A stretch of DNA of 64,000 nt from Henricia sp. BOLD:AAB3569 (lineage: Eukaryota; Echinodermata; Asteroidea; Spinulosida; Echinasteridae). Shown here piece after piece: positions 1 through 64,000 of this stretch. The translations under genes and the position numbers were made by a program. The notes under the pieces are model-generated. The model was not told the DNA's origin. It did not search any database and saw only the letters and a list, made by a program, of their open reading frames with translations. Numbering within the stretch: the first letter of the stretch is position 1; every line of letters begins with the position of its first letter. Location: NCBI GenBank assembly GCA_037783545.1, contig JBBELK010000305.1:310001-374000 (forward strand). Reading direction: 5' to 3'.

Positions 1-228
1 CTGTCGTTATAGCGATGAGTATTAGTTATAAATAAATTTATTGGACGAGAGATGCCGGTAACGCGCAAATAGACTGGTTCCTGCTCCACATATGACGAAT
101 GAATACGAGGACCAGCAGCCGTCAAGTCTAAAATAGCTAACATGACGTCAACATCCATTTCTAGAAGCGCAGCTACATGTATTGGCTGCAGCTCGTAACT
201 GTTAATTTTCAAAACGCGCAGCCAGTAT

Positions 229-497
229 ATGACCCGCTCTGGAAAAAAAGGTAGAATAAGTCACGCAGGCTAGGTCGGGTTTTTGCGACCATGAGAAGAA
301 ATCTATGGAAGATTCACAGTCATTAAAATACAAAAACATAATGGGAATTCCAGGCGGAACACGGACATTCCAGGCGGAATGTGGGCATTGTGTTTTTGTA
401 TTTTAATGAGCACGAATCTGCCACAGATTTCTTCTTATGGTCGAAAAAACTCGACCTAGCCTGTGCGACTTATTCTAACTTTTTCCAGAGCGGGTCA
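229..497. repeat. Foldback MITE (arms about 110 bp)
   Basis: The sequence from 231 to 340 pairs imperfectly with 387 to 497. For example, GACCCGCTCTGG pairs with CCAGAGCGGGTC, and TTAAAATACAAAAACA pairs with TGTTTTTGTATTTTAA. The short loop carries two copies of ACATTCCAGGCGGA-type sequence. It lies in the PBRM1 intron after exon 13. No coding content is seen. Confidence 0.7.
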
Positions 498-542
498 CAT
501 GTAACAATTTCAAAGGGGTTGTATTCCACATCTGGACTCTTA

Positions 543-1244
543 GGCCCGCTTCAAACGTCGCGCTTATGCCGTGTTAAATTAAATTCAACTTGGCACGACG
601 TTGGCACGACGTTAGCACGGCAGTGGCTTCAAACGTCGAACTTAATTGCAAACTCCCAGTCGAGCTTAAATACATCCAACATGGCGAATGGGTATTGTGC
701 ACGTCATGGACGTTGTACACGTGCGTTTTCCAGTCTGTCCATTGTACGTCGCCAATTTATTATTTTGATGCACTTGTTTGTTGGTTATTTCTTTACTCAC
801 ATACGCGCTGCGAGCATGCGTATTCGTAGTTGTGAACAAAATTGCGGACCAACTTCGAACTGGAATTAAATTCGACACGGCAGAAGCACGACGTTTGAAG
901 CCAAGTCGTCCTTGTGCCGCAGTAAATAGAGTTAGCACGGCAGACCCTGTCGAGCTAAAATCTTCTCCAGTGTCAAACTCATTTTGCCGAGCCAAATGGC
1001 TTCAAACGTCGTGCTTGTGCCGTGTCGAATTAAAAAATCAAGTTGAATTTAATTTGACACGGCATAAGCGCGACGTTTGAAGCCAAGCCGTGCTTGTGCC
1101 GCACTAAATAGAGTTAGCACGGCAGACCCTGTCGAGCTGAAATCTTCTGCAATGTCGAACTCATTTTGCTGAGCCAAATGGCTTCAAACGTCGTGCTTGT
1201 GCCGTTTCGAATTAAACAAATCAAGTTGAATTTTGAAGCGGGCC
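543..1244. mobile_element. PIF/Harbinger-like MITE, copy 1 (TTA target duplication)
   Basis: The terminal inverted repeats begin GGCCCGCTTCAAA and end TTTGAAGCGGGCC. They are flanked on both sides by TTA (540-542 and 1245-1247), the TWA duplication typical of PIF/Harbinger. The interior has several direct and inverted copies of CTTCAAACGTCG and TTAGCACGGCAG. A second copy at 51773-52318 is flanked by TAA. No transposase is encoded; short ORFs here are not genes. Confidence 0.8.
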
Positions 1245-1360
1245 TTAGACTTCTTAGAACTCGTTCGTCTTAAAAATTTCCACGGTGGCATCCATGCCAT
1301 TCTAATTTTACACTGGAAAAAGTCATGTGGCATCTGTTACCATTGCTATCAGCACTTTTA

Positions 1361-1670
1361 CAGCGTTCGAATTAACACTGGTCCTTGGCCAAATGACAGT
1401 TGAAATCATCTTGGGCCAGTTGGAAAGCCTCCCCAAATGGTCCGGCTGTCCAGTTAAAATATAACTTGTACTAGGGAGAACCTCATGACTACCAAATTTT
1501 CCTAATTTATTCACTCAAATGTGGTTATTGCAAACATTAAAGGTCGACTGTGTGTAAAAAGAACAACCGGAAATTGTAACCGGGCCACTTGAAATGCCGA
1601 CGGGCCAGTGAAGACTTAAGCCAACTGGCCCTGTTGGCCAGTTGGGAAAAAAGTTAAGGGCAAACGCTGT
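1361..1670. repeat. Dispersed repeat, inverted partner of 44705-45003
   Basis: The reverse complement of this stretch matches 44705-45003 almost continuously, for example CCCAACTGGCCAAC and GTTGTTCTTTTTACACACAG. The stretch is rich in CTGGCC motifs. The family is unknown. It lies between exon 13 and the left half of the window. Confidence 0.75.
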
Positions 1671-1752
1671 TTTAGTCATTTTTTTCTTGTCAACTAATGA
1701 AGCAAAATTGTTGTTAACTCCAAATGTTGTATCTGGGTTTTAAAAGCCTTAC

Positions 1753-1952
1753 ATTTTTGGTGGGGAGTCTGACGAATGGCGCAGCCAGCTCTCTCCCATT
1801 GGAATCAGAGTAGTCATAGATAATCCCATACAAATCATTGAGTTTCTGCTCCAGTGGGCTCATACCAGCAGTGGACTTGGGTCGTTTGGCAGGGAGCCGC
1901 TTGGGAGGGTCCATGGGTGTGGTCTTGGTCTTGCTGCTGCTCTTGGGGGTGT
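1753..1952 (-). CDS. PBRM1: PBRM1 coding exon 13 (linker and start of bromodomain 5)
   Basis: This exon encodes residues 670-736: a Ser/Lys/Pro-rich linker (DTPKSSSKTKTTPMDPPKR), then MSPLEQKLNDLYGIIYDYSD and LAAPFVRLPTKN, the first helix and ZA loop of BD5. Acceptor TTTCAG|AC, donor AAT|GTAAGG, end phase 0. It is the last PBRM1 exon in the window. I found no continuation (the BD5 PDYY block) between 1 and 1752. Confidence 0.93.
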
Positions 1953-4900
1953 CTGAAAGGCAAGAGTGAACCACTGCTGGCTCTGATCCCAAAACCACAA
2001 TGGATTAGCTGTCAAGTTTGTATGTAACAGTTGTTTATTGACCACTAAAGTGTGACGTCAGCTACTATAGTAACTAAACATTCACTGGTAATCTGAAATG
2101 TCCAAATAAGCACAGGGAAACAGTTCCGTGGTTTTAATGTAATGTAGCGATAATTTTTCGATGGTCGTTGTGAAAAAAAATTATTACAATGTCACGTAAT
2201 TAACTAGAAATTTTTAAAATTAACAAGAAACCCAATGTTGGGCTCTACGCTTTACCAGCCATCGCGATGTATTATGTATCATGTGTTTGTAAATAAAGGT
2301 GGCATTCGATATGGGTCGACACGTGTTTAACCTCGATTCCTTGTTTTCCCCGACTCATCACACCTTGCATGATCCCTCAGGTCAGCGCCGACTCGAGGAA
2401 CAAACTCGAATGCAACTGTTTGGTTTCTCCAACTTCCGCAATATGCTGTTTTTTCTTTGGATATTATTTATGGCTGCGAAGTGAAGACGCGAAAATCTGA
2501 GCATGATCTGAGAGATTCTCTCATTTATAACACCCAGAAACCCTTCTTATGAAATCTGTTCGCAGATTTGTGTACAAATTGGAAAATACGGTATGTACAT
2601 AGTGTTCGTTGGTCGTTATTTTCCAACAAGAAGAGAAACCAACCGCGAATGACAAAAGCAACTCGCACTTCGCGCTGGTTTCTACGGCTGGAAATAAAAC
2701 TAACTCCAAGACCACCTGATTTATCCGAACCAGAAATCTGGTTTGGATAAATCATGTGACCTTGAATTTTTTCAAAATGCTCAAAAACAGAAAATTTGTT
2801 GGTTTCTTTTTAGGATCTATTTAGTTTATTTCGGAAAGACTTTCAGAATAATGTATGGGTCTATTTCGAGCCCAAAATAGCCCAACGAAGCCAGTGTGTT
2901 CACTTAAAGGTACAGGCTCGTCAGCAATGCGCGAGCGCCAAATTCGAGCTACGAAATACGCAGCTCCATAGCAATGGCATGGAGCTGTGTATTTCGTAGT
3001 ACGAATTTGGCGCTCGTGCATTGCTGACGAGCCTGTACCTTTAAACTTGTGTTTAGGGACCGACAGGTGGCCAGAATAATGTAACTATCACTAAGATAAA
3101 AGGGCCTGTGACATGCTAAACAACTTCGTGCCTAAGCTTTGCTTCATAATGACAGATTACTTGTTCAGCAAGACATACTATTGTTCGTTTGGATGTAAAA
3201 TCAATAAAAGGTGGCCTTTTTCAACTTTGAAGATTTCATTTCAATAAATCACAGACAGAGGGCGCTGTTTTGAGTGCATCACATAAGGAAGACAGAAGGG
3301 AAAAGTTAAGAAAAAACATAAGACTTCAAGTTGGACTTGTGGCAAATTGCTGCAGTTTCTACCCCAGTTTTGTCATGGCTTACAGCAGGCAACATGTAAA
3401 ACAAACTCAAACAGCCATGGATTACAAAAGTTTCAGGAAAATTGAGAAAAAAGTGGAAACTTTTGTGCACAGTTGAATGTGATTTTCTTGTGTTTGCCTC
3501 TTGTGACATCGTGACCTTGGTCATGAATATGCATATTCACATTAGCATAAAAACTACAAACCTTTGTTTTAACCCCCAAAGCAAGCTCCAAATAGGATTT
3601 GTATGACTTTAACCGAGTAGAGTGGTTTTGAAGCATAGATTTCATTGATAAAAATCCTAAATAAGGGGGCCCTTTAATCTTTTTATAGCGATTCTTAAAG
3701 CTTTGCAGCGAGTACCTGCTAACATTATACCCAGTTCTCGGCATTTCTCCTTGAAGAGATTCTCCAGCAATTCAGCATCTTTGTAGACCAAGGACCCTTC
3801 CTCGTTGTAATGTCTGGCGTTAGTGAAGAGTAATTCAAAATCTTTCAGCATCACTTCCTCTGTCGAGTACTGAGAATTTGAAAAGGAGAAACAGTGCATT
3901 ATAATTATTCTATAAGGTTGGGTCTATACAGGGTGGATAAAAAAGAAAGAAACCGAGATATTATTGCTAATTGTGATTGAAGTAGGGCACGTATGAATGA
4001 ATGGGAGATATCATCTGTTAGGGTGGAATCTCCTCTTTAAAATGACACCCTAAACATGTCATTATGTTTCCGGTTGACTGAGCAAGGGTCTAGTTTGGGA
4101 TTTGCGCCACTTTCTTCAATGGCGTCCAGTCATGGCCTGAACCATGGCATGGCCTGTTTGGACGATCAAGTATCCATTGGCTAAACCTAAGATGCCTCTG
4201 AAGATCGCCAGAAAGCAGTTGATGTCTTACGAGCCACAATTCTGTAAGGTTACCACCGAACAATTGTGTTGAACATGGTTAGGGCCAGTCCCGGCTAAAC
4301 CATTTTGTCTATGACTGCTGCGTTCTCCCTGCTGCATGCAGGGATTGTTGAATTGCATTAATGTTCTCGAATTACCGACCAGTTCTCTTTCGCCCAGACA
4401 TTGGACTTAACAAAAACTCGCTGCATTCCCATGTAGGACTGAATGTTCTGTTTAAGAAAATGCAGGTTTTTCCCCACCAACATTTTTTTCGACATGTTAA
4501 TTTCCGAGGCGTCCTTGGCTACTGGATACTTGGTCCGGCGTCCAAACAGGCTATGCCATGCATTAAAGAAAGTGGCGCAAATCCATAACTAAACCCTTGC
4601 ATAACATTGATCACTGCTCAGTCAACCGGAAACATCATGACATGATCAGGGTGTTATTTCAAAGAGGAGATTCCACCCTTACAGAGGATATCTCCCGTTC
4701 ATTCATACGTGCCTTACTTCAGTTACAATTAGCAATAATATCTCGGTTTCGTTTTTTTTTATCCACCCTGTATATATAATGCCAAGAAAAAAAGAACTAT
4801 GTTTAGCAATGGCGTGTGCATAATTTTTATTTTTATTTTTTTTTTTCAAAAACAGAATGCACTTAGACACGAACTGTCTTATCAAGCTGCTGTTGACAGC

Positions 4901-7900
4901 AGTAGGGGGCTTGAACTTCACGATGTCATCAAACTTTACCGTCTTTTCCCGGTACTTTTGGCCACAATTCCCCTGGATTTTCAGCAGTAAATACTGTTGG
5001 CTTTATATCTACTTGCTTTATTGCTTGGTATCCACTTAAAAAAAAAAAAAAGGGGAAAAAATAAGCTGCGTCACCACATCATTTTGGGAGACTTCGACTT
5101 GCGCTAAACATAGTTTTTTGGGGGGCCTAATGGTTTCTTTGATCGTTGTTTGGCTAGGTGCTCTATTACAGTCATGTACGTTTTAAAAGACCAATCTCTC
5201 ACAGACTATGAAATTCTTAGTTTAACCTTTTGATGACCAGTGGCCACAAGCGGCCTGAAGCTTCGTCGTTGCGTTTTTACAACGTATCACAATCGAGTAA
5301 TTACGAAAATGTTCCTGCGTGGCCTCTGCCTTGGCCTAACATTCCATCCCCTTTGTACAGCAAAGTCTCACCTTGTCCATTCTTATGTTGCTTTCAATGG
5401 TTTTCATGTCAATAGGATCGCTGATAACTTGGTAGTAGTCTGGGTACAATTTTTTGGATGGTTTTTCCATGAATAGTGCGATAGGGAACCGGCCGTCCTG
5501 GTCCTAGAAATAAAATATATATTATTAGAAGGCGTACTTTCATACGAACAGTGCAAAGTGTTAGAGATTTTTGTGCTTGGACATTGCAACTACTATTCAA
5601 AATTTGCCATAGACCGTGGGGTACCGTGGCTGAGCGGTTTAGGTCATTGACTCGCAATCATAGGTGAAAACTTGGGGTTGCAGGTTCGAACCTCCCCACG
5701 GCTACGGTACCTGTGCCCTTGGGCAAGGCACTCAACCACACTTGCTCCATCCTTCGGAAGGGATGTAAAGCCGTTGGTCCAGTGTGTTAGGTAATGGAAA
5801 CGCACTCTAAAGATCCCAGAGCATTCTTTCGTGAAGAGCAAGGGGGATCATCCCCGGTGTCTCTGGCCATGCATTTCTAATTCTATTTCTTCATGGGTTT
5901 CCTCACGCTTGCGAGTGACAGTGCAATGAGCACTATTGAGGAATCCTTGGTATGAATACCAGAAAGAAATAATAATAATAATAATAATAAACCAAGGCAC
6001 AGGTTATTCCTAAAGCACGACGTGTATGCTGAGCTCAAGTGGTATTGATGTGGATTGTGTTCTGTTGACGTTAACCAATCACATGGTAATACGGTAAATT
6101 CTGTTCATAATGAACTTTTTAAAAAATAACTATTAAAGAGTCTGATATTTCAATTCCGCTGAGTCGTGTAAGTGGTGATTAAAGGCCCACTGTATTATTT
6201 GCAATGACCCCAACAGTTAATTATTAAACGAGTTGACAGGGAAAACCTTACTCAAAGTAAAGATTGAACTGATAGCAACTATCCAATGAAATGTTTCCAC
6301 TCGTATAATTTTACCAGAAAATAGTCCATGAAGATGAAATTATTTAGATCGATTGTAAACGATTTACTTCTCATCTGGGCATCTATGGACGCTGTGTACT
6401 GCGTGTATGCCGTTTCAACGCAATGCATTTTTTAATGTATCGCCTGGGTCGCACACACATGCAGTATGACGCGCGCCACAGAGTGCATGACGCAAGCCAC
6501 GGAGTACGCGACCGACTGAGAACGAAAATTTGAAACACCCAGCTAAGACCGGTAAAATGCATATGGATTTTCATGTTTTTAGAAAACGTGGTACATTTGA
6601 CAGAGCTAAAATTTCTTCGGATGAGTTTGTTGATGTCTTTCTTTTGATTTATAATAGTTTTATTCCCAGAATCGCTCAAAAACAGATCATCTATAGGGCC
6701 TTTAAGCACCACACCACATTTTGCTCAGTTGTGCATCCATGCAGCATCAACAAAACAGTTTGATTCTTATGGAAAATCCAACATACAACTATGCCTTATA
6801 GCTCAGCTGGTACAGCATCTGCCTGATGTGTCAGAGGTCTCGGGTTCAAATCCGATGACCATATTTATCTCTCATCCCACACTTGTTTTTTTCATAAGGA
6901 AAAAGTTTGATTCTGAGGAAAAATCCTGAGGGAGTATTCCACCGTGCCTCATAGCTCAGCAGGTACAGCATCTGCCCGGTGTGTCAAAGGTCATGGGTTC
7001 AAATCCCACACTAGGTTAATTCATCTAAGTTCTAATTCTAACCTGATATTCCACCAGTGTTTGATAGGCCATCTGCATGCGAGCCTTCAGATCAACCTCA
7101 CCCTCCTGCCCCTTCCTGGCAATGCTTCGACGTCGCTTGGAGCTGTCTCGATCACTCTCAGTGTCGCTCTCAATGTCACGCTGTAAGACAAAGACACAAT
7201 CATGCAACCTTGGTCGGATACTGTGTCATAAAATTGACAAACTTTGATTGCCAATGGATATTACATGTATGTATCAAAAATAACAGAAAACATTACATGA
7301 TCTTAACATTAGTCTAAACTCCTCAAAAAAGTTCGGAAAGTCAGGTTTGACTGACGATTTCTCTCTTGTTGCAAAATCATTTTCCTTGAATTTTATATCA
7401 TTGGAAGGCCCTGTTGTTCCTCTTTACGATGATGTGTCATTTGTTATGATTAATCAATTGGGGGATGTGCAGTATAGCGGAATACAGGGGTGGGTGGAAG
7501 GTGAAATGTCACAAAATTCACTGCTATTGTCATGCAGTGCATTCCCCTTTTGCTTGGAGGATGGGAATGTGTCAATGCACATTGACAATAGCAATGCATT
7601 TTGTGACATTTCACTTTACACCTGCCCCCGTATTCAGCTGTGCTGCACATCCCCTAATTGCTTAATCATAACAAATGACACATCATCGTAAAGAGGAATA
7701 ACAAGGCTTTCCAATGATATAAAATTCAAGGAAAATTATTTTGCAACAAGAGAGAAATCGTCAGTCAAACTTGACTTTCCGAACTTATTTGAGGAGTTTA
7801 TTTGACACAAAACATACATGTATACATGTAGTAAGTTACAATAATGTTACAAAACAATTTTTTTTCATAAAATCAAATGTGATCCGTCACGACGAAATGA

Positions 7901-10900
7901 GCGTTTTTTAATATTTGGAAAGAGTAACTCTTATTCTATATGATTCCAAATTGTTAGCCTCATCCAACAATTAGAAACAATTTTCAGTCCAATTTGACAA
8001 TAGCTTTCATTGTGTCTCATAAGAAATTTTAAACATTGCTAATATGTTTAAAGATTCTATCTAAAAAAATTAAATGTTTGCACAAGACTAGGGATGCGTA
8101 AAGTCGCATCCCGCTATTTCCTATAATGACGGTTCAAAGTCAAAACTTTAAGGGGGTCAATTTTATTTATTTTTTTAAATATTTGGAAAGAGTAACTCTT
8201 ATTCTATACGATTCCAAATTGTTAGCGTCATCCAACAATTAGAAAAACATTTCAGTCCAATTTGACAATAGCTTTCATTGTGTCTCATAAGAAATTTTAA
8301 ACATTGCTAATATGTTTAAAGATTCTATCTAAACAAATAAAATGTTTGCACAACACTATGGTGCAAATAGAGTCCACACACCTTTGCCTCCATTTTATCC
8401 AGTTCCTTGAGTTTGGCGTTCATGATTTTCTGGAGTTTCTCAGCGTCCTTGTAGAGTCGGGAGGTAGGGAGGTTATACTTCTTAGCGTTGTTGAATATGA
8501 GGTCTTGATCTTGGGCAAGCTCCGATAGCGATTCGTATCGCTCCATCTAAAAGAGACACACATTCAAATGTGTGACCGGCTCCAGCAAAACCCAACACTT
8601 GTGATGAAAATTCAAAATTTAAGTTTTGGTATCAGCTTAGTGTGCATACAATAAGGTATCTTTTAAAACATGTTTGAGGAAATTCTGATAATTTTTGGCG
8701 AAGTTATGACCAATTAAAGTATGACAGATCAGAAAAAGTGAAACGGAGCTATAGGTCCTTAAAGTTTGACAAACTATATTAGTTGATTATTTAATTTTTT
8801 GTCAATAATATGAGGAATTTTGAGACAGTTCCAACAACAAAACAAATCTTGAATGTATCCCGATGTTGATTCTGCCAAATTTTCAAGTTGGTCCCAGAGG
8901 CCATTTGTTTAGGTTGTGGGCCCATATCACGTAATGGGAAATGCCGAGAAGCGTCGGGTTTTGCCAGAGTCGGTCACATATTGGTAGAAATATGGCATCA
9001 CATTATTCCTCCTTTTCATAATCATAAGGCCAATAAAAATTACCTGTGTTTCCTATTATATACAAAAATATTTAAGATGGGGAGGTGAGAAGTACATGTA
9101 TCTTTTTATAATCCTCTAAATTTGTTTTTGTTTTTCAACCAAAAATATTAGGGTGGGATGATGGACAGTAGTTTCATCCCTTGCATATTATAACAGTTAA
9201 CATACATGTATAGTGCTGGAATGTGGTAATATAATACCACATTCCAGCACAGTACAGTAACTGGTTGAGAGAAGGGACAACACTTGCAAAGGGTTGCCTA
9301 ACTTTGTACGCTTCATGTAAGTCGCCATCTTTTGCAGTTCGGTTCTCGGACTTGAGAGGGTGTGAGTCAGGTCCCAGGGCTCAAATTTCATGAAAAAATC
9401 TGCTAAACCACAGGGTTAGTAGCTTAAATCATTTACTGGACCGACGCTATTTTTACAAGACCAAAGCCACAAGTAACGTGGATATACTGTTTGTTAGTTT
9501 TAAAATGCACTGGACCGCTGGTCTAGTACGGTAAAGAAAGCACTAGACCGAGGCTAAAATTACTGGCCTCGGTCCACCGGTCCAGTGGGTATTTCAAGCC
9601 CTACCATCCACCAGATTTTTACACACTTCTCGGCATGTGGGAGTTTGGAAACAAGGCATCAATCTTGACGTCATCCGTGCAATCATTGCATGGTTGACGT
9701 CAACATCCATTTCAAAATTTCAAATATGGCGCAGCACATAGTTGCAGAGTTTATCATCAAATTTAATTGGGTTGCCGACGTTGAATTTTAACGAGATTCT
9801 CTGATTCTCATGAAGGTTTATGCACCGGGCAATACATCGGTCATATTTTGATTAAATTCGTTGATTATGCAAACAAGTGTTGCCCCTTCCTTTAAGTGTT
9901 TAGAATGTCTGAATTTAAAAAGCAGATCTAGTAAATAAACACACGAGTGTGACACTTTTTCAAGCTTTAATGTGGGTTAAACAAATAATAAAGGTTATGT
10001 AAACAAATCAGGTTTCACGTACCGATAGATTTTGCATAACACGCAAGTTTTCTATTGAAAAATTGTGTGTGAGTTCAAGGAACCGAAATCTTTGGATTAC
10101 GAGTCAGTGTGCCAGGAGTGCACGCGCATGCATGGATGTCGATGAAAGCATGCCACGAGTGGAAATCACCTGTCAATGTTACGTGATTCGAAGGACTAAT
10201 GTATAACACGTCTGAAGGTGTAGTTGTCCTGGCTGTTTATGAATGCATACGGAAGCCAAAGGGCATATAGTCATGGCTTCGAGATCACCGGGGACCTATT
10301 TTAACCATGACCTAGTGCGTCGAACTCAAGTTCCTGTGCCAGTACTAGAATGTGGGTTCGATTCCGGGCCGTGACGGGTTGTGGCACTTGTGCTCTTGAG
10401 CAAGGCACTTAATCACACTTGTTCCGTCCTTCGGAAGGGATGTAAAGCCGTTGGTCCAGTGTGTTAGGTAACGCACTTTAAAGATCCCAGAGCATTCTTT
10501 CATGAAGAGCAAGGGGAGGGAATCCCCGGTGTCTCTGGCCGTTTTGAATTCAACTTAGAAGTTGATAGTTATTCAAATATCTATGTTAATTGATCCCATT
10601 TCTATAATTGGCGGTCCTTCCACTGTTGGATGTGGTGAATAAATAAATAAAAAGCAGTCAATATTTGTTTTATATACCGAAGGCGTAGATTTTTGTCATC
10701 TGATTGGTTAAAAGTAGCGTTGCGTTACACCATCAAATTTTCAATTTCGGAAGCTGGTCTACGGCGGAAAGGTTGGTATTTACAGCAAAATGGTGGTAGC
10801 ATAATCACCCGACAATTTGGTAGCACATTTTACTTTACACTGTTTTCACTGTTGGCCACTTCTGTTATTTCCTTAAGGACTTCATAGTACGAGATCAAAA

Positions 10901-13900
10901 CGACTTTGAGAATCCGCCATCTGTTTACATGACGCACGTAGCTGCACAGTTGGTGCACAGCTATGCTGCACATGCGACCCGGGCGTCCGGAACCAGTTAA
11001 ACTGAGTATGCCCGGGGCATAGCAAAGACTATGCCCTGGCCAGGGCGTAACAAAGACTATGCCTGGGGCATACTCAAAATTCCACAGGCACAGGGTCTAG
11101 CTAATTCAATGCCCCCACTTTTAACCAATCAGATGACAGGAATATACGCATGATGTTTTTTTAACACTTTAAATACCTTAGTTTACGCATCCCTTAAACG
11201 GACGATAAAGACCGGCCGGCCAGTGTTAAACACTTTCTTGCCTGGCCCGCATTTGTGCCCGCGCCCTAGTCAGCGCGTATGGAACATACACAGAAACTGC
11301 ACGAGTCTGAAAGCAAGATTTGCAAAGTAACCCATCGTGTGTGTGCGCGTAAAACACGCCTGCATTACGTGTAACGTGCACGTTCGAAAACAAATCCAAA
11401 GCTAGCAGTTTGAACAACCATGATGCATAAAAAAATACAATGCAAATATGGCAAAACGGCAAGCAAATTTTGGTGAGTTTTACTGATTTACACAAAAAGG
11501 TAAATGCGGCTCGGGCCATTATCACTCGTCCAGGCCCCTAGTCAGTATTAAACGCATGGTTTTAAGACTGGCCAAACCAGTCTTGTATATATGTACCTTG
11601 AGTTTATTCCTGATTTTACTCATCGCCATTGGCTGCTTGATCTCTTCGTAGTAATCAGGATACAGCCGCTTGATAGGTAATCTCATGAACGGCTCCGACA
11701 GTAGTTGACCCAGGGAGTTCTTGGCGTTAAGCACCGTGCCAAACAGGACGTGTTTACTGTCGTTTGCGTTGGTTTGAAAGCTGTCGTCAGCACCGTCCTC
11801 GTTATCCTCGTATTGCATGGGAATCTCATCATCTTCATCGTCTTCATCGGACGGCAGGCTGGCTGCAACCTGAATGGCTGATTCTCCTTGCTTATCGCTC
11901 GCAATCAAGGTCTTCTTACTGTGGTATACAAATGAATATTTAAGGAACTGCCCATACATGTATGTACAAACACAGTGGCCATACAAAAGAGTTTTAACCA
12001 TTTCAACATTTGTAAGGAACCAACAACAGGAAATCAGCTAAGTTCGCATGCACGTGATGGTTTAGTTTGTTTCATTTGTTGCTGAAGAATCCGAGGTTGG
12101 TTGCGTTTTGTTTTGTTATGTTTTTGGCCAACTTTGTCTCCAGCTTAACGACTGGCCCAGAGACCAACTTAAAAGGTTGTATACATCTTTAAAGGGCCAC
12201 TGTATGTTTTGCAGATGAAACTACGAAAGGAATGTTAAATAAGTTAGCCTGTAGAAATTTCAGCTACATAGATGCATAATGCTTCAAAATTCCATACATG
12301 GTTTTTGTGTTGAGCAAATGTAAAAAAATTAGTGCGCACACTAATAAATTTATAAAACCACATTCAGTTAGTACCTCAAAGTACCATTTTAGACAGGAAA
12401 CAATTTGGTGTTTGTTTTCAATGCTATCAACACTTTCATAAGGGTTTTTTAAATTTTGGGCGTCAATGAATAACACGGTGACCTTTGAACTACAGAACAC
12501 TATTGTAGTACTCATACTCGAGTACATTTTTCTGTACTCGTGAAAAAATATTTTCTTGTACTCGTTCTCGATATCTCGCGCGCGCAAGGGCCTCTGGGAT
12601 TGAACGTTGATAAACAAACCCACACGTGGGCGGGGTGTGCTATCCGTCAGTGTACTAATGCCGTGTGTATACAGTGGGGGCTATCAACTCGGCACTTTTT
12701 CACGAAAACCAAAATGAGTTCAAGGATCAACTTCTCACTACTTTTTAATTGATACATATCAAACATACTGACAAACATTTCCCGAAACAGAAATGTTGCA
12801 ATTGCGAGAAATCGTCAGGGATTCCCTTCGTAGTGGGAGAGTCCGAGTATCGCTCTCGCAGCAATGCAACACGCGCCGTATCGGCACGGCGTGTGTGAAT
12901 TGAGTGTGCTGCACTGCGAGTCCTGTTTACACTTCTGTTTCGGGACATGTTTGTCAGTATGTTTGTATCTTACATTGTCACGTCTCCCGCTTTGATCAAA
13001 CGTTCAATTTCTTGCTTGGTGCTTGTGATAAGCTTCTTCAGAACTACGGCATCCTTGTACACCTGTGATCCGGGCTCGTTAAACGTCTTGGCATTTTTGA
13101 CCATCAGTAAAAGGTCCTTCTCAAGATCGGTCAGTGTGGAGTAGCGGCCAGCCTGGAATTGAATACAGAAAATTTGCATCATGTCATGGTTACCAAAAAC
13201 ATCTATTAGAGTGTTAGGAAAATGTGCTCCAAACCAGTTTTACAAGAAAAAAATGTCGGTTTGCAGAAAGTATTAGTTGGAAATTAAGTTTAAAGTTGTT
13301 CTTTTCATTGCAAGAGCAGGTCCACTGTATCCTTAAAGGTACGGTAATATATACAGGATTGGTAATTACCATCGAAAAAAGGTGACTGAATTATTATCTA
13401 AAAGCTTACTTGTTATCAAGATGGTAATGGTAGTAATCATCCTGTGATATTATTTCGTCTAAAGTGCCCCCATTCATGAGAAAAATTAAGAAACTATTTG
13501 AATCTCTTGGAGCCATTCATTCATGCACAAAAAACAATAATTGGGTTTTTCATGTTTTCTGAAGTATTACTACAAGGTAGTTTTCTCGACCTAGGCTTTC
13601 AATTACCAGTGGAAATCATGCCAGTTTACCAAACATGTATATTACCTTTAAACACAACACAAAACTTAAACAGCTAGAATCCCCCCGCAGGGTAGGAATT
13701 TCGTTACCGAAGGGGCACTGCCATTGTTGTGTTTAGAAAGGGCACTTCCATTGGAAAATCAAAAAGTCTCTGAGAGTATTGCAAAAGGGCACCAATGCAA
13801 GACCAAGGGCAACGGAGGCAATGGCCTCCGTGGCCTCAGTGAAATTCCCACACTGCCCCCGTCCACATTTTAAAAAGTTTTTCTGTTTATCATGGAGGTG

Positions 13901-16900
13901 TATGAGTCTACAACACCATCACAACTTGTTTTTCACAAAAAATCGACAGGCTTTTGCTTAAAACGTAAAGCAGTTCCGACCCTCTTCACCCGAAATTCTG
14001 AAACGCTCGAGGTCACTTGGTTTGTTTATCAACAGGGTTTTGACGTCATCCTAAGAACATACAACACGGCCTGTGCAGTATTGAATAGAAAATACACGAA
14101 GTGAATGTTTATCATGCCTGTTTTGTCCTTGTAATTCAAAATACAAACGTGAAAAACACTTCAAGTAATATGACAACAATCTACTATTACCTATTTTGTG
14201 AAAAAACGGTGAAATTGTGGCTCACAATGAAGCTCTTTTGAAGTAAATACTGGTGCATTGCGACGGGTGGTTTTGTCACAGAACGAACGGCATTCACAGC
14301 GGTCTGTGTACAGCATGGAACGGTTCACTGCGGGGGAAGTTCCCACGTGTTTGAACATCGGCCGGTACAAGTTAGAAAAAAACGGTGAAATTGTGGCTCA
14401 CAATGAAGCTCTTTTGAAGTAAATACTGGTGCATTGCGACGGGTGGTTTTGTCACGGAACGAACGGCATTCACAGCGGTCTGTGTACAGCATGGGACGGT
14501 TCACTGCGGGGGAAGTTCCCACGTGTTTGAACATCGGCCGGTACAAGTTAGAATGAGCGACAAATTTTTCTCTCTCTTGGTAATAGAAAAGAAAATCTTT
14601 CTGCTCTTTTTTTTTCATAGTGTCTGGTAAAACATACAACTACGCAGCTACTGGGCATATCTCTGGCTTTTTGGACCAACAAAATTCTTCAAACAACACC
14701 ATCTAACAGAGACGGTTTTCCAAGTTTTTTGCGTGTAAACGTATGGAGCTAACAATCGTGTTGATTTCTCTTTCTCAGGATTGCGTTACGGGGTCACGCG
14801 CATATCATGAATACATAATGATCGTTTCAGAAATTGCGAAAATCTCATTTTTGAAAAGCGCACTTCTGCTTGCAATTTATCCACTTAAAACCGACAATTA
14901 AAAAATAATAAAAATCCACGTCGGCAAGAGGGATGTTTGGACTATCGAAAAAAGCCTAAATGCTGGATTTTCGTCAAGGGGGATTCTTCCTCTTTAAGTC
15001 GTGTGTGTGTAATGTGTATGTGACTTAAGAAAAACATGGGTTTCCCTTAAATTGTTTAGGCAGTCTGGAAGCTTTTAAACTAATCCACTTTTTCTCCACT
15101 CTTTCAAAACCTCTTTATTTGAGCATCATTGTGTCAATAAACAAGTATTAGAAACGTATTTGCATATTTTACGTGGCCCTTTTCCTGGAACCCCTAAGTT
15201 GATTAAACACATTTTTGCCACGGAATTCACCGCGCTCCTACTAGTTGGGCAGTCAGCTGTTACTATCCCGCTTGGGTGCAGGCTCCTTGGTTTACATGTA
15301 CCTACATACATACAAACACACCTGCGCGCGTGATTCGACTAATAATGTTTATTGTCGAGCGCACCTGCACCCTCTGGGATCGTAAGAGCTCGGGCAAGGT
15401 ATGGAGCGGGGTGAATTTCGTGGCACGAACTAGCTCGTCAAGCATTGACGAGCCTCCGTCTTTAAAGTTCTTAGAACAAACAAAACAATATGGTTCTCCC
15501 CACTCATGCTTCAGCACATTGTATTGTCTATGTGTGGTTACAATATGCAAAGCTACAGTATGCATGGCTAATCTTGGGATGAGAGAAAATATAATTTTTC
15601 TCTTATCCCAAGTTTGGTTGTTTCGTTTTAATGGCGATTAGGCACTATACCAAATATTGTGTTGCAGCATGGCTACAATGCATAGCTCCAAGATTGGATA
15701 TTGTTGCTATGCCTCACACACTATCATCAAAATGGCTACACACACTGCACGAACTAATGGGACTTTCAACGGAAAGCACAGATTCATTGGAGAAAACCCA
15801 AAGGTATTCATGTTTCAGGGTCGACAGTTACCGTAGCACGCACTTAGTAAAAGGCCAGTGATACAGAGATGTCATATATTCATAACAATTCGCTTTCTTA
15901 CCTTTGAACAGCGAATCGCCCGGCCTTGAAACCAAAAATTCACTCGGAACACCGCATACAACGTATCGGCAGAAAATCACGATCAATTTGTTTGTGAGGC
16001 AATGCACTTTGACCTATGTGGGCGCTGTCTGCTGGCTCTGTTGTGATTGGTCGGCGGGTTCGGTTGATTGACAGGTCGGAACTATGCATACAATAGTGTA
16101 TACATGTACATACCTGAATATTCTTAGCAATAGCCTTCATATCAATAGGTTTACTGATTATATCATAGTAGTCTGGGAACTGCGATCTTGGCGGTAGTTG
16201 GCGGAATATTAGACTGACGTTACGTCCCTTGTCGTCTTCACGATGCGCCATGACGGTGGTAAAGAGCTGCTCTAATGGGTCCGCAGGGTTCTCCATGGTA
16301 AATTCGCATTCCGTCAGTTCACGTTTCAGCCCTTGATTGTCCTTGTTCACGTCAGTCTGCGAGACCTGTTGATTTGCACATAAACAATGCAATATAATAA
16401 GCCTATCTCATTTACATGACGTAATATCCAACCAGATGTACTAAGAGATTCCTGACAATGTATTTGCAATATGTGCCCAGTGTTTTCCTATAATACAAAT
16501 GCAAGTAAATGCTTCAAAAATGGCAATAAAAGCAAATGCTAGTTTATATAAATAACACCCATCCGCCCGCAGCAATGTTTAAAAATCTTTGTGAGGTTTA
16601 TGTGTTAGGTGAATGCTAAAATGTGAACACACACTTTTTTGAAAACCACTTTTACCAGCTAATTTCCTACAGGTACTATTTTTGACAGGAAAAAACTATA
16701 TAGTGTTTGCTAACACTGCAAGTAACACTGTGTAAAATTTAAAAACAAAACAAAACAAAACAAACAAACAAAAAAACAAAAAATGTATGAGCAGAACTAA
16801 TCAGCTCAATCAATTTACTGGTTAATCTCTACCGCTGGGCGACGAGTGGATTTTGCTACTCGCGAGTAGTTTCAGCAATTACTCGCGAGTACTCGATTAA

Positions 16901-19900
16901 TCGCGAGTAGTTTGCAAAGTATCAAAAGGAAGGAAAAAACAAAATTCACGTTTGCGTGTATAATTAAGTAACCAAATGTACAGTAGCCTTTTGGCAAGGC
17001 TTTATGGCTTTTGGGGTTATACATGTATTGTTTAGTGAAATGTGGGATAATTGAGCGTCTTGAGCGGAGTTTATAAAGGCTGGGCGAACGTTATACCTTC
17101 TGTCTTGCCATCAAGCCTTTTTCGAACTGGCTACTGCTACATTATTCATTACATGCAAATAATTGACCCGAACGTGCAACGTCACAACATCATTACTCTC
17201 GCCCAACTCTACACACAAACATTTTGAAAACGGCTCGAAAACAAACTGTCAACTGGGCCAATAAGCGCTACCGGTAGGTAGCTTACCTGTTTTGCTCGCG
17301 CGCATGTAATACAAGTCACGAAAGGTTCCCACATGCGGCGTTGTGGACTCGTTCATTATCAATGTACATGTAGGTACGGCACTTACGTTTACTTCAAAAA
17401 TAGCCCATTGAGCTCCATGTAAATGTGTTAAATTTGACAAATTGTTTATTACATCCAAGTTCTATACGGAACAAATATAATTTCCATTTGATTTGCTGTT
17501 TAATTTTCCCAGTGAATTTAAAAGCGTATGCCTACATGTACACCTCCATTGTTTGTAGGAGCTCATGACGTAATTTGGAAATTTTTAAAAGGGACCTAAA
17601 GACATCATTATTTAAGCAAGCATATTCTGACTAGTGGTTTCCCTATTTCTGTTTCCTTCCAGCGCCATGAGTAATTATTTGTATTAGAATGTGCGCTTTA
17701 TAAATTACTATCAATGCTAGAATAGGGCGACAAATCGTGTGTAAAAAAAGCTATATTAGGGCGACCTGCTCAATAGGGCGACATTTTGGTGTCGCCCTAA
17801 TATTTTTGAGTTTAAAAATCATTTTTTTAGGTGGTCAAAAACCATTTTTTTTTGGTCGAGAACCATTTTTATCGGGACTGGAGCCGTTTCTCTTCGGTCT
17901 GCGACCATTTTTGGAAGCTTTGGGTAAAAAAATAAGGTGTCATTTTGAGTCACTCTTGCCGAAATTTCGGTGGTCTCCGGTGAGAGTCTTCCCGAAATGT
18001 CGCCCCATTGCGGCATCCAGCGTTGTTTAAATTTGTATTATTATTATTATTATAATTTGCATAGGGTGACCTGCACGTGACTGGCTGATTTCGCTACCAA
18101 CTTTGGTAGCGATTATAAAGAAAAACATAATTGCTTCGCAGTTCGAAAAAGGCCAAGTGAATGAGACACTCGCCGTGTGTAGACTCTACTCAAGTTACCA
18201 AATCGCCCAAATTCACAAGGCCTTGTCAAAAGGCTAACTGGGAACTGGATGACCTGGAGAGATGAATAAGAACCGAAGTCGCCCTTCTCAGGCTGAACAG
18301 AGCAGTAATGAGGCGTGCCTTTGGTGTTACACTTGGCGTGCAAATCTGTGTGCAGAAAAAGATGGTCACATGGAGGACGGAAGGGGCTAGCTAAACTTTC
18401 TAAAAAGCCAACAGCAAAGAAAGGACATGTCAAATTGACCTCTCATGCTCCTTGATCCTGTTTTGCATCTTCAATTTTTTAGCGCAAATTAATTTTAGCT
18501 TGGTTTACAAAACAAGCCCCTGTTCACTCAGGCATGAAATTCCCAACATGATGACGACGTTAATGAAAACATGAAACTTATGTCTACCGATATGTGTGAG
18601 CCAATTTTCTAAATATGATACAATTTCAATTTTATCTACAATTTTATGAGTGTATACCTTTTTTTTATACACCCTGTACATGTACATGTAGCATATAAAC
18701 TTGTATGTAGCATATGAGTAGTTTAAAAATGATAGTCGCGAGTACGAGTACCGTTTACTACTCGCGAAAAATTGATTAATCGAGCTATTCGCCTAGCGGT
18801 ATTAATGTCTCAAAAAAAGTCATGTTACCATCAGGACTCACGTTTCTAAAAACCAAAGGAGAATGTCTGTATGGCATAATGAAGCGATTACCAGTACATT
18901 TGAAAGGAAAAGACTGTCTGACTAACTAGACACGTATCACAGCCGACTACACAAACTAAAAAGTAAACATCTATATGTAGAGCATACATAATCTGCATCT
19001 AGAACAGGAACAATTAGCAAGCATGCATACATGTACACTAAGGAATCTACATGTAACATTATAAATACAAATATTGAATGTTTATTAGTTCAATGGTACG
19101 AACATTTTCATGAGCTGAAAGATGGAATGTTCCATTCAACGAGGCGGAGCCGAGTTGAATAGATTAATTCCATCTTTCAACGAAACATTCATTATTTGTT
19201 TTATATAACGCTCAAGGAGATCATTGTCATTTGATTGGAGAACATCCGACAGCCTGAGAATATGAAAAAGTACTTACAACGCCCCCCGACATCCCTCGCA
19301 TCACAACTACCACACTCGTGTCTTTCACAAACACGTTGGCTTCAACGTCGTGCAATGTCACGCGCGTACATGAACACGCGCTTGCAGTAAAAATGCATGC
19401 AGTACGCATACCGTGCAATGAAAACAGGCGTGTCATGCAATGAAAACGAGCGCGCTGTGCAATGGAACAAGGCATGCCCTGCAATGGAAAAAAATGTATC
19501 ATAAGTTGTATCACATAGAGTCCCATCATGAGTCGCAATATGTGACGCATTATTGACGCAATGTTTCACCACATGTTGCATCATTTAAAATGGTGATTAG
19601 GCACCATACCAGATGTTGCGTTCATTACTTTGCCCAGTTTGCGCTACCATGCAACACCGAGAGAAAAATTGGGTCCATAGTGATTATTTGAGTATACCAA
19701 CTGTGCCTTATAGCTCAGCTGGTAGAGCGTCTGCCCGGTGAGTAAGAGGTCTCGGGTTCTAATCCCGATAAGGCCGTTACGATTTTTCTCTCATCCCAAG
19801 TTTGGATGTTGCACCATGTGTCGTGTCACGTCACGTACAGAATTCCAGTTGGAACGTCTCTGTCAAGACCGCACCATTGCACAGAAACAAATCTCACTTT

Positions 19901-22900
19901 GTTTTTGGAATGAAACCAAAAATAAAATCACAACTAAAATCAGAAATAAACAGAAATCAGAACTAAAATCAGGAAGGAGTCACATTTACAATGAGTCACA
20001 TTACTCGAACAGAACAAAAAACTAAAAACTAAAACGATGTGACACCACACTACCATGACACGATATCTTGGTCTTATACATGCCCAGCATACCTCGTTGT
20101 ACGATTGCACACCGTGTGCCGTGGGTACCGAGCAGTGACCACGCAGGTAACGTGTGGTCACGGAATGGTCACTGCTTGGCCCTGAGGCACCGTGTGGCAA
20201 CCTGGGAGTTGCAGCTACAGCAGATGATTCGCTGTCGCTAAAGACCTCCGCCAGCTGCTCGGGGAAAGAGTTAGTACGCAAGAACAAAAGATGTCTAATT
20301 TTACTATCAATAGGGATGAATGCAATATTTGGGAATGCGCTTAATCACTCTATAATTAACATTTTGCATGTAACATTCTCGTAATTTCTTCACTTTCAAA
20401 TGGAGGTGCAGTTTAAGAAGTCACATACATGTACTACATGTATGGTGTTGCATGGTGCATGCCATTGTTTCACAAGCAACAGTTGCTTTGTGCCATTCTG
20501 TCCTACATGTATGGTGAACAAGGTATTGATTATTAAAGAGGAAGAATCCCCCTTGACGAAAATCCAGCATTTAGGCTTTTTTTGATAATCCAAACATCCC
20601 TCTTGCCGACGTGGATTTTTATTATTTTTTAATTGTCGGTTTTAAGTGGATAAATTGCAAGCAAAAGTGCGCTTTTCGAAAATGAGATTTTCGCGATTTC
20701 TGAAACGCTCGTTAGGTATTCATGATATGCGTGTGACCCCGTGACGCAATCCTGAGAAAGAGAAGTCAACACGATTGTTAGCTCCATACGTTTACACGCA
20801 AAAAAATTGGAAAACCGTCTCTGTTAGATGGTGTTTTTTGAAGAATTTTGTTGGTCCAAAAAGCGAGATATATGCCATGTAGCTGCGTAGTTGTATGTTT
20901 TACCAGACACTATGGAAAAAAAAAAGAGCAGAAAGATTTTCTTTTCTATTACCAAGAGAAAGAAAAATGAGTCGCTCATTCTAACTTGTACCGGCCGATG
21001 TCCAAACACGTGGGGACTACGCCCGCAGGGGACCGTATACCATGCTGTACACAGACCGCTGTGAATGCCGTTCGTTCCGTGACAAAACCACCTGTCGCAA
21101 TGCACCAGTATTTACTTCAAAAGAGCTTCATTGTGAGCGACAATTTCACCGTTTTTTCACAAAACAGGTAATAGTAGAGTGTTGTCATATTACATGAAGT
21201 GTTTTTCACGTTTGTATTTTGAATTACAAGGACAAAACAGGCATGATAAACATTAACTTGGTGTATTTTCCATTCAATACTGCACAGGCCGTTTTGTATG
21301 TTTCTCAGGATGACGTCAAAACCCTGTTGATAAACAAGCCAAGTGACCTCGAGCGTTTCAGAATTCGGGTGAAGAGGGTCGAAACTGCTTTACGTTTTAA
21401 GCAAAAGCCTGTCGATTTTTGGTGAAAAACAAGTTGTGATGGTGTTGTAGACACATACACCTCCATGATAAACAGAAAAACTTTAAAAATGTGGACGGGG
21501 GATTCTAGCTGTTTAAGTATATATGTATGTCACACGTTTACATGTAATAGACAGATTCATGCCCATCACACCAGATCCTCCACAGGATCATATGCACGCC
21601 TATCTCGATCTTTTAATTGTGCTGTATCAAGGTCCCAGGTTTTGGAATTCTTAAAGTAGTAATTTGAAATCAACAGAAAGTCTTCCAGTTTTTAAGAAAA
21701 AGCTAAAGGTTTGGTTTCTAGAAAAATATTGTCAGGATTATTTTATTGTTTTACTTGTTGAAGTAAGTGTAATTATTGTATTGGCAGCCTAGCAATGTTT
21801 GTGCCATCCTGTGTATTGTCCTTTGTTCATGTTGTTTCATGTGCAACATTTAGGTTATTCGTTGTGTATGTAATTTATTCTATTATAAAAAACCTGGTTA
21901 AAAATGTTTTATTAGTGAAAGTACACAATTTAGGGGGATCTCCATATACAAGCTCTGCTTTCGGAAAATTCCTCCACTTAACATTAATTATTATACAAAC
22001 GTACCAGTGTAAAACTTCATTTGGATGAGTGGAAATAAATGAACTGAACATTTGTGTATTCTCAACAAATCATTTAAGACTTGAGGATTATATGTGCAAA
22101 ATTTCAGTATAAATCTCCGTCAAGTAAAACTTTGTTGTAAAAACATTTGCTATGGCAGCTGAAACTGGTACCTTGGATGTTAGTCTCAATGTTATGAAGA
22201 CGTCGTCCAATCTAGGCTACTCTAAAGGCCCATTATATCATTTGCAGAGAACCACTTTTTTTATTTAATGAGTTGGCACGAAAAAACTTACACTACTCAC
22301 AATAAGTTAGTATGTTGTCAATTTTAGATTTTTAATTCTTTTAAATGAATGGTTTCACCTATACACGAATCCACTAACTAAGGACTCCTTCCAAGCGCGT
22401 CCACCATACATTTAACTGGGGGCCATCCAGTGCCATAAAGTGTGCATTCTGTGTTATTAAAATTAAATAGTGCACAATGCGCTTCCTTTGTGTGCACAGG
22501 CTTCAACAAAGAATGCACAAATTGTTTGAAGTGACAACATAATGCAACGTACAGTTTATTGCACTGGATGGCCCCCAGTTATGGCGGACGTACGAGAACT
22601 GCAGCCGATTTCACGAATCCTTACGCACTGCGTAGGTCCGCTTGCGCAACATTTTATTGCGTAGGCTGCGCAACATTCCTGTGGAAATTACACGCAAGCT
22701 ATGGGGCTTGCGCCATTTTGCAAAAGTTGCGCAAGCTGCGCACTCTTTCGTGAAATCGGCTGCAGGTCCTCGGCTCTCGGATTGGTGTATTCCTGTGACA
22801 AGGTGTGTCTATCATGCTGATACAATTGTCTAATCATACAAAATCATTCAAACGGAATGCATACCCTCAAAATATTTCGGTACACCCCACAATATCCCCA

Positions 22901-25900
22901 ACTTATTATCAACTTATTATGAGTAGTGGAAAGTGTCGACAGCAATGGTAACAAACATCACATGAATATATTGTTAAGGATGGTACATTTTTGTACATGT
23001 ACACTCTGTAAGTAATTAACATCTGAGGGTGATTTGAAAAAAAATGTCTTCACGCATCAGTGTTCTCGCCAGGATCAGAAGTAAACGGAGCACTGCTGAC
23101 CGATTGCGAAAGCCAGTCATGTGCCGTAAGCACGTCCACGGCAGGGGGTCCGGAGGGCCTCCCCGGGAAAAATTGGAATCTACAATCCTGGACAAAATAG
23201 TTGGGACAGTTGAAGTGTGTACCCCCATTCCCCCGTTCAATGTTGATGCTGACTGCTGTGGATTTCGGTGGTGCGCACCCCAGCGACCCAACATTGCGCA
23301 GGGGGGCGGGGGCTGCACGGGGGTGTCCCAAGATATTTTGTCCAAGATTGTAGATGTGCTGAGATGCAATTTCAGGCTCATAATGGACCCTAAAAAGAAA
23401 GGCGAAAAGCAAATCATGTGGGACGATTGGATCTTTCTAGCATCTCTGACGTTCAAACATAAAGGACAAAAACACTCCCAAGTTGGTCTTCAAACACAAA
23501 AAGAACGACGAAAAACTGTATTTTCGACACACAGATCATGTCTGCCGATTGGATTTTTCATGGCTATCATCTCCGGTGTTTGAATACAAATGTGACCGGA
23601 CCTAATAGTTGGTCACTTTAAAATCTAAACTGTTTAAATAGTTTTCTCATAGTTTTCCCAGGTGCATTCCAGCCTGCCACATGCCACTGTTGTCACTTGA
23701 TAGAATTCTTTAGGAGCGATTGTTTCCTTGTGGCGGCTGGGCTGCATCTGGCCTGGGCATTCCTCGAATACTTTGTACATTGTTATTTTTACTTTATTGC
23801 GTACTTGCTGATAGGCTTGGAATTGTTTTGTTGCAGAGAGCTGGCTTGGTTCCTACAATGTACAGTGTACATAAGGTGCCTCTGTGGGGATCGTGGTCAG
23901 TTCTTCTGTCCTGAATATTGGAGAAGTACATTTTAGCTGTAACCTGCATGAGCCGTGGTGTTGCCTCGAACCCTGCACTTCTGAGAATGTATTACTTAAT
24001 TTATTGATTACTGGTTTTAAACCATGGCTAGTAGCCGTTTTCAACTTTGTGGTACATGTACTTGTACTATACAAATGCAAGTAACTTGTACATAATACCT
24101 GGAAAATTATTTTTAAAAATAACTTGAAACCTCAATCTGTATATTCTGAAATTGAGTCAAAAGCCTCCGTTTATGCGAGTCGAACCCCCTGTTCCTTGTA
24201 TTTTATTTTACCACTTGGTTACACAAAGGACATAGAAGTCAAAAACACCATCATGCCATGCCTCAACAAACTAAAAAGGAAGGCTTATAGCTGTATTTTC
24301 TATGGACAAACCACGCCCAGCGTCTCCGGTGTTTTAACACAAATGACACAGGAGTCGAAAGTACAAAAACACCGCTTGTGTTGGATATAAATGACCAATT
24401 TTATCAGGGTGCTCTCAATTTTTCGGCGGGTGGCGGATATTTTGGCACGGGGTGCGGTATTTCAAAACCAGCCGCTGTGCTTCTGCGGAAAATATAACGG
24501 GACGGTACCGCCCTGTGGCGAGAACACTGCGCATTTTTTACCATTTACTTAACACAAAAACCATGCATGTATTTTTAAAAGATTTTCTCAAGCACTGATG
24601 CATCTATGTAGCTGAAATTTCTGCAGGTTAGTTTACCAACATTTTTCTTTAGATATGTTATACCCTTATTCCAGGAATCCGTAATTAGTTTTATCTTGCA
24701 AATGATATATTGGGCCTTTATAAGATGTAAGGTTTTCTACCAGACCTGTTCTTCGTCATCTTTCTGCGTTTCCTTGACTTCATTTAACTCCTTCATTCTC
24801 TTCAATTCTTCGGGTGGCGAGTCGTCTTCCATCAGTCGATGTTTGGTTCTGCAGAAAAGCCGCCAGATATCGCATGCATCTTTGTATTCTTGGGAGCTTT
24901 TCTGAGGGTAAACATTTTAGAAAGACCATAAAATCCAAATTAATTTCATTATCTGTAACTAACAGAACATTGTATTCTCAAATATGAACAAAACTGAAGA
25001 ACCAAGAATTGTAATCTAAATTGTGGTTTTAAAAAATATTTTTAAAAAACAAGAAAATTACATGCGAAAGTTAAAAACAAGAAGTGGAGAAGGCAAGGCT
25101 GAGGAAGAACAAAAGTTCCTGTGACTAAAAGGTTCAACCTGCCATGGCAAGAATCAACAATTACAAAAAGCAACAACTAAGTGTGGCAAGATTCAGAGAG
25201 CTCAAAGGGTCTGAGTAATTACGATAATCAGATAAATCATGGTTATATGAATTCTGATTAAACAAATATGTGGTAAAATCCCTTTGAACCCTAAAGCTAA
25301 CCCCACCCTCATAACCCTGTTTTTCAAGCTAAGACAACTCGACTGTGTATGTGTCCATAGCGTTACGAGTGGTGAATAAGACGCACGTGGTGTTGGTTTT
25401 ATTTTCGCATAGTTTGTGACATCAATATACCTCCTACATGTAGATTACCCTTAAACGTACCCAAAACCCAACATATTTTTAAAAAAAATATTCACTAATA
25501 CCATTATTCTAACAGAAATCAAATTTTCTTATGAAAAGAAAACGAAATTCAAGAACCAGAATACCCGGTATGCATTACTTAAAAGCCGTGTTACCCGAAA
25601 GTGGAATTTTGCGAAAAATGCGACGAATTAGGTAGGTTTACGCCATGCATTGAATGATGCGGCAGTCACACAATCAGGATTTTTACTGCCGTCCTTGATA
25701 GGACCATTCCCGATTAAAATTTGTCAAAAGTCTGATCAAGATCCTGTGATTCGTGACGGGAAATTCAAGCTTTTTATAAAAATTTGTAAAAACTTTTATT
25801 TAATCACGACAACAATCAGATATTGTTCAAGAAACGTCCTGATTAAGCCGTTCCCAGCCGAATTCATCCCGATTCTCCAGTTCTCAATCTGATTCTGATC

Positions 25901-28900
25901 TATTTATTCAGGTTATGAAACAAAGTTAAACATAACTCAGAAAAATCGAACATAACATTTTGACACAAAGTCTGAGGAACCGAAGCGAGTTCCACCGTGG
26001 ACAGTCTACCGGACAATGTGACATTTAGACCCACGGCACACACACGTTACCCGCCCAAAACCTGTACAGAAACTACAATTGTACGTTCGTGAAGACAAAC
26101 CATCCTCGCGATAGTGAACAGCTGGTAAAGCGTATAACTCAACTATTGACCGTTTTGATTAATTTTACGCTTTTGTGGTTAATTACGGGACATTTTGAAG
26201 ATCATTTTGTCAAGGATGCTGTATCACTAACCTTGTAATATGCCAGTGTATTATTAATCATGAGATCCACATCTGCCGTCATTTGGTCCACTGTATCATA
26301 CTCCTCCATCTTCAGCCGCTGTTGGATTTTCAGCAGGTCAATGGGACTGCTCACCACGTCGTAATAATCAGGTGCGTTCCTGGAAAGAGAACAGCCAAAT
26401 TGAGATTCTCCTCCAGGGCTACAGCCAATGGGAGCATTGGGCCACTTCAGGGCTCAATAAGCCTTTTTTATATCTCGCGCGCGCAAGGAATTGTATGAGT
26501 GCAATGCAATGGATATGTCAGTATGTATGTGATCTAACGACTGAGCTGTATGGATACAGCGCCCTCTATGTACTTCTGATCGATAGTCTGGTTTCGCGAT
26601 ACCTTAGCCGTGAATGATTATGGCCGGGATGCAGACAGACTGCATGTGTGCAAATCATTGAGAAAACGTGCTACGTGCATGTACATACATGTACATAGTC
26701 TGTATACATGTACATGACATACATGGCATATCCGGACATCTTTGATCAGTAAGTGAGACAATTTTCCACGTTTGTTTGGACTCGAAGAGTTGAAAATATA
26801 TTTACTTTTCCGGCCTGGAAAAAAGGCTTTGCCGGATTTCTTTTTCCAAAATAAGAAAAAGCCGGAATTCTGGCTATAGCCGGAAGACTGGCATCCCTGT
26901 GTTATATCAACACGCAAGCCTGTCAGTTCTCCACTTGTTTCATGTAGTTTGCGCATGGAGGTTTGCGAATTCTGCACCGCAACTTCTGCACAGGTAGCCT
27001 AATCAATCTCCTGTAATCAATTACTGTAGTATAACAAAGCAATTGTTGCCTGTTGTGAAGGGGTCCATGGTGTTTTGTACACCCTGGGGCAAATGGCACC
27101 CTTGGCTCCCGCCTCGGTTGTTATTTGCCCCGTGGGTGTTAAAAACACCATGGACCCCTTCAAAACAGGCAACAATTGTATAATGTTCGACAAACCTTCG
27201 CTTAGGAACCCTGATCAGTGCCTCGCTAAGCAACCTTCCATTTTCAGTTTTCTGATTTCTGATAGTCTCGTACAACTCCTGAATGATGTCGGCCTATATA
27301 CATTTAAATATCAGAGGAGAACAAAAACAGTTTGTGTTCTTATTACAAAAAGATTAACCTATGAAAGGAACTTGTTCAGAACAAATAAATTAGTTTACAA
27401 AACATCACTGATTTTTTGACAATATCCTTGAAAATATATGGATTGAGAGCGCAAAATTTCAGAATGGTAATGAAAAAAATATGAAAGATTATATAGTACC
27501 AAAATCTGAGCACCCATGGAAAAAATGGGGCTCAAAAATGTGATCTGGACACACTCACTTCTGTTGATATCATGATCGTTTTTGCATGATATTTATCATT
27601 ATTGCTTGGTCACAATATGTGAAATGGCTTTTTATATTCTGGTTTTAAGGTACATGTAGAATACATCATTTGTAGTGACCCCATTTTTTTTCAACAAGTT
27701 TAAAAGAAAAACCTTACTAAAAGTGTTAATAACAATGGTACCAAACACCACATGATTTGATTTCAGTACAAAATGGTATTCTGTGTGGAAAATCAATGTA
27801 ACAAGTGAAGGTGGTTTTCTAAAAGTCTTTTTGCAAAATACTTTTTTAATCATTTAACTCAACACAAAAGAAATTTTCAGTATGGCTGAAATTTCTACAG
27901 GGCAGTTTTATCAACATCGGCTTCTAATAATTAGTGGAAATACATGTACCGGTAATGCCCCAACAGTTTACTAATCATGTACATGTACATGTACCTTTAA
28001 GCATTAAGCTGTAAAACTCTGAACTGAATCATCCTCTTGCAACAGTGCCCCTTTAACGCACTCCCTAACTCCTGCGTACAGTGGCTCTGTTGAAAAAGGC
28101 CCCATTTCGCGGTGGGACTAGCGACAGAAATCTTGTCGCCTCTGCTGGACCAATCAGGACGCTTGGCAGTGCATTGCAGCATGATTGCAGGCATTCAAAT
28201 GTAACGCGCGCAGATTGTAAACACCGTGCATGCATGTGATACATGCACTCGGTAATGCTGGCCGTTGTCCGTGTCGACGATTGGCTGCTATTTAAAGCAT
28301 ACTGGGGAATCCGTTCCATTACATTCGTCAGCATGCATCCCCGTTATTAATTTGAAAAACTGCGGAGTAAATTAAGATTGTCGTTTGAAAGTTTGGTAGG
28401 AATGGGACAGTCATAAGGAACGGAACCCAATACAATTTCTGGAAAGTATAGAAATCGTTTCTTTTCGGCATAACATGACCAAATTGATTAAATTACATCA
28501 AAATGACTCGGGCGTGAGTTGGCTCAAGACAACAGCCGGCTCACTCCACAGATTTGCGTGTGTTTCCTCTGGGGTATTGTTACGTCGCTTTGCAGAGTGG
28601 AAATTCCCCGATATCTCAGGATGGAACTGAATATGCTCATAGATTTTGCCACAATGTGGAAAAATTTCCAGTGATTTGTTAAACTGTGCCACATTATGGG
28701 ACTCCACTATAGACTGTATCGAATAGCTGACATCTTGTAGGGCAGTTCCTTTGTTCCTTGAGGACATGTATGGTTGCACATTTTGTGATTACAATTTCGA
28801 CCAATTTAAATGACAAAAGTTGGCCGTGTGTGGTACAAACATGACTCACGGGATCATGCGATTGGACGGATTTCTTGCGTCTCTTGACTGGAACGGGGGC

Positions 28901-28966
28901 AGTCGTCGTCTCCTCCTCAGTCTCCCTTGCATCACTGGATGCCGCTGAGCGGCGTCGCTTCGTCAT
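1753..28966 (-). CDS. PBRM1: Polybromo-1 (BAF180), 5' two-fifths of the gene, 13 coding exons, 3' end off window
   Basis: Thirteen exons, listed separately, join in phase to about 736 residues colinear with the N-terminal half of polybromo-1. This nuclear scaffold of the PBAF (SWI/SNF) remodeler binds acetylated histones through tandem bromodomains. Visible order: basic N-terminus (1-39), BD1 (about 42-145), linker (146-250), BD2 (about 254-360), acidic linker (about 380-410), BD3 (about 415-525), basic linker, BD4 (about 570-670), and BD5 up to residue 736. Each full bromodomain keeps the ZA-loop PDYY (BD2-4 within a longer block such as YPDYY). The acetyl-lysine-binding Asn is present in BD2 (N336), BD3 (N503) and BD4 (N645); BD1 has Tyr there (Y120), as I recall for human BD1. 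BD6, the BAH domains and the HMG box are not in the window and should lie to its left. The start codon is 10.7 kb from that of the divergent GNL3-like gene. Introns run from 816 to about 4,491 bp and are packed with transposons. Family assignment is very secure; exon 5 and the exon 4 donor are the weakest calls. Confidence 0.95.
1953..2900. other. PBRM1 intron 12 (left part): no recognisable feature
   Basis: This is AT-rich intron sequence with a self-complementary pair near 2700-2750 (GAACCAGAAATC / GATTTCTGGTT-like). I see no exon, RNA gene or complete transposon. Confidence 0.5.
2908..3040. mobile_element. 133-bp hairpin MITE with TTAA flanks, copy 1
   Basis: AGGTACAGGCTCGTCAGCAA at the left pairs with its complement at the right end (TTGCTGACGAGCCTGTACCT). 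The internal GCAGCTCCAT pairs with ATGGAGCTG. TTAA flanks both ends (2904-2907 and 3041-3044). A diverged second copy lies at 59367-59502 and a fragment at 15415-15466. Confidence 0.85.
3101..3673. mobile_element. 573-bp TTAA-type MITE, family A copy 1
   Basis: It starts AGGGCCTGTGACATGC and ends AAGGGGGCCCT, then TTAA. It is over 90% alike by eye to 46653-47225 and 55123-55696. The termini are AGGGCC/GGCCCT. The left flank here reads ATAA, a degraded TTAA. It ends 57 bp from the donor of PBRM1 exon 12. It is AT-rich and non-coding; short ORFs inside recur in all copies only because the copies are similar. Confidence 0.9.
3731..3869 (-). CDS. PBRM1: PBRM1 coding exon 12 (bromodomain 4, C-terminal part)
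   Basis: This exon encodes residues 624-669 plus one base. LLFTNARHYNEEGSLVYKDA is nearly identical to human BD4; N645 is the anchor. It ends KCREL plus the G of Asp670. Acceptor TTCTCAG|TAC, donor CTGG|GTATAA. It is hemmed between two transposons: a TTAA element ending at 3673 and a mariner-like element starting at 3929. Confidence 0.95.
3929..4770. mobile_element. Tc1/mariner-like element with long inverted repeats (TA flanks)
   Basis: CAGGGTGGATAAAAAA at the left pairs with the right end TTTTTTATCCACCCTG, with TA on both outer sides. The arms extend at least 85 bp (ACCGAGATATTATTGCTAAT / ATTAGCAATAATATCTCGGT), and further internal pairing (GTTTCCGGTTGACTG / CAGTCAACCGGAAAC) continues inward. 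No transposase ORF is visible. It starts 60 bp from the acceptor of exon 12. Confidence 0.8.
5372..5503 (-). CDS. PBRM1: PBRM1 coding exon 11 (bromodomain 4, ZA loop)
   Basis: This exon encodes residues 580-623: DQDGRFPIALFMEKPSKKL, then YPDYYQVISDPIDMKTIE and ending NIRMDK. It is very close to human BD4 (FM.KPSKK.YPDYY). Acceptor TTCTAG|GAC, donor AAG|GTGAGA, 132 bp, phase 0 at both ends. Confidence 0.95.
5621..5991 (+). mobile_element. tRNA-Ser-derived SINE, full-length copy
   Basis: The head ACCGTGGCTGAGCGGTTTAG resembles a tRNA A box. GGTTCGAACC is a perfect B box, the anticodon region reads GACTCGCAAT (CGA, Ser-like), and the acceptor partner CCACGG follows. The body has CCTTCGGAAGGGATGTAAAG, and the element ends in an (AAT)n tail at 5969-5990. 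Further copies lie at about 10300-10655, 42640-42850 (reverse) and 61845-62110. Confidence 0.8.
6183..6701. mobile_element. 519-bp TTAA-type MITE, family B copy 1
   Basis: TTAA (6179-6182) precedes AGGCCCACTG, and the element ends TATAGGGCCT followed by TTAA (6702-6705). A diverged copy in reverse orientation lies at about 56690-57255, sharing for example the cgatttacttctcatc and catgtttttag blocks in complement. It is non-coding. Confidence 0.75.
6788..7016 (+). repeat. Two tRNA-like SINE heads or tRNA pseudogenes in tandem
   Basis: At 6790-6862 and 6948-7016, a GCYTYATAGCTCAGC A-box region is followed by GGTTCAAATCC, a B box. The acceptor stems and anticodon stems do not close properly, so these are not functional tRNAs. 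A better preserved relative lies at 19702-19776. Confidence 0.5.
7043..7180 (-). CDS. PBRM1: PBRM1 coding exon 10 (BD3-BD4 linker and first BD4 helix)
   Basis: This exon encodes residues 534-579: RDIESDTESDRDSSKRRRS, a basic cluster, then MQMAYQTLVEYQ, the start of BD4. It aligns with the human linker that begins with RDDIEDGDS and enters BD4. Acceptor CTTACAG|CGT, donor CAG|GTTAGA, 138 bp, phase 0 at both ends. Confidence 0.92.
7315..7800. repeat. 486-bp near-perfect palindrome, copy 1
   Basis: The element begins TAAACTCCTC and ends GAGGAGTTTA, and the two halves are reverse complements almost throughout (AAAGTCAGGTTTGACTGACG / CGTCAGTCAAACTTGACTTT). The centre is near 7560. A second copy lies at 31950-32404. 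It sits in the intron between PBRM1 exons 10 and 9 and would fold as one hairpin in RNA. Antisense and sense ORFs over it mirror each other and are not genes. Confidence 0.9.
7909..8358 (+). repeat. Tandem direct duplication next to PBRM1 exon 9
   Basis: About 182 bp at 7909-8092 (from ATATTTGGAAAGAGTAACTC to ATGTTTGCACAA) recurs at 8177-8358, offset by 268 bp, with few changes. The second copy ends 24 bp from the exon 9 donor. It suggests a recent local duplication. Confidence 0.85.
8382..8546 (-). CDS. PBRM1: PBRM1 coding exon 9 (bromodomain 3, C-terminal part)
   Basis: This exon encodes residues 479-533, beginning MERYESLSEL, with the BC loop AKKYNLPTSRLYKDA; N503 is the acetyl-lysine anchor. 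Acceptor TTTTAG|ATG, donor AAG|GTGTGT, 165 bp, phase 0 at both ends. The ATG at its start is internal, not a start codon. A tandem sequence duplication ends about 24 bp from its donor. Confidence 0.94.
9375..9602. mobile_element. hAT-like MITE (CAGGGCTC ends), copy 1
   Basis: The termini CAGGGCTCAAATTTC and TATTTCAAGCCCT resemble hAT ends. The interior carries repeated CTGGACCG and CTAGACCG motifs. A copy over 90% alike lies at 57886-58115. I could not confirm an 8-bp target duplication at either site. Confidence 0.65.
9640..10299. other. Part of the exon 9-exon 8 intron: nothing recognised
   Basis: This is AT-rich intron with a short self-complementary segment around TTGACGTCAT...GGTTGACGTCAA (9664-9705). 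No exon or RNA gene is visible. Confidence 0.4.
10300..10655 (+). mobile_element. tRNA-derived SINE, copy 2 (degraded head)
   Basis: It shares the body CCTTCGGAAGGGATGTAAAG and AAAGATCCCAGAGCATTC with the copy at 5621-5991, and ends in (AAATAA)n-like sequence. The tRNA head is reduced to a B-box-like GGGTTCGATTCC. Confidence 0.75.
10660..11165 (+). repeat. Dispersed repeat of about 500 bp, direct partner of 62945-63460
   Basis: The sequence from TATTTGTTTTATATACCGAA to CAATGCCCCCACTTTTAACC recurs at 62945-63460. It contains palindromic ATGCCCGGGGCAT-type motifs near 11010-11080. The segment at 10270-10310 (CTTCGAGATCACCGGGG) also matches sequence next to the other copy, so the element probably extends further. 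Non-coding. Confidence 0.8.
11597..11918 (-). CDS. PBRM1: PBRM1 coding exon 8 (acidic linker and bromodomain 3, N-terminal part)
   Basis: This exon encodes residues 371-478. A linker with the acidic run SDEDDEDDEIP leads into the first BD3 helix and ZA loop, with EPFMRLPIKRLYPDYYEEIK and ending IRNKLK. Acceptor CCACAG|T (completing Ile371), donor AAG|GTACAT, end phase 0. The human protein has a longer BD2-BD3 linker (about 60 extra residues), absent here. Confidence 0.94.
12751..12969. mobile_element. 219-bp inverted-repeat element whose end forms part of the exon 7 donor site
   Basis: The left arm GATACATATCAAACATACTG pairs with the right arm CAGTATGTTTGTATC, and the CCCGAAACAGAA / TTCTGTTTCGGG arms extend this to about 40 bp. 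On the minus strand exon 7 ends AAT|GTAA, and the element terminus GATACAAACATACTG begins at intron base 5. A related element lies within 44480-45070. Confidence 0.8.
12974..13152 (-). CDS. PBRM1: PBRM1 coding exon 7 (bromodomain 2, C-terminal part)
   Basis: This exon encodes residues 312-370 with MVKNAKTFNEPGSQVYKDA, the BC loop and C helix of BD2. N336 is the acetyl-lysine anchor, in the domain with the best documented histone H3K14ac binding in human PBRM1. Acceptor TTCCAG|GCT. The donor AAT|GTAAGATAC gives phase 2, completed by the first base of exon 8. The last bases of this donor coincide with the terminus of an inverted-repeat element (see 12751-12969). Confidence 0.95.
13670..14993. 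mobile_element. 1.3-kb TTAA element, family C copy 1 (reverse of copy 2)
   Basis: TTAA (13666-13669) precedes ACAGCTAGAATCCCCC, and the element ends GGGGGATTCTTCCTCT followed by TTAA (14994-14997). It matches 20537-21512 in inverted orientation. It is longer because about 174 bp (from AAAAAACGGTGAAATTGTGG) are duplicated in tandem at 14201-14374 and 14375-14551. No transposase. Confidence 0.9.
15678..16089. mobile_element. Inverted-repeat element, family D copy 1 (abuts PBRM1 exon 6)
   Basis: The termini are ATGCATAGCTCCAAG and GACAGGTCGGAACTATGCAT. The element is the reverse orientation of copies at 37825-38297 and 60692-61124, sharing GTTCCGACCTGTCAATCAA and CCGACCAATCACA in complement. 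Its right end is 24 bp from the exon 6 donor. Confidence 0.85.
16114..16365 (-). CDS. PBRM1: PBRM1 coding exon 6 (linker and bromodomain 2, N-terminal part)
   Basis: This exon encodes residues 228-311. A polar linker leads into the first BD2 helix (PLEQLFTTVMAHREDD) and the ZA loop with FPDYYDIISKPIDMKAIA. The acceptor is CAACAG|GTC; a second AG nine bases in (CGCAG|ACT) would drop three residues in frame. Donor CAG|GTATGT. A 411-bp inverted-repeat element ends only 24 bp downstream of the donor, and the reading frame runs open into it. Confidence 0.93.
16366..17720. other. PBRM1 intron 5 (right of exon 6): low-complexity and degraded repeats only
   Basis: It contains a (CAAAA)n-like run at 16742-16785 and CTCGCGAGTA-rich sequence near 16857-16915, matched in complement near 18735-18780. 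No exon or RNA gene is seen. Confidence 0.45.
17723..18007. mobile_element. MITE with TAGGGCGACA ends, copy 1
   Basis: It starts TAGGGCGACAAAT and ends ATGTCGCCCC. It is the reverse complement of 43018-43299 (shared CACCAAA/TTTGGTGTCGCCCTAATA and GCTATATTAGGGCGAC). The inner copies of the terminal motif form a second, nested hairpin. The ORF across it is not conserved in the other copy. Confidence 0.8.
18490..18690. repeat. Mariner-like element end (CACCCTGTA)
   Basis: TTTTTTTTATACACCCTGTA near 18660-18680 resembles the terminus of the mariner-like element at 3929-4770. I could not find its partner terminus, so this is a fragment. Confidence 0.35.
19702..19776 (+). repeat. tRNA-like sequence (SINE head or tRNA pseudogene)
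   Basis: GCCTTATAGCTCAGCTGGTA followed by GAGCG, and GGGTTCTAATCCC with TAAGGC at the 3' end, give six acceptor pairs, a D arm and a T arm. The anticodon stem (TCTGC versus GTAAG) does not pair and the B box has TTCTAAT in place of TTCRANN. It is probably a pseudogene or SINE head. Confidence 0.4.
20093..20254 (-). CDS. PBRM1: Probable PBRM1 coding exon 5 (lineage-specific linker between BD1 and BD2)
   Basis: A 162-bp open stretch would encode 54 residues (174-227), Ser/Asp-rich at first (VFSDSESSAVAATPR) and then low complexity. I see no counterpart in human PBRM1. Its splice signals are good: a consensus branch point TACTAAC, then CTCTTTCCCCGAGCAG before the exon, and donor GAG|GTATGC after it. 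Both ends are phase 0, as required between exons 4 and 6. It could be cassette or lineage-specific coding sequence, or a false exon; RNA evidence would decide. Confidence 0.5.
20537..21512. mobile_element. 976-bp TTAA element, family C copy 2
   Basis: TTAA (20533-20536) precedes AGAGGAAGAATCCCCC, and the element ends GGGGGATTCTAGCTGT followed by TTAA (21513-21516). It is the inverted counterpart of 13670-14993. It lies just upstream of the acceptor of the probable exon 5, in the same long intron block. Confidence 0.9.
21517..22599. other. PBRM1 intron 4: nothing firm
   Basis: This is AT-rich sequence. Near 22215-22330 there is a fragment of the dispersed family seen at 41088-41412 (GGCCCATTATATCATTTGCAG). 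The CACTGGATGGCCCCCAG stretch at 22562 has an inverted partner GGGGGCCATCCAGTG at 22420, so 22415-22585 is a small hairpin. No exon is seen. Confidence 0.45.
22600..22764. mobile_element. 165-bp hairpin MITE with GCAGCCGATTTCACGAA ends
   Basis: GCAGCCGATTTCACGAA at the left pairs with TTCGTGAAATCGGCTGC at the right. The interior is full of TTGCGCAA and GCGTAGG motifs. It lies in the PBRM1 intron between exons 4 and 5. Confidence 0.8.
23185..23352. repeat. GC-rich inverted-repeat segment
   Basis: ATCCTGGACAAAATAGTTGG pairs with TCCCAAGATATTTTGTCCAA across a G/C-rich loop of about 120 bp. The 179-residue open frame across it (from 23044) shows no recognisable domain. It exists because the segment is GC-rich and stop-poor, since the minus strand is open as well. 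Confidence 0.5.
23590..24740. other. PBRM1 intron 4, part near exon 4: no supported feature
   Basis: Only fragments of dispersed non-coding repeats are visible, such as the 24560-24715 piece with TGCATCTATGTAGCTGAAAT and CTGCAGGTTAGTTTACCAAC. That segment recurs near 12250, 31195 and 60140. Confidence 0.4.
24746..24901 (-). CDS. PBRM1: PBRM1 coding exon 4 (end of bromodomain 1 and acidic linker)
   Basis: This exon encodes residues 122-173. SSQEYKDACDIWRLFCRTK is the C helix of BD1, followed by a charged Glu/Lys-rich linker ending KDDEEQ. The acceptor is CTCAG|AAA. The donor chosen, CAG|GTCTGG, is weak but keeps phase 0 with the following exons. An alternative donor 5 bp further on (CTG|GTAGAA) would leave phase 2 and not match exons 5 or 6. 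Confidence 0.85.
24902..26231. other. PBRM1 intron 3: nothing recognised
   Basis: AT-rich intron without complete transposons, RNA genes or exon-like segments that I can support. The 80-residue frame at 25650 has no recognisable features. Confidence 0.4.
26232..26379 (-). CDS. PBRM1: PBRM1 coding exon 3 (bromodomain 1 core)
   Basis: This exon encodes residues 73-121: NAPDYYDVVSSPIDLL, then the B helix, ending NNTLAYYK. PDYY and SSPIDL are bromodomain hallmarks. The position normally occupied by the acetyl-lysine-reading Asn is Tyr (Y120), which I recall is also the case in human BD1. Acceptor CCAG|G and donor AAG|GTTAGT; 148 bp, ends in phase 0. Confidence 0.95.
27040..27178. mobile_element. 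139-bp hairpin MITE, 18 bp from the PBRM1 exon 2 donor
   Basis: AATTGTTGCCTGTTGTGAAG at the left pairs with TTCAAAACAGGCAACAATT at the right, and GGTCCATGGTGTTTT pairs with AAAACACCATGGACC. The element is nearly a perfect palindrome around a short loop at about 27105. Confidence 0.85.
27196..27293 (-). CDS. PBRM1: PBRM1 coding exon 2 (bromodomain 1, N-terminal part)
   Basis: This exon encodes residues 40-72, including ELYETIRNQ and LIRVPKRR, colinear with the first helix and ZA-loop start of human BD1. The acceptor is ATATAG|GCC and the donor is AG|GTTTGT. It is 98 bp and ends in phase 2; the first base of exon 3 completes Arg72. A palindromic element ends about 18 bp into the downstream intron. 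Confidence 0.92.
27600..27960. repeat. Dispersed AT-rich repeat (family F)
   Basis: It shares with 41088-41412 and 31010-31230 a set of ordered blocks: AACAATGGTACCAAACACCA in complement or direct form, TTAACACAAAA, a GCTGAAATTTCTACAG-type block and a GGCAGTTTTATCAACAT-type block. It is a non-coding MITE-like family with several degraded copies in both genes. Confidence 0.6.
28369..28625. repeat. Dispersed repeat of about 257 bp, inverted partner at the right window edge
   Basis: The stretch AAATTAAGATTGTCGTTTG to CCCGATATCTCAGGATG matches the reverse complement of 63745-64000 nearly base for base. It lies in PBRM1 intron 1, 225 bp from exon 1. The segment 28680-28790 also matches, in complement, part of the hairpin at 42344-42480. 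Confidence 0.85.
28850..28966 (-). CDS. PBRM1: PBRM1 coding exon 1 (start codon, basic N-terminus)
   Basis: This exon encodes residues 1-39, starting MTKRRRSAASS and ending with the basic run VPVKRRKKSVQSHDP. The style matches vertebrate polybromo N-termini: Ser/Thr-rich with a KRR nuclear-localisation-like cluster. It ends in phase 0 at donor CCC|GTGAGT. The ATG at 28966 is the only in-frame Met before the conserved region. A pyrimidine-rich tract ending in AAG lies just upstream of the ATG on the minus strand. The real 5' UTR may therefore be spliced from a non-coding exon farther right. Confidence 0.85.
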
Positions 28967-29179
28967 GCTCCTTGCATAGAGAAAAAAATCAGCAACATTT
29001 TAAAAATGTGTTGTGGCTATACATGAATCTGTTTAAAGTTTTTAAAAGCTTGCTGCCAAATTTGCGGAGGGGTGCATCGCAAGTTATTAATACTTTTTGT
29101 ATTATAATATGAGAATTTTGCAGTTTTATAGGTGCATTACGTACAGACCGCTTGCCGCGTCATTTTGTGCATTGCTTAA

Positions 29180-30517
29180 AGATGTTATGCCGTGGAGAGA
29201 GGAATTTACCAAAATTACACATTCAACCATTAAATACATCTAATTATGCCAGGAAAATTGTTCAGAAAAAAATTAGACTGTGCGAATGTTTTTTTACAAC
29301 AGCAGTTTTTGGCCCACTTTTCAGCCCAAACTCGAAGCAAAATCTGAACAACAGCCGTCGGGCCTAAAAGTTTGACATTGGAAAATCAACGGATTCGTGA
29401 CGTCATTTTACGGACGCGTCCGGCCGTCGGCTGTTTCTTGTTATTCCACAACTAGGCGTTTTGGAACAACATGTTGACAATTGACTCCAGTGTTGACGTT
29501 TTTTTTTCTTCCGATGGAGATAGCGATGTTTGTTGTTGCTCATCGCATTCATTTTATGACGACAGCGATGAAAAATCATCCAGTGAATTTCCTACGGTTG
29601 AACCGTATCAGTTTGAGCCAGAAATAACCATGTTAACCAAGGAAGAAATCCGAGAACAACGCGAGTCCGGTGTTCGAATCGACGACCGAAATCGACAACA
29701 GGAAACTGGAACGGTACTGCCTCGGCTTTCTCTTTCTTTCTCAACTTTTTCTCAACCCTTTTTCGTCAATAATAATGATTTAGTCCTTAGACGTTTTCAT
29801 GGTAAATGTACCATGTTTGTTTGAGCCGATTGCCTAAATTTTTAGACCATGTAAATGTGGAATTTATATTCATCGTAAAACTTACCATGAACGTACGTTG
29901 TTGAGACGAAAACCAAACACTAAAATATCCGTTTGATGGAAAAACTTAGACCTGTTCTTTCCTCTTCATTTGATACTTGTGTATGTTAAATTTAATCCCA
30001 ACACTAGAACATTTATCCAGCAGTGTTTTGGGGGCGTCTTGTGATGTGACTGTGTCAATAATGCAATGTAACAAGTTTACGAGAATGTTCAGCGCGCACT
30101 CGCTGAAACCATACCGGCTGGCGGGCCGTTCGTTCGGCGTGTACTTCACAAAGCACTTGATCACGCACGCACGCGGGCGAGCATACCAACCATAGCGGTG
30201 GGATCAAGACCAAACACAGGTTTCTTCTTACACAATGTGTGCTACACCAGACTATTGTATTGGCGCGAGCCTTTCTTGGCTAAAAACATCTCCGTAAAAT
30301 GACATCACGAATTTGGCCAAATCTGTTTGCTGCCCGCAGCGGCGGGATTTCGACAGTTTCCAGAAAAGAGGAAAATCATGGGTTGGAATTAAGCCTACAT
30401 TTTCACTTTTTTTATTAATATAAAATGTAAAACGAGATAAGAAATCGATAATTAATATATCAAAGAATAGAAACATGCAAAAATAATTATAATTCCTCTC
30501 TCCACGGCATAACACCT
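29180..30517 (+). mobile_element. 1.34-kb DNA transposon with TTAA flanks and a short coding remnant
   Basis: TTAA (29176-29179) precedes AGATGTTATGCCGTGGAGAG, and the right end is its complement (CTCTCCACGGCATAACACCT) followed by TTAA (30518-30521). The repeats are about 27 bp with one mismatch seen. TTAA duplications occur in piggyBac and Kolobok elements. It contains the ORF at 29471-29824. It is probably a degraded or internally deleted copy. Confidence 0.85.
29471..29824 (+). CDS. Small acidic ORF inside the TTAA transposon (VEPYQFEP motif)
   Basis: The 117-residue frame begins MLTIDSSVDVFFSSDGDSD, is rich in Ser/Asp/Cys, and contains VEPYQFEPE and a charged TKEEIREQRESG. The PYxFEP motif after an acidic stretch is, from memory, a feature of P2X7-intracellular-domain-like proteins common in invertebrate genomes and often linked to transposons. 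The Cys-rich domain expected afterwards is not visible, and after residue 80 the frame becomes non-conserved. It is likely the first exon or remnant of a transposon-encoded protein, not a host gene. Confidence 0.4.
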   Translation: MLTIDSSVDVFFSSDGDSDVCCCSSHSFYDDSDEKSSSEFPTVEPYQFEPEITMLTKEEIREQRESGVRIDDRNRQQETGTVLPRLSLSFSTFSQPFFVNNNDLVLRRFHGKCTMFV

Positions 30518-31009
30518 TTAAGTTTATGCAGTAATTTTATAATTTATTTATCTCAGAAATGCAATATTTGCGACAGAATTTGATGATCTGTTGATTTCCA
30601 GGAGGTAATTTCATTCAAATCTTTGTTCAATGTATACGAACAAAATACCGTGATTTTAACTCAAAATATTTTTTTTTTTCCCAGGTGCCATGCGCCAAGC
30701 ATGCCAAGAGGCTCACCGTGAGAGTACCTCCGCCCTCTGATTCTAGGAGTATCCGCACAGTCAGGTTTGATATGAAGCAACTGGAAGGATCTATCGATGT
30801 TATGCAATGTAAACTTTGAGCAATAAATAAAATTACAAATCGAACTACGGTAGTGCTCCGTAAACAAAGAAAACGTTTTGGGATGGAGTAATGTTTCTTT
30901 TACAATAATAAATTCATAAGATGACCACAGGGGACTAGACAGCATGTGCCAGACTGAAGGCAGCCTCAATCACAACGCCTAAATGGGAGGCTTTTGAATA
31001 CATTCATTA

Positions 31010-31230
31010 CAGGGTGGAAAGAAAATGTTTAATGCAATGGTAATAAACACCACACTATATAGTTCTATTCATTATGTGTCTTTCTGTAAAAAAATTTTTA
31101 ATCATAATAACAACTGAAGGTGATTTTTAATAAAATAGTAGAATACCCAAAAATGTGTGCGCGCACACATGGATTTTAAAGGTTTTCTGAAGCATTTATA
31201 TGCATCTATTTAGCCAAACTATTCAACTTC
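31010..31230. repeat. Dispersed AT-rich repeat (family F), with adjoining (TTTCAA)n
   Basis: It shares the GGTAATAAACACCACA and GATTTTTAATAAAA-type blocks with the copies near 27720 and 41340. It is followed at 31222-31274 by a hexanucleotide run of TTTCAA/TTCAAT units. Confidence 0.5.
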
Positions 31231-31274
31231 AATTCAATTTCAATTTCAATTCGATTTCAATTTCAATTTCAATT
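31222..31274 (+). repeat. Hexanucleotide microsatellite (TTTCAA)n
   Basis: About eight imperfect units of TTTCAA or TTCAA occur in succession. Confidence 0.85.
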
Positions 31275-31949
31275 GTTTGTCCACAAAGGAAATTCTTGAT
31301 ATTTACATGGTTTCAACATTGATAGATACATTACATAAAAACAATTATGTAAACAATTATGATTATGTTAATCAGTTTACCTGCCTTCATTTAATATCCT
31401 TATTGCATATTAATGAACAAAAGACTCCAGAAACCTACTTGTTCTGCATCGCATGGATCGCAGCCTGTTTCCTGACCTCATTAATTGTTAATACATACAT
31501 ATAGTTTTCGTGAAGAGGGTGAAGCACATTGGCTATACATGTATATAAGATCAATTTTATTACACTCTGCACAGTACGAACGCATTGAATTCGGTTCTGC
31601 AGAAAGTCCGTTATCCAAAGTAGAGATGGTCTCACATCAAGCTTACCAATCAATGAGTCGGTGAGCCTGGGTGAGGCTGCACCGTGTTGGAGGCAGAAGA
31701 GAAGTAAATAATACTCACTCTAATATCTATAGAGTGAGTGCACGAGATAAAGCACAGCATCTTGGACTGACTTACTTGGTTGACGCATATTGATGCGGAT
31801 CTACCAAGTGTCTAATTTGTCATAGGCCTAGAAGCTCTTGCAATATACAATCCGCTCACTGGCAAGGCATTTCATCACGATCGATGTCGGTTAGTTTGCC
31901 AACATTCTTCTTTAGATGGTATGCGCTTATGGAATCATTATACAAATGA

Positions 31950-32404
31950 TAAACTCCTCAAAAAAGGTTCGGAAAATCAAGTTTGACTGACGATTTATCT
32001 CTTGTTACTAAATCATTTCCCTTGAATTTGGTATCATTGGAAAGCCCTGTTATTCTTCTTGTGATGTGTCATTTGTTATGATTAATCAATTGGGGGATGT
32101 GCAGTATAGCGGAATACAGGATAGGGTGGAAAGTGAAATGTCACAAAATTCACTGCTATTGTCATGCAGTGCATTCCCTTTTGCTTGGAGGATGGGAATG
32201 TGTCAATGCACTTTTTGACAATAGCAATGCATTTTGTGACATTTCACTTTACAGCAGTGCTGCACATCCCCCAATTGCTTAATCATAACAAATGACACAT
32301 CATCGTAAAGAGGAATAACATGGCTTTCCAATGATATCACATTCAAGGAAATTTATTTTGCAACAAGAGAGAAATCGTCAGTCAAACTTGACTTTCCGAA
32401 CTTT
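31950..32404. repeat. Near-perfect palindrome, copy 2
   Basis: It matches the palindrome at 7315-7800 (AAACTCCTCAAAAAAGGTTC at the left, GACTTTCCGAACTTTT at the right). It is slightly shorter, with the distal right end altered. It lies between the PBRM1 and GNL3 start codons. Confidence 0.85.
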
Positions 32405-32999
32405 TAAATAGAAAAATTGTCTTGATGTAACGGCGCGGCTCATAACTTATATCACTATACGAGTGTTATTATTACCAAAGTCATGATTCCTTTTAACGGT
32501 TCACCAAATTTTGAATTGTAAATTTCATTTAAAGGCCCAATATAATACTGCAAAAATTCCGAAGTTGGCTGGTAAGATTAATGGCACTTTTTGCAATTGA
32601 AAATGTATGCCCTTTCCGCCAATTCCGCAGTTCCGCCGCGCAACCGGTAACCACCCTGTAATCTATGTATTTTAAAGAAGGGCACAAAGTAAAAGTGAGG
32701 CTAGCACTCGAGCGGGTTACTTTATACGGAATAGTACCGTGTACTGGTGAACACGTGTACTGTGAAGCGAACGTCGTCCCGTCTTATGCACGTTTAGTCA
32801 AGGTTTTTTGGGGAGGAAATCTTCTTCTTTCTTGCACCTCTTATTTGTTTGAATAAAACATGGTTAGAAAAGGAAGACCACGTAAGTTAATCATGACTCA
32901 CCATGTCATTCTCACTGTCATGACTGTTGACTGACATATGCCATGCCGATATCGCGATGGACATGATGAAGGATAGCCGACTGTAGTCGAGCCAGGTCA

Positions 33000-34190
33000 A
33001 CTCGACCGTTTGCCAACTCGACTTGAACCAACTCAACCCAAACCAACTCGAACGTTGTACCAACTCGACTGGTGCACCAACTCGACTGGTGTACCAAGTC
33101 GACCGTTGAGCGTTAAATCAGAGAAGTCAACTCGACCCTTGTACCAACTCGACCGGCGTTGTACATGTTGTACCAACTCAACTGTTGGAATTTTTTTAGT
33201 TTATGCCACAACTCGAATTTAAGAAAAATCATTATTGGAATCGATGGCTTGGACGATTTTAGAATACCTTTTCCGTCGGCATTTCCGTCGCAAATGTCGC
33301 GTTTCCATGAAAATTCTGTGTTTTTGTCACGCCCGCCTCCATACAAAAGTGTGTGAAACTGCTGCCGGCCGAGCAGTGCCAGTGTGTGAAGCGCGCGAAG
33401 AAATAGGGCGTGCGAGTGATGATCCGTTTGGTTTCTGGCCGGCCGCTTTGCGTGCAATCATGTGCAATATTCTTTCCGTGATTTTTCTCTAAAACTAAGC
33501 CTTTGCGACGGATACTTTTAGAAGGCTAAAAGTGTTTATTTGACGTTTATATTGGGACGTTATCATTTTTTATATAACACTTTTAGCCCTTTAACATTTT
33601 AACCCCATTCGCCATGTGGAACATTCCTCCACACCCTTAATGGTCCAAAAACCTGTGTTAAAAATCTTACCGTACATTCCAAATCAGACATTTAAAAGCA
33701 CACCATGGAGGTCCTTGTAATCTCCAAGAGTTTTGCACCCTTGTCGTTCTTTTTCCATGATGACTCGAACATCAGAAAAGGATAAAAGGGAGCAAAATTT
33801 GGAGTAAAATCGACAAATCTCAAACAGTTTGGTACCACGGACTTCGTCTAGACCACGTCAAAAGGAAAGTACATGTAGTCCCACCAACGCGGATGGATTT
33901 TGTTTACACTCTCTTAAGCCTAGACTGGTCCCCTGTCTATGTGCGCTACGCTGCTCTCGCTCATATACGACGCGTGGGGAAGTAAATATGTGGACAATAA
34001 AAAGTGTCCCAATATAAACGTCAAATAAACACTTTTAGCCTTCTAAAAGTATGCAACGGAAATGCATGTAAGTATTCCTTTTCTAAAATCGTCCAAGCTA
34101 TCGATTCCAATAATTATTTTCCTTAAATTCGAGTTGTGGCATAAACTAAAAAAATACCCAACCATTGTCCCAACTCGACCGTTGTGCTTT
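33000..34190. mobile_element. Foldback element with CAACTCGACCGTTGTAC tandem repeats in one arm
   Basis: The left arm (33175-33300) and right arm (34055-34175) are inverted copies (GTTTATGCCACAACTCGAAT / ATTCGAGTTGTGGCATAAAC). A second inner pair, AAAAGTGTTTATTTGACG (33528) with CGTCAAATAAACACTTTT (34018), joins them. The left end carries about ten degenerate copies of CAACTCGAC(C/T)GTTGTAC; the right end has one. No transposase. Confidence 0.75.
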
Positions 34191-34539
34191 CATCAACGGG
34201 AAAAATCAACAAATTTTCCAAAAAGTTCCAGGGTGACCATCTCAGATTTTGCTAAAAATTTGACCAAATAGGATACATTAATGCGCCTGTCAATGTAATC
34301 CCGGCCCTGGGGGACCCGGGACTTTGGGGAAAGTAGCGGGGACATAGCCGGGGATGTCCAGAAAAACGTGCCCCGCTAGCCGGAACAATAGCGGGGACTT
34401 GGACCGGGTTGTACAATTTGTTGCCCCACTATACCGGGACAATAGCGGGGACAAAGCCGGGGACGTTGCGGGAGTATCACGCTGGGCCACTTGGACATCC
34501 CCGGCCCAGTCCCCGCTAGTCCCAGGGGTTGTCGGACGC

Positions 34540-35150
34540 TTCGCCCCATTTCCACTTCGCCCCATGTCAGTTCGCCCCATGCCACTTCGCCCCATGCCAC
34601 TTCGCCCCATGCCACTTCGCCCCATTGCCACTTCGCCCCATTTCCACTTTGCCCCATTTCCACTTTGCCCCATTTCCACTTTGCCCCATTTCCACTTTGC
34701 CCCATTTCCACTTTGCCCCATTTCCACTTTGCCCCATTTCCACTTTGCCCCATTGCCACTTTGCCCCATTGCCACTTTGCCCCATTGCCACTTTGCCCCA
34801 TTTCCACTTTGCCCCATTTCCACTTTGCCCCATTTCCACTTTGCCCCATTTCCACTTTGCCCCATTTCCACTTTGCCCCATTTCCACTTTGCCCCATTTC
34901 CACTTTGCCCCATTTCCACTTTGCCCCATTTCCACTTTGCCCCATTTCCACTTTGCCCCATTTCCACTTTGCCCCATTTCCACTTTGCCCCATTTCCACT
35001 TTGCCCCATTTCCACTTTGCCCCATTTCCACTTTGCCCCATTTCCACTTCGCCCCATTTCCACTTCGCCCCATTTCCACTTCGCCCCATTTCCACTACGC
35101 CCCATTGCCACATCGCCCCATTACCACTTCGCCCCATCGCCCCACCTATA
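34540..35150 (+). repeat. 16-bp minisatellite, about 37 units
   Basis: The unit is CCCCATTTCCACTTTG. The edge units have CG in place of TG, and a block at 34745-34800 has CATTGCC in place of CATTTCC. The unit has no stop in any frame and 16 mod 3 is 1, so every frame on both strands stays open and cycles through a 16-residue pattern. The long overlapping ORFs here are therefore artefacts. Confidence 0.97.
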
Positions 35151-35586
35151 CTATTTAGCCGGCAGTCAGTTAAAAAAAAAAGGGAAAAGAGTCTAATAAC
35201 TAACCGTTCGTGGATTTTTTCGTTGAGGTCTCATTTGAAAGTGAGGTCTCATTTGTTAATAGCGTCCACTTTTTGAATGATTCAGTCGGGGCAAGTTCTC
35301 ACAGCTTTTAGCAAACTGTTTTCCTTTATAGTCTATATAGCGAAATATGAATTTCGCAGTGAGAACATTTCAACTGGCGAGGATGGTATTTTGATTTCCT
35401 GTATTTTTTCCTGAATGACTTTTTAACAACACTATACATGTACAGGGCATTTTGAAAACGGGCAAAAAAATTGGATTAAAATTGGATTTTAGATTGTTAT
35501 TTTTCGATTACTTGCAAACTAAACACAGAAAAACAAACAAAGTAAACTTTGCCTTTTTTTTTGTTTACTGACTGCCGGCTAAATAG
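35151..35586. mobile_element. 436-bp nested element with TTTAGCCGGCAGTCAGT ends
   Basis: CTATTTAGCCGGCAGTCAGT at the left pairs with ACTGACTGCCGGCTAAATAG at the right. A-rich and T-rich runs lie just inside each end. It is inserted at the end of the minisatellite and abuts the mariner-like element. No clear target duplication. Confidence 0.7.
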
Positions 35587-35596
35587 AATACATGTA

Positions 35597-37745
35597 CCGT
35601 AATTTTCGGAATATAAGCCGCGGCTTATACGTTGATTTTGCCCCCAAAAAAGTTCCCGGCGGCTTATAAACCGGGCGGCTTATACACCGAGCTCTAAAGA
35701 TAAAAATCATGATATGCTCATATACATTATGTAATGTAGTTCCTGAAATAATTCTATCAATCTTTTATGGGAATTTTTTATTGTCAAAAAACGATGTTGA
35801 AGGCCGTCGCACGCGCAAGAAAAGGTGTGCAATTTTTCCAGGTGCAGATAAGTGTACCGATCTTCGTTGGTGACCCATACATCGATGTGACACTGCACAA
35901 GCGCAGGCAACCAGTTCGCCATCGGACCATGCCATCGGTCGTGAGTACTCGTCCAACGCCAAACAAATCGTTTGGTGCGTCTGTTCCTTCCGTGTTTTCT
36001 TCAATTCTTTACTTTTAGTTGGCGTTGTTTTAAAATCCAAAGATATGTGTTTGTCATTGTCTGTGGAAATGTGTGTTTTAGATGGAAAATCATTACAAGT
36101 AATTTTAATTAACGATGTTTTTCCAACGATGTACAGTCACTTTGCCCAACTTGAGCCCCTTCGCCCAAAAGCCATTTCGCCCAAGCGGCATACGTGTACG
36201 TACGTCCGCAGGCTAGGCAGGCAAACGGTCCCCTATTTTAATATTATCGGTATCTCGCGCGCGGTGACGAGGTCAAAGGTAAAGTTCATTGACCGCCATT
36301 GATACAATGGGGGTGAATGAACTATAGCGGCGTCGTGCACAAAAATATGGGGCGGACGCAAATGCGAGAAATCATCGGGAATACCGGTATACCAAGCAAA
36401 AGACGATAGACTGATCTATGTAGCATTCTTTTTCCGCTGAATTACAAATATTAATACATGTATCAATCACAATCCCCATGAAGCTCCTTTATGTCAGTTG
36501 CAATCTTCTTTTCAAGTAATTTTGAATGATGTATAGTGAATTAACATAGAATGATCTATTGAGATAACCGAATTCGGAAAAAAAGAAGGCATACTACGCT
36601 ATGATAGCGTTTGCCCCGCTTAAGACGCCCATTGATGACCATTGGCTTTAGGTTTTTTGCCGCTGGCCTTGCAGGCAAGAACCACCGTGAAGCTGGTTTT
36701 CTTTTTGCAAAAATGGAGAGGCCCCATGAACCGTCCAATTATTGTTGCAGCTTCGGTCTAAACCCCCGTCCATCTGGTCTAGTACAATGTCTAATTCTTT
36801 GTCACTGTCCTTTGCGTTTTTAGTTTAATCGTGATGAACCCAAACGCATGACAAATGCAATGTAGTGGCAGTACAATACGGAAGCAATCAAACATAAAAC
36901 GTTTGGCATATTTTATTTTGGCCGGTGAGATCAAAATCGCCAAGTCACCATGTGCATTGAAAATAGCCAATCGCGGTGCGCGTAATGGAGAGACTCGGCC
37001 GGCTATTATCGTACATGCATAGCATATGCATCGGGACCGGGCGAAAGCAGTGTACAATTTGTACACGTGGGCTGCGTTCCACTCATGCGAACGTTGCAAA
37101 CGTTTAACAATGTGCGTGTATTTGGAACGAAGCCCTGCTTTCACTTACCGTGTTTGTGCATGGCCTACCGGCCTGGTGCATGCACTGCCGTGCGGCCGCC
37201 TTCGGAGAATCCAGCGAATATCTTGATGGCTTGCGGCCTTCGTCATCGTTGTCTTCTACTCTCCTTTATTTTTTGGAGATTTCTTATTATGCACATTCCA
37301 AGGCATTTTAAAAATATGTCAAGTTACATGTACCTTATCTATTTACAAAACAAACTGAAACAAGATTAGCCTACTTTGAGTTTGAGTGCATTGCACCTTG
37401 CTATAACTTATTATAAACATGTAACGCCTTTTCCGATAAAGCCACTTCTTGATTTCAATAAAGTTTTCTCTTGAGTGTGCTGTCATCAAAACAGCCTGGA
37501 CCACAAAGCTCTCTTTGAGGCGACATGCCGCGCCGACAGAGAGTGTGACTACTGCAGTGCGTGGTCGCGCGCACATGGCCCGCTGTGAGGCACTTACGGT
37601 GGCAGTTCTTTGTGATCGATCTGTGGCCGACAAAATGGTGCGGCTAATAAGCCGGGCGGCTTATACGCCGACGGTGAATCTTGTTTCTGGAATTTTTGGG
37701 CGTCGCGGCTTATACCCCGGGCGGCTTATATTCCGAAAATTACGG
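35597..37745. mobile_element. 2.15-kb TA-flanked element with GGCTTATA-rich ends (mariner/pogo-like)
   Basis: CCGTAATTTTCGGAATATAA at the left pairs with TTATATTCCGAAAATTACGG at the right, with TA on both sides (35595-35596 and 37746-37747). Several GCGGCTTATA units follow at each end. No long transposase ORF is evident. The interior includes CpG-rich stretches (37020-37240 and 37500-37640). Confidence 0.8.
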
Positions 37746-37824
37746 TAGGTGGGGCGAAGTGGCGATGGGGCGAAGTGGAAATGGGGCAAAGTGACTGTAA
37801 AGCATCCCAGGGCCGGGATTACAA

Positions 37825-38297
37825 TGTATAGTTCCGACCTGTCAATCAACCGAACCCGCCGACCAATCACAACAGAGCTAGCAGATATTACCGACATAGG
37901 TCAAAGTGCACTGTCTCACAACAACATGATCACGCGATATGTTCTGCCCCATACAATTTGTACAGTGTTGTATGCGATGATCCGGGTGAATTTTTTGTTT
38001 CAAGGCCGGTCGTTTCGTTGTTCAAAGGTACGAAAGCACGTACATGTATGTCATGATACCGGGTATGACATCCCTGTATTACTGGCCCTTTGCTCAGTGT
38101 GTTCTAAGATAACTGTCGACCCTGAAACATGAATGCCTTTGGGTTTTCTCCAATGAATCTGTGCTTTCCGTTGAAAGTCCCATTGCTTTGTGTGTTGCGT
38201 GTCGCCATTTTGACGATAGCGTGTGAGCCATACGGTAGCAACAATATCCACGGTGGCGGGGCTAACTACATGTAGGCAAACTCGGAACTATGCATTG
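37825..38297. mobile_element. Inverted-repeat element, family D copy 2
   Basis: It starts TATAGTTCCGACCTGTCAAT and ends ACTCGGAACTATGCAT. It is directly abutted to the end of the composite element at 37830. Copies lie at 60692-61124 (same orientation) and 15678-16089 (reverse). Confidence 0.85.
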
Positions 38298-38699
38298 ACA
38301 AGTGCATAAAGGGTGTAATAAAAAAGTCAAAAACCCCAAAGTTACTGTGAAAAATTTGGGTTATGCTAATTAGCATTTTCTCGCGTAAATAATGGGAAAG
38401 AATTGGGAAGTTGATCACAAAATCTAAAATTTTTCCCACTCGAAATGTTAGTTTTTTTCATCAAATCTGCACATTCCAATGCTACTTCCAAATACTGAAA
38501 GCCACCCAGATCAAACTGCATGGCTTTCAAGAACAGCATTTTTCCCCCCATCAAAACCGTTGCTTAAATGGAATCTTTAGTTTACTCATTTTACAGGAAA
38601 TTGCTAAAATTTTTGGTAAAATCTGAATATCCACACGTTCTACATACCTCCCTGGCTGAAATTGTCTGAAAAGTGGCGTACACTGGTCCGTAAAACCCG

Positions 38700-38930
38700 A
38701 ATCTTTCAGGAGCAATCATACCGCGTGTCTTCTAAATTTTTTCCCAATAACAAGATGGCGGATGTAGACTCGGCGCAGTCGATCTTTCGGCCACCAGCAC
38801 GTACTAGCACGGTACAGACAAGGGGTGCGCTGTTCACATTTATTCGCTCTTGCCTGTGGGCATGTACCGTACCGCCGGCCGGCGCTCCGCTAGCGAATCC
38901 ACAGTCACTGACGCGAGTACATGTATACGT
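38700..38930. promoter_or_regulatory. Candidate (possibly bidirectional) promoter with YY1-like motif
   Basis: AAGATGGCGGA at 38752-38762 matches the YY1 core often found at transcription starts of housekeeping genes. It lies in a locally CpG-rich stretch with CCGGCCGG around 38876, and in the least repeat-like part of the interval between the two start codons. No TATA box is evident. The role is inferred from motif and position only. The open frame starting at this ATG (MADVDSAQS) does not resemble either gene's N-terminus. Confidence 0.35.
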
Positions 38931-39297
38931 TAAAAATGTGATATATTTCCTCATGGCTTGCATTTCTGAATTGTTTATATATTTTTGTAAATTGATAGTT
39001 AGTTAGAAAACCTACAAGCTGTTTAATTATCGACCAATTACTCTCAAAATGATTGTCCATGTATGACAATTGCGTTGTTTACACGGTTGCCAATGTCTCA
39101 ACTACGAATGAAGTATGATTTTTTTCTTTAGCAATTCCGTTAGATGACGAAAAATATTGCCACCCAACTCCCCTTCCCTCCCTCCCAATTAAACAAATTG
39201 TAAAACAAAAATCAGAAAGGACTCGATGAGAACCACAGAACCTCTGGAAATTATACAATTCCATGCCTATTGACCCCTTTTGAACACGTGCGAATAT

Positions 39298-39500
39298 GCC
39301 ATTTTGGGAGTCAAATAATGCTGAGTCATTGTGGAAGCGATGTGCGTGCGCGTTGTGTGTCTCTCTGGTGGGCGCAACGCGGTTTAGTTCACCAATGGGA
39401 GCCTCAGCATAGCACGTTACGCGCGCTATGGACACACACAACGCGCACGCACATTGCTTCCACAACGACGCGGCATTGTTTTACTCCCAAAATGACGTCA
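39298..39500. repeat. Hairpin element upstream of GNL3 exon 1, carrying a CCAAT box and a CRE
   Basis: The arms are imperfect inverted repeats: GTGGAAGCGATGTGCGTGCG near 39331 pairs with CGCACGCACATTGCTTCCAC near 39443, and ATTTTGGGAGT (39301) pairs with ACTCCCAAAAT (39483). The loop contains CACCAATGGG (CCAAT box), and TGACGTCA (CRE consensus) lies at the right edge near 39493. It is probably a MITE. It lies 170 bp before the GNL3 ATG and so may be part of that promoter. Confidence 0.5.
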
Positions 39501-39670
39501 TTGGCACGAGCTCAATAGCTTTTGAGTAAGGATGCCGCCAACTTTTTTAAGCACCTTGATGGGACTATATACATGTACATGTTTTTGCATGAGACTGGGC
39601 GTTTGATAATGTTTCATGTATGTATGCTGTACATTGATTGGTAATTTGTTTTTGTTTGGATTCAGGTAAG

Positions 39671-39721
39671 ATGAAGAGCAAGCGTTTGCTTGCTAAGACT
39701 AAATACAGAGTGGAGAAAAGG
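39671..39721 (+). CDS. GNL3: GNL3 coding exon 1
   Basis: This exon encodes [17 protein letters not shown], the basic start of nucleostemin (human starts MKRPKLKKASKR). The ATG is preceded by TTTGGATTCAG|GTAAG, which looks like a 3' splice site, so part of the 5' UTR probably lies in an upstream exon. Donor AGG|GTGAGT, phase 0. A SINE tail begins 71 bp downstream. Confidence 0.85.
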
Positions 39722-42700
39722 GTGAGTTTCTCTGACATTCTGAATGGAACGGATCTTTTGCACAAGGTGGCAGTCACAGAGTCACTGTGCATCATAATAA
39801 TAATAATAATAATAATAATGATTAGATTTGTATAGCGCACATATCCACCCTGCAGGGTGCTCAAGGCGCTGTTACCATTATTACCGCTGCCATCAGGGAA
39901 TCACCAGAACCATTTCGCTTCAACTAGGTGGCTGCTGGTCAGGCGCACAACCCTATCAGCAGTTAGATTGTGGCATTTCCCTTAACAGCTTCCCATATAT
40001 CACTTGGGTTGACAAGGCAACTGGGATTAAGTGCCTTGCCCAGGGACACAGACACGTTGGTCGAAGTGGGGCTTGAACCCCCAACCTCTGATTGGGAGTC
40101 CCGCTTCATACCCACTAGACCACACGCGCTCCCATCATGCACGAGAAGACACATTATTGATCTATTGTCACATTATTTAAATCTATATGAAAACCTGCCC
40201 CTGTCATTGCCACCGGTGCAAAAGGGTCAATAGAAACGGTCAATGAGATGCAGCATTGTTTGCAGCGGTCAAGATGGCCTTGGTCTCGAGATTATTTTCG
40301 GCATGGCTCTGGTCTCAACCGTGTGTGATTTTGAGCATATTCACCACTGGCACGGTCGCGTTGAAATCGAGGCTTTCCTGGCATACAACATATTTTACAA
40401 CGAACAAAAGTCAAGTTCACAGCAACCGACATGGTAACAGCACGAGGAAGTCATTGTTCATGTAAGGAACGCCTCGCTGCTTTGCCAATATGGCGGTTCC
40501 GTGATGGCAGCGGTAATAATGGCAACAGCGCCAGGAGCACCCCGCAGGGTGGACATGTGCGCTACATGTATATAAGAATCCACCATTATTATTTTAAAGT
40601 GGTGAATTGGTCTCAGGCCCGCTGTTTAGCTCGAGACCAACTCATCACAGCCAATTTTAAAAATCACTTTGTTTCAAGCAAGATTTCTCGTACCTAATGG
40701 AGTTTGTTTTTAAAAAGAAAATGTGATTCATCCTCCTGTGAGCATAGACCTTTCCACAAATGGCACTGGAGAGATTTTGCACAAAAGTGTAATGGCCAAG
40801 TGGGCAGTCTTTATCCTTTCTACTTCACATGATAAGCTTGGAGTACATTATTTTCTTGTCTTCCATGTTGGTGCCCTACGTTCGAATCTCCATCCAGGCC
40901 AGCATACATTTTTCGGTTCATGTTTGATCTGATTGTTTTCTCTGCAATATTATGTGCAACATAATAGACATATTGTAAAAAAGTTGTCCTCCCGCCTCTA
41001 AAACTGTGCATTTATTCCCACATTTCTAAAATACAAACATGACAAAACTGTTACCGGTACTGGTATGTACAATATGTCATTAGTGAAGTAAAGGGCCATT
41101 ATATCATTTGCAGATAAAACATGTTTTCACAAATTCCAGGAACAACATCATTACATATCTAAAGAATAATGTTGATAAACTGCCTTGTAGAAATTTCTAC
41201 TCCAGTAGATGGAGTAATACTTCAGAAAACCTTAAAAATCCTTGCATGGTTTTTGTGTTAAATGAATGGTAAAAACAATTGTTTGCCAACGATTTTATTT
41301 TTTAAAAACATTTTTAGTTGGCAATTTTTCCCACAAAAGTACCATCTTACACTGGAAAAAACAATCATGTGATGTTTGTTACCATTGCTATCAACACTTT
41401 TAGTCAGGTTCTTCTTGTAAACTCAAGATGTAAAATATTGACTATGCAAATGTGTTTTGGGGCTTTTGCTGTTGATTGGTGTAGAATAAGCCAGAATTTT
41501 TTTTCATTACTTCACAGGTCAAGGAACACAGACGGAAGTTGAGAAGAGAAGAAAAAAAGAGCGGGAACAAACCAAGGCAAAAGAAGGATATTGGTGTTCC
41601 CAATTTGGCTCCATTCAAAGAGAATATATTAAAAGAAGCAAAGGATCGTAAGGAAAAGGTACAATACATGATCCATTGGGTTTCTCAACAAGACTTATTT
41701 TCAGTGTTGTAGTCGAGTACTTTTCAAGTACGTGTACATGTACAATGTACCATGTCATTTTCTTTATTTTACTAACTGAGTCCCTGTGTACATTATCGAG
41801 TCAAAAGGTTGTTATATAACCTGAATAGACCTGTTGTGTGATAGATTTGCATAAATCCTAGAGTCCCGCCCTCGCACTATGGCGCTTGCATACGAGTGAG
41901 TCAAGGACCAGACTATCGGGCAAATCGGGCCGTTTCCAGGTGGTGCAAGCTGGTATATAGTAATCGGCGCGAAAGTCTGTGCTGTACCTGGAATACTCCG
42001 CACATTACTCTATGCATTTTTAAGGTGGACCATTCGAAATTACATGTTGAAATGAACATGTTAAAACATGTACTCATTGGGAATTTTCGTCCTAACGAAA
42101 TAGAACGTGTTTTTTTTACTTAAAATTGATGTCAACTTTAAAAGCTGGAACGTTTCCAAACTGCAATGATGCATTCAAGAAAGTGGAGAAATGATTTTGG
42201 GTTATGTGACTGGTTTGAAGTTGCCGATCAACATGTTCAATCAACATGGTCCAGCTTAAAAATACACATGCGAGGTATTCCACGTACCGCACGGTTTCCA
42301 TGTACCAGGGTGCACCACCTGGAAACAGCCCGATTTGCCAGGTATAGACCGTATTGAATAGCCGCCATTTCGTGGGGCACCTTTTCTTACTTAAACAGTT
42401 CAATATGTGCAACCATGCATGTCCTCAAGGAACAAAGAAACTGCCCCACGAAATGGCGGCTATTCAATACGGTCTATAGCATGGTGCTTTACTCACTCGT
42501 ACGCGAATGCCATATAGCGCAAAGGCGGGAAACTAGCTTTTATGCAAATATAAGGCGTGACTCTAGGATTTATGCAAATCTATCACGCAACTGGTCTATT
42601 GCATGAACCTACAAATGTGTTCCACCTAAACATTGAGATACATAGGTGGGTGGTGCCATTGGCAGTCGACGGCTAGATACACTGGGTAATCTCTTTACGA

Positions 42701-45700
42701 AAGAAAGCTCTGGGACACAACACACTGGACCAATGGCTTTACATCCCTTCCAAAGGATGGAGCAATTGTGGTTGAGTGCCTTGCTCAAGGGCACAGGTAC
42801 CATGGCCAGGTATCGAAGCCGCAATTCAATGAAAATCACTCGGCCACAGTATCCCTTTGCCCACAGTATTTCTTCCATGTTCAACTCAGTGAAATTCGTT
42901 TGTGCAAGCACACTCATAGCTTGACTCATCCTTTTTCAAATCTTGTGTTCAGTAAGGGTGGCTACGTACATGTACTTTGGATAACTTTGGTTATTGTAAG
43001 AACTCTGGATGCAGCAATAGGGCGACAATTGGGGAAGCCTTTCCCCGGGGACCACCGAAATTTCGGCAAGAATCACTCAAATTGACAACAAATTTCTCTA
43101 CCCAAAGCTTCCAAAAATGGTTACAGACCTAAGACAGACAGTTCTAGACCTAATAAAAATGGTTCTCGATTTAAACAAAATGGTTTTTGACCTAAAAAAA
43201 TGGTTTTTAATCTCAAAAATATTAGGGCGACACCAAATTGTCGCCCTATTGAGCGTGTCGCCCTAATATAGCTTTTTTACACACAAATTGTCGCCCTATC
43301 CTAGCAAACAGAGTTTTTGACCTTCATCACAAGGAACATTAATATTTGACATTAGCAAAAAGCTCAGAGGAGTAATAACACACACTACATACTCCTACTT
43401 GTTTACAATTAGTGCTTTTAGATTCGGAAATGTCATGATCACAAATCGAGACGAGGCAAAGTGGCATTGAAATTTATGAGAAGCTACATAACTTCAAAAA
43501 TTATCTATGGTAAAATTTCATCAATTGATGTGAAACACTTGCTTTGTTTGTAGGTTTGAACATTCAAAATGGCCGCCATCAACCTGCCAATAAAGTCCAC
43601 TTTCCTGCCTCCCTTGTGTGATCTTTACACACAAGTGTAAATATAATAACAGTTTTGTCAGCAAATTTTGTCTTGAATGGTCTGAACCAGAATGTCATAC
43701 TTTAAAGTAAACCTTATCGAGTTTTCAATTAGCGCTGGGAGTTACCGTTTATTTTTCTAAACGTTTAAACGTCAATTTAACGTTAGTTTAAACGTTTAAA
43801 CGAATAGTAAACATAACAAAAAGTAAAACTTATTACCGCGCTCGCAATATAAAGTTCTTTGACCTTGTATCATGTGCATTCGCGCGGCGCGGCACCTCTG
43901 ACACTTTATTGAATTGGAGCATACATGATGCGCAGGCCACGAAAGTTCAGCTAGGCTCAAACCCTGCAGTGAGAGAATGGAATCAATAACAGTTCCAACA
44001 CAACTACGATCGTCGGCTTCACAGTGTTTACCGCCCTGCTATTTGAATTCAACTTGCAAGATGAAACCGAAAACCGTCAGTAAAATTGCTTCCGCCCACG
44101 AACGCAACTGTACATCTTCGGCTTGAAACCACAAGGGTTACCGACCGTTGGGCTCATCACAGCGGTATGCTGCCTGATTCTTTCAGAACGAAACTGCCTC
44201 TTTAGAAATTTCCGGCGGCGCAAAACGGCCATTAGATCTTTGAAAAAGGGAGGATCGTTTTTCACAAGTTGGTTTCGGATATCTGAACGGATAGTTACAT
44301 TTCGGTCGTTTAAACGTTTACACGGTCGCAGCACTATTTTCAATGCATCAATGGATCGGATTAGATGACAAATTTTGCCAGTGAAGTGTGCGTAAACCTA
44401 TGAGGCAGATGCTAAATGACGGATTTTTCACTAATTTTCACGAAACCCAAACAGTTCAAGAATCAATCTTTCAGCATTTTTTCTTTGAAACATATCAAAC
44501 ATACTGACCAGCATGTCCCGAACCAGAAATGTAGCAAATGTGAGAAATCATTGGGCATTCCCCTCGTGGCGGGAGAGTCGGTGTACATGGACTCGCAGTG
44601 CAGCACACCCAATCAACCAGTGCCATGCCTGTACGGCGTGAGTTGCATTGCGCATACCGAGCTGCGAGCATGGTACTCGAATTCTCAAACTACGAGAGGC
44701 ATCCAGCTTTTGGCCTTAACTTTTTTCCCAACTGGCCAACGGGGCCAGTTAGCTTAAGTCTTCACTGGCCTGTCGGCGTTTCAAGTGGCCCGGTTAAAAT
44801 TTCTGGTTGTTCTTTTTACACACAGTAACCTTTAATGTTTGCAATAACCACATTTGAGTGAATAAATTAGGTAGTCATAAGGTTCTCCCCAGTACAAGTT
44901 TTATTTCAACTGGACAGCCGGACCTTTTGGGGTGGCTTTCCAGCTGGCCCGAGACAATTTCAACTGTCATTTGACCAACGGACCAGTGCTAATTCGAACG
45001 CTGGCATCCCTAACGATTTCTCACATTTCTGTTTTGGGCCATGCTGGTCAGTATGTTTGATATGTTTCAAAGAAAAGATTACTGAAAGGTTGATTCTTGA
45101 ACTCTGTTTGGGTTTCGTGAAAATGAGTGAAAAAAACTGTCAGTTGGCCTCCGTCTCATAGGTTTATGCACACTTCGCTGGCAAAGTTTGTCATCCAATC
45201 CCATGATGCATTGAGAACATCGATAAGGTTTATTACAAGCTTGCTCATTGACACAAACAAGATTTCTTTATTTTGCTTTGCATTTGTCTCAGGAGGAAGA
45301 AGAAAAGAAACGTCAGAAAGACCAGCGTCTTAAGGGAGTTATGAAACTCCGCAAGCTGGGAGACGTTCAGAAGGATGCTGAGGCGAGAGCTAGAGAGTTT
45401 GAACGAAAGGTAAAAGACATTTACATGTAGAAGTTGAAATTGTATAGGGCCTATAGACTAATCCGACGAAAGAAAACTGCGGTGTATCTCCAAGGTATTT
45501 ACATGACGTCACAATAGAAATACACCGCAGTAACAATGGAATAATCACAAGAGGGCGGGCTCACCAAATGTTGCTCGGATTACACTATACATCTCCTTTT
45601 TTAAAGCCCCAATACATTTATTTATTTATTCCATTTATTTACCCAGGGTGTGCCCAGATACTTACACTAGAACTGGTTTCCATTGGGCCCCTACAAACAC

Positions 45701-48700
45701 TCATAAAAACAATAAAATAATAATTATATTTAAATTAATTAATCTCGCAATTGTATTAGCAAGCACAAACTGGAACAAGATACAACTACAATGTCAAAAT
45801 TCACTAAACATCAAAACGCCACAAAAGGTGTATGTACGTGACACTTTTTAGGAAAAAAGCATAACATGCACCCCCAACCACCCCTCCCCCCAACCCCCGG
45901 CTCCTGGATAAAACTTTAATTATGGCAATCAAGTCACACGACTCCGTAAATTAGCGTTATCCCTCAAAATTCCATCATGTGAATATTATGTACACATTTG
46001 ACGAAGTGCCGATTTGAATAAACTCAGAGAAGACATAGTTCGGCACAAAGGTTGTTCCAAAAGGCGTAAGACTCCTTTCGTGCAGTGCCTTTTCGGCAGA
46101 TTGACAAGTTTCAGTATTATTCTGGCTGCACGTTTGAGACATTTGTTCAAGACATCCGACAAAACTTCCATACGCATACATGTCATTGCTTCAATGAGAT
46201 GAAGATGCACAAGTGAATTCAAGGTCAAACAATTCTTAGGATGTCAATAAATATTCTTGGTGCTTTTCTCCATGCACTCATTATTCCCCACCTCTAAAAC
46301 TAAGCATTTTGTTGTTCTCCAGGCTTCTTTTAGTACCAGAAAGAATTAAAAACACCCTCTAAAAGTCGGTAGTTATCTGAGCAGTATGTTTTATTGCCAA
46401 CAGCAAGGGATGATTCCATCATTGGAGAATTCGTTCACACACAGTGTGAGAGAAGCAGAGACATCGCGTAAGACGTACTACAAGGAATTCAAGAAAGTCC
46501 TGGAGGCATCCGATGTTGTGATTCAAGTTCTTGATGCAAGGGATCCGCTTGGTTCCCGCTGCCCTCAGCTGGAACAGGCTGTCCTGTCGGGCGGAATCAA
46601 CAAGAGAATGATACTGCTTCTCAACAAAATTGGTGAGTCTTGTTCCTCTTAAAGGGCCTGTGACGTCCTAAACAACTTTATGCCTAAGCTTTGCTTCATA
46701 ATGACGGATTACTTGTTCTGCAAGACATAATATTGTTCGTTTGGATGTAAAATCAATAAAAGGTGGCATTTTTCAACTTTGAAGATTTCATTGAAATAAA
46801 TCACAGACAGAGGGCGCTGTTTTGAGTGCATCACATAAGGAAGACAGAAGGGAAAAGTTAAGAAAAAACATAAGACTTCAAGTTGGACTTGTGGCAAATT
46901 GCTGCAGTTTCTACCTCCAGTTTTGTCATGGCTTACAGCAGGCAACATGTAAAACAAACTCAAACAGCCATGGATTACAAAAGTTTCAGGAAAATTGAGA
47001 AAAAAGTGGAATCTTTTGTGCACAGTTCAATGTGATTTTCCTGTGTTTGCCTCTTGTGACATCGTGACCTTGGTCATGAATATGCATATTTTCATTAGCA
47101 TAAAAACTAAAAACCTTTGTTTTAACCCCCAAAGTAAGCTCCAAATAGGATTTTTATGACTTTAACTGAGAAAAGTGGTTTTAAAGCATAGATTTCATTG
47201 ATAAAAATCCTAAATAAGGGGCCCTTTAAGCCCTGTTATATCATTTGCAGTGTTGATAGCAGGGCAATCCTGGAAATTCAAATGTACACTTCAGAGACTT
47301 TGAGGGCTTGTAATGCTTCACGTATTCAAGTTGTTTGATTCTAAACACATGTTTTTGAAGCATCATTGATGGAAGTGTAATTTCTGAAAAAGTGATTGCA
47401 ATGCCATTCTCAGTATTAAAGGAGTGTGACCAGATCACTTTTTTTTTACCCATAACTCCCCGGGACTTACCTTATGGGTCATGAGATTTTTATATCATAA
47501 CATCCGTTATATTTTTCCTGAAACTCCCGCGCTTCTAGGCCGCATATTTCCGAGGATATCGTCGAAAATCCACCGATTATTTGTAAACTAATTTTCCAGT
47601 ATCAACGTTTATCCACTGAAAGTCGACTCGATAGTTTTGTTAAATTTGTTTACTAGAAATCGCGAATGTTTTCGGGTTTTTGGGACATGGGAGGTGTGTA
47701 TGGGAGTTACTTGATAATATTGGTAAGTTACATCAAAAACTATTTTCCAGAAACTCTGGTCATGCTCCTTTAAGTGTGTAGGGTCCCTAATACTCCATGA
47801 ATACGTCCGAAACCGAGATATTTTTGGATGTACCACGCAAATTGAGAATGGCATTACGATAAAACGACTTGAATACGTGAAGCATTACAAGCCCTCAAAG
47901 TCTCTGAAGTGTAAATTTGAATTTCCGGAATTGCCCAGTAACAATTCTTCCCGTGTAAAATGATACTTTAGTGGGGAAAATGCTTTTTATTTAAAGACAA
48001 AAATGTGTGCAAACGTTTTTTTACCACTCATTTTTAAGGTTATCTGTTATTTACTGCATCTGTTTGGCTAAAATTTCTACAAGGTAGTAGTTATGTAACG
48101 CTGTTCCTGAAATTTGTAACATTTTGGATCGCACAACTGCAGCTGTTTCACAAAAAACATGGAGGCTGTCTTGAAAGAATTATGAAAATTTAATCAGCAT
48201 TAAATGTATTAAATTATGTTTAAATGTTTTAAAAATGTGGAGTATTTTCCTGTCGCCTTATAAATAATAATCTCACAGAGTATAAAAAAAATTGCAGTTG
48301 TTGGGCTCCAGGCAGGCTCAGCTTTTCACTTCATACATATCACTAAGTCATATTTAATAGAATGACAAACAATCATGTGCCATTGTTACAGAGTCTAAGT
48401 GAAACCTGCCATTCCGGCCACCTCCATACAAAGACCACCTGGCTATGTTTGACTATACATGTACACATGTTGGTTGTTCTTATTTGCAGATCTTGTACCA
48501 AGCGCTATTGTAGAAAAATGGCTAAAACACTTACGGAATGAATTCCCTACAGTGGCATTCAAGGCCTCGACTCAGTTGCAGAGGCATAATTTGGTAAGTG
48601 TTTATCCCCCTCCCTTTTTAGTGTGAAAAGGCTGTAATTTACCAAAGGTATAAAAATACATGCACTTATTGTTAAAGGTGAAATTCTTCTTCTCCTGCCC

Positions 48701-51700
48701 CCTTCCCTGCCCCCCCCAAAAAGGTTAATTGTAACAAAATACATACATGTACATGTAAGTGACCAAATGTGGGTTAAGAGAACATTCTGATATTTCTTAG
48801 ATGAAGTAACTATTAAGGCTCTCTCACACACTAAAAAATCTCTGGTGCAAGCGGCAGGAGCTTCACGAATTGGTGAATTCAAGAATCTCGGGAAAACTCG
48901 TGGGACAACTCGGGATGATTTGTGTAACTCTGGCACAACTCGTGGCGACAATTTTAAACATGTTTAAAATTTCGGCCACTAGTTGCTCACAGGTTGGCAA
49001 TCTTGTACCAAACTCGTGCAACTCGTAGGCCACTCGTACGGCTTGTGGTAAACTGTATCACATGAGTTTGGTTAGAGTTTGGTACGAGTTACATGTATAA
49101 GACTTCATGCACGAGTTGCAAGAGTCGGTGAAATTCCACATAGTTTGGCGCCAAATCCCATGCAAATTGCCGAAGTCGGGTAACTCGTACCAAACTCGTG
49201 CCACACTCGTAACTGATTTGCAGTAAGTTCCAAAAGCTTGTAGTAAACTGGTGACTTACTTGGGGAAACTCCTGCCTAATTCGTAATAACTCGAACTCGT
49301 AAAACTCGCAGTACACTCGGGACAACTCGTACCAGGCTCGTATCAAATTCGTAACCGACTCGTACCAAAATCGAAATACTCAAACATTGTGATGCCAAGG
49401 GTTTTACCAGGAGTTTCTCGAACTCGCCAACTCTTGAATCTCGCGCCTGAGATTTTTCCGTGTGTGAGAGGGCCTTTTCATTGGTGTGATTGAATTTAAT
49501 TGAGAATTGCTTGCCCTTTCCTGACATAATTTATCAGCACTTTATGCTCAGTGCAGTGTATTTCCAAGAACAATGTCACAAATTCATACATGCAGCATGC
49601 ACGGATGGGACTTGAACCCACAGGCTTCTGCATTCTAGAGCAAACCTATTTTAAAACCACTCAACTACTGAGCAGTGTTGTCTGGCCGGTTCAAATTAAT
49701 CTTTGTGTGGAAATTATCTGCATTCATACACCCTGAACTTGGTGTTTCTTTAGTGGTTTTAATGGTGTCGGATGTACATTTATTATTCAGGGAAATAAGT
49801 TGATGCTTTGCATTGTACATCTGGTAATTTGGGCAGTGGTAAAACCTGACCATTTTCCATTTTATCATCGTCTCGGTAAAAGCTTCCCAAAAATGTAGTC
49901 CAGTGCGGACACAACTTTGGACAGAAATAAATTCATGTCATGCTTGTTATTGCTATCAACATTTGTTGTCATTGCTATCAACACTTTGAGTAAGATTTTT
50001 CTTTTCAACTTACTTTTCAGGTTACTGCAAATGATGGGCCTTTAACATGAAAAATTCCAGGAATCTTGGGGTTAAAAGTACTTACAATAGCAGGATATTT
50101 AGCCAGAATATCGAAGGGGTGAAAACCGTCAAACTTCCACAGTTTTAACCTTTTATAATATTTTTTTTCCAACAGTCCCAGAGTAAAGTCCCAGTGAATC
50201 TGTCCACCAAGGACTTGTTGCAGTCCAGTCGTTGTCTTGGAGCCGATACTCTGATGAAACTACTCAATAACTACTGTCGCAATGCTGACATCAAAACTGC
50301 CATTACTGTGGGAATTGTGGGTAAGATGCTCAGACTCATTTTTATGTTCTCACCTTGAAATATCTTTGGGATTTGAATGTTGTGCTGTGGGATGCAGTAG
50401 GTGGAGCTCAGTGGTTTTGTAGATAGTGGAGTGTTTCAAAATAATAACATGAACATTCAAATTCATGCCGTGTAACAGGACTGCCCGGAAATAACTACAG
50501 TAAAATCTCATTAAGTCGAAACTCAAGGGAATGTACGAAAACTTTGAGGTATCCAGAGTTCGAGTTAAACGGAGGTCCCGATTTGCTCCTTCCATTCGAG
50601 TTCCAACGCTCGAAATATGTGCACCATATCGCTAGCCTATACTAGCCATAAATGTGTATGCTTGGACTCGATATTTACCCCTTTTCAAGTCTTTTCCAAG
50701 CTAGAAAATCAGCAGGTTTCACATGATTTCTTGTATTTATTGAAGGTGTATTTTCTGTGATTGTATTTTGTACAAAAGTGTTTTGTGTCTTCTTTTGGGA
50801 TTCTCGGCGAGCGTAGGCATAACGTACACGTACGTGCACGACACGCAGTTTACGTGTCGGTGCTTTCCTGTGTCAATAGAGGGCGCACTATTGTCCACTG
50901 GCACTGCTTGCAAGGCAAGCGGCAACTTTCATTTTTTAGTCGGCCCGGCGGTATCAATCGGGCACAAACGAAACCACGCATCGCGTGCCGCTTGTGGAAT
51001 CGATCATTGCATCAATGGCAGTGGGTATGCTGTTCGTGGCTGTTGAATGCTACCACACGCGCGAAATGTGCCAAACCACGCCTGGACATCAATTGGCCCC
51101 GGTACCATTCAGGCGTTCCAGGAAGGCCCGATTCATTGCGGTTACGAGTTCGATTGCATGCGTGTTTGCATTTCTTGACTTGCTCGATGAAAAGAGAAGT
51201 TGAAATTGACAGTTGTGACACATGAAGAGCTTTTCACACTTCTTTGTGATCGTGTCGGAAGCGGTTTCTTTTGGGACTAGCTGAAAACAATTTCGAGCTA
51301 AACGGAGTTACTCGTGTTGGAAGTTCGAGTTACGGGAGTATTCGTGTGCACAAAATTCTATTCTTATGTCGGGAATGTGCGATCACTTCGAGGTAAACGG
51401 AGTTTCGAGTTATCCGGTTTCGACTTAACGCGATTTTACTGTATTAGTTACATTGTATTTCATGTCTCTCATGACAGTCCTCGTGTGCTGGGGCCAATTT
51501 CATGGCGTTGCTTAGCACGAAAATTTGCTAAGCACAAGATTTATTTGCTTTATAAAATGGATTACAAGCCAAAATTATACACCAACTTGTGTTCTTCGCA
51601 AGAGTAGGAGAATACCTTTCAATACACATCACTTACGATTTTGGCTGGCAATCAATTTTTACAAAATAGAGGAAACAAATCCTGTGCTAAGCAAATTTTT

Positions 51701-54700
51701 GTGCTAAGCAACGCCATGAAATTGGCCCTCGGGCATTACCAAGCTTATGTGCAAAATTTTTTAGAAATGTAAGGCCCGCTTCAAACGTCGCGCTTATGCC
51801 GTGTCGAAATAAATTCAACTTGGCACGACATTGGTACAACGTTAGCACAGCAGTGGCTTCAAACGTCAAACTTAATTGCAAACTCCCAGTCGAGCTTAAA
51901 TACATCCAACATGGCGGATGAGTATTGTGCACGTCATGGACGTTGTGCACGTGTGTTTTCCATTCTGTCCATTGTACGTCGCCATTTTATTATTTTGATG
52001 CACTTGTTTGTTGGTTATTTCTTTACTCACATACGTGCTGCGAGCATGCGCATTTCTAGTCGGAACAAAATTGCGGACCAACTTAGAACTGAAATTAAAT
52101 TCGACACGGCAGAAGCACGACGTTTGAAGCCAAGCCGTGATTGTGCCCCACTAAATTGAGTTAGCACGGCAGACCCTGTCGAGCTAAAATCTTCTGCCGT
52201 GTCGAACTCATTTTCTTGAGCCAAATGGCTTCAAACGTCGTGCTTGTGCCGTGTCGAAATAAGAAAATCAAGTTAAATTTAATTCGACATGGCATAAGCG
52301 CGACGTTTGAAGCGGGCCTAAGTCTCACAGGTAATACTTTTTGCTTCAACTGAAGAGTATGCTATGCGTAACACCATATTTGCTGATTTGTCACTTTGGT
52401 ATTTATTAACTGAAACAATTAATGACCCTGCTGAAAAGTACCTTAACATTGCTGCGAGCATGCGCATTTCTAGTCGGAACAAAATTGCGGACCAACTTAG
52501 AACTGAAATTAAATTCGACACGGCAGAAGCACGACGTTTGAAGCCAAGCCGTGATTGTGCCCCACTAAATTGAGTTAGCACGGCAGACCCTGTCGAGCTA
52601 AATGGCTTCAAACGTCGTGCTTGTGCCGTGTCGAAATAAGAAAATCAAGTTAAATTTAATTCGACATGGCATAAGCGCGACGTTTGAAGCGGGCCTAAGT
52701 CTCACAGGTAATACTTTTTGCTTCAACTGAAGAGTATGCTATGCGTAACACCATATTTGCTGATTTGTCACTTTGGTATTTATTAACTGAAACAATTAAT
52801 GACCCTGCTGAAAAGTACCTTAACATTGCCACTTCTCAAAATGCATGGTGTGCACTGTACTGGTTCAGAATTAGGACTCTCTGGTTGATATGTACTGGGT
52901 TTCATGTTATTTTGAAACACCCCTAAAGCCAGGGGCGGATCCAGTGGGGAGCGCACGCCCCCTCATTTTCAAAACAAAAATAAATAAATAAATAAAAATC
53001 CACTTTTTGTGCACACTTTTCCTGCTTAAAGTGGTTAACTATTGCCCCAGATCGCACCACAGAGCATCTATAATCCATCTAGAAGCCGTTAGGGCTTTGC
53101 GCTACGCGCTCGCTATTTCATTGTCATCATCATTTCATGCTTAAAAAATCCTGGATCCGCCCCTGAAAGCGTAGCGTACATCGACCTTGCAACTTGCAGC
53201 AACTTGCAGCAACTTGCAGCAACTTGCAGCAACTTGCAGCAACTTGCAGCAACTTGCAGCAACTAGGAGCAACTGGTCAGTTGCTTAAAAAAGGTGATGT
53301 ACATGTACATGTACATGCACTTGCAACTAGCCCTGGACGATATCGAAAATTTTGAACTGCGATATTATCGTCGGATGATATCGCCGATATGACTATATAT
53401 CGTCAAGATTTTCAAAAAATTAAACAACCTTGTTAACAATGAACCAAACGAGAAAACGACTACGCAAAAACGATGAAATGACTTGTCATTTAAAATAATA
53501 TTGCTGAAGTTGAAATACTTTGAAGTTCCATCATAGGAAACAAAGCGGCCGAAGTCTGAAGAAACAGCGCATTATCGATCAGCGGCAGGAGGGCGACAGC
53601 GTGAGCCTTCCTCTGTGATCCATTACTCTGATTGGCCAACTGCACTGAGAGCCTGAAAATGGGCGTTATTTTGAGAGTCAAGATGACTGGCTGGGCTGCT
53701 GGCCGGGTGTCCGGATTGGCTGTTGGTTTAAATAAAACTTCCCACAACCATGATGTTCGTGACAAACAGATGGAAGCTTATCTTAGGACGTACTTGTACA
53801 TTGTATTAACTTGTTGTTGTTAGCATCCTTTGTGGAATACCGTCTTGGCGGCGTACAAAGCAATAACCTCTACCTTGTTTTTGGTTTTGAGTGGGGGGAG
53901 GGCGCGAGTGTCTGCTAATCCGACTGTCAATCATTCTGCGGTCAGTTTTCAGTTCTTATTAATCTCTCCGGGCCTGGGTGACTGGAAAATAATCATTCTC
54001 GAGACATAAGGGAGGGAGAGCATGTTTGAAAACAGTAATCAGGCTGTGATTGCGAATCCCTGGTACCCAGTACCCACTCATTTTTGGATAATAACTACCC
54101 TTATGATTTCTAACAACTATTTTCACGTTTACTACTGAATACAATTATGCGGTACAGGTAGTAAATAATATAAAGGTTATCAGAACATCGCGAAAAGTCA
54201 CACAATACAACTTTTTGGGAGAACAAAAAGAATGTTTTTATTTACACATGACTCGATCACAACTTGTTTAAGGCTCAACAAATTAAACGCTGATGGGTTT
54301 TGTCTAGAGCGTGGTGAAGATGGACCAGCAGTGTCACTGTCAGAGCCTTCCTCCTGTTCAGGATCTATTTGATTCAGCATTTCAGCAGATGGGAGGAGTA
54401 CCGGTGGAAATTCTTCAGAACCAACGAAGTCGGTGTTGAAAATGGTGATGCTGATGTGAAATGTTGGGTTATTTATGAGCCAGAGGCTTCATGTATAGCT
54501 AAGGCTGACGCGAAGTTTGTTGTTTACGGACGCAGATTAAGAAATAAACAAAACAGATGATGGGCGCCACTGACTGGCGTTGTCTGTGATTTATTGTCAA
54601 GACCGTGTTGGCTTTATTCTCTCAACTAATTCAGACGACTAAAGTCAAAGACCCCTTAAAATGTATTTGTAAAGGTTTATTGAATCGTCTTTGTGGCGGC

Positions 54701-57700
54701 TCCTCTGTGTGTAGTGGCTGCCTAGTTTACCAACCACATGAAAATAATTTGGCGGCGCGCGCAGTCGATAATCCTGGATGTTACTTCTACATCATTTTAA
54801 CATGGGCATTAATCTACAGTCGGCAGCGGTCGTTCGCGGCAAATCTGACAGATGTTTTTGACGGGCGCCTGGACTGTCATTGTTCGAGTTTTAAACCTCA
54901 AAGTTATGTAGCACTTCGCAAATTGACGATAGTTTTAGAATTATCGTCCATGTTTTTCAAGGTTTGAGAATATCGTCTTTGTCACGATATTTACAAAAAC
55001 AAAGTCGATATAGTCGATATTGTTTTCATTATCGTCAGTCGGCGATAATATCGTGATATCGTCCAGGCCTACTTGCAACTATTGGCAACCGGAAAAATCC
55101 CACTTGCCGCGAGTTTGCTTAAAGGGCCTGTGACATGCTAAACAACTTTGTGCCTAAGCTTTGCTTCATAATGACGGATTACTTGTTCAGCAAGACATAA
55201 TATTGTTCGTTTGGATGTAAAAACAATAAAAGGTGGCCTTTTTCAACTTTGAAGATTTCACTGCAATAAATCACAGACAGAGGGCGCTGTTTTGAGTGCA
55301 TCACATAAGGAAGACAGAAGGGAAAAGTTAAGAAAAAACATAAGACTTCAAGTTGGACTTGTGGCAAATTGCTGCAGTTTCTACCCCCAGTTTTGTCATG
55401 GCTTACAGCAGGCAACATGTAAAACAAACTCAAACAGCCATGGATTACAAAAGTTTCAGGAAAATTGAGAAAAAAAGTGGAATCTTTTGTGCACAGTTGA
55501 ATGTGATTTTCCTGTGTTTGCCTCTTGTGACATAGTGACCTTGGTCATGAATATGCATATTTTCATTAGCATAAAAACTAAAAACCTTTGTTTTAACCCC
55601 CAAAGCAAGCTCCAAATAGGACTTTTATGACTTTAACTGAGTAGAGTGGTTTTAAAGCATAGATTTCATTGATAAAAATCCTAAATAAGGGGCCCTTTAA
55701 GTTCTACATGTACTTTCTGGCAACTAGTTGTATCCAGTTGCGGTCAGTTGCGTCGATGTACGCATTTTTGCAACTAGTTGCTGTCAGTTGCACGAATGCG
55801 TCTGATCACGTGGGCGCACATCGACAACAACAGTTGGTTCGAGTTGCAAGGTTGATGTACGCTAGGCTTCATGCAAACCATGGTTTTAAGCCTTTTCACT
55901 GTAATCATATTGTCCTTGGGCAAGTCATTTATTTCACATTGCCCTAGTATAAAAGGGTGCCAGCAAATATTGATCACGTTCAAATGACGTCACTTCCTAC
56001 AAATCGCCACGTGCATCAGATTTTTGAGCGTATTTTTTTGTGACGCGCATCGGCTGCGCCGTATTTCAAACAAATTTCAAGCAATGCGTGCGCGTGTTTG
56101 GAACATGTTACAGGGTGTGCGTGCGCGTACTTGATAGCATTTAATATGCAGTAGCATTTCTTCCTACGAAGATGGCGTCTGTGAACGTGATCAATTGTTG
56201 GGGAAGTCCAGTTGATGTCGGTGGGAGGTAAGCATGCAATGGACTGGCATCCCATGCAGAAGTTATGCTCCTTGTCATTCCTTGCCGACAAAATCAGGCA
56301 TGAGTATCGGCCGTTTTAGTCACTTGTAGCCCGTCATGTGCTGATCGCCAAGTCACCATGACTCAGGCATTTTTAGTAGGCATTCTATTCAATAATATGG
56401 ATCAATTGTTCTCTCTTTTGTTTTTCTTTAGGATTTCCTAACGTTGGGAAGAGCAGTGTAATCAACAGCCTAAAGAGAGCCAAAGCATGCAACGTTGGAG
56501 CACAGCCTGGAATTACCAAGTAAGTTGTCATGGCAACATTATTCAGAAACACTAAATGGTGGAGATAGCAGCAGTTAAATTACACTTTCAGAAAATATAA
56601 TATTATTCCGTATATTGTAACCATTGGCGCACCATCCCTCTGTTCTGCTAAACTACCACTTATTTAGAATAACCCCAATAAGCATAACCTCAAATACCAA
56701 CAAAAATTGCAGCAGATTTTTGCGGTATTTGCTTAAATGACCTGTTTTTGAGCGATTCTGCGAATAAAACCATTATAAATCAAAAGACATCAACAAACTC
56801 ATCCGAAGAAATTTCAGCTTTGTCAAATGTACCACGTTTAAAAAAAACATGAAAATCCATATGCGTTTTCTTGGTCTTGGCGGGGTGTTTCAAATATTCG
56901 TTCTCAGTCTATCGGGTACTATGTGGCTTGCGTCATGCACTTGTGGCGCACATCATATACTGCGTGCGCGCGCGCGACCCATAAAAATGCATCGCGTTGG
57001 AACACGCACACGCAGTACACAGCGCCCATGCATTTTGGACCGCGTAGATGCGAACCAAAAATAAGTAAATCATTTGCAAACGATCTAAATAATTTCATCT
57101 TTACGGATTTTTTTTCTGGTAAAATTATATTATTTTGAGTGGAAACCTTTCATTGGGTAGTTGCTATTAATTCAATCTTTACTTTCAGAACTTTTCCCCT
57201 GTAAACTCGTCGATTACTTTTTGGGGTCATTGCAAATGATACACTAACAGCAAAAGGATCCATTTTAATTCTGATATTCGACCCCAATTGTGGTTGCGTA
57301 AATATAAATCTTAAACGTTTGTATTTTTTGCCTTCAAAAGAAAGATTTAATTGACCTCTTTGCGTTTTAACATTTCTTTTCCAAGAGCAAAGCAAGAAGT
57401 GCAGTTAGCGAAAAACATCAAGTTGTTGGATAGTCCTGGTGTCGTCATGGCAACGTCCAATAGCGAAGTGGCAATGGTGTTGCGGAACTGCATAAAGGTA
57501 ACAATTTTCATCTACTAGGTAGTTTCTTAATAAAATACCCCTCTACCACGTCAAATGTAAATGGTCCGTCCACACGGACTCGAAGATGTTAACTCGTGAC
57601 TCATGAGTCACATATTAAAAAAAAAAAAAGAACATATATATTTGCGCGCTTAATGTGGGAATCTTGGCGGGACTCTTGCTACACAGTACGACGCTGGCCC

Positions 57701-60700
57701 CACCAGGCCAGCAAGGAAAGCATGAGCCTGTCATCGTTTCACAAATTGTGTGAATGAAACTTTGGAGTGCCGAAGTGTGACGTATGTTGGGGTACTGGCT
57801 CCAAACAAGGCCAGCTGCCAGATAGAACACCATTGCAAATGCACAGGGACACAGTTCAGTGATTTGTCACAAAATGTATGACCATGCAGGGCTCAAATTT
57901 CATGAAAAAATCTGCTAGACCACAGGGTTAGTAGCTTAAATCATTTACTGGACCGACACTATTTTTACAAGACCAAAGCCACAAGGAACGTGGATTTACT
58001 GTTCGTTAGTTTCAAAATGCACTGGACCACTGGTCTAGTACGGTAGAGAAAGCACTAGACCGAGGCTTAAATTACTGGCCTCGGTCCACCGGTCCAGTGG
58101 GTATTTCGAGCCCTGCCATGTTTTCATCTACAAATCTATAATTTAGTAAAGACTGTTACAAGAATGGTGTAAGCACACCAGTTTTAACACTTGGTTGCAT
58201 ACAGTTGCATTTATACTTCTGACTGCAACTGTATGTAAGTAGGCAGAGCCTAATAGACAGGCAGTTTTGCCTCCCATTTGCTCCAGGTTGGAACGACTAA
58301 AACAAAAATCTTAGTGTCGGTTGGTGGAAACTATGCGGGCTGAGACCAACTGTGTACATACAGCCCTGTACATACCTTCATTTGTAAGGAGCGCGATCGC
58401 GCAGGCGCTCCTACTGCGCTCCTCGTAATTTTCGGGGAGCGTAAAAAATAGCGCTCCTCAAAAAATAACGGGACCATCAATGACCAAGTGTCTGAACGCC
58501 AACGCTGTACGGTGCGACTAAAATGGTCGCAATGGCGCCTAAAAATGCTCACATGCGACCAGTGATTAAATTCTTATCGCCATTGGCGACCACAAAATTT
58601 GCACCTTAGTCGCCCAAGGTGGGCATCAGTGATGTTTACGGGCGGTACAATCCAGTGTTCTGCTCTTTTTAATATACTTGAGGCATGCAAACGACGACGA
58701 TTGCGCATTGCATTTTTCCATTTCGCCACGTACAACACACGGCCACAGCTTGTGTGCAATATATGTGCATAGACATACATGCATCTGGTATCCGACTGCA
58801 GCCCCAGACTGGCTCGGCCCCAAACTCGGCCCCAGACCAACTCGGCCCCCCTTGCCTTGTGTACAAACTCGGCCCCAGACTGACTCGGCCCCAATTGCCT
58901 TGTGTACAAACTCGTACCCAGACTGACTCGGCCCCAATTGCCTTGTGTACAAACTCGGCCCCAGACCAACTCGGCCCCCATTGCCTTGTGTACAAACTCG
59001 ACCCCAGACTGACTCGGCCCCAAACAGGCTAAACATTTGATTTTTCCCCAAAAGTCCATATACAGTGTGTTTTCAAAGCGCTATTAGCTCTCCTCGATTA
59101 TCTCAGGAGAGCTATTTAGGGCTCTCCTGACTTTTTTAAAAATGAAGGACTGTCTGTATTTGTGCAAGTGTTATTTCAGTGTGTATTTTATATGGCTTAT
59201 TTTTTTTTTTTTTTTTTGTAGGTGGAATCAATTAACGATCCTATCCCTCCCGTGGAAGCAATCCTAAAACGGTGTAACAAACAACAGGTATGGACACAAA
59301 ACATGATAATATGGATCCTTATGTAACACACATCTTGTTTATTATGGCGCTGGTTGTTGGGCACTAAAAGGCACAGGCTCGTAAGCAATGCGCGCGCGCC
59401 AAATTCGTGCCACAAAATACGCAGCTCCATAGCAAAGGCATGGAGCTGCATATTTCGTGGCACGAATTTGGCATGCGTGCATTGCTGGTGAGCCTGCGTC
59501 TTTAATGGCATTCCTTAAGTTAACCTCAACTCCTTGGGGAGTATACAGCCTCGGTTGCATGTTAGGTACTCATGAGGTCTTTCAACACACCTTTTTATTA
59601 CCCTCATCAGAGGTTTATAAATTTACCCCTGGGAGGAGAGAGGCAATTTTTGACATGAGGCGTTTTCACACTATAACATGTTCGACCCGTGTCAAAATCT
59701 ACACGCTCCCAACCCATGTAGACTTTTTAAAATTTCAACACGGGTCAAATTGGCTAAATTTTTACACTACTAAATGCAACACCAGCATTTTTTCTACACG
59801 TGTAATGTTTTGACCTGTGTATCGTGCGATCATTTCACACTACACACACGGCCGGCCGTCAACACGGGTCAAATTGGAAAATCCCTTGCATTGCGGCGAG
59901 TCAATTTCTTGCTATTTCTTGTCCATCGAGCTGGTTTTGGATAGAATTGTCAGCCCAAATGGCCAACCTAGCAGCTACCTCCTCTTCACTCCATTTGAGC
60001 CTTTTGTCTGATTTTTGCTCAGGTTGGTTTTATTCATGCATACCGGTATGTTCAATCACACCGGGGGATAAAACTATTTGTAACAGTTTACCAATCATGT
60101 ATACTATCTTTAACACAAAAATCATCCTTGGATTTTTTGAACAATTGCATCTATGTGGGTAAAATTTCTGCAGGCTAATTTACCAACATTCCTAGTTAGA
60201 TATATAATGCTACTGTTCTAGGAATTTATAAAGTTTTATCTGTAATGATACAGTGAAACTTTGGTGTTTTTTTTGACAGCTTATGTTACACTACACGATT
60301 CCAGACTTCAGTGATGTGAATGATTTTCTGTCCTATTTGGCCAAACGGCAAGGAAAGCTCAAGAAAGGAGGATTGCCAGATGTTAACAAAGCTGCCAGGG
60401 CCATGCTCATGGACTGGAATAGGTCAGCTCAGGACTTATATAGTTACACCACAAGCACTAGTGGAATAAGAAATAATGTAGTGCACCTACGTCCCATATA
60501 CCACAAGGCTCAAAGCCCACTGGCAGGCGCACTACATTATCCATATTGCATGATCGCAATTAGGATAACAAAGCTATCTTTAGGCGAACACTACACACAC
60601 AACTGCAGCATGCTGACTAGTGCATGCAGCGATTAACACACATGGCAAGCCACATCAGATAGACGTTTCATGCTTGGAATACTATAATTCAATGCATAGT

Positions 60701-62690
60701 TCCGACCTGTCAATCAAGCCGAATGCGCCGACCAATCACAGCAGAGCTAGCAGACAGCGCCTATGTAGGTCAAAGTGCATTGCCTCACAAACAATCACAC
60801 GATTTTCTGCTTCATACAGTTTGTACAGTATTGTATGCGATGATCCTGGTGAATTTTTGTTTCATTGTCGGGCGATTTGCTGTTCAAAGGTAGGAAAGCG
60901 CATTCTAATGAATATATGTCATCCCTGCATTACTAGCCCTTCACTCAGTGTGTGCTATGGTACCTGTCGACCCTAAAACATAAATACCTCCAATGAATAT
61001 GTGCTTTCCATGCCGAGTCCCGTTGCTTTGTACGTTGTGTCGCCATTTTTTGGCGATGGCTTGTGAGCACATAGCAACGGTATCCAAGGGGCGGGGTTAA
61101 CTGGGCAATCTCGGAACTATGCATTTAATAATGCATTATCCAGAGTACAGTAATAGACGGAGGGAGGAGTATATACACCAATCCGGTAATAAGGTCTTCT
61201 TCCCTGTACATCCGCCATAGCTGGGGGGCTTCCACTGAATGAACTGTATGTTTTTGTTGTGGCTGAAGCTGCATTTGTTTACTTCGAACAAGTTGCGCGT
61301 CTTTGTAGGGTTGTACGCGCGCGAAGGCGGGCGCGTCGCGTGTACGCGAAGACGGGCGCGTTGCGTATACGCGAAGGAGGCTCGTTCGTGCATGTAATGG
61401 ATGAGCGCTTTTCGTTCTAACAGCAACACAAAACGCACAGCCCATGCACTGGACGCCCCCCAGCTATGGCGGATATGCAGGGAGGAGATCTTAGTTACCG
61501 GATTGGTGTATAGCCATGGGCAAGTTCGACTATAGTATACAAATAATTAATGTTTATGAGCGCAGTTCACCGAGTTGAATGGAACACATTCTATCTTTCA
61601 CCAATGCACATACAATACTGTACACGCGCATGCACTGAATTTATACAGTGGGCGCAGGTGCAATGGTGACAAAAAATGTATGGAACAAAATTGCACGGCA
61701 AATGGAACAAAATTGCACGGTTAGTGACGTAGCATTAAATTGATTAAATATTAAACAACACGTGACCTGCTATCGTCTAATCAGATCACAAGAATCTACT
61801 TGGGCATTATATAATTAATTATAGACCGACTAGAGTCCCTCGAACCACGGAAATTACCTGATGTAGGTTTAATATCCAGTTGCGGTACCTGTGCCCTTAT
61901 TAACAGGACACTTAACCACACATGCTCCATCCTTCGGAAGGGATGTTAAGCTATTGGTCGAGTATGTTGTGTATTGCTCTCTTTCATAAAGAGTAAGGGG
62001 ATTCACCGGTGTCTCTGGCTGTCGGCTGCCAATGGCGCCACCCACTTATCTTGATGTTTGGGTGGAATACGCTTGTAGATTCCATAAACACATGAGTAAA
62101 TAACACTCAATGAATAATAACACTCAGCGCTTTGAATTACCTGTATTCAAAAGTGCTTAAAGGAGCGTGTCCATGTCACAATTGTTTACCCCCTCCATTT
62201 TTCCCTTGGTTGTTGAGATTTTGAAACCATTTCATTTGTCATATTTTTCTCATTTCCATTCTCAAATTTTGTGCGCTCAATCCATATATATTTAGAATAT
62301 CAAAAAACAATGTTTTGTAAACTAATTTTTTTGTTGGCGGTTACTTACTTGTGGAGCAGTGCAGTGATTACACCAAACATTTTGCTTCCACATTCAAATT
62401 GGAGATAGCAAATTTCCTGTTTTCTTTCCATGCATAGTATTTTGGAGAAGTATTTTATATGTTAGAACAAAATTCTTTTTCTGGAAAAATCTGTACAAGC
62501 TCCTTCAAATCAATTTGGTAAAATCTCATTTGAACTTTGTCTTGACATGACAGCGGTCGTATATCCTTCTACACGCATCCCCCCGAGCAGCACACGCTGC
62601 CAACACACATTGATGCCAAGATCATATCAGAGATGGGCAAGGAGTTTGATATAGGCTCGTTGGAACAGGATGACAAGAACACCTTGGGAG
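39671..62690 (+). CDS. GNL3: Nucleostemin-family GTPase (GNL3/GNL3L), 11 coding exons, C-terminus off window
   Basis: Eleven exons, listed separately, join in phase to about 444 residues of a nucleolar GTPase of the nucleostemin (GNL3/GNL3L) family, which acts in large-subunit ribosome maturation and cell-cycle control. Order seen: basic nucleolar-targeting N-terminus (1-45), lysine/glutamate-rich predicted helix (about 50-103), DARDP motif (147-151), G4 NKID (177-180), G5-like KAS (204-206), G1 P-loop GFPNVGKSS (263-271), G2 region PGITK (288-292), G3 DSPG (307-310), then the family-specific region (330-444). G4-G5-G1-G3 order is the circular permutation typical of YlqF/YawG GTPases. Human GNL3 is about 549 residues, so roughly 100 or more C-terminal residues are missing to the right. 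Invertebrates commonly have one gene ancestral to GNL3 and GNL3L, so the symbol denotes the family. It lies head to head with PBRM1, as in human. Confidence 0.93.
39793..40134 (-). mobile_element. Second tRNA-derived SINE family, full-length, reverse orientation
   Basis: Read on the minus strand it starts GGGAGCGCGTGTGGTCTAGT, has the B box GGGTTCAAGCCCC, then TGGGCAAGGCACTTAATCCC, a 3' region with CAGGGTGGATATGTGCGC, TATACAAATCTAAT and a (TTA)n tail (39793-39820). A 3' fragment of the same family lies at 40498-40595, plus strand. It sits in GNL3 intron 1, 71 bp after exon 1. Confidence 0.85.
40498..40595 (+). mobile_element. 3' fragment of the second SINE family
   Basis: GTGATGGCAGCGGTAATAAT, GGAGCACCCCGCAGGGTGGA and a TATATAAGAATCCA tail match the 3' third of the SINE at 39793-40134 (in complement there). 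Confidence 0.7.
41088..41412. repeat. Dispersed AT-rich repeat (family F), best copy
   Basis: It contains GGCCATTATATCATTTGCAG, GTAGAAATTTCTAC, TTGCATGGTTTTTGTGTTAA and GTTACCATTGCTATCAACAC. Pieces of these blocks, in the same order, recur around 1270, 12190-12450, 16500-16740, 24520-24720, 27600-27960, 31010-31230, 47950-48130 and 60090-60250. It is non-coding and probably an old MITE family. Confidence 0.6.
41518..41658 (+). CDS. GNL3: GNL3 coding exon 2
   Basis: This exon encodes residues 18-64: [14 protein letters not shown], then [17 protein letters not shown]. This is the conserved basic region and the PN.APFKE signature of nucleostemins. Acceptor TTCACAG|GTC, donor AAG|GTACAA, 141 bp, phase 0 at both ends. 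Confidence 0.95.
41824..42600. mobile_element. 777-bp inverted-repeat element with nested hairpin
   Basis: AATAGACCTGTTGTGTGATA at the left pairs with TATCACGCAACTGGTCTATT at the right, followed on both sides by GATTTGCATAAATCCTAGAG in complement. A second hairpin (GCCGCCATTTCGTGGGGCA / TGCCCCACGAAATGGCGGC, 42363-42470) is nested inside, as are arms with CAAATCGGGC(C/T)GTTTCCAGG. No ORF of note. Confidence 0.8.
42640..42850 (-). mobile_element. tRNA-derived SINE, copy 3 (reverse)
   Basis: Its complement contains CCTTTGGAAGGGATGTAAAG and CTTGAGCAAGGCACTCAACC, as in the copy at 5621-5991, with a degraded tRNA head toward 42840. Confidence 0.75.
43018..43299. mobile_element. MITE with TAGGGCGACA ends, copy 2
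   Basis: TAGGGCGACAATTGGGG at the left and ACAAATTGTCGCCCTA at the right are inverted relative to each other. The whole is the reverse complement of 17723-18007. Confidence 0.8.
43300..43721. other. GNL3 intron 2 fragment: nothing recognised
   Basis: Non-coding sequence without repeats or exon-like segments I can support. Confidence 0.4.
43730..44336. mobile_element. 607-bp hAT-like element with exact 8-bp target duplication
   Basis: The ends are TAGCGCTGGGA and TCGCAGCACTA (complement TAGTGCTGCGA), with inner AAACGTTTAAACG motifs near both ends. The 8-bp duplication TTTTCAAT lies at 43722-43729 and 44337-44344. This is the hallmark of hAT transposition. No transposase, so it is non-autonomous. 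Confidence 0.85.
44345..45212. mobile_element. 868-bp long-inverted-repeat element with nested repeat
   Basis: The arms run inward from GCATCAATGGATCGGAT / ATCCAATCCCATGATGC, through GCCAGTGAAGTGTGCGTAAA / TGCACACTTCGCTGGC, to ACGAAACCCAAACAG / CTGTTTGGGTTTCGT and ATATCAAACATACTGACCAG / CTGGTCAGTATGTTTGATAT. Nested between them is the repeat 44705-45003. The innermost arms are related to the element at 12751-12969. Confidence 0.8.
44705..45003. repeat. Dispersed repeat, inverted partner of 1361-1670
   Basis: CTTAACTTTTTTCCCAACTG through GCTAATTCGAACGCTG matches the complement of 1361-1670 closely. It is nested in the 44345-45212 foldback. Confidence 0.75.
45293..45409 (+). CDS. GNL3: GNL3 coding exon 3
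   Basis: This exon encodes residues 65-103, a highly charged predicted helix beginning [15 protein letters not shown] and ending REFERK, matching the coiled-coil stretch of the family. Acceptor GTCTCAG|GAG, donor AAG|GTAAAA, 117 bp, phase 0 at both ends. Confidence 0.93.
45430..46380. other. GNL3 intron 3: nothing firm
   Basis: A short hairpin (CTGCGGTGTAT / ATACACCGCAG, 45478-45528) around a TGACGTCA site is seen. ORFs near 45975-46228 read on both strands but show no family features. Confidence 0.4.
46404..46632 (+). CDS. GNL3: GNL3 coding exon 4 (DARDP and G4)
   Basis: This exon encodes residues 104-179: [34 protein letters not shown], and the G4 start LLLNKI. The Asp of NKID is split with exon 5. 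Acceptor CCAACAG|CAA, donor G|GTGAGT, end phase 1. A 573-bp TTAA element starts 20 bp after the donor. Confidence 0.96.
46653..47225. mobile_element. 573-bp TTAA-type MITE, family A copy 2
   Basis: TTAA (46649-46652) precedes AGGGCCTGTGACGTCC, and the element ends AAGGGGCCCT then TTAA (47226-47229). It is very close to copies at 3101-3673 and 55123-55696. It starts 20 bp after the GNL3 exon 4 donor. Confidence 0.93.
47252..47945. mobile_element. Inverted-repeat element interrupted by a TTAA MITE
   Basis: The arms GTACACTTCAGAGACTTTGA and TCAAAGTCTCTGAAGTGTAA, with TAATGCTTCACGTATTCAAG / CTTGAATACGTGAAGCATTA, define an element of about 690 bp. A 350-bp element (47420-47769) is inserted inside it at TTAA. 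Confidence 0.8.
47420..47769. mobile_element. 350-bp TTAA-type MITE, family E
   Basis: TTAA (47416-47419) precedes AGGAGTGTGACCAGA, and the element ends TCTGGTCATGCTCCT then TTAA (47770-47773). A relative lies at 62161-62503 (AGGAGCGTGTCC). Confidence 0.85.
48490..48593 (+). CDS. GNL3: GNL3 coding exon 5 (end of G4, G5)
   Basis: This exon encodes residues 180-214: [20 protein letters not shown] and the G5-like FKASTQ (human FRASTK). Acceptor TTTGCAG|AT, donor TTG|GTAAGT, end phase 0. Confidence 0.95.
48813..49476. mobile_element. Inverted-repeat element filled with degenerate ACTCGTACCA repeats
   Basis: AAGGCTCTCTCACACAC at the left pairs with GTGTGTGAGAGGGCCTT at the right, and TCTCTGGTGCAAG... 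leads into dozens of variants of AACTCGTACCA / TCGTGGGACAACTCG. It lies in GNL3 intron 5. The antisense ORFs here reflect repeat composition. Confidence 0.7.
49480..50175. other. GNL3 intron 5, right part: nothing recognised
   Basis: Only family F fragments (TTATTGCTATCAACATTTG near 49945) and AT-rich sequence up to the polypyrimidine tract of exon 6. Confidence 0.4.
50176..50320 (+). CDS. GNL3: GNL3 coding exon 6 (linker to P-loop)
   Basis: This exon encodes residues 215-262, including [17 protein letters not shown] and TAITVGIV, the strand leading into the P-loop. Acceptor TCCAACAG|TCC, donor G|GTAAGA, end phase 1. It is followed by the longest intron of the gene (6.1 kb), filled with nested transposons. 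Confidence 0.94.
50498..51441. mobile_element. 944-bp pogo/Tigger-like element (TA flanks)
   Basis: CAGTAAAATCTCATTAAGTC at the left pairs with GACTTAACGCGATTTTACTG at the right, with TA on both outer sides. Each end also carries GAGTTCGAGTTAAACGGAG-type motifs. The 154-residue frame at 50761 lacks transposase motifs, so the element is non-autonomous. Confidence 0.8.
51491..51728. mobile_element. 238-bp MITE with GGGCCAATTTCATGGCGTTG ends
   Basis: GGGCCAATTTCATGGCGTTG at the left is the complement of CAACGCCATGAAATTGGCCC at the right. Both arms also carry GCTTAGCACGAAAATTTGCT. Confidence 0.85.
51773..52318. mobile_element. PIF/Harbinger-like MITE, copy 2 (TAA target duplication)
   Basis: TAA (51770-51772) precedes GGCCCGCTTCAAACGTCGCG, and the element ends CGCGACGTTTGAAGCGGGCC then TAA (52319-52321). 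It is the same family as 543-1244. Its right two-thirds and the adjacent non-element sequence are duplicated in tandem (see 52037-52831). Confidence 0.85.
52037..52831 (+). repeat. Tandem duplication of about 400 bp spanning the end of the Harbinger-like MITE
   Basis: The segment from GCTGCGAGCATGCGCATTTC (52037) to GAAAAGTACCTTAACATTGC (52452) is repeated at 52453-52831. The second unit lacks about 36 bp (around TCTTCTGCCGTGTCGAAC). Because the junction runs through the MITE end, the duplication came after insertion. Confidence 0.85.
53181..53264 (+). repeat. 10-bp tandem repeat (CAACTTGCAG)n
   Basis: About eight uninterrupted units, ending in variants CAACTAGGAG and CAACTGGTCAG. It is subterminal to the foldback element. 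Confidence 0.95.
53328..55071. mobile_element. 1.74-kb hAT-like element with exact 8-bp target duplication
   Basis: The ends are TAGCCCTGGACGATATCG and GATATCGTCCAGGCCTA, with further GATATCG/CGATAT pairing for about 70 bp. The 8-bp target duplication CTTGCAAC lies at 53320-53327 and 55072-55079. The interior has scraps of open frame (a minus-strand stretch near 54300 with [18 protein letters not shown]) but no recognisable hAT transposase. Non-autonomous or decayed. Confidence 0.88.
55123..55696. mobile_element. 574-bp TTAA-type MITE, family A copy 3
   Basis: TTAA (55119-55122) precedes AGGGCCTGTGACATGC, and the element ends AAGGGGCCCT then TTAA (55697-55700). Copies at 3101-3673 and 46653-47225. 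Confidence 0.93.
55870..56431. other. GNL3 intron 6, right part: nothing firm
   Basis: GCGCG-rich stretch at 56040-56130 and ordinary intron up to the exon 7 polypyrimidine tract. No repeats with clear ends. Confidence 0.4.
56432..56519 (+). CDS. GNL3: GNL3 coding exon 7 (G1 P-loop, G2)
   Basis: This exon encodes residues 263-291: [16 protein letters not shown], then [18 protein letters not shown] is the GxxxxGKS nucleotide-binding loop. Acceptor TTCTTTAG|GA, donor AA|GTAAGT, end phase 2, with Lys292 completed by exon 8. Confidence 0.96.
56690..57255. mobile_element. TTAA-type MITE family B, diverged copy 2 (reverse)
   Basis: The complement of this stretch aligns with 6183-6701: GACATCAACAAACTCATCCG, ATGAAAATCCATATGCG, GCAAACGATCTAAATAATTTC-type blocks and GGGGTCATTGCAAATGATA. 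The termini are degraded. Confidence 0.65.
57386..57497 (+). CDS. GNL3: GNL3 coding exon 8 (G3)
   Basis: This exon encodes residues 292-329: [20 protein letters not shown], the G3 motif DSPG (D307-G310), then [11 protein letters not shown]. The acceptor TTTTCCAAG|A uses AAG rather than CAG but is the only phase-compatible choice I see. Donor AAG|GTAACA. Confidence 0.93.
57886..58115. mobile_element. hAT-like MITE (CAGGGCTC ends), copy 2
   Basis: CAGGGCTCAAATTTCATG at the left, GGTATTTCGAGCCCTG at the right. It is over 90% alike by eye to 9375-9602, same orientation. It lies in GNL3 intron 8. Confidence 0.7.
58795..59036 (+). repeat. 43-bp minisatellite, about five units
   Basis: Units of 43 bp contain ATTGCCTTGTGTACAAACTC and CCCAGACTGACTCGGCCCCA. 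Some are shortened or carry ACCAACTCGG in place of GACTGACTCGG. The antisense and sense open frames across it are repeat artefacts. Confidence 0.9.
59222..59287 (+). CDS. GNL3: GNL3 coding exon 9
   Basis: This 66-bp exon encodes residues 330-351 ([20 protein letters not shown]). It corresponds to human IEVVKPMEAASAILSQ and is even closer to GNL3L-type sequences. A long T-tract precedes the acceptor TTGTAG|GTG; donor CAG|GTATGG. Confidence 0.93.
59367..59502. mobile_element. Hairpin MITE, copy 2 of 2908-3040
   Basis: AGGCACAGGCTCGTAAGCAA at the left and TTGCTGGTGAGCCTGCGTCT at the right, with GCAGCTCCAT / ATGGAGCTGC inside. TTAA flanks the right side; the left flank is TAAA. It lies 79 bp after GNL3 exon 9. 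Confidence 0.8.
59650..60090. repeat. GNL3 intron 9: degenerate repeat with ACACGGGTCAAATTGG motifs
   Basis: ACACGGGTCAAATTGG occurs at about 59738 and 59863, with inverted variants (GACCCGTGTCAAA, 59684) and TTTTCACACTA/TTTCACACTAC starts. It is probably one or two old inverted-repeat elements, with unclear boundaries. Confidence 0.5.
60280..60422 (+). CDS. GNL3: GNL3 coding exon 10
   Basis: This exon encodes residues 352-398: [20 protein letters not shown] and [19 protein letters not shown]. It matches the human Y-VP--- and RRG--KGG-PNVE-AA block after the GTPase core. Acceptor TTTGACAG|CTT; donor AG|GTCAGC, end phase 2, completed by exon 11. Confidence 0.95.
60692..61124. mobile_element. 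Inverted-repeat element, family D copy 3
   Basis: It starts ATGCATAGTTCCGACCTGTC and ends ATCTCGGAACTATGCAT. Same orientation as 37825-38297. GNL3 intron 10. Confidence 0.88.
61205..61480. repeat. Hairpin element with ATCCGCCATAGCTGGGGGGC arms
   Basis: ATCCGCCATAGCTGGGGGGC (about 61209) pairs with GCCCCCCAGCTATGGCGGAT (about 61457). CGCG-rich repeats (GCGAAGGCGGGCGCG) lie in the loop. The arms resemble sequence near 22562-22590. Confidence 0.7.
61845..62110 (+). mobile_element. tRNA-derived SINE, copy 4 (degraded)
   Basis: CCATCCTTCGGAAGGGATGT, GTTAAGCTATTGGTCGAG and CGGTGTCTCTGGCTG match the body of the copy at 5621-5991; the tRNA head is decayed. Confidence 0.7.
62161..62503. mobile_element. 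TTAA-type MITE, family E, diverged copy
   Basis: TTAA (62157-62160) precedes AGGAGCGTGTCCATG, and the right end reads GTACAAGCTCCT then TCAA (a degraded TTAA). Related to 47420-47769. It ends about 50 bp before the acceptor of GNL3 exon 11. Confidence 0.6.
62554..62690 (+). CDS. GNL3: GNL3 coding exon 11, last in window
   Basis: This exon encodes residues 399-444: [11 protein letters not shown], then [13 protein letters not shown], comparable to the human YYCHPP and SGFNLEEL region. Acceptor CATGACAG|CGG, donor G|GTGAGT, end phase 1. The remaining C-terminal exons should lie beyond 64000; none is visible between 62691 and 64000. Confidence 0.92.
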
Positions 62691-62944
62691 GTGAGTACAA
62701 ACTGACCTCATCTCCACTTTCTTTTTGTTTTATGGTTACTCGTGTTTTACATCCATCGTGTTTGAGCACAGTGTGTTTTACTATTGCTCTTTTAGAAGAA
62801 AATATTATACAAATATTGACTGCAATGAGGGGCATGGTTAAGATTATAGGCCCAAGGTGATCTCGAAGCCATGACTATGCCCCGAGGCGGAAGCCGAGGC
62901 TTCGAGATCACCGAGGGCCTATAATTCTAACCATGACCCGAATA

Positions 62945-63460
62945 AACAGTAGTCAATATTTGTTTTGTATACCGAATGTGTAGATTTTTGTCATCTGGTT
63001 GGTTAAAAGTAACGATACATCATACAGGCATGACAGTGGTTCTTCGAGTTTCGATTTCGGAAGCTGGTCTACGGCGGAAAAATTGTACATTTACAGCAAC
63101 AAATTGTAGCACAATCACCTGGCACTTTAATAGCACATTTCACCTGACACAGTTTTCACTGTAGGCCACTTCTCTTATTTCCTTAAGGACTTCATTCTGC
63201 AACAGACGACAAAACGACTTTGTCGAGATTCCGCCATTACCGTCCTGATGAATGTTTACGTGAAGCGCCCAGCTGCATAGTTGGTGCACAGCTATGCTAA
63301 CACATGTTATGCGCGCGTCTGGAACCATCTAAATGACTATGCCCGGGGCATGGCAAAGACTATGCCCGGTGGGCATATATGCGCCTGGTCTAGCTGATTC
63401 AATGCCCCCACTTTTAACCAATCAGATGACAGGAATCTACGCATGAGGTAAATAAGGAAA
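62945..63460 (+). repeat. Dispersed repeat of about 500 bp, direct partner of 10660-11165
   Basis: TCAATATTTGTTTTGTATAC to CTTTTAACCAATCAGATGAC matches the other copy. It is preceded by an inverted pair around 62835-62935 (GGTGATCTCGAAGCC / GGCTTCGAGATCACC). Confidence 0.8.
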
Positions 63461-63744
63461 AATAAGGACCATAATGACTTGCAAAGTTTTGCTCATACCT
63501 ACTCTCATAGCGATACACTATCCTGCTGCCTTATTTTGTGATGTTTGTAACAGAAAACTCAATAGAAAATGTTCCCCTTGTGGCTCCTGTGCAAAACGAA
63601 TGGAGAAACACGCTGCCATGCAAGTGAACACGTCTGCGCAGAAATTGACGTCGCACTCTGCCAGCGTATATTTACAGCCTCGTTTGAATGCTGTCGTGCA
63701 AGGAAACCATGCCACTGCAGGCAACAAATTCCAAAGCGACGCAA

Positions 63745-64000
63745 GACATCCTGAGATATCAGGGAATTTCCACTCTGCAAAGCGACGTAACAATACCCTG
63801 AGGAAACACACGCAAATCTGTGAAGTGAGCCGGCTGTTGTCCTGAGCCAACTCACGCCTGAGTCATTTTGATGTAATTTAATCAATTCGGTCATGTTATG
63901 CCAAAAAGAAACGATTTCTATACTTTCCAGAAATTGTATTGGGTTCCGTTCCTTATGACTGTCCCATTCCTACCAAACTTTCAAACGACGATCTTAATTT
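63745..64000. repeat. Dispersed repeat cut by the window edge, inverted partner of 28369-28625
   Basis: Its complement matches the copy in PBRM1 intron 1 nearly throughout. The sequence to its left (63480-63745, with AATGTTCCCCTTGTGGCTC) may belong to the same element; the other copy does not extend there. Confidence 0.85.

Follow-up and report, generated by a model that had tools for sequence, protein, structure and literature searches.

Divergent PBRM1 and nucleostemin genes in a sea star contig: a probably ancestral linkage and the question of a shared promoter

The stretch of DNA considered here, 64,000 nucleotides from the sea star Henricia sp. (contig JBBELK010000305.1; hereafter the window), carries a PBRM1 gene and a nucleostemin gene that diverge from a common interval, raising the question of whether this arrangement is shared with vertebrates by inheritance and, if so, whether a common promoter accounts for its persistence. 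The first-pass annotation had likened the locus to human 3p21.1, where it described PBRM1 and GNL3 as adjacent and divergent; human PBRM1 lies on the minus strand and GNL3 on the plus strand. The adjacency is upheld by published coordinates, with PBRM1 at chr3:52579383–52719615 and GNL3 at chr3:52719936–52728513, separated by a gap of 320 bp (table in PMC11182099).

Two genes on opposite strands

PBRM1 was identified on the minus strand as 12 coding exons that begin with an ATG at 28966, descend to 1753 and match human residues 15–705. In tblastn searches with the human PBRM1 and nucleostemin proteins, each stretch of PBRM1 had its best match on the minus strand, and these matches kept the order expected, residues 49–89 lying at 27287 and residues 649–691 at 1753, with a best E of 2.8e-16; the piece at 24910–24806 had an E of only 0.010, and the bromodomains cross-matched one another out of order at lower scores. 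The spliced product aligns with the solved human PBRM1 chain 7y8r_U (whole-chain E 9.7e-167), residues 9–308 of the query corresponding to chain residues 15–289 and residues 303–666 to chain residues 330–705. Four bromodomains, with the beginning of a fifth, follow one another in human order, and Pfam Bromodomain exceeded its cut-off in six of the seven PBRM1 stretches scanned, the seventh having been out of frame.

The first coding exon of PBRM1 (28850–28970, minus strand, as are all that follow), with the acceptor ctctatgcaag and the donor GTGAGT, is without a tblastn match of its own and is placed by its in-phase joining to the next exon and by a weak alignment of the N-terminus. Bromodomain 1 is encoded at 27196–27293 (tblastn, splice sites) and 26232–26379 (tblastn; Pfam Bromodomain 57.5 bits), with its end and the sequence beyond it at 24746–24901, an exon supported by the weak tblastn match at E 0.010 and by the structure-chain alignment. 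The first and second parts of bromodomain 2 lie at 16114–16365 and 12974–13152, and those of bromodomain 3 at 11597–11869 and 8382–8546 (tblastn, Pfam and splice sites in all four cases); the exon at 11597–11869 is out of phase with the one preceding it. A linker and the start of bromodomain 4 occupy 7043–7180 (splice sites, 7y8r_U alignment), followed by bromodomain 4 at 5372–5503 (tblastn, splice sites), its end at 3731–3869 (tblastn, Pfam, splice sites), and a linker with the start of bromodomain 5 at 1753–1952 (tblastn, splice sites). AG precedes and GT follows all 12 exons, and the phases agree at every junction but that from 12974 to 11869, where an exon, or the end of one, is missing. 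Human PBRM1 has a bromodomain 6, two BAH domains and an HMG box; this remainder was sought in 1–1752 and none of it was found there, and the missing C-terminal domains would lie beyond the left edge of the window.

The nucleostemin gene lies on the plus strand between an ATG at 39671 and position 62690, in 11 coding exons, and its tblastn pieces ascend in order on that strand from 41506 to 62686. Its first coding exon (39666–39721) follows the acceptor-like ttggattcag ending at 39665 and closes with the donor GTGAGT; a start of the gene only at 41518 was rejected, this first exon joining in frame. The exon at 41518–41658 encodes the GN3L_Grn1 domain (tblastn, Pfam), that at 45293–45409 a charged basic/acidic region, and that at 46404–46632 the DARDPLG motif and the G4 motif NKI(D), both of the latter exons being placed by tblastn and splice sites. 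The same two lines of evidence place the exons at 48490–48593, 50176–50320, 59222–59287, 60280–60422 and 62554–62690, as well as that at 57386–57497, which carries the G3 motif DSPG; the G1 motif GFPNVGKS lies at 56432–56519 (tblastn, Pfam, splice sites). All ten acceptors are AG and all 11 donors GT, and the phases yield a product of 444 aa without a stop, in which the GTPase motifs stand in the circularly permuted order G4–G1–G3. The spliced protein matches human GNL3 chain 8fkp_NB over residues 10–437 (E 1.1e-100) and Pfam GN3L_Grn1 at 69.2 bits (cut-off 22.3). Further C-terminal exons were sought in 62691–64000 and none was found; with no 3′ end found for either PBRM1 or nucleostemin, both apparently continue beyond the edges of the window. 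The placement of PBRM1 on the minus strand and nucleostemin on the plus strand, diverging, as first proposed, is thus borne out by tblastn, splice sites, and the matches to 7y8r_U and 8fkp_NB.

Further elements were noted in the window. A repeat of ~580 bp is present in three copies 96–97% identical (3099–3677, 46648–47230 and 55118–55701), in introns of both genes, and is a recently active element. Long palindromic elements at 7315–7800, 31949–32405, 39277–39518 and 51491–51728, which match themselves on the opposite strand at 73–88%, resemble foldback elements or MITEs, and one of them stops ~150 bp short of the exon with the nucleostemin ATG. A tRNA-Thr-like sequence with the anticodon GGT, unusual among eukaryotic tRNA genes, lies within a PBRM1 intron at 19704–19776 and may form the head of a SINE of tRNA origin. 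Another tRNA-like match, on the minus strand at 49597–49674, is weaker and falls short of the family threshold. Human GNL3 hosts snoRNAs; a search of the nucleostemin introns here gave 19 matches (E up to 5), all short of the gathering score of their family, and 11 of the 19 fell at 51489–51728, 52227–52691 or 59399–59471, which are sites of self-complementary repeats.

The interval and its promoters

Between the ATG at 28966 and that at 39671 lie 10,704 bp, in agreement with the 10.7 kb of the first-pass annotation. The earlier statement that no other gene intervenes also holds as far as recognition by Pfam extends: a six-frame scan of 29001–39000 returned no family above its cut-off, and an intervening gene was rejected, two matches that fell below their cut-offs being judged chance. 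The interval proper (28971–39670) has no recognised gene within the stretch scanned, and probably consists of 5′-UTR introns and one or more promoters.

Evidence for such introns comes from the sequence directly before each start codon. The first coding exon of PBRM1 opens with gagcATG immediately after tttttctctatgcaag, and in nucleostemin ttgtttggattcag stands five bases upstream of the ATG. Scored with a matrix built from 19 acceptors of the two genes (two PBRM1 acceptors left out), the sites reach 6.9 bits for PBRM1 and 11.1 bits for nucleostemin, both inside the span of 0 to 17 obtained for the 19 when each was left out in turn. An equal or better acceptor lies at most 12 bases upstream of 41 of the 2746 ATGs in the window for the PBRM1 site and of 7 of the 2746 for the nucleostemin site. 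Some other AGs within the interval outscore the two sites: on the plus strand 1 of 451, on the minus strand 5 of 523. The CAG/GTAAG before the nucleostemin ATG allows two readings, acceptor and donor. Good acceptors four to five bases before both ATGs make it probable that both ATG exons are second exons; much of the 10.7 kb is then probably 5′-UTR intron, not stretched promoter, and the distance between the ATGs need not be that between the transcription starts.

The interval exceeds the largest introns identified in the two genes, 8.4 kb in PBRM1 (median ~1.5 kb) and 6.1 kb in nucleostemin (median ~1.8 kb). Its size had at first been ascribed to inflation by transposons, an explanation that now appears doubtful: window-internal repeats, counted only for families with at least two copies inside the window, cover 2315 of 10,700 bases (21.6%), whereas in the PBRM1 and nucleostemin parts they cover 33.9% and 32.2%, respectively, and acceptors stand before both ATGs. 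The explanation is probably mistaken; at the least, it is not one that sets the interval apart. A 16-bp minisatellite, CTTTGCCCCATTTCCA, was observed at 34539–35137 (37.7 copies, 96% matches, ~600 bp), and 2.8 copies of a similar unit occur on the opposite strand at 37750–37793.

The interval's highest CpG observed/expected values, 1.43–1.59, fall at 29301–30000, just upstream of the exon that bears the PBRM1 ATG. They reach or exceed the window's 98th percentile, in sequence that is only moderately GC-rich (37–45%). This stretch could be a candidate promoter, of PBRM1 alone and far from nucleostemin, and a second CpG peak at 33201–33600 (observed/expected 1.52) could represent a promoter of its own. 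In a scan of the interval for 15 promoter motifs (no shuffle control), NRF1, ETS and TCTCGCGAGA sites were absent; CACGTG occurred three times, TGACGTCA twice, CCAAT-type motifs three times, GGGCGG five times, TATA-like motifs six times and AAGATGGCG once. The motif scan brings out no obvious promoter, and neither it nor the CpG profile reveals a clear shared one.

Since both ATG exons resemble second exons, there is room for the transcription starts to be close. Non-coding first exons of PBRM1 and nucleostemin could lie near each other within the 10.7 kb, one bidirectional housekeeping promoter would start both genes, the bulk of the 10.7 kb would be 5′-UTR intron of PBRM1, and a chromosome break between the two would harm one or both of them; as a whole, this arrangement is put forward tentatively, at a little short of even confidence. 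No report of a bidirectional PBRM1/GNL3 promoter was found in the open-licence papers searched.

Inheritance, chance or artefact

The divergent linkage of PBRM1 and nucleostemin was, we consider it likely, inherited from an ancestor predating the vertebrate GNL3/GNL3L duplication, as judged by comparison with one other lineage, human, through protein sequences, PDB chains and a published table; the age suggested in the first-pass annotation, early deuterostomes or before, may apply. An assembly artefact, in which the window joins two scaffolds, would be favoured by the 3-mer profile of the interval, which stands apart from both gene parts (distances of 0.105 and 0.109, as against 0.054 between the PBRM1 and nucleostemin parts), although this profile is that of a shorter sequence which includes the minisatellite of ~600 bp. 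The window contains no N, the gene parts are close to each other in 3-mers, and 47 repeat alignments connect the PBRM1 and nucleostemin territories, the 15 longest of these, which are the ones listed, being 69–97% identical; such sharing of repeats places both gene parts in a single genome. That the window is a chimera of species is therefore most unlikely; a misjoin within one genome is unlikely too, and a chance misjoin would hardly yield these two genes in the human arrangement, so that artefact overall is regarded as extremely improbable. That the adjacency arose twice, once in this lineage and once on the way to vertebrates, is scarcely more credible: the chance for two named genes among ~20,000 to meet in a given orientation is about 1/10,000 or less, a rough estimate that is not drawn from data and would be higher had both genes always shared one chromosome. 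No report of the PBRM1/GNL3 pairing in invertebrates was found in the open-licence papers searched.

A weightier alternative accepts the inheritance and differs only in the step of the shared promoter: in a slowly rearranging genome the pair would have stayed together without function, each gene with a promoter of its own. Chromosome-scale gene content is long kept in animals, and the 10.7 kb between the ATGs, the lack of a promoter motif cluster, and the position of the CpG-rich stretch (29301–30000) just upstream of PBRM1 all speak for such passive persistence; the annotated human 5′ ends only 320 bp apart, and the resemblance of both ATG exons here to second exons, speak against it. We hold this functionless linkage to be a serious possibility, if one that we would not favour. 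A shared promoter plausibly remains the best single reason for the kept arrangement, passive persistence being about as likely. The fullest version of the shared-promoter reading would make the locus a regulatory unit predating vertebrates, in which one bidirectional promoter beside the non-coding first exon or exons has served a PBAF subunit and a stem-cell and ribosome-assembly GTPase since at least the bilaterian ancestor, with the 10.7 kb mainly intron 1 of PBRM1 and vertebrate GNL3 keeping the ancestral locus; taken together, these steps are rather unlikely, the CpG-rich stretch at 29301–30000 weighing against them.

Nucleostemin type and comparison with known systems

The plus-strand gene looks, from its domains and identities, like the pre-duplication (invertebrate) type of nucleostemin, older than the split of GNL3 and GNL3L. 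GN3L_Grn1 scores 69.2 bits here and 74.3 bits in human GNL3, and is absent among the matches of human GNL3L, while in the GTPase part identity is greater to GNL3L (133/228) than to GNL3 (99/223). The combination of a GNL3-like N-terminus with a GNL3L-like GTPase, as described for invertebrate GNL3 (PMC9449814), supports a gene that predates the split and a host outside the vertebrates. Assignment to vertebrate GNL3L was rejected on the presence of GN3L_Grn1. Scans of two contig collections added no animal locus: among viral contigs no relative was found, and among genome contigs there was one archaeal GTPase, which is uninformative.

Whether the heir of invertebrate GNL3 is vertebrate GNL3L or nucleostemin is in dispute (as set out in PMC9449814). 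An ancestral linkage would single out the vertebrate GNL3 locus, and not that of GNL3L, as the one that kept the old neighbour, and position beside PBRM1 would be sequence-independent evidence favouring nucleostemin's locus. Should both vertebrate copies derive from whole-genome duplication, both would be heirs, one of which kept PBRM1, and neither would be more 'original'. GNL3L appears together with ITIH6 in a gene list of the buffalo X chromosome (PMC10740893), and GNL3 lies near ITIH1 on human chromosome 3 (PMC11182099), pairings that would fit the duplication of an entire block, the second PBRM1 having since been lost. Human PBRM1 and GNL3 are both named at the 3p21 locus in psychiatric and cognitive association studies (including PMC6906185), and a shared promoter, if true, would matter for assigning variants there.

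Conserved divergently paired genes offer one frame of comparison. As in those treated in PMC2670823, the genes here are of housekeeping type and lie on opposite strands with facing 5′ ends, and no gene is recognised between them in the Pfam-scanned 29001–39000; those pairs are defined by starts less than 1,000 bp apart, whereas the distance measured here is the 10,704 bp between the ATGs. By the counts given in that paper, 12 human divergent pairs are fully conserved in Drosophila, 176 having kept both orthologues and lost the divergent relation, and nine are fully conserved in Caenorhabditis elegans; a pair kept beyond vertebrates would therefore be uncommon, and of a known kind. Few divergent pairs persist all the way from invertebrates to human, and those that do may be a sign of shared regulation.

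The arrangement at human 3p21.1 is alike in the adjacency of the same two genes and in their divergence. Its annotated 5′ ends are 320 bp apart in the PMC11182099 table, whereas at the sea star locus the measured span is the 10.7 kb from ATG to ATG, and the GTPase is of the pre-duplication type and not vertebrate GNL3. The closest likeness for that GTPase is the Hydractinia GNL3 of PMC9449814, presented there as an invertebrate pro-orthologue, which has the same GN3L_Grn1 domain and permuted GTPase. Invertebrate GNL3 is described in that paper as somewhat nearer to GNL3L overall, as is the gene here, the values for the Hydractinia protein being 34.7% to human NS and 38.4% to human GNL3L. The case made there rests on sequence and domains, the string 'synten' being absent from its main text, and to these the present locus would add the position of the gene.
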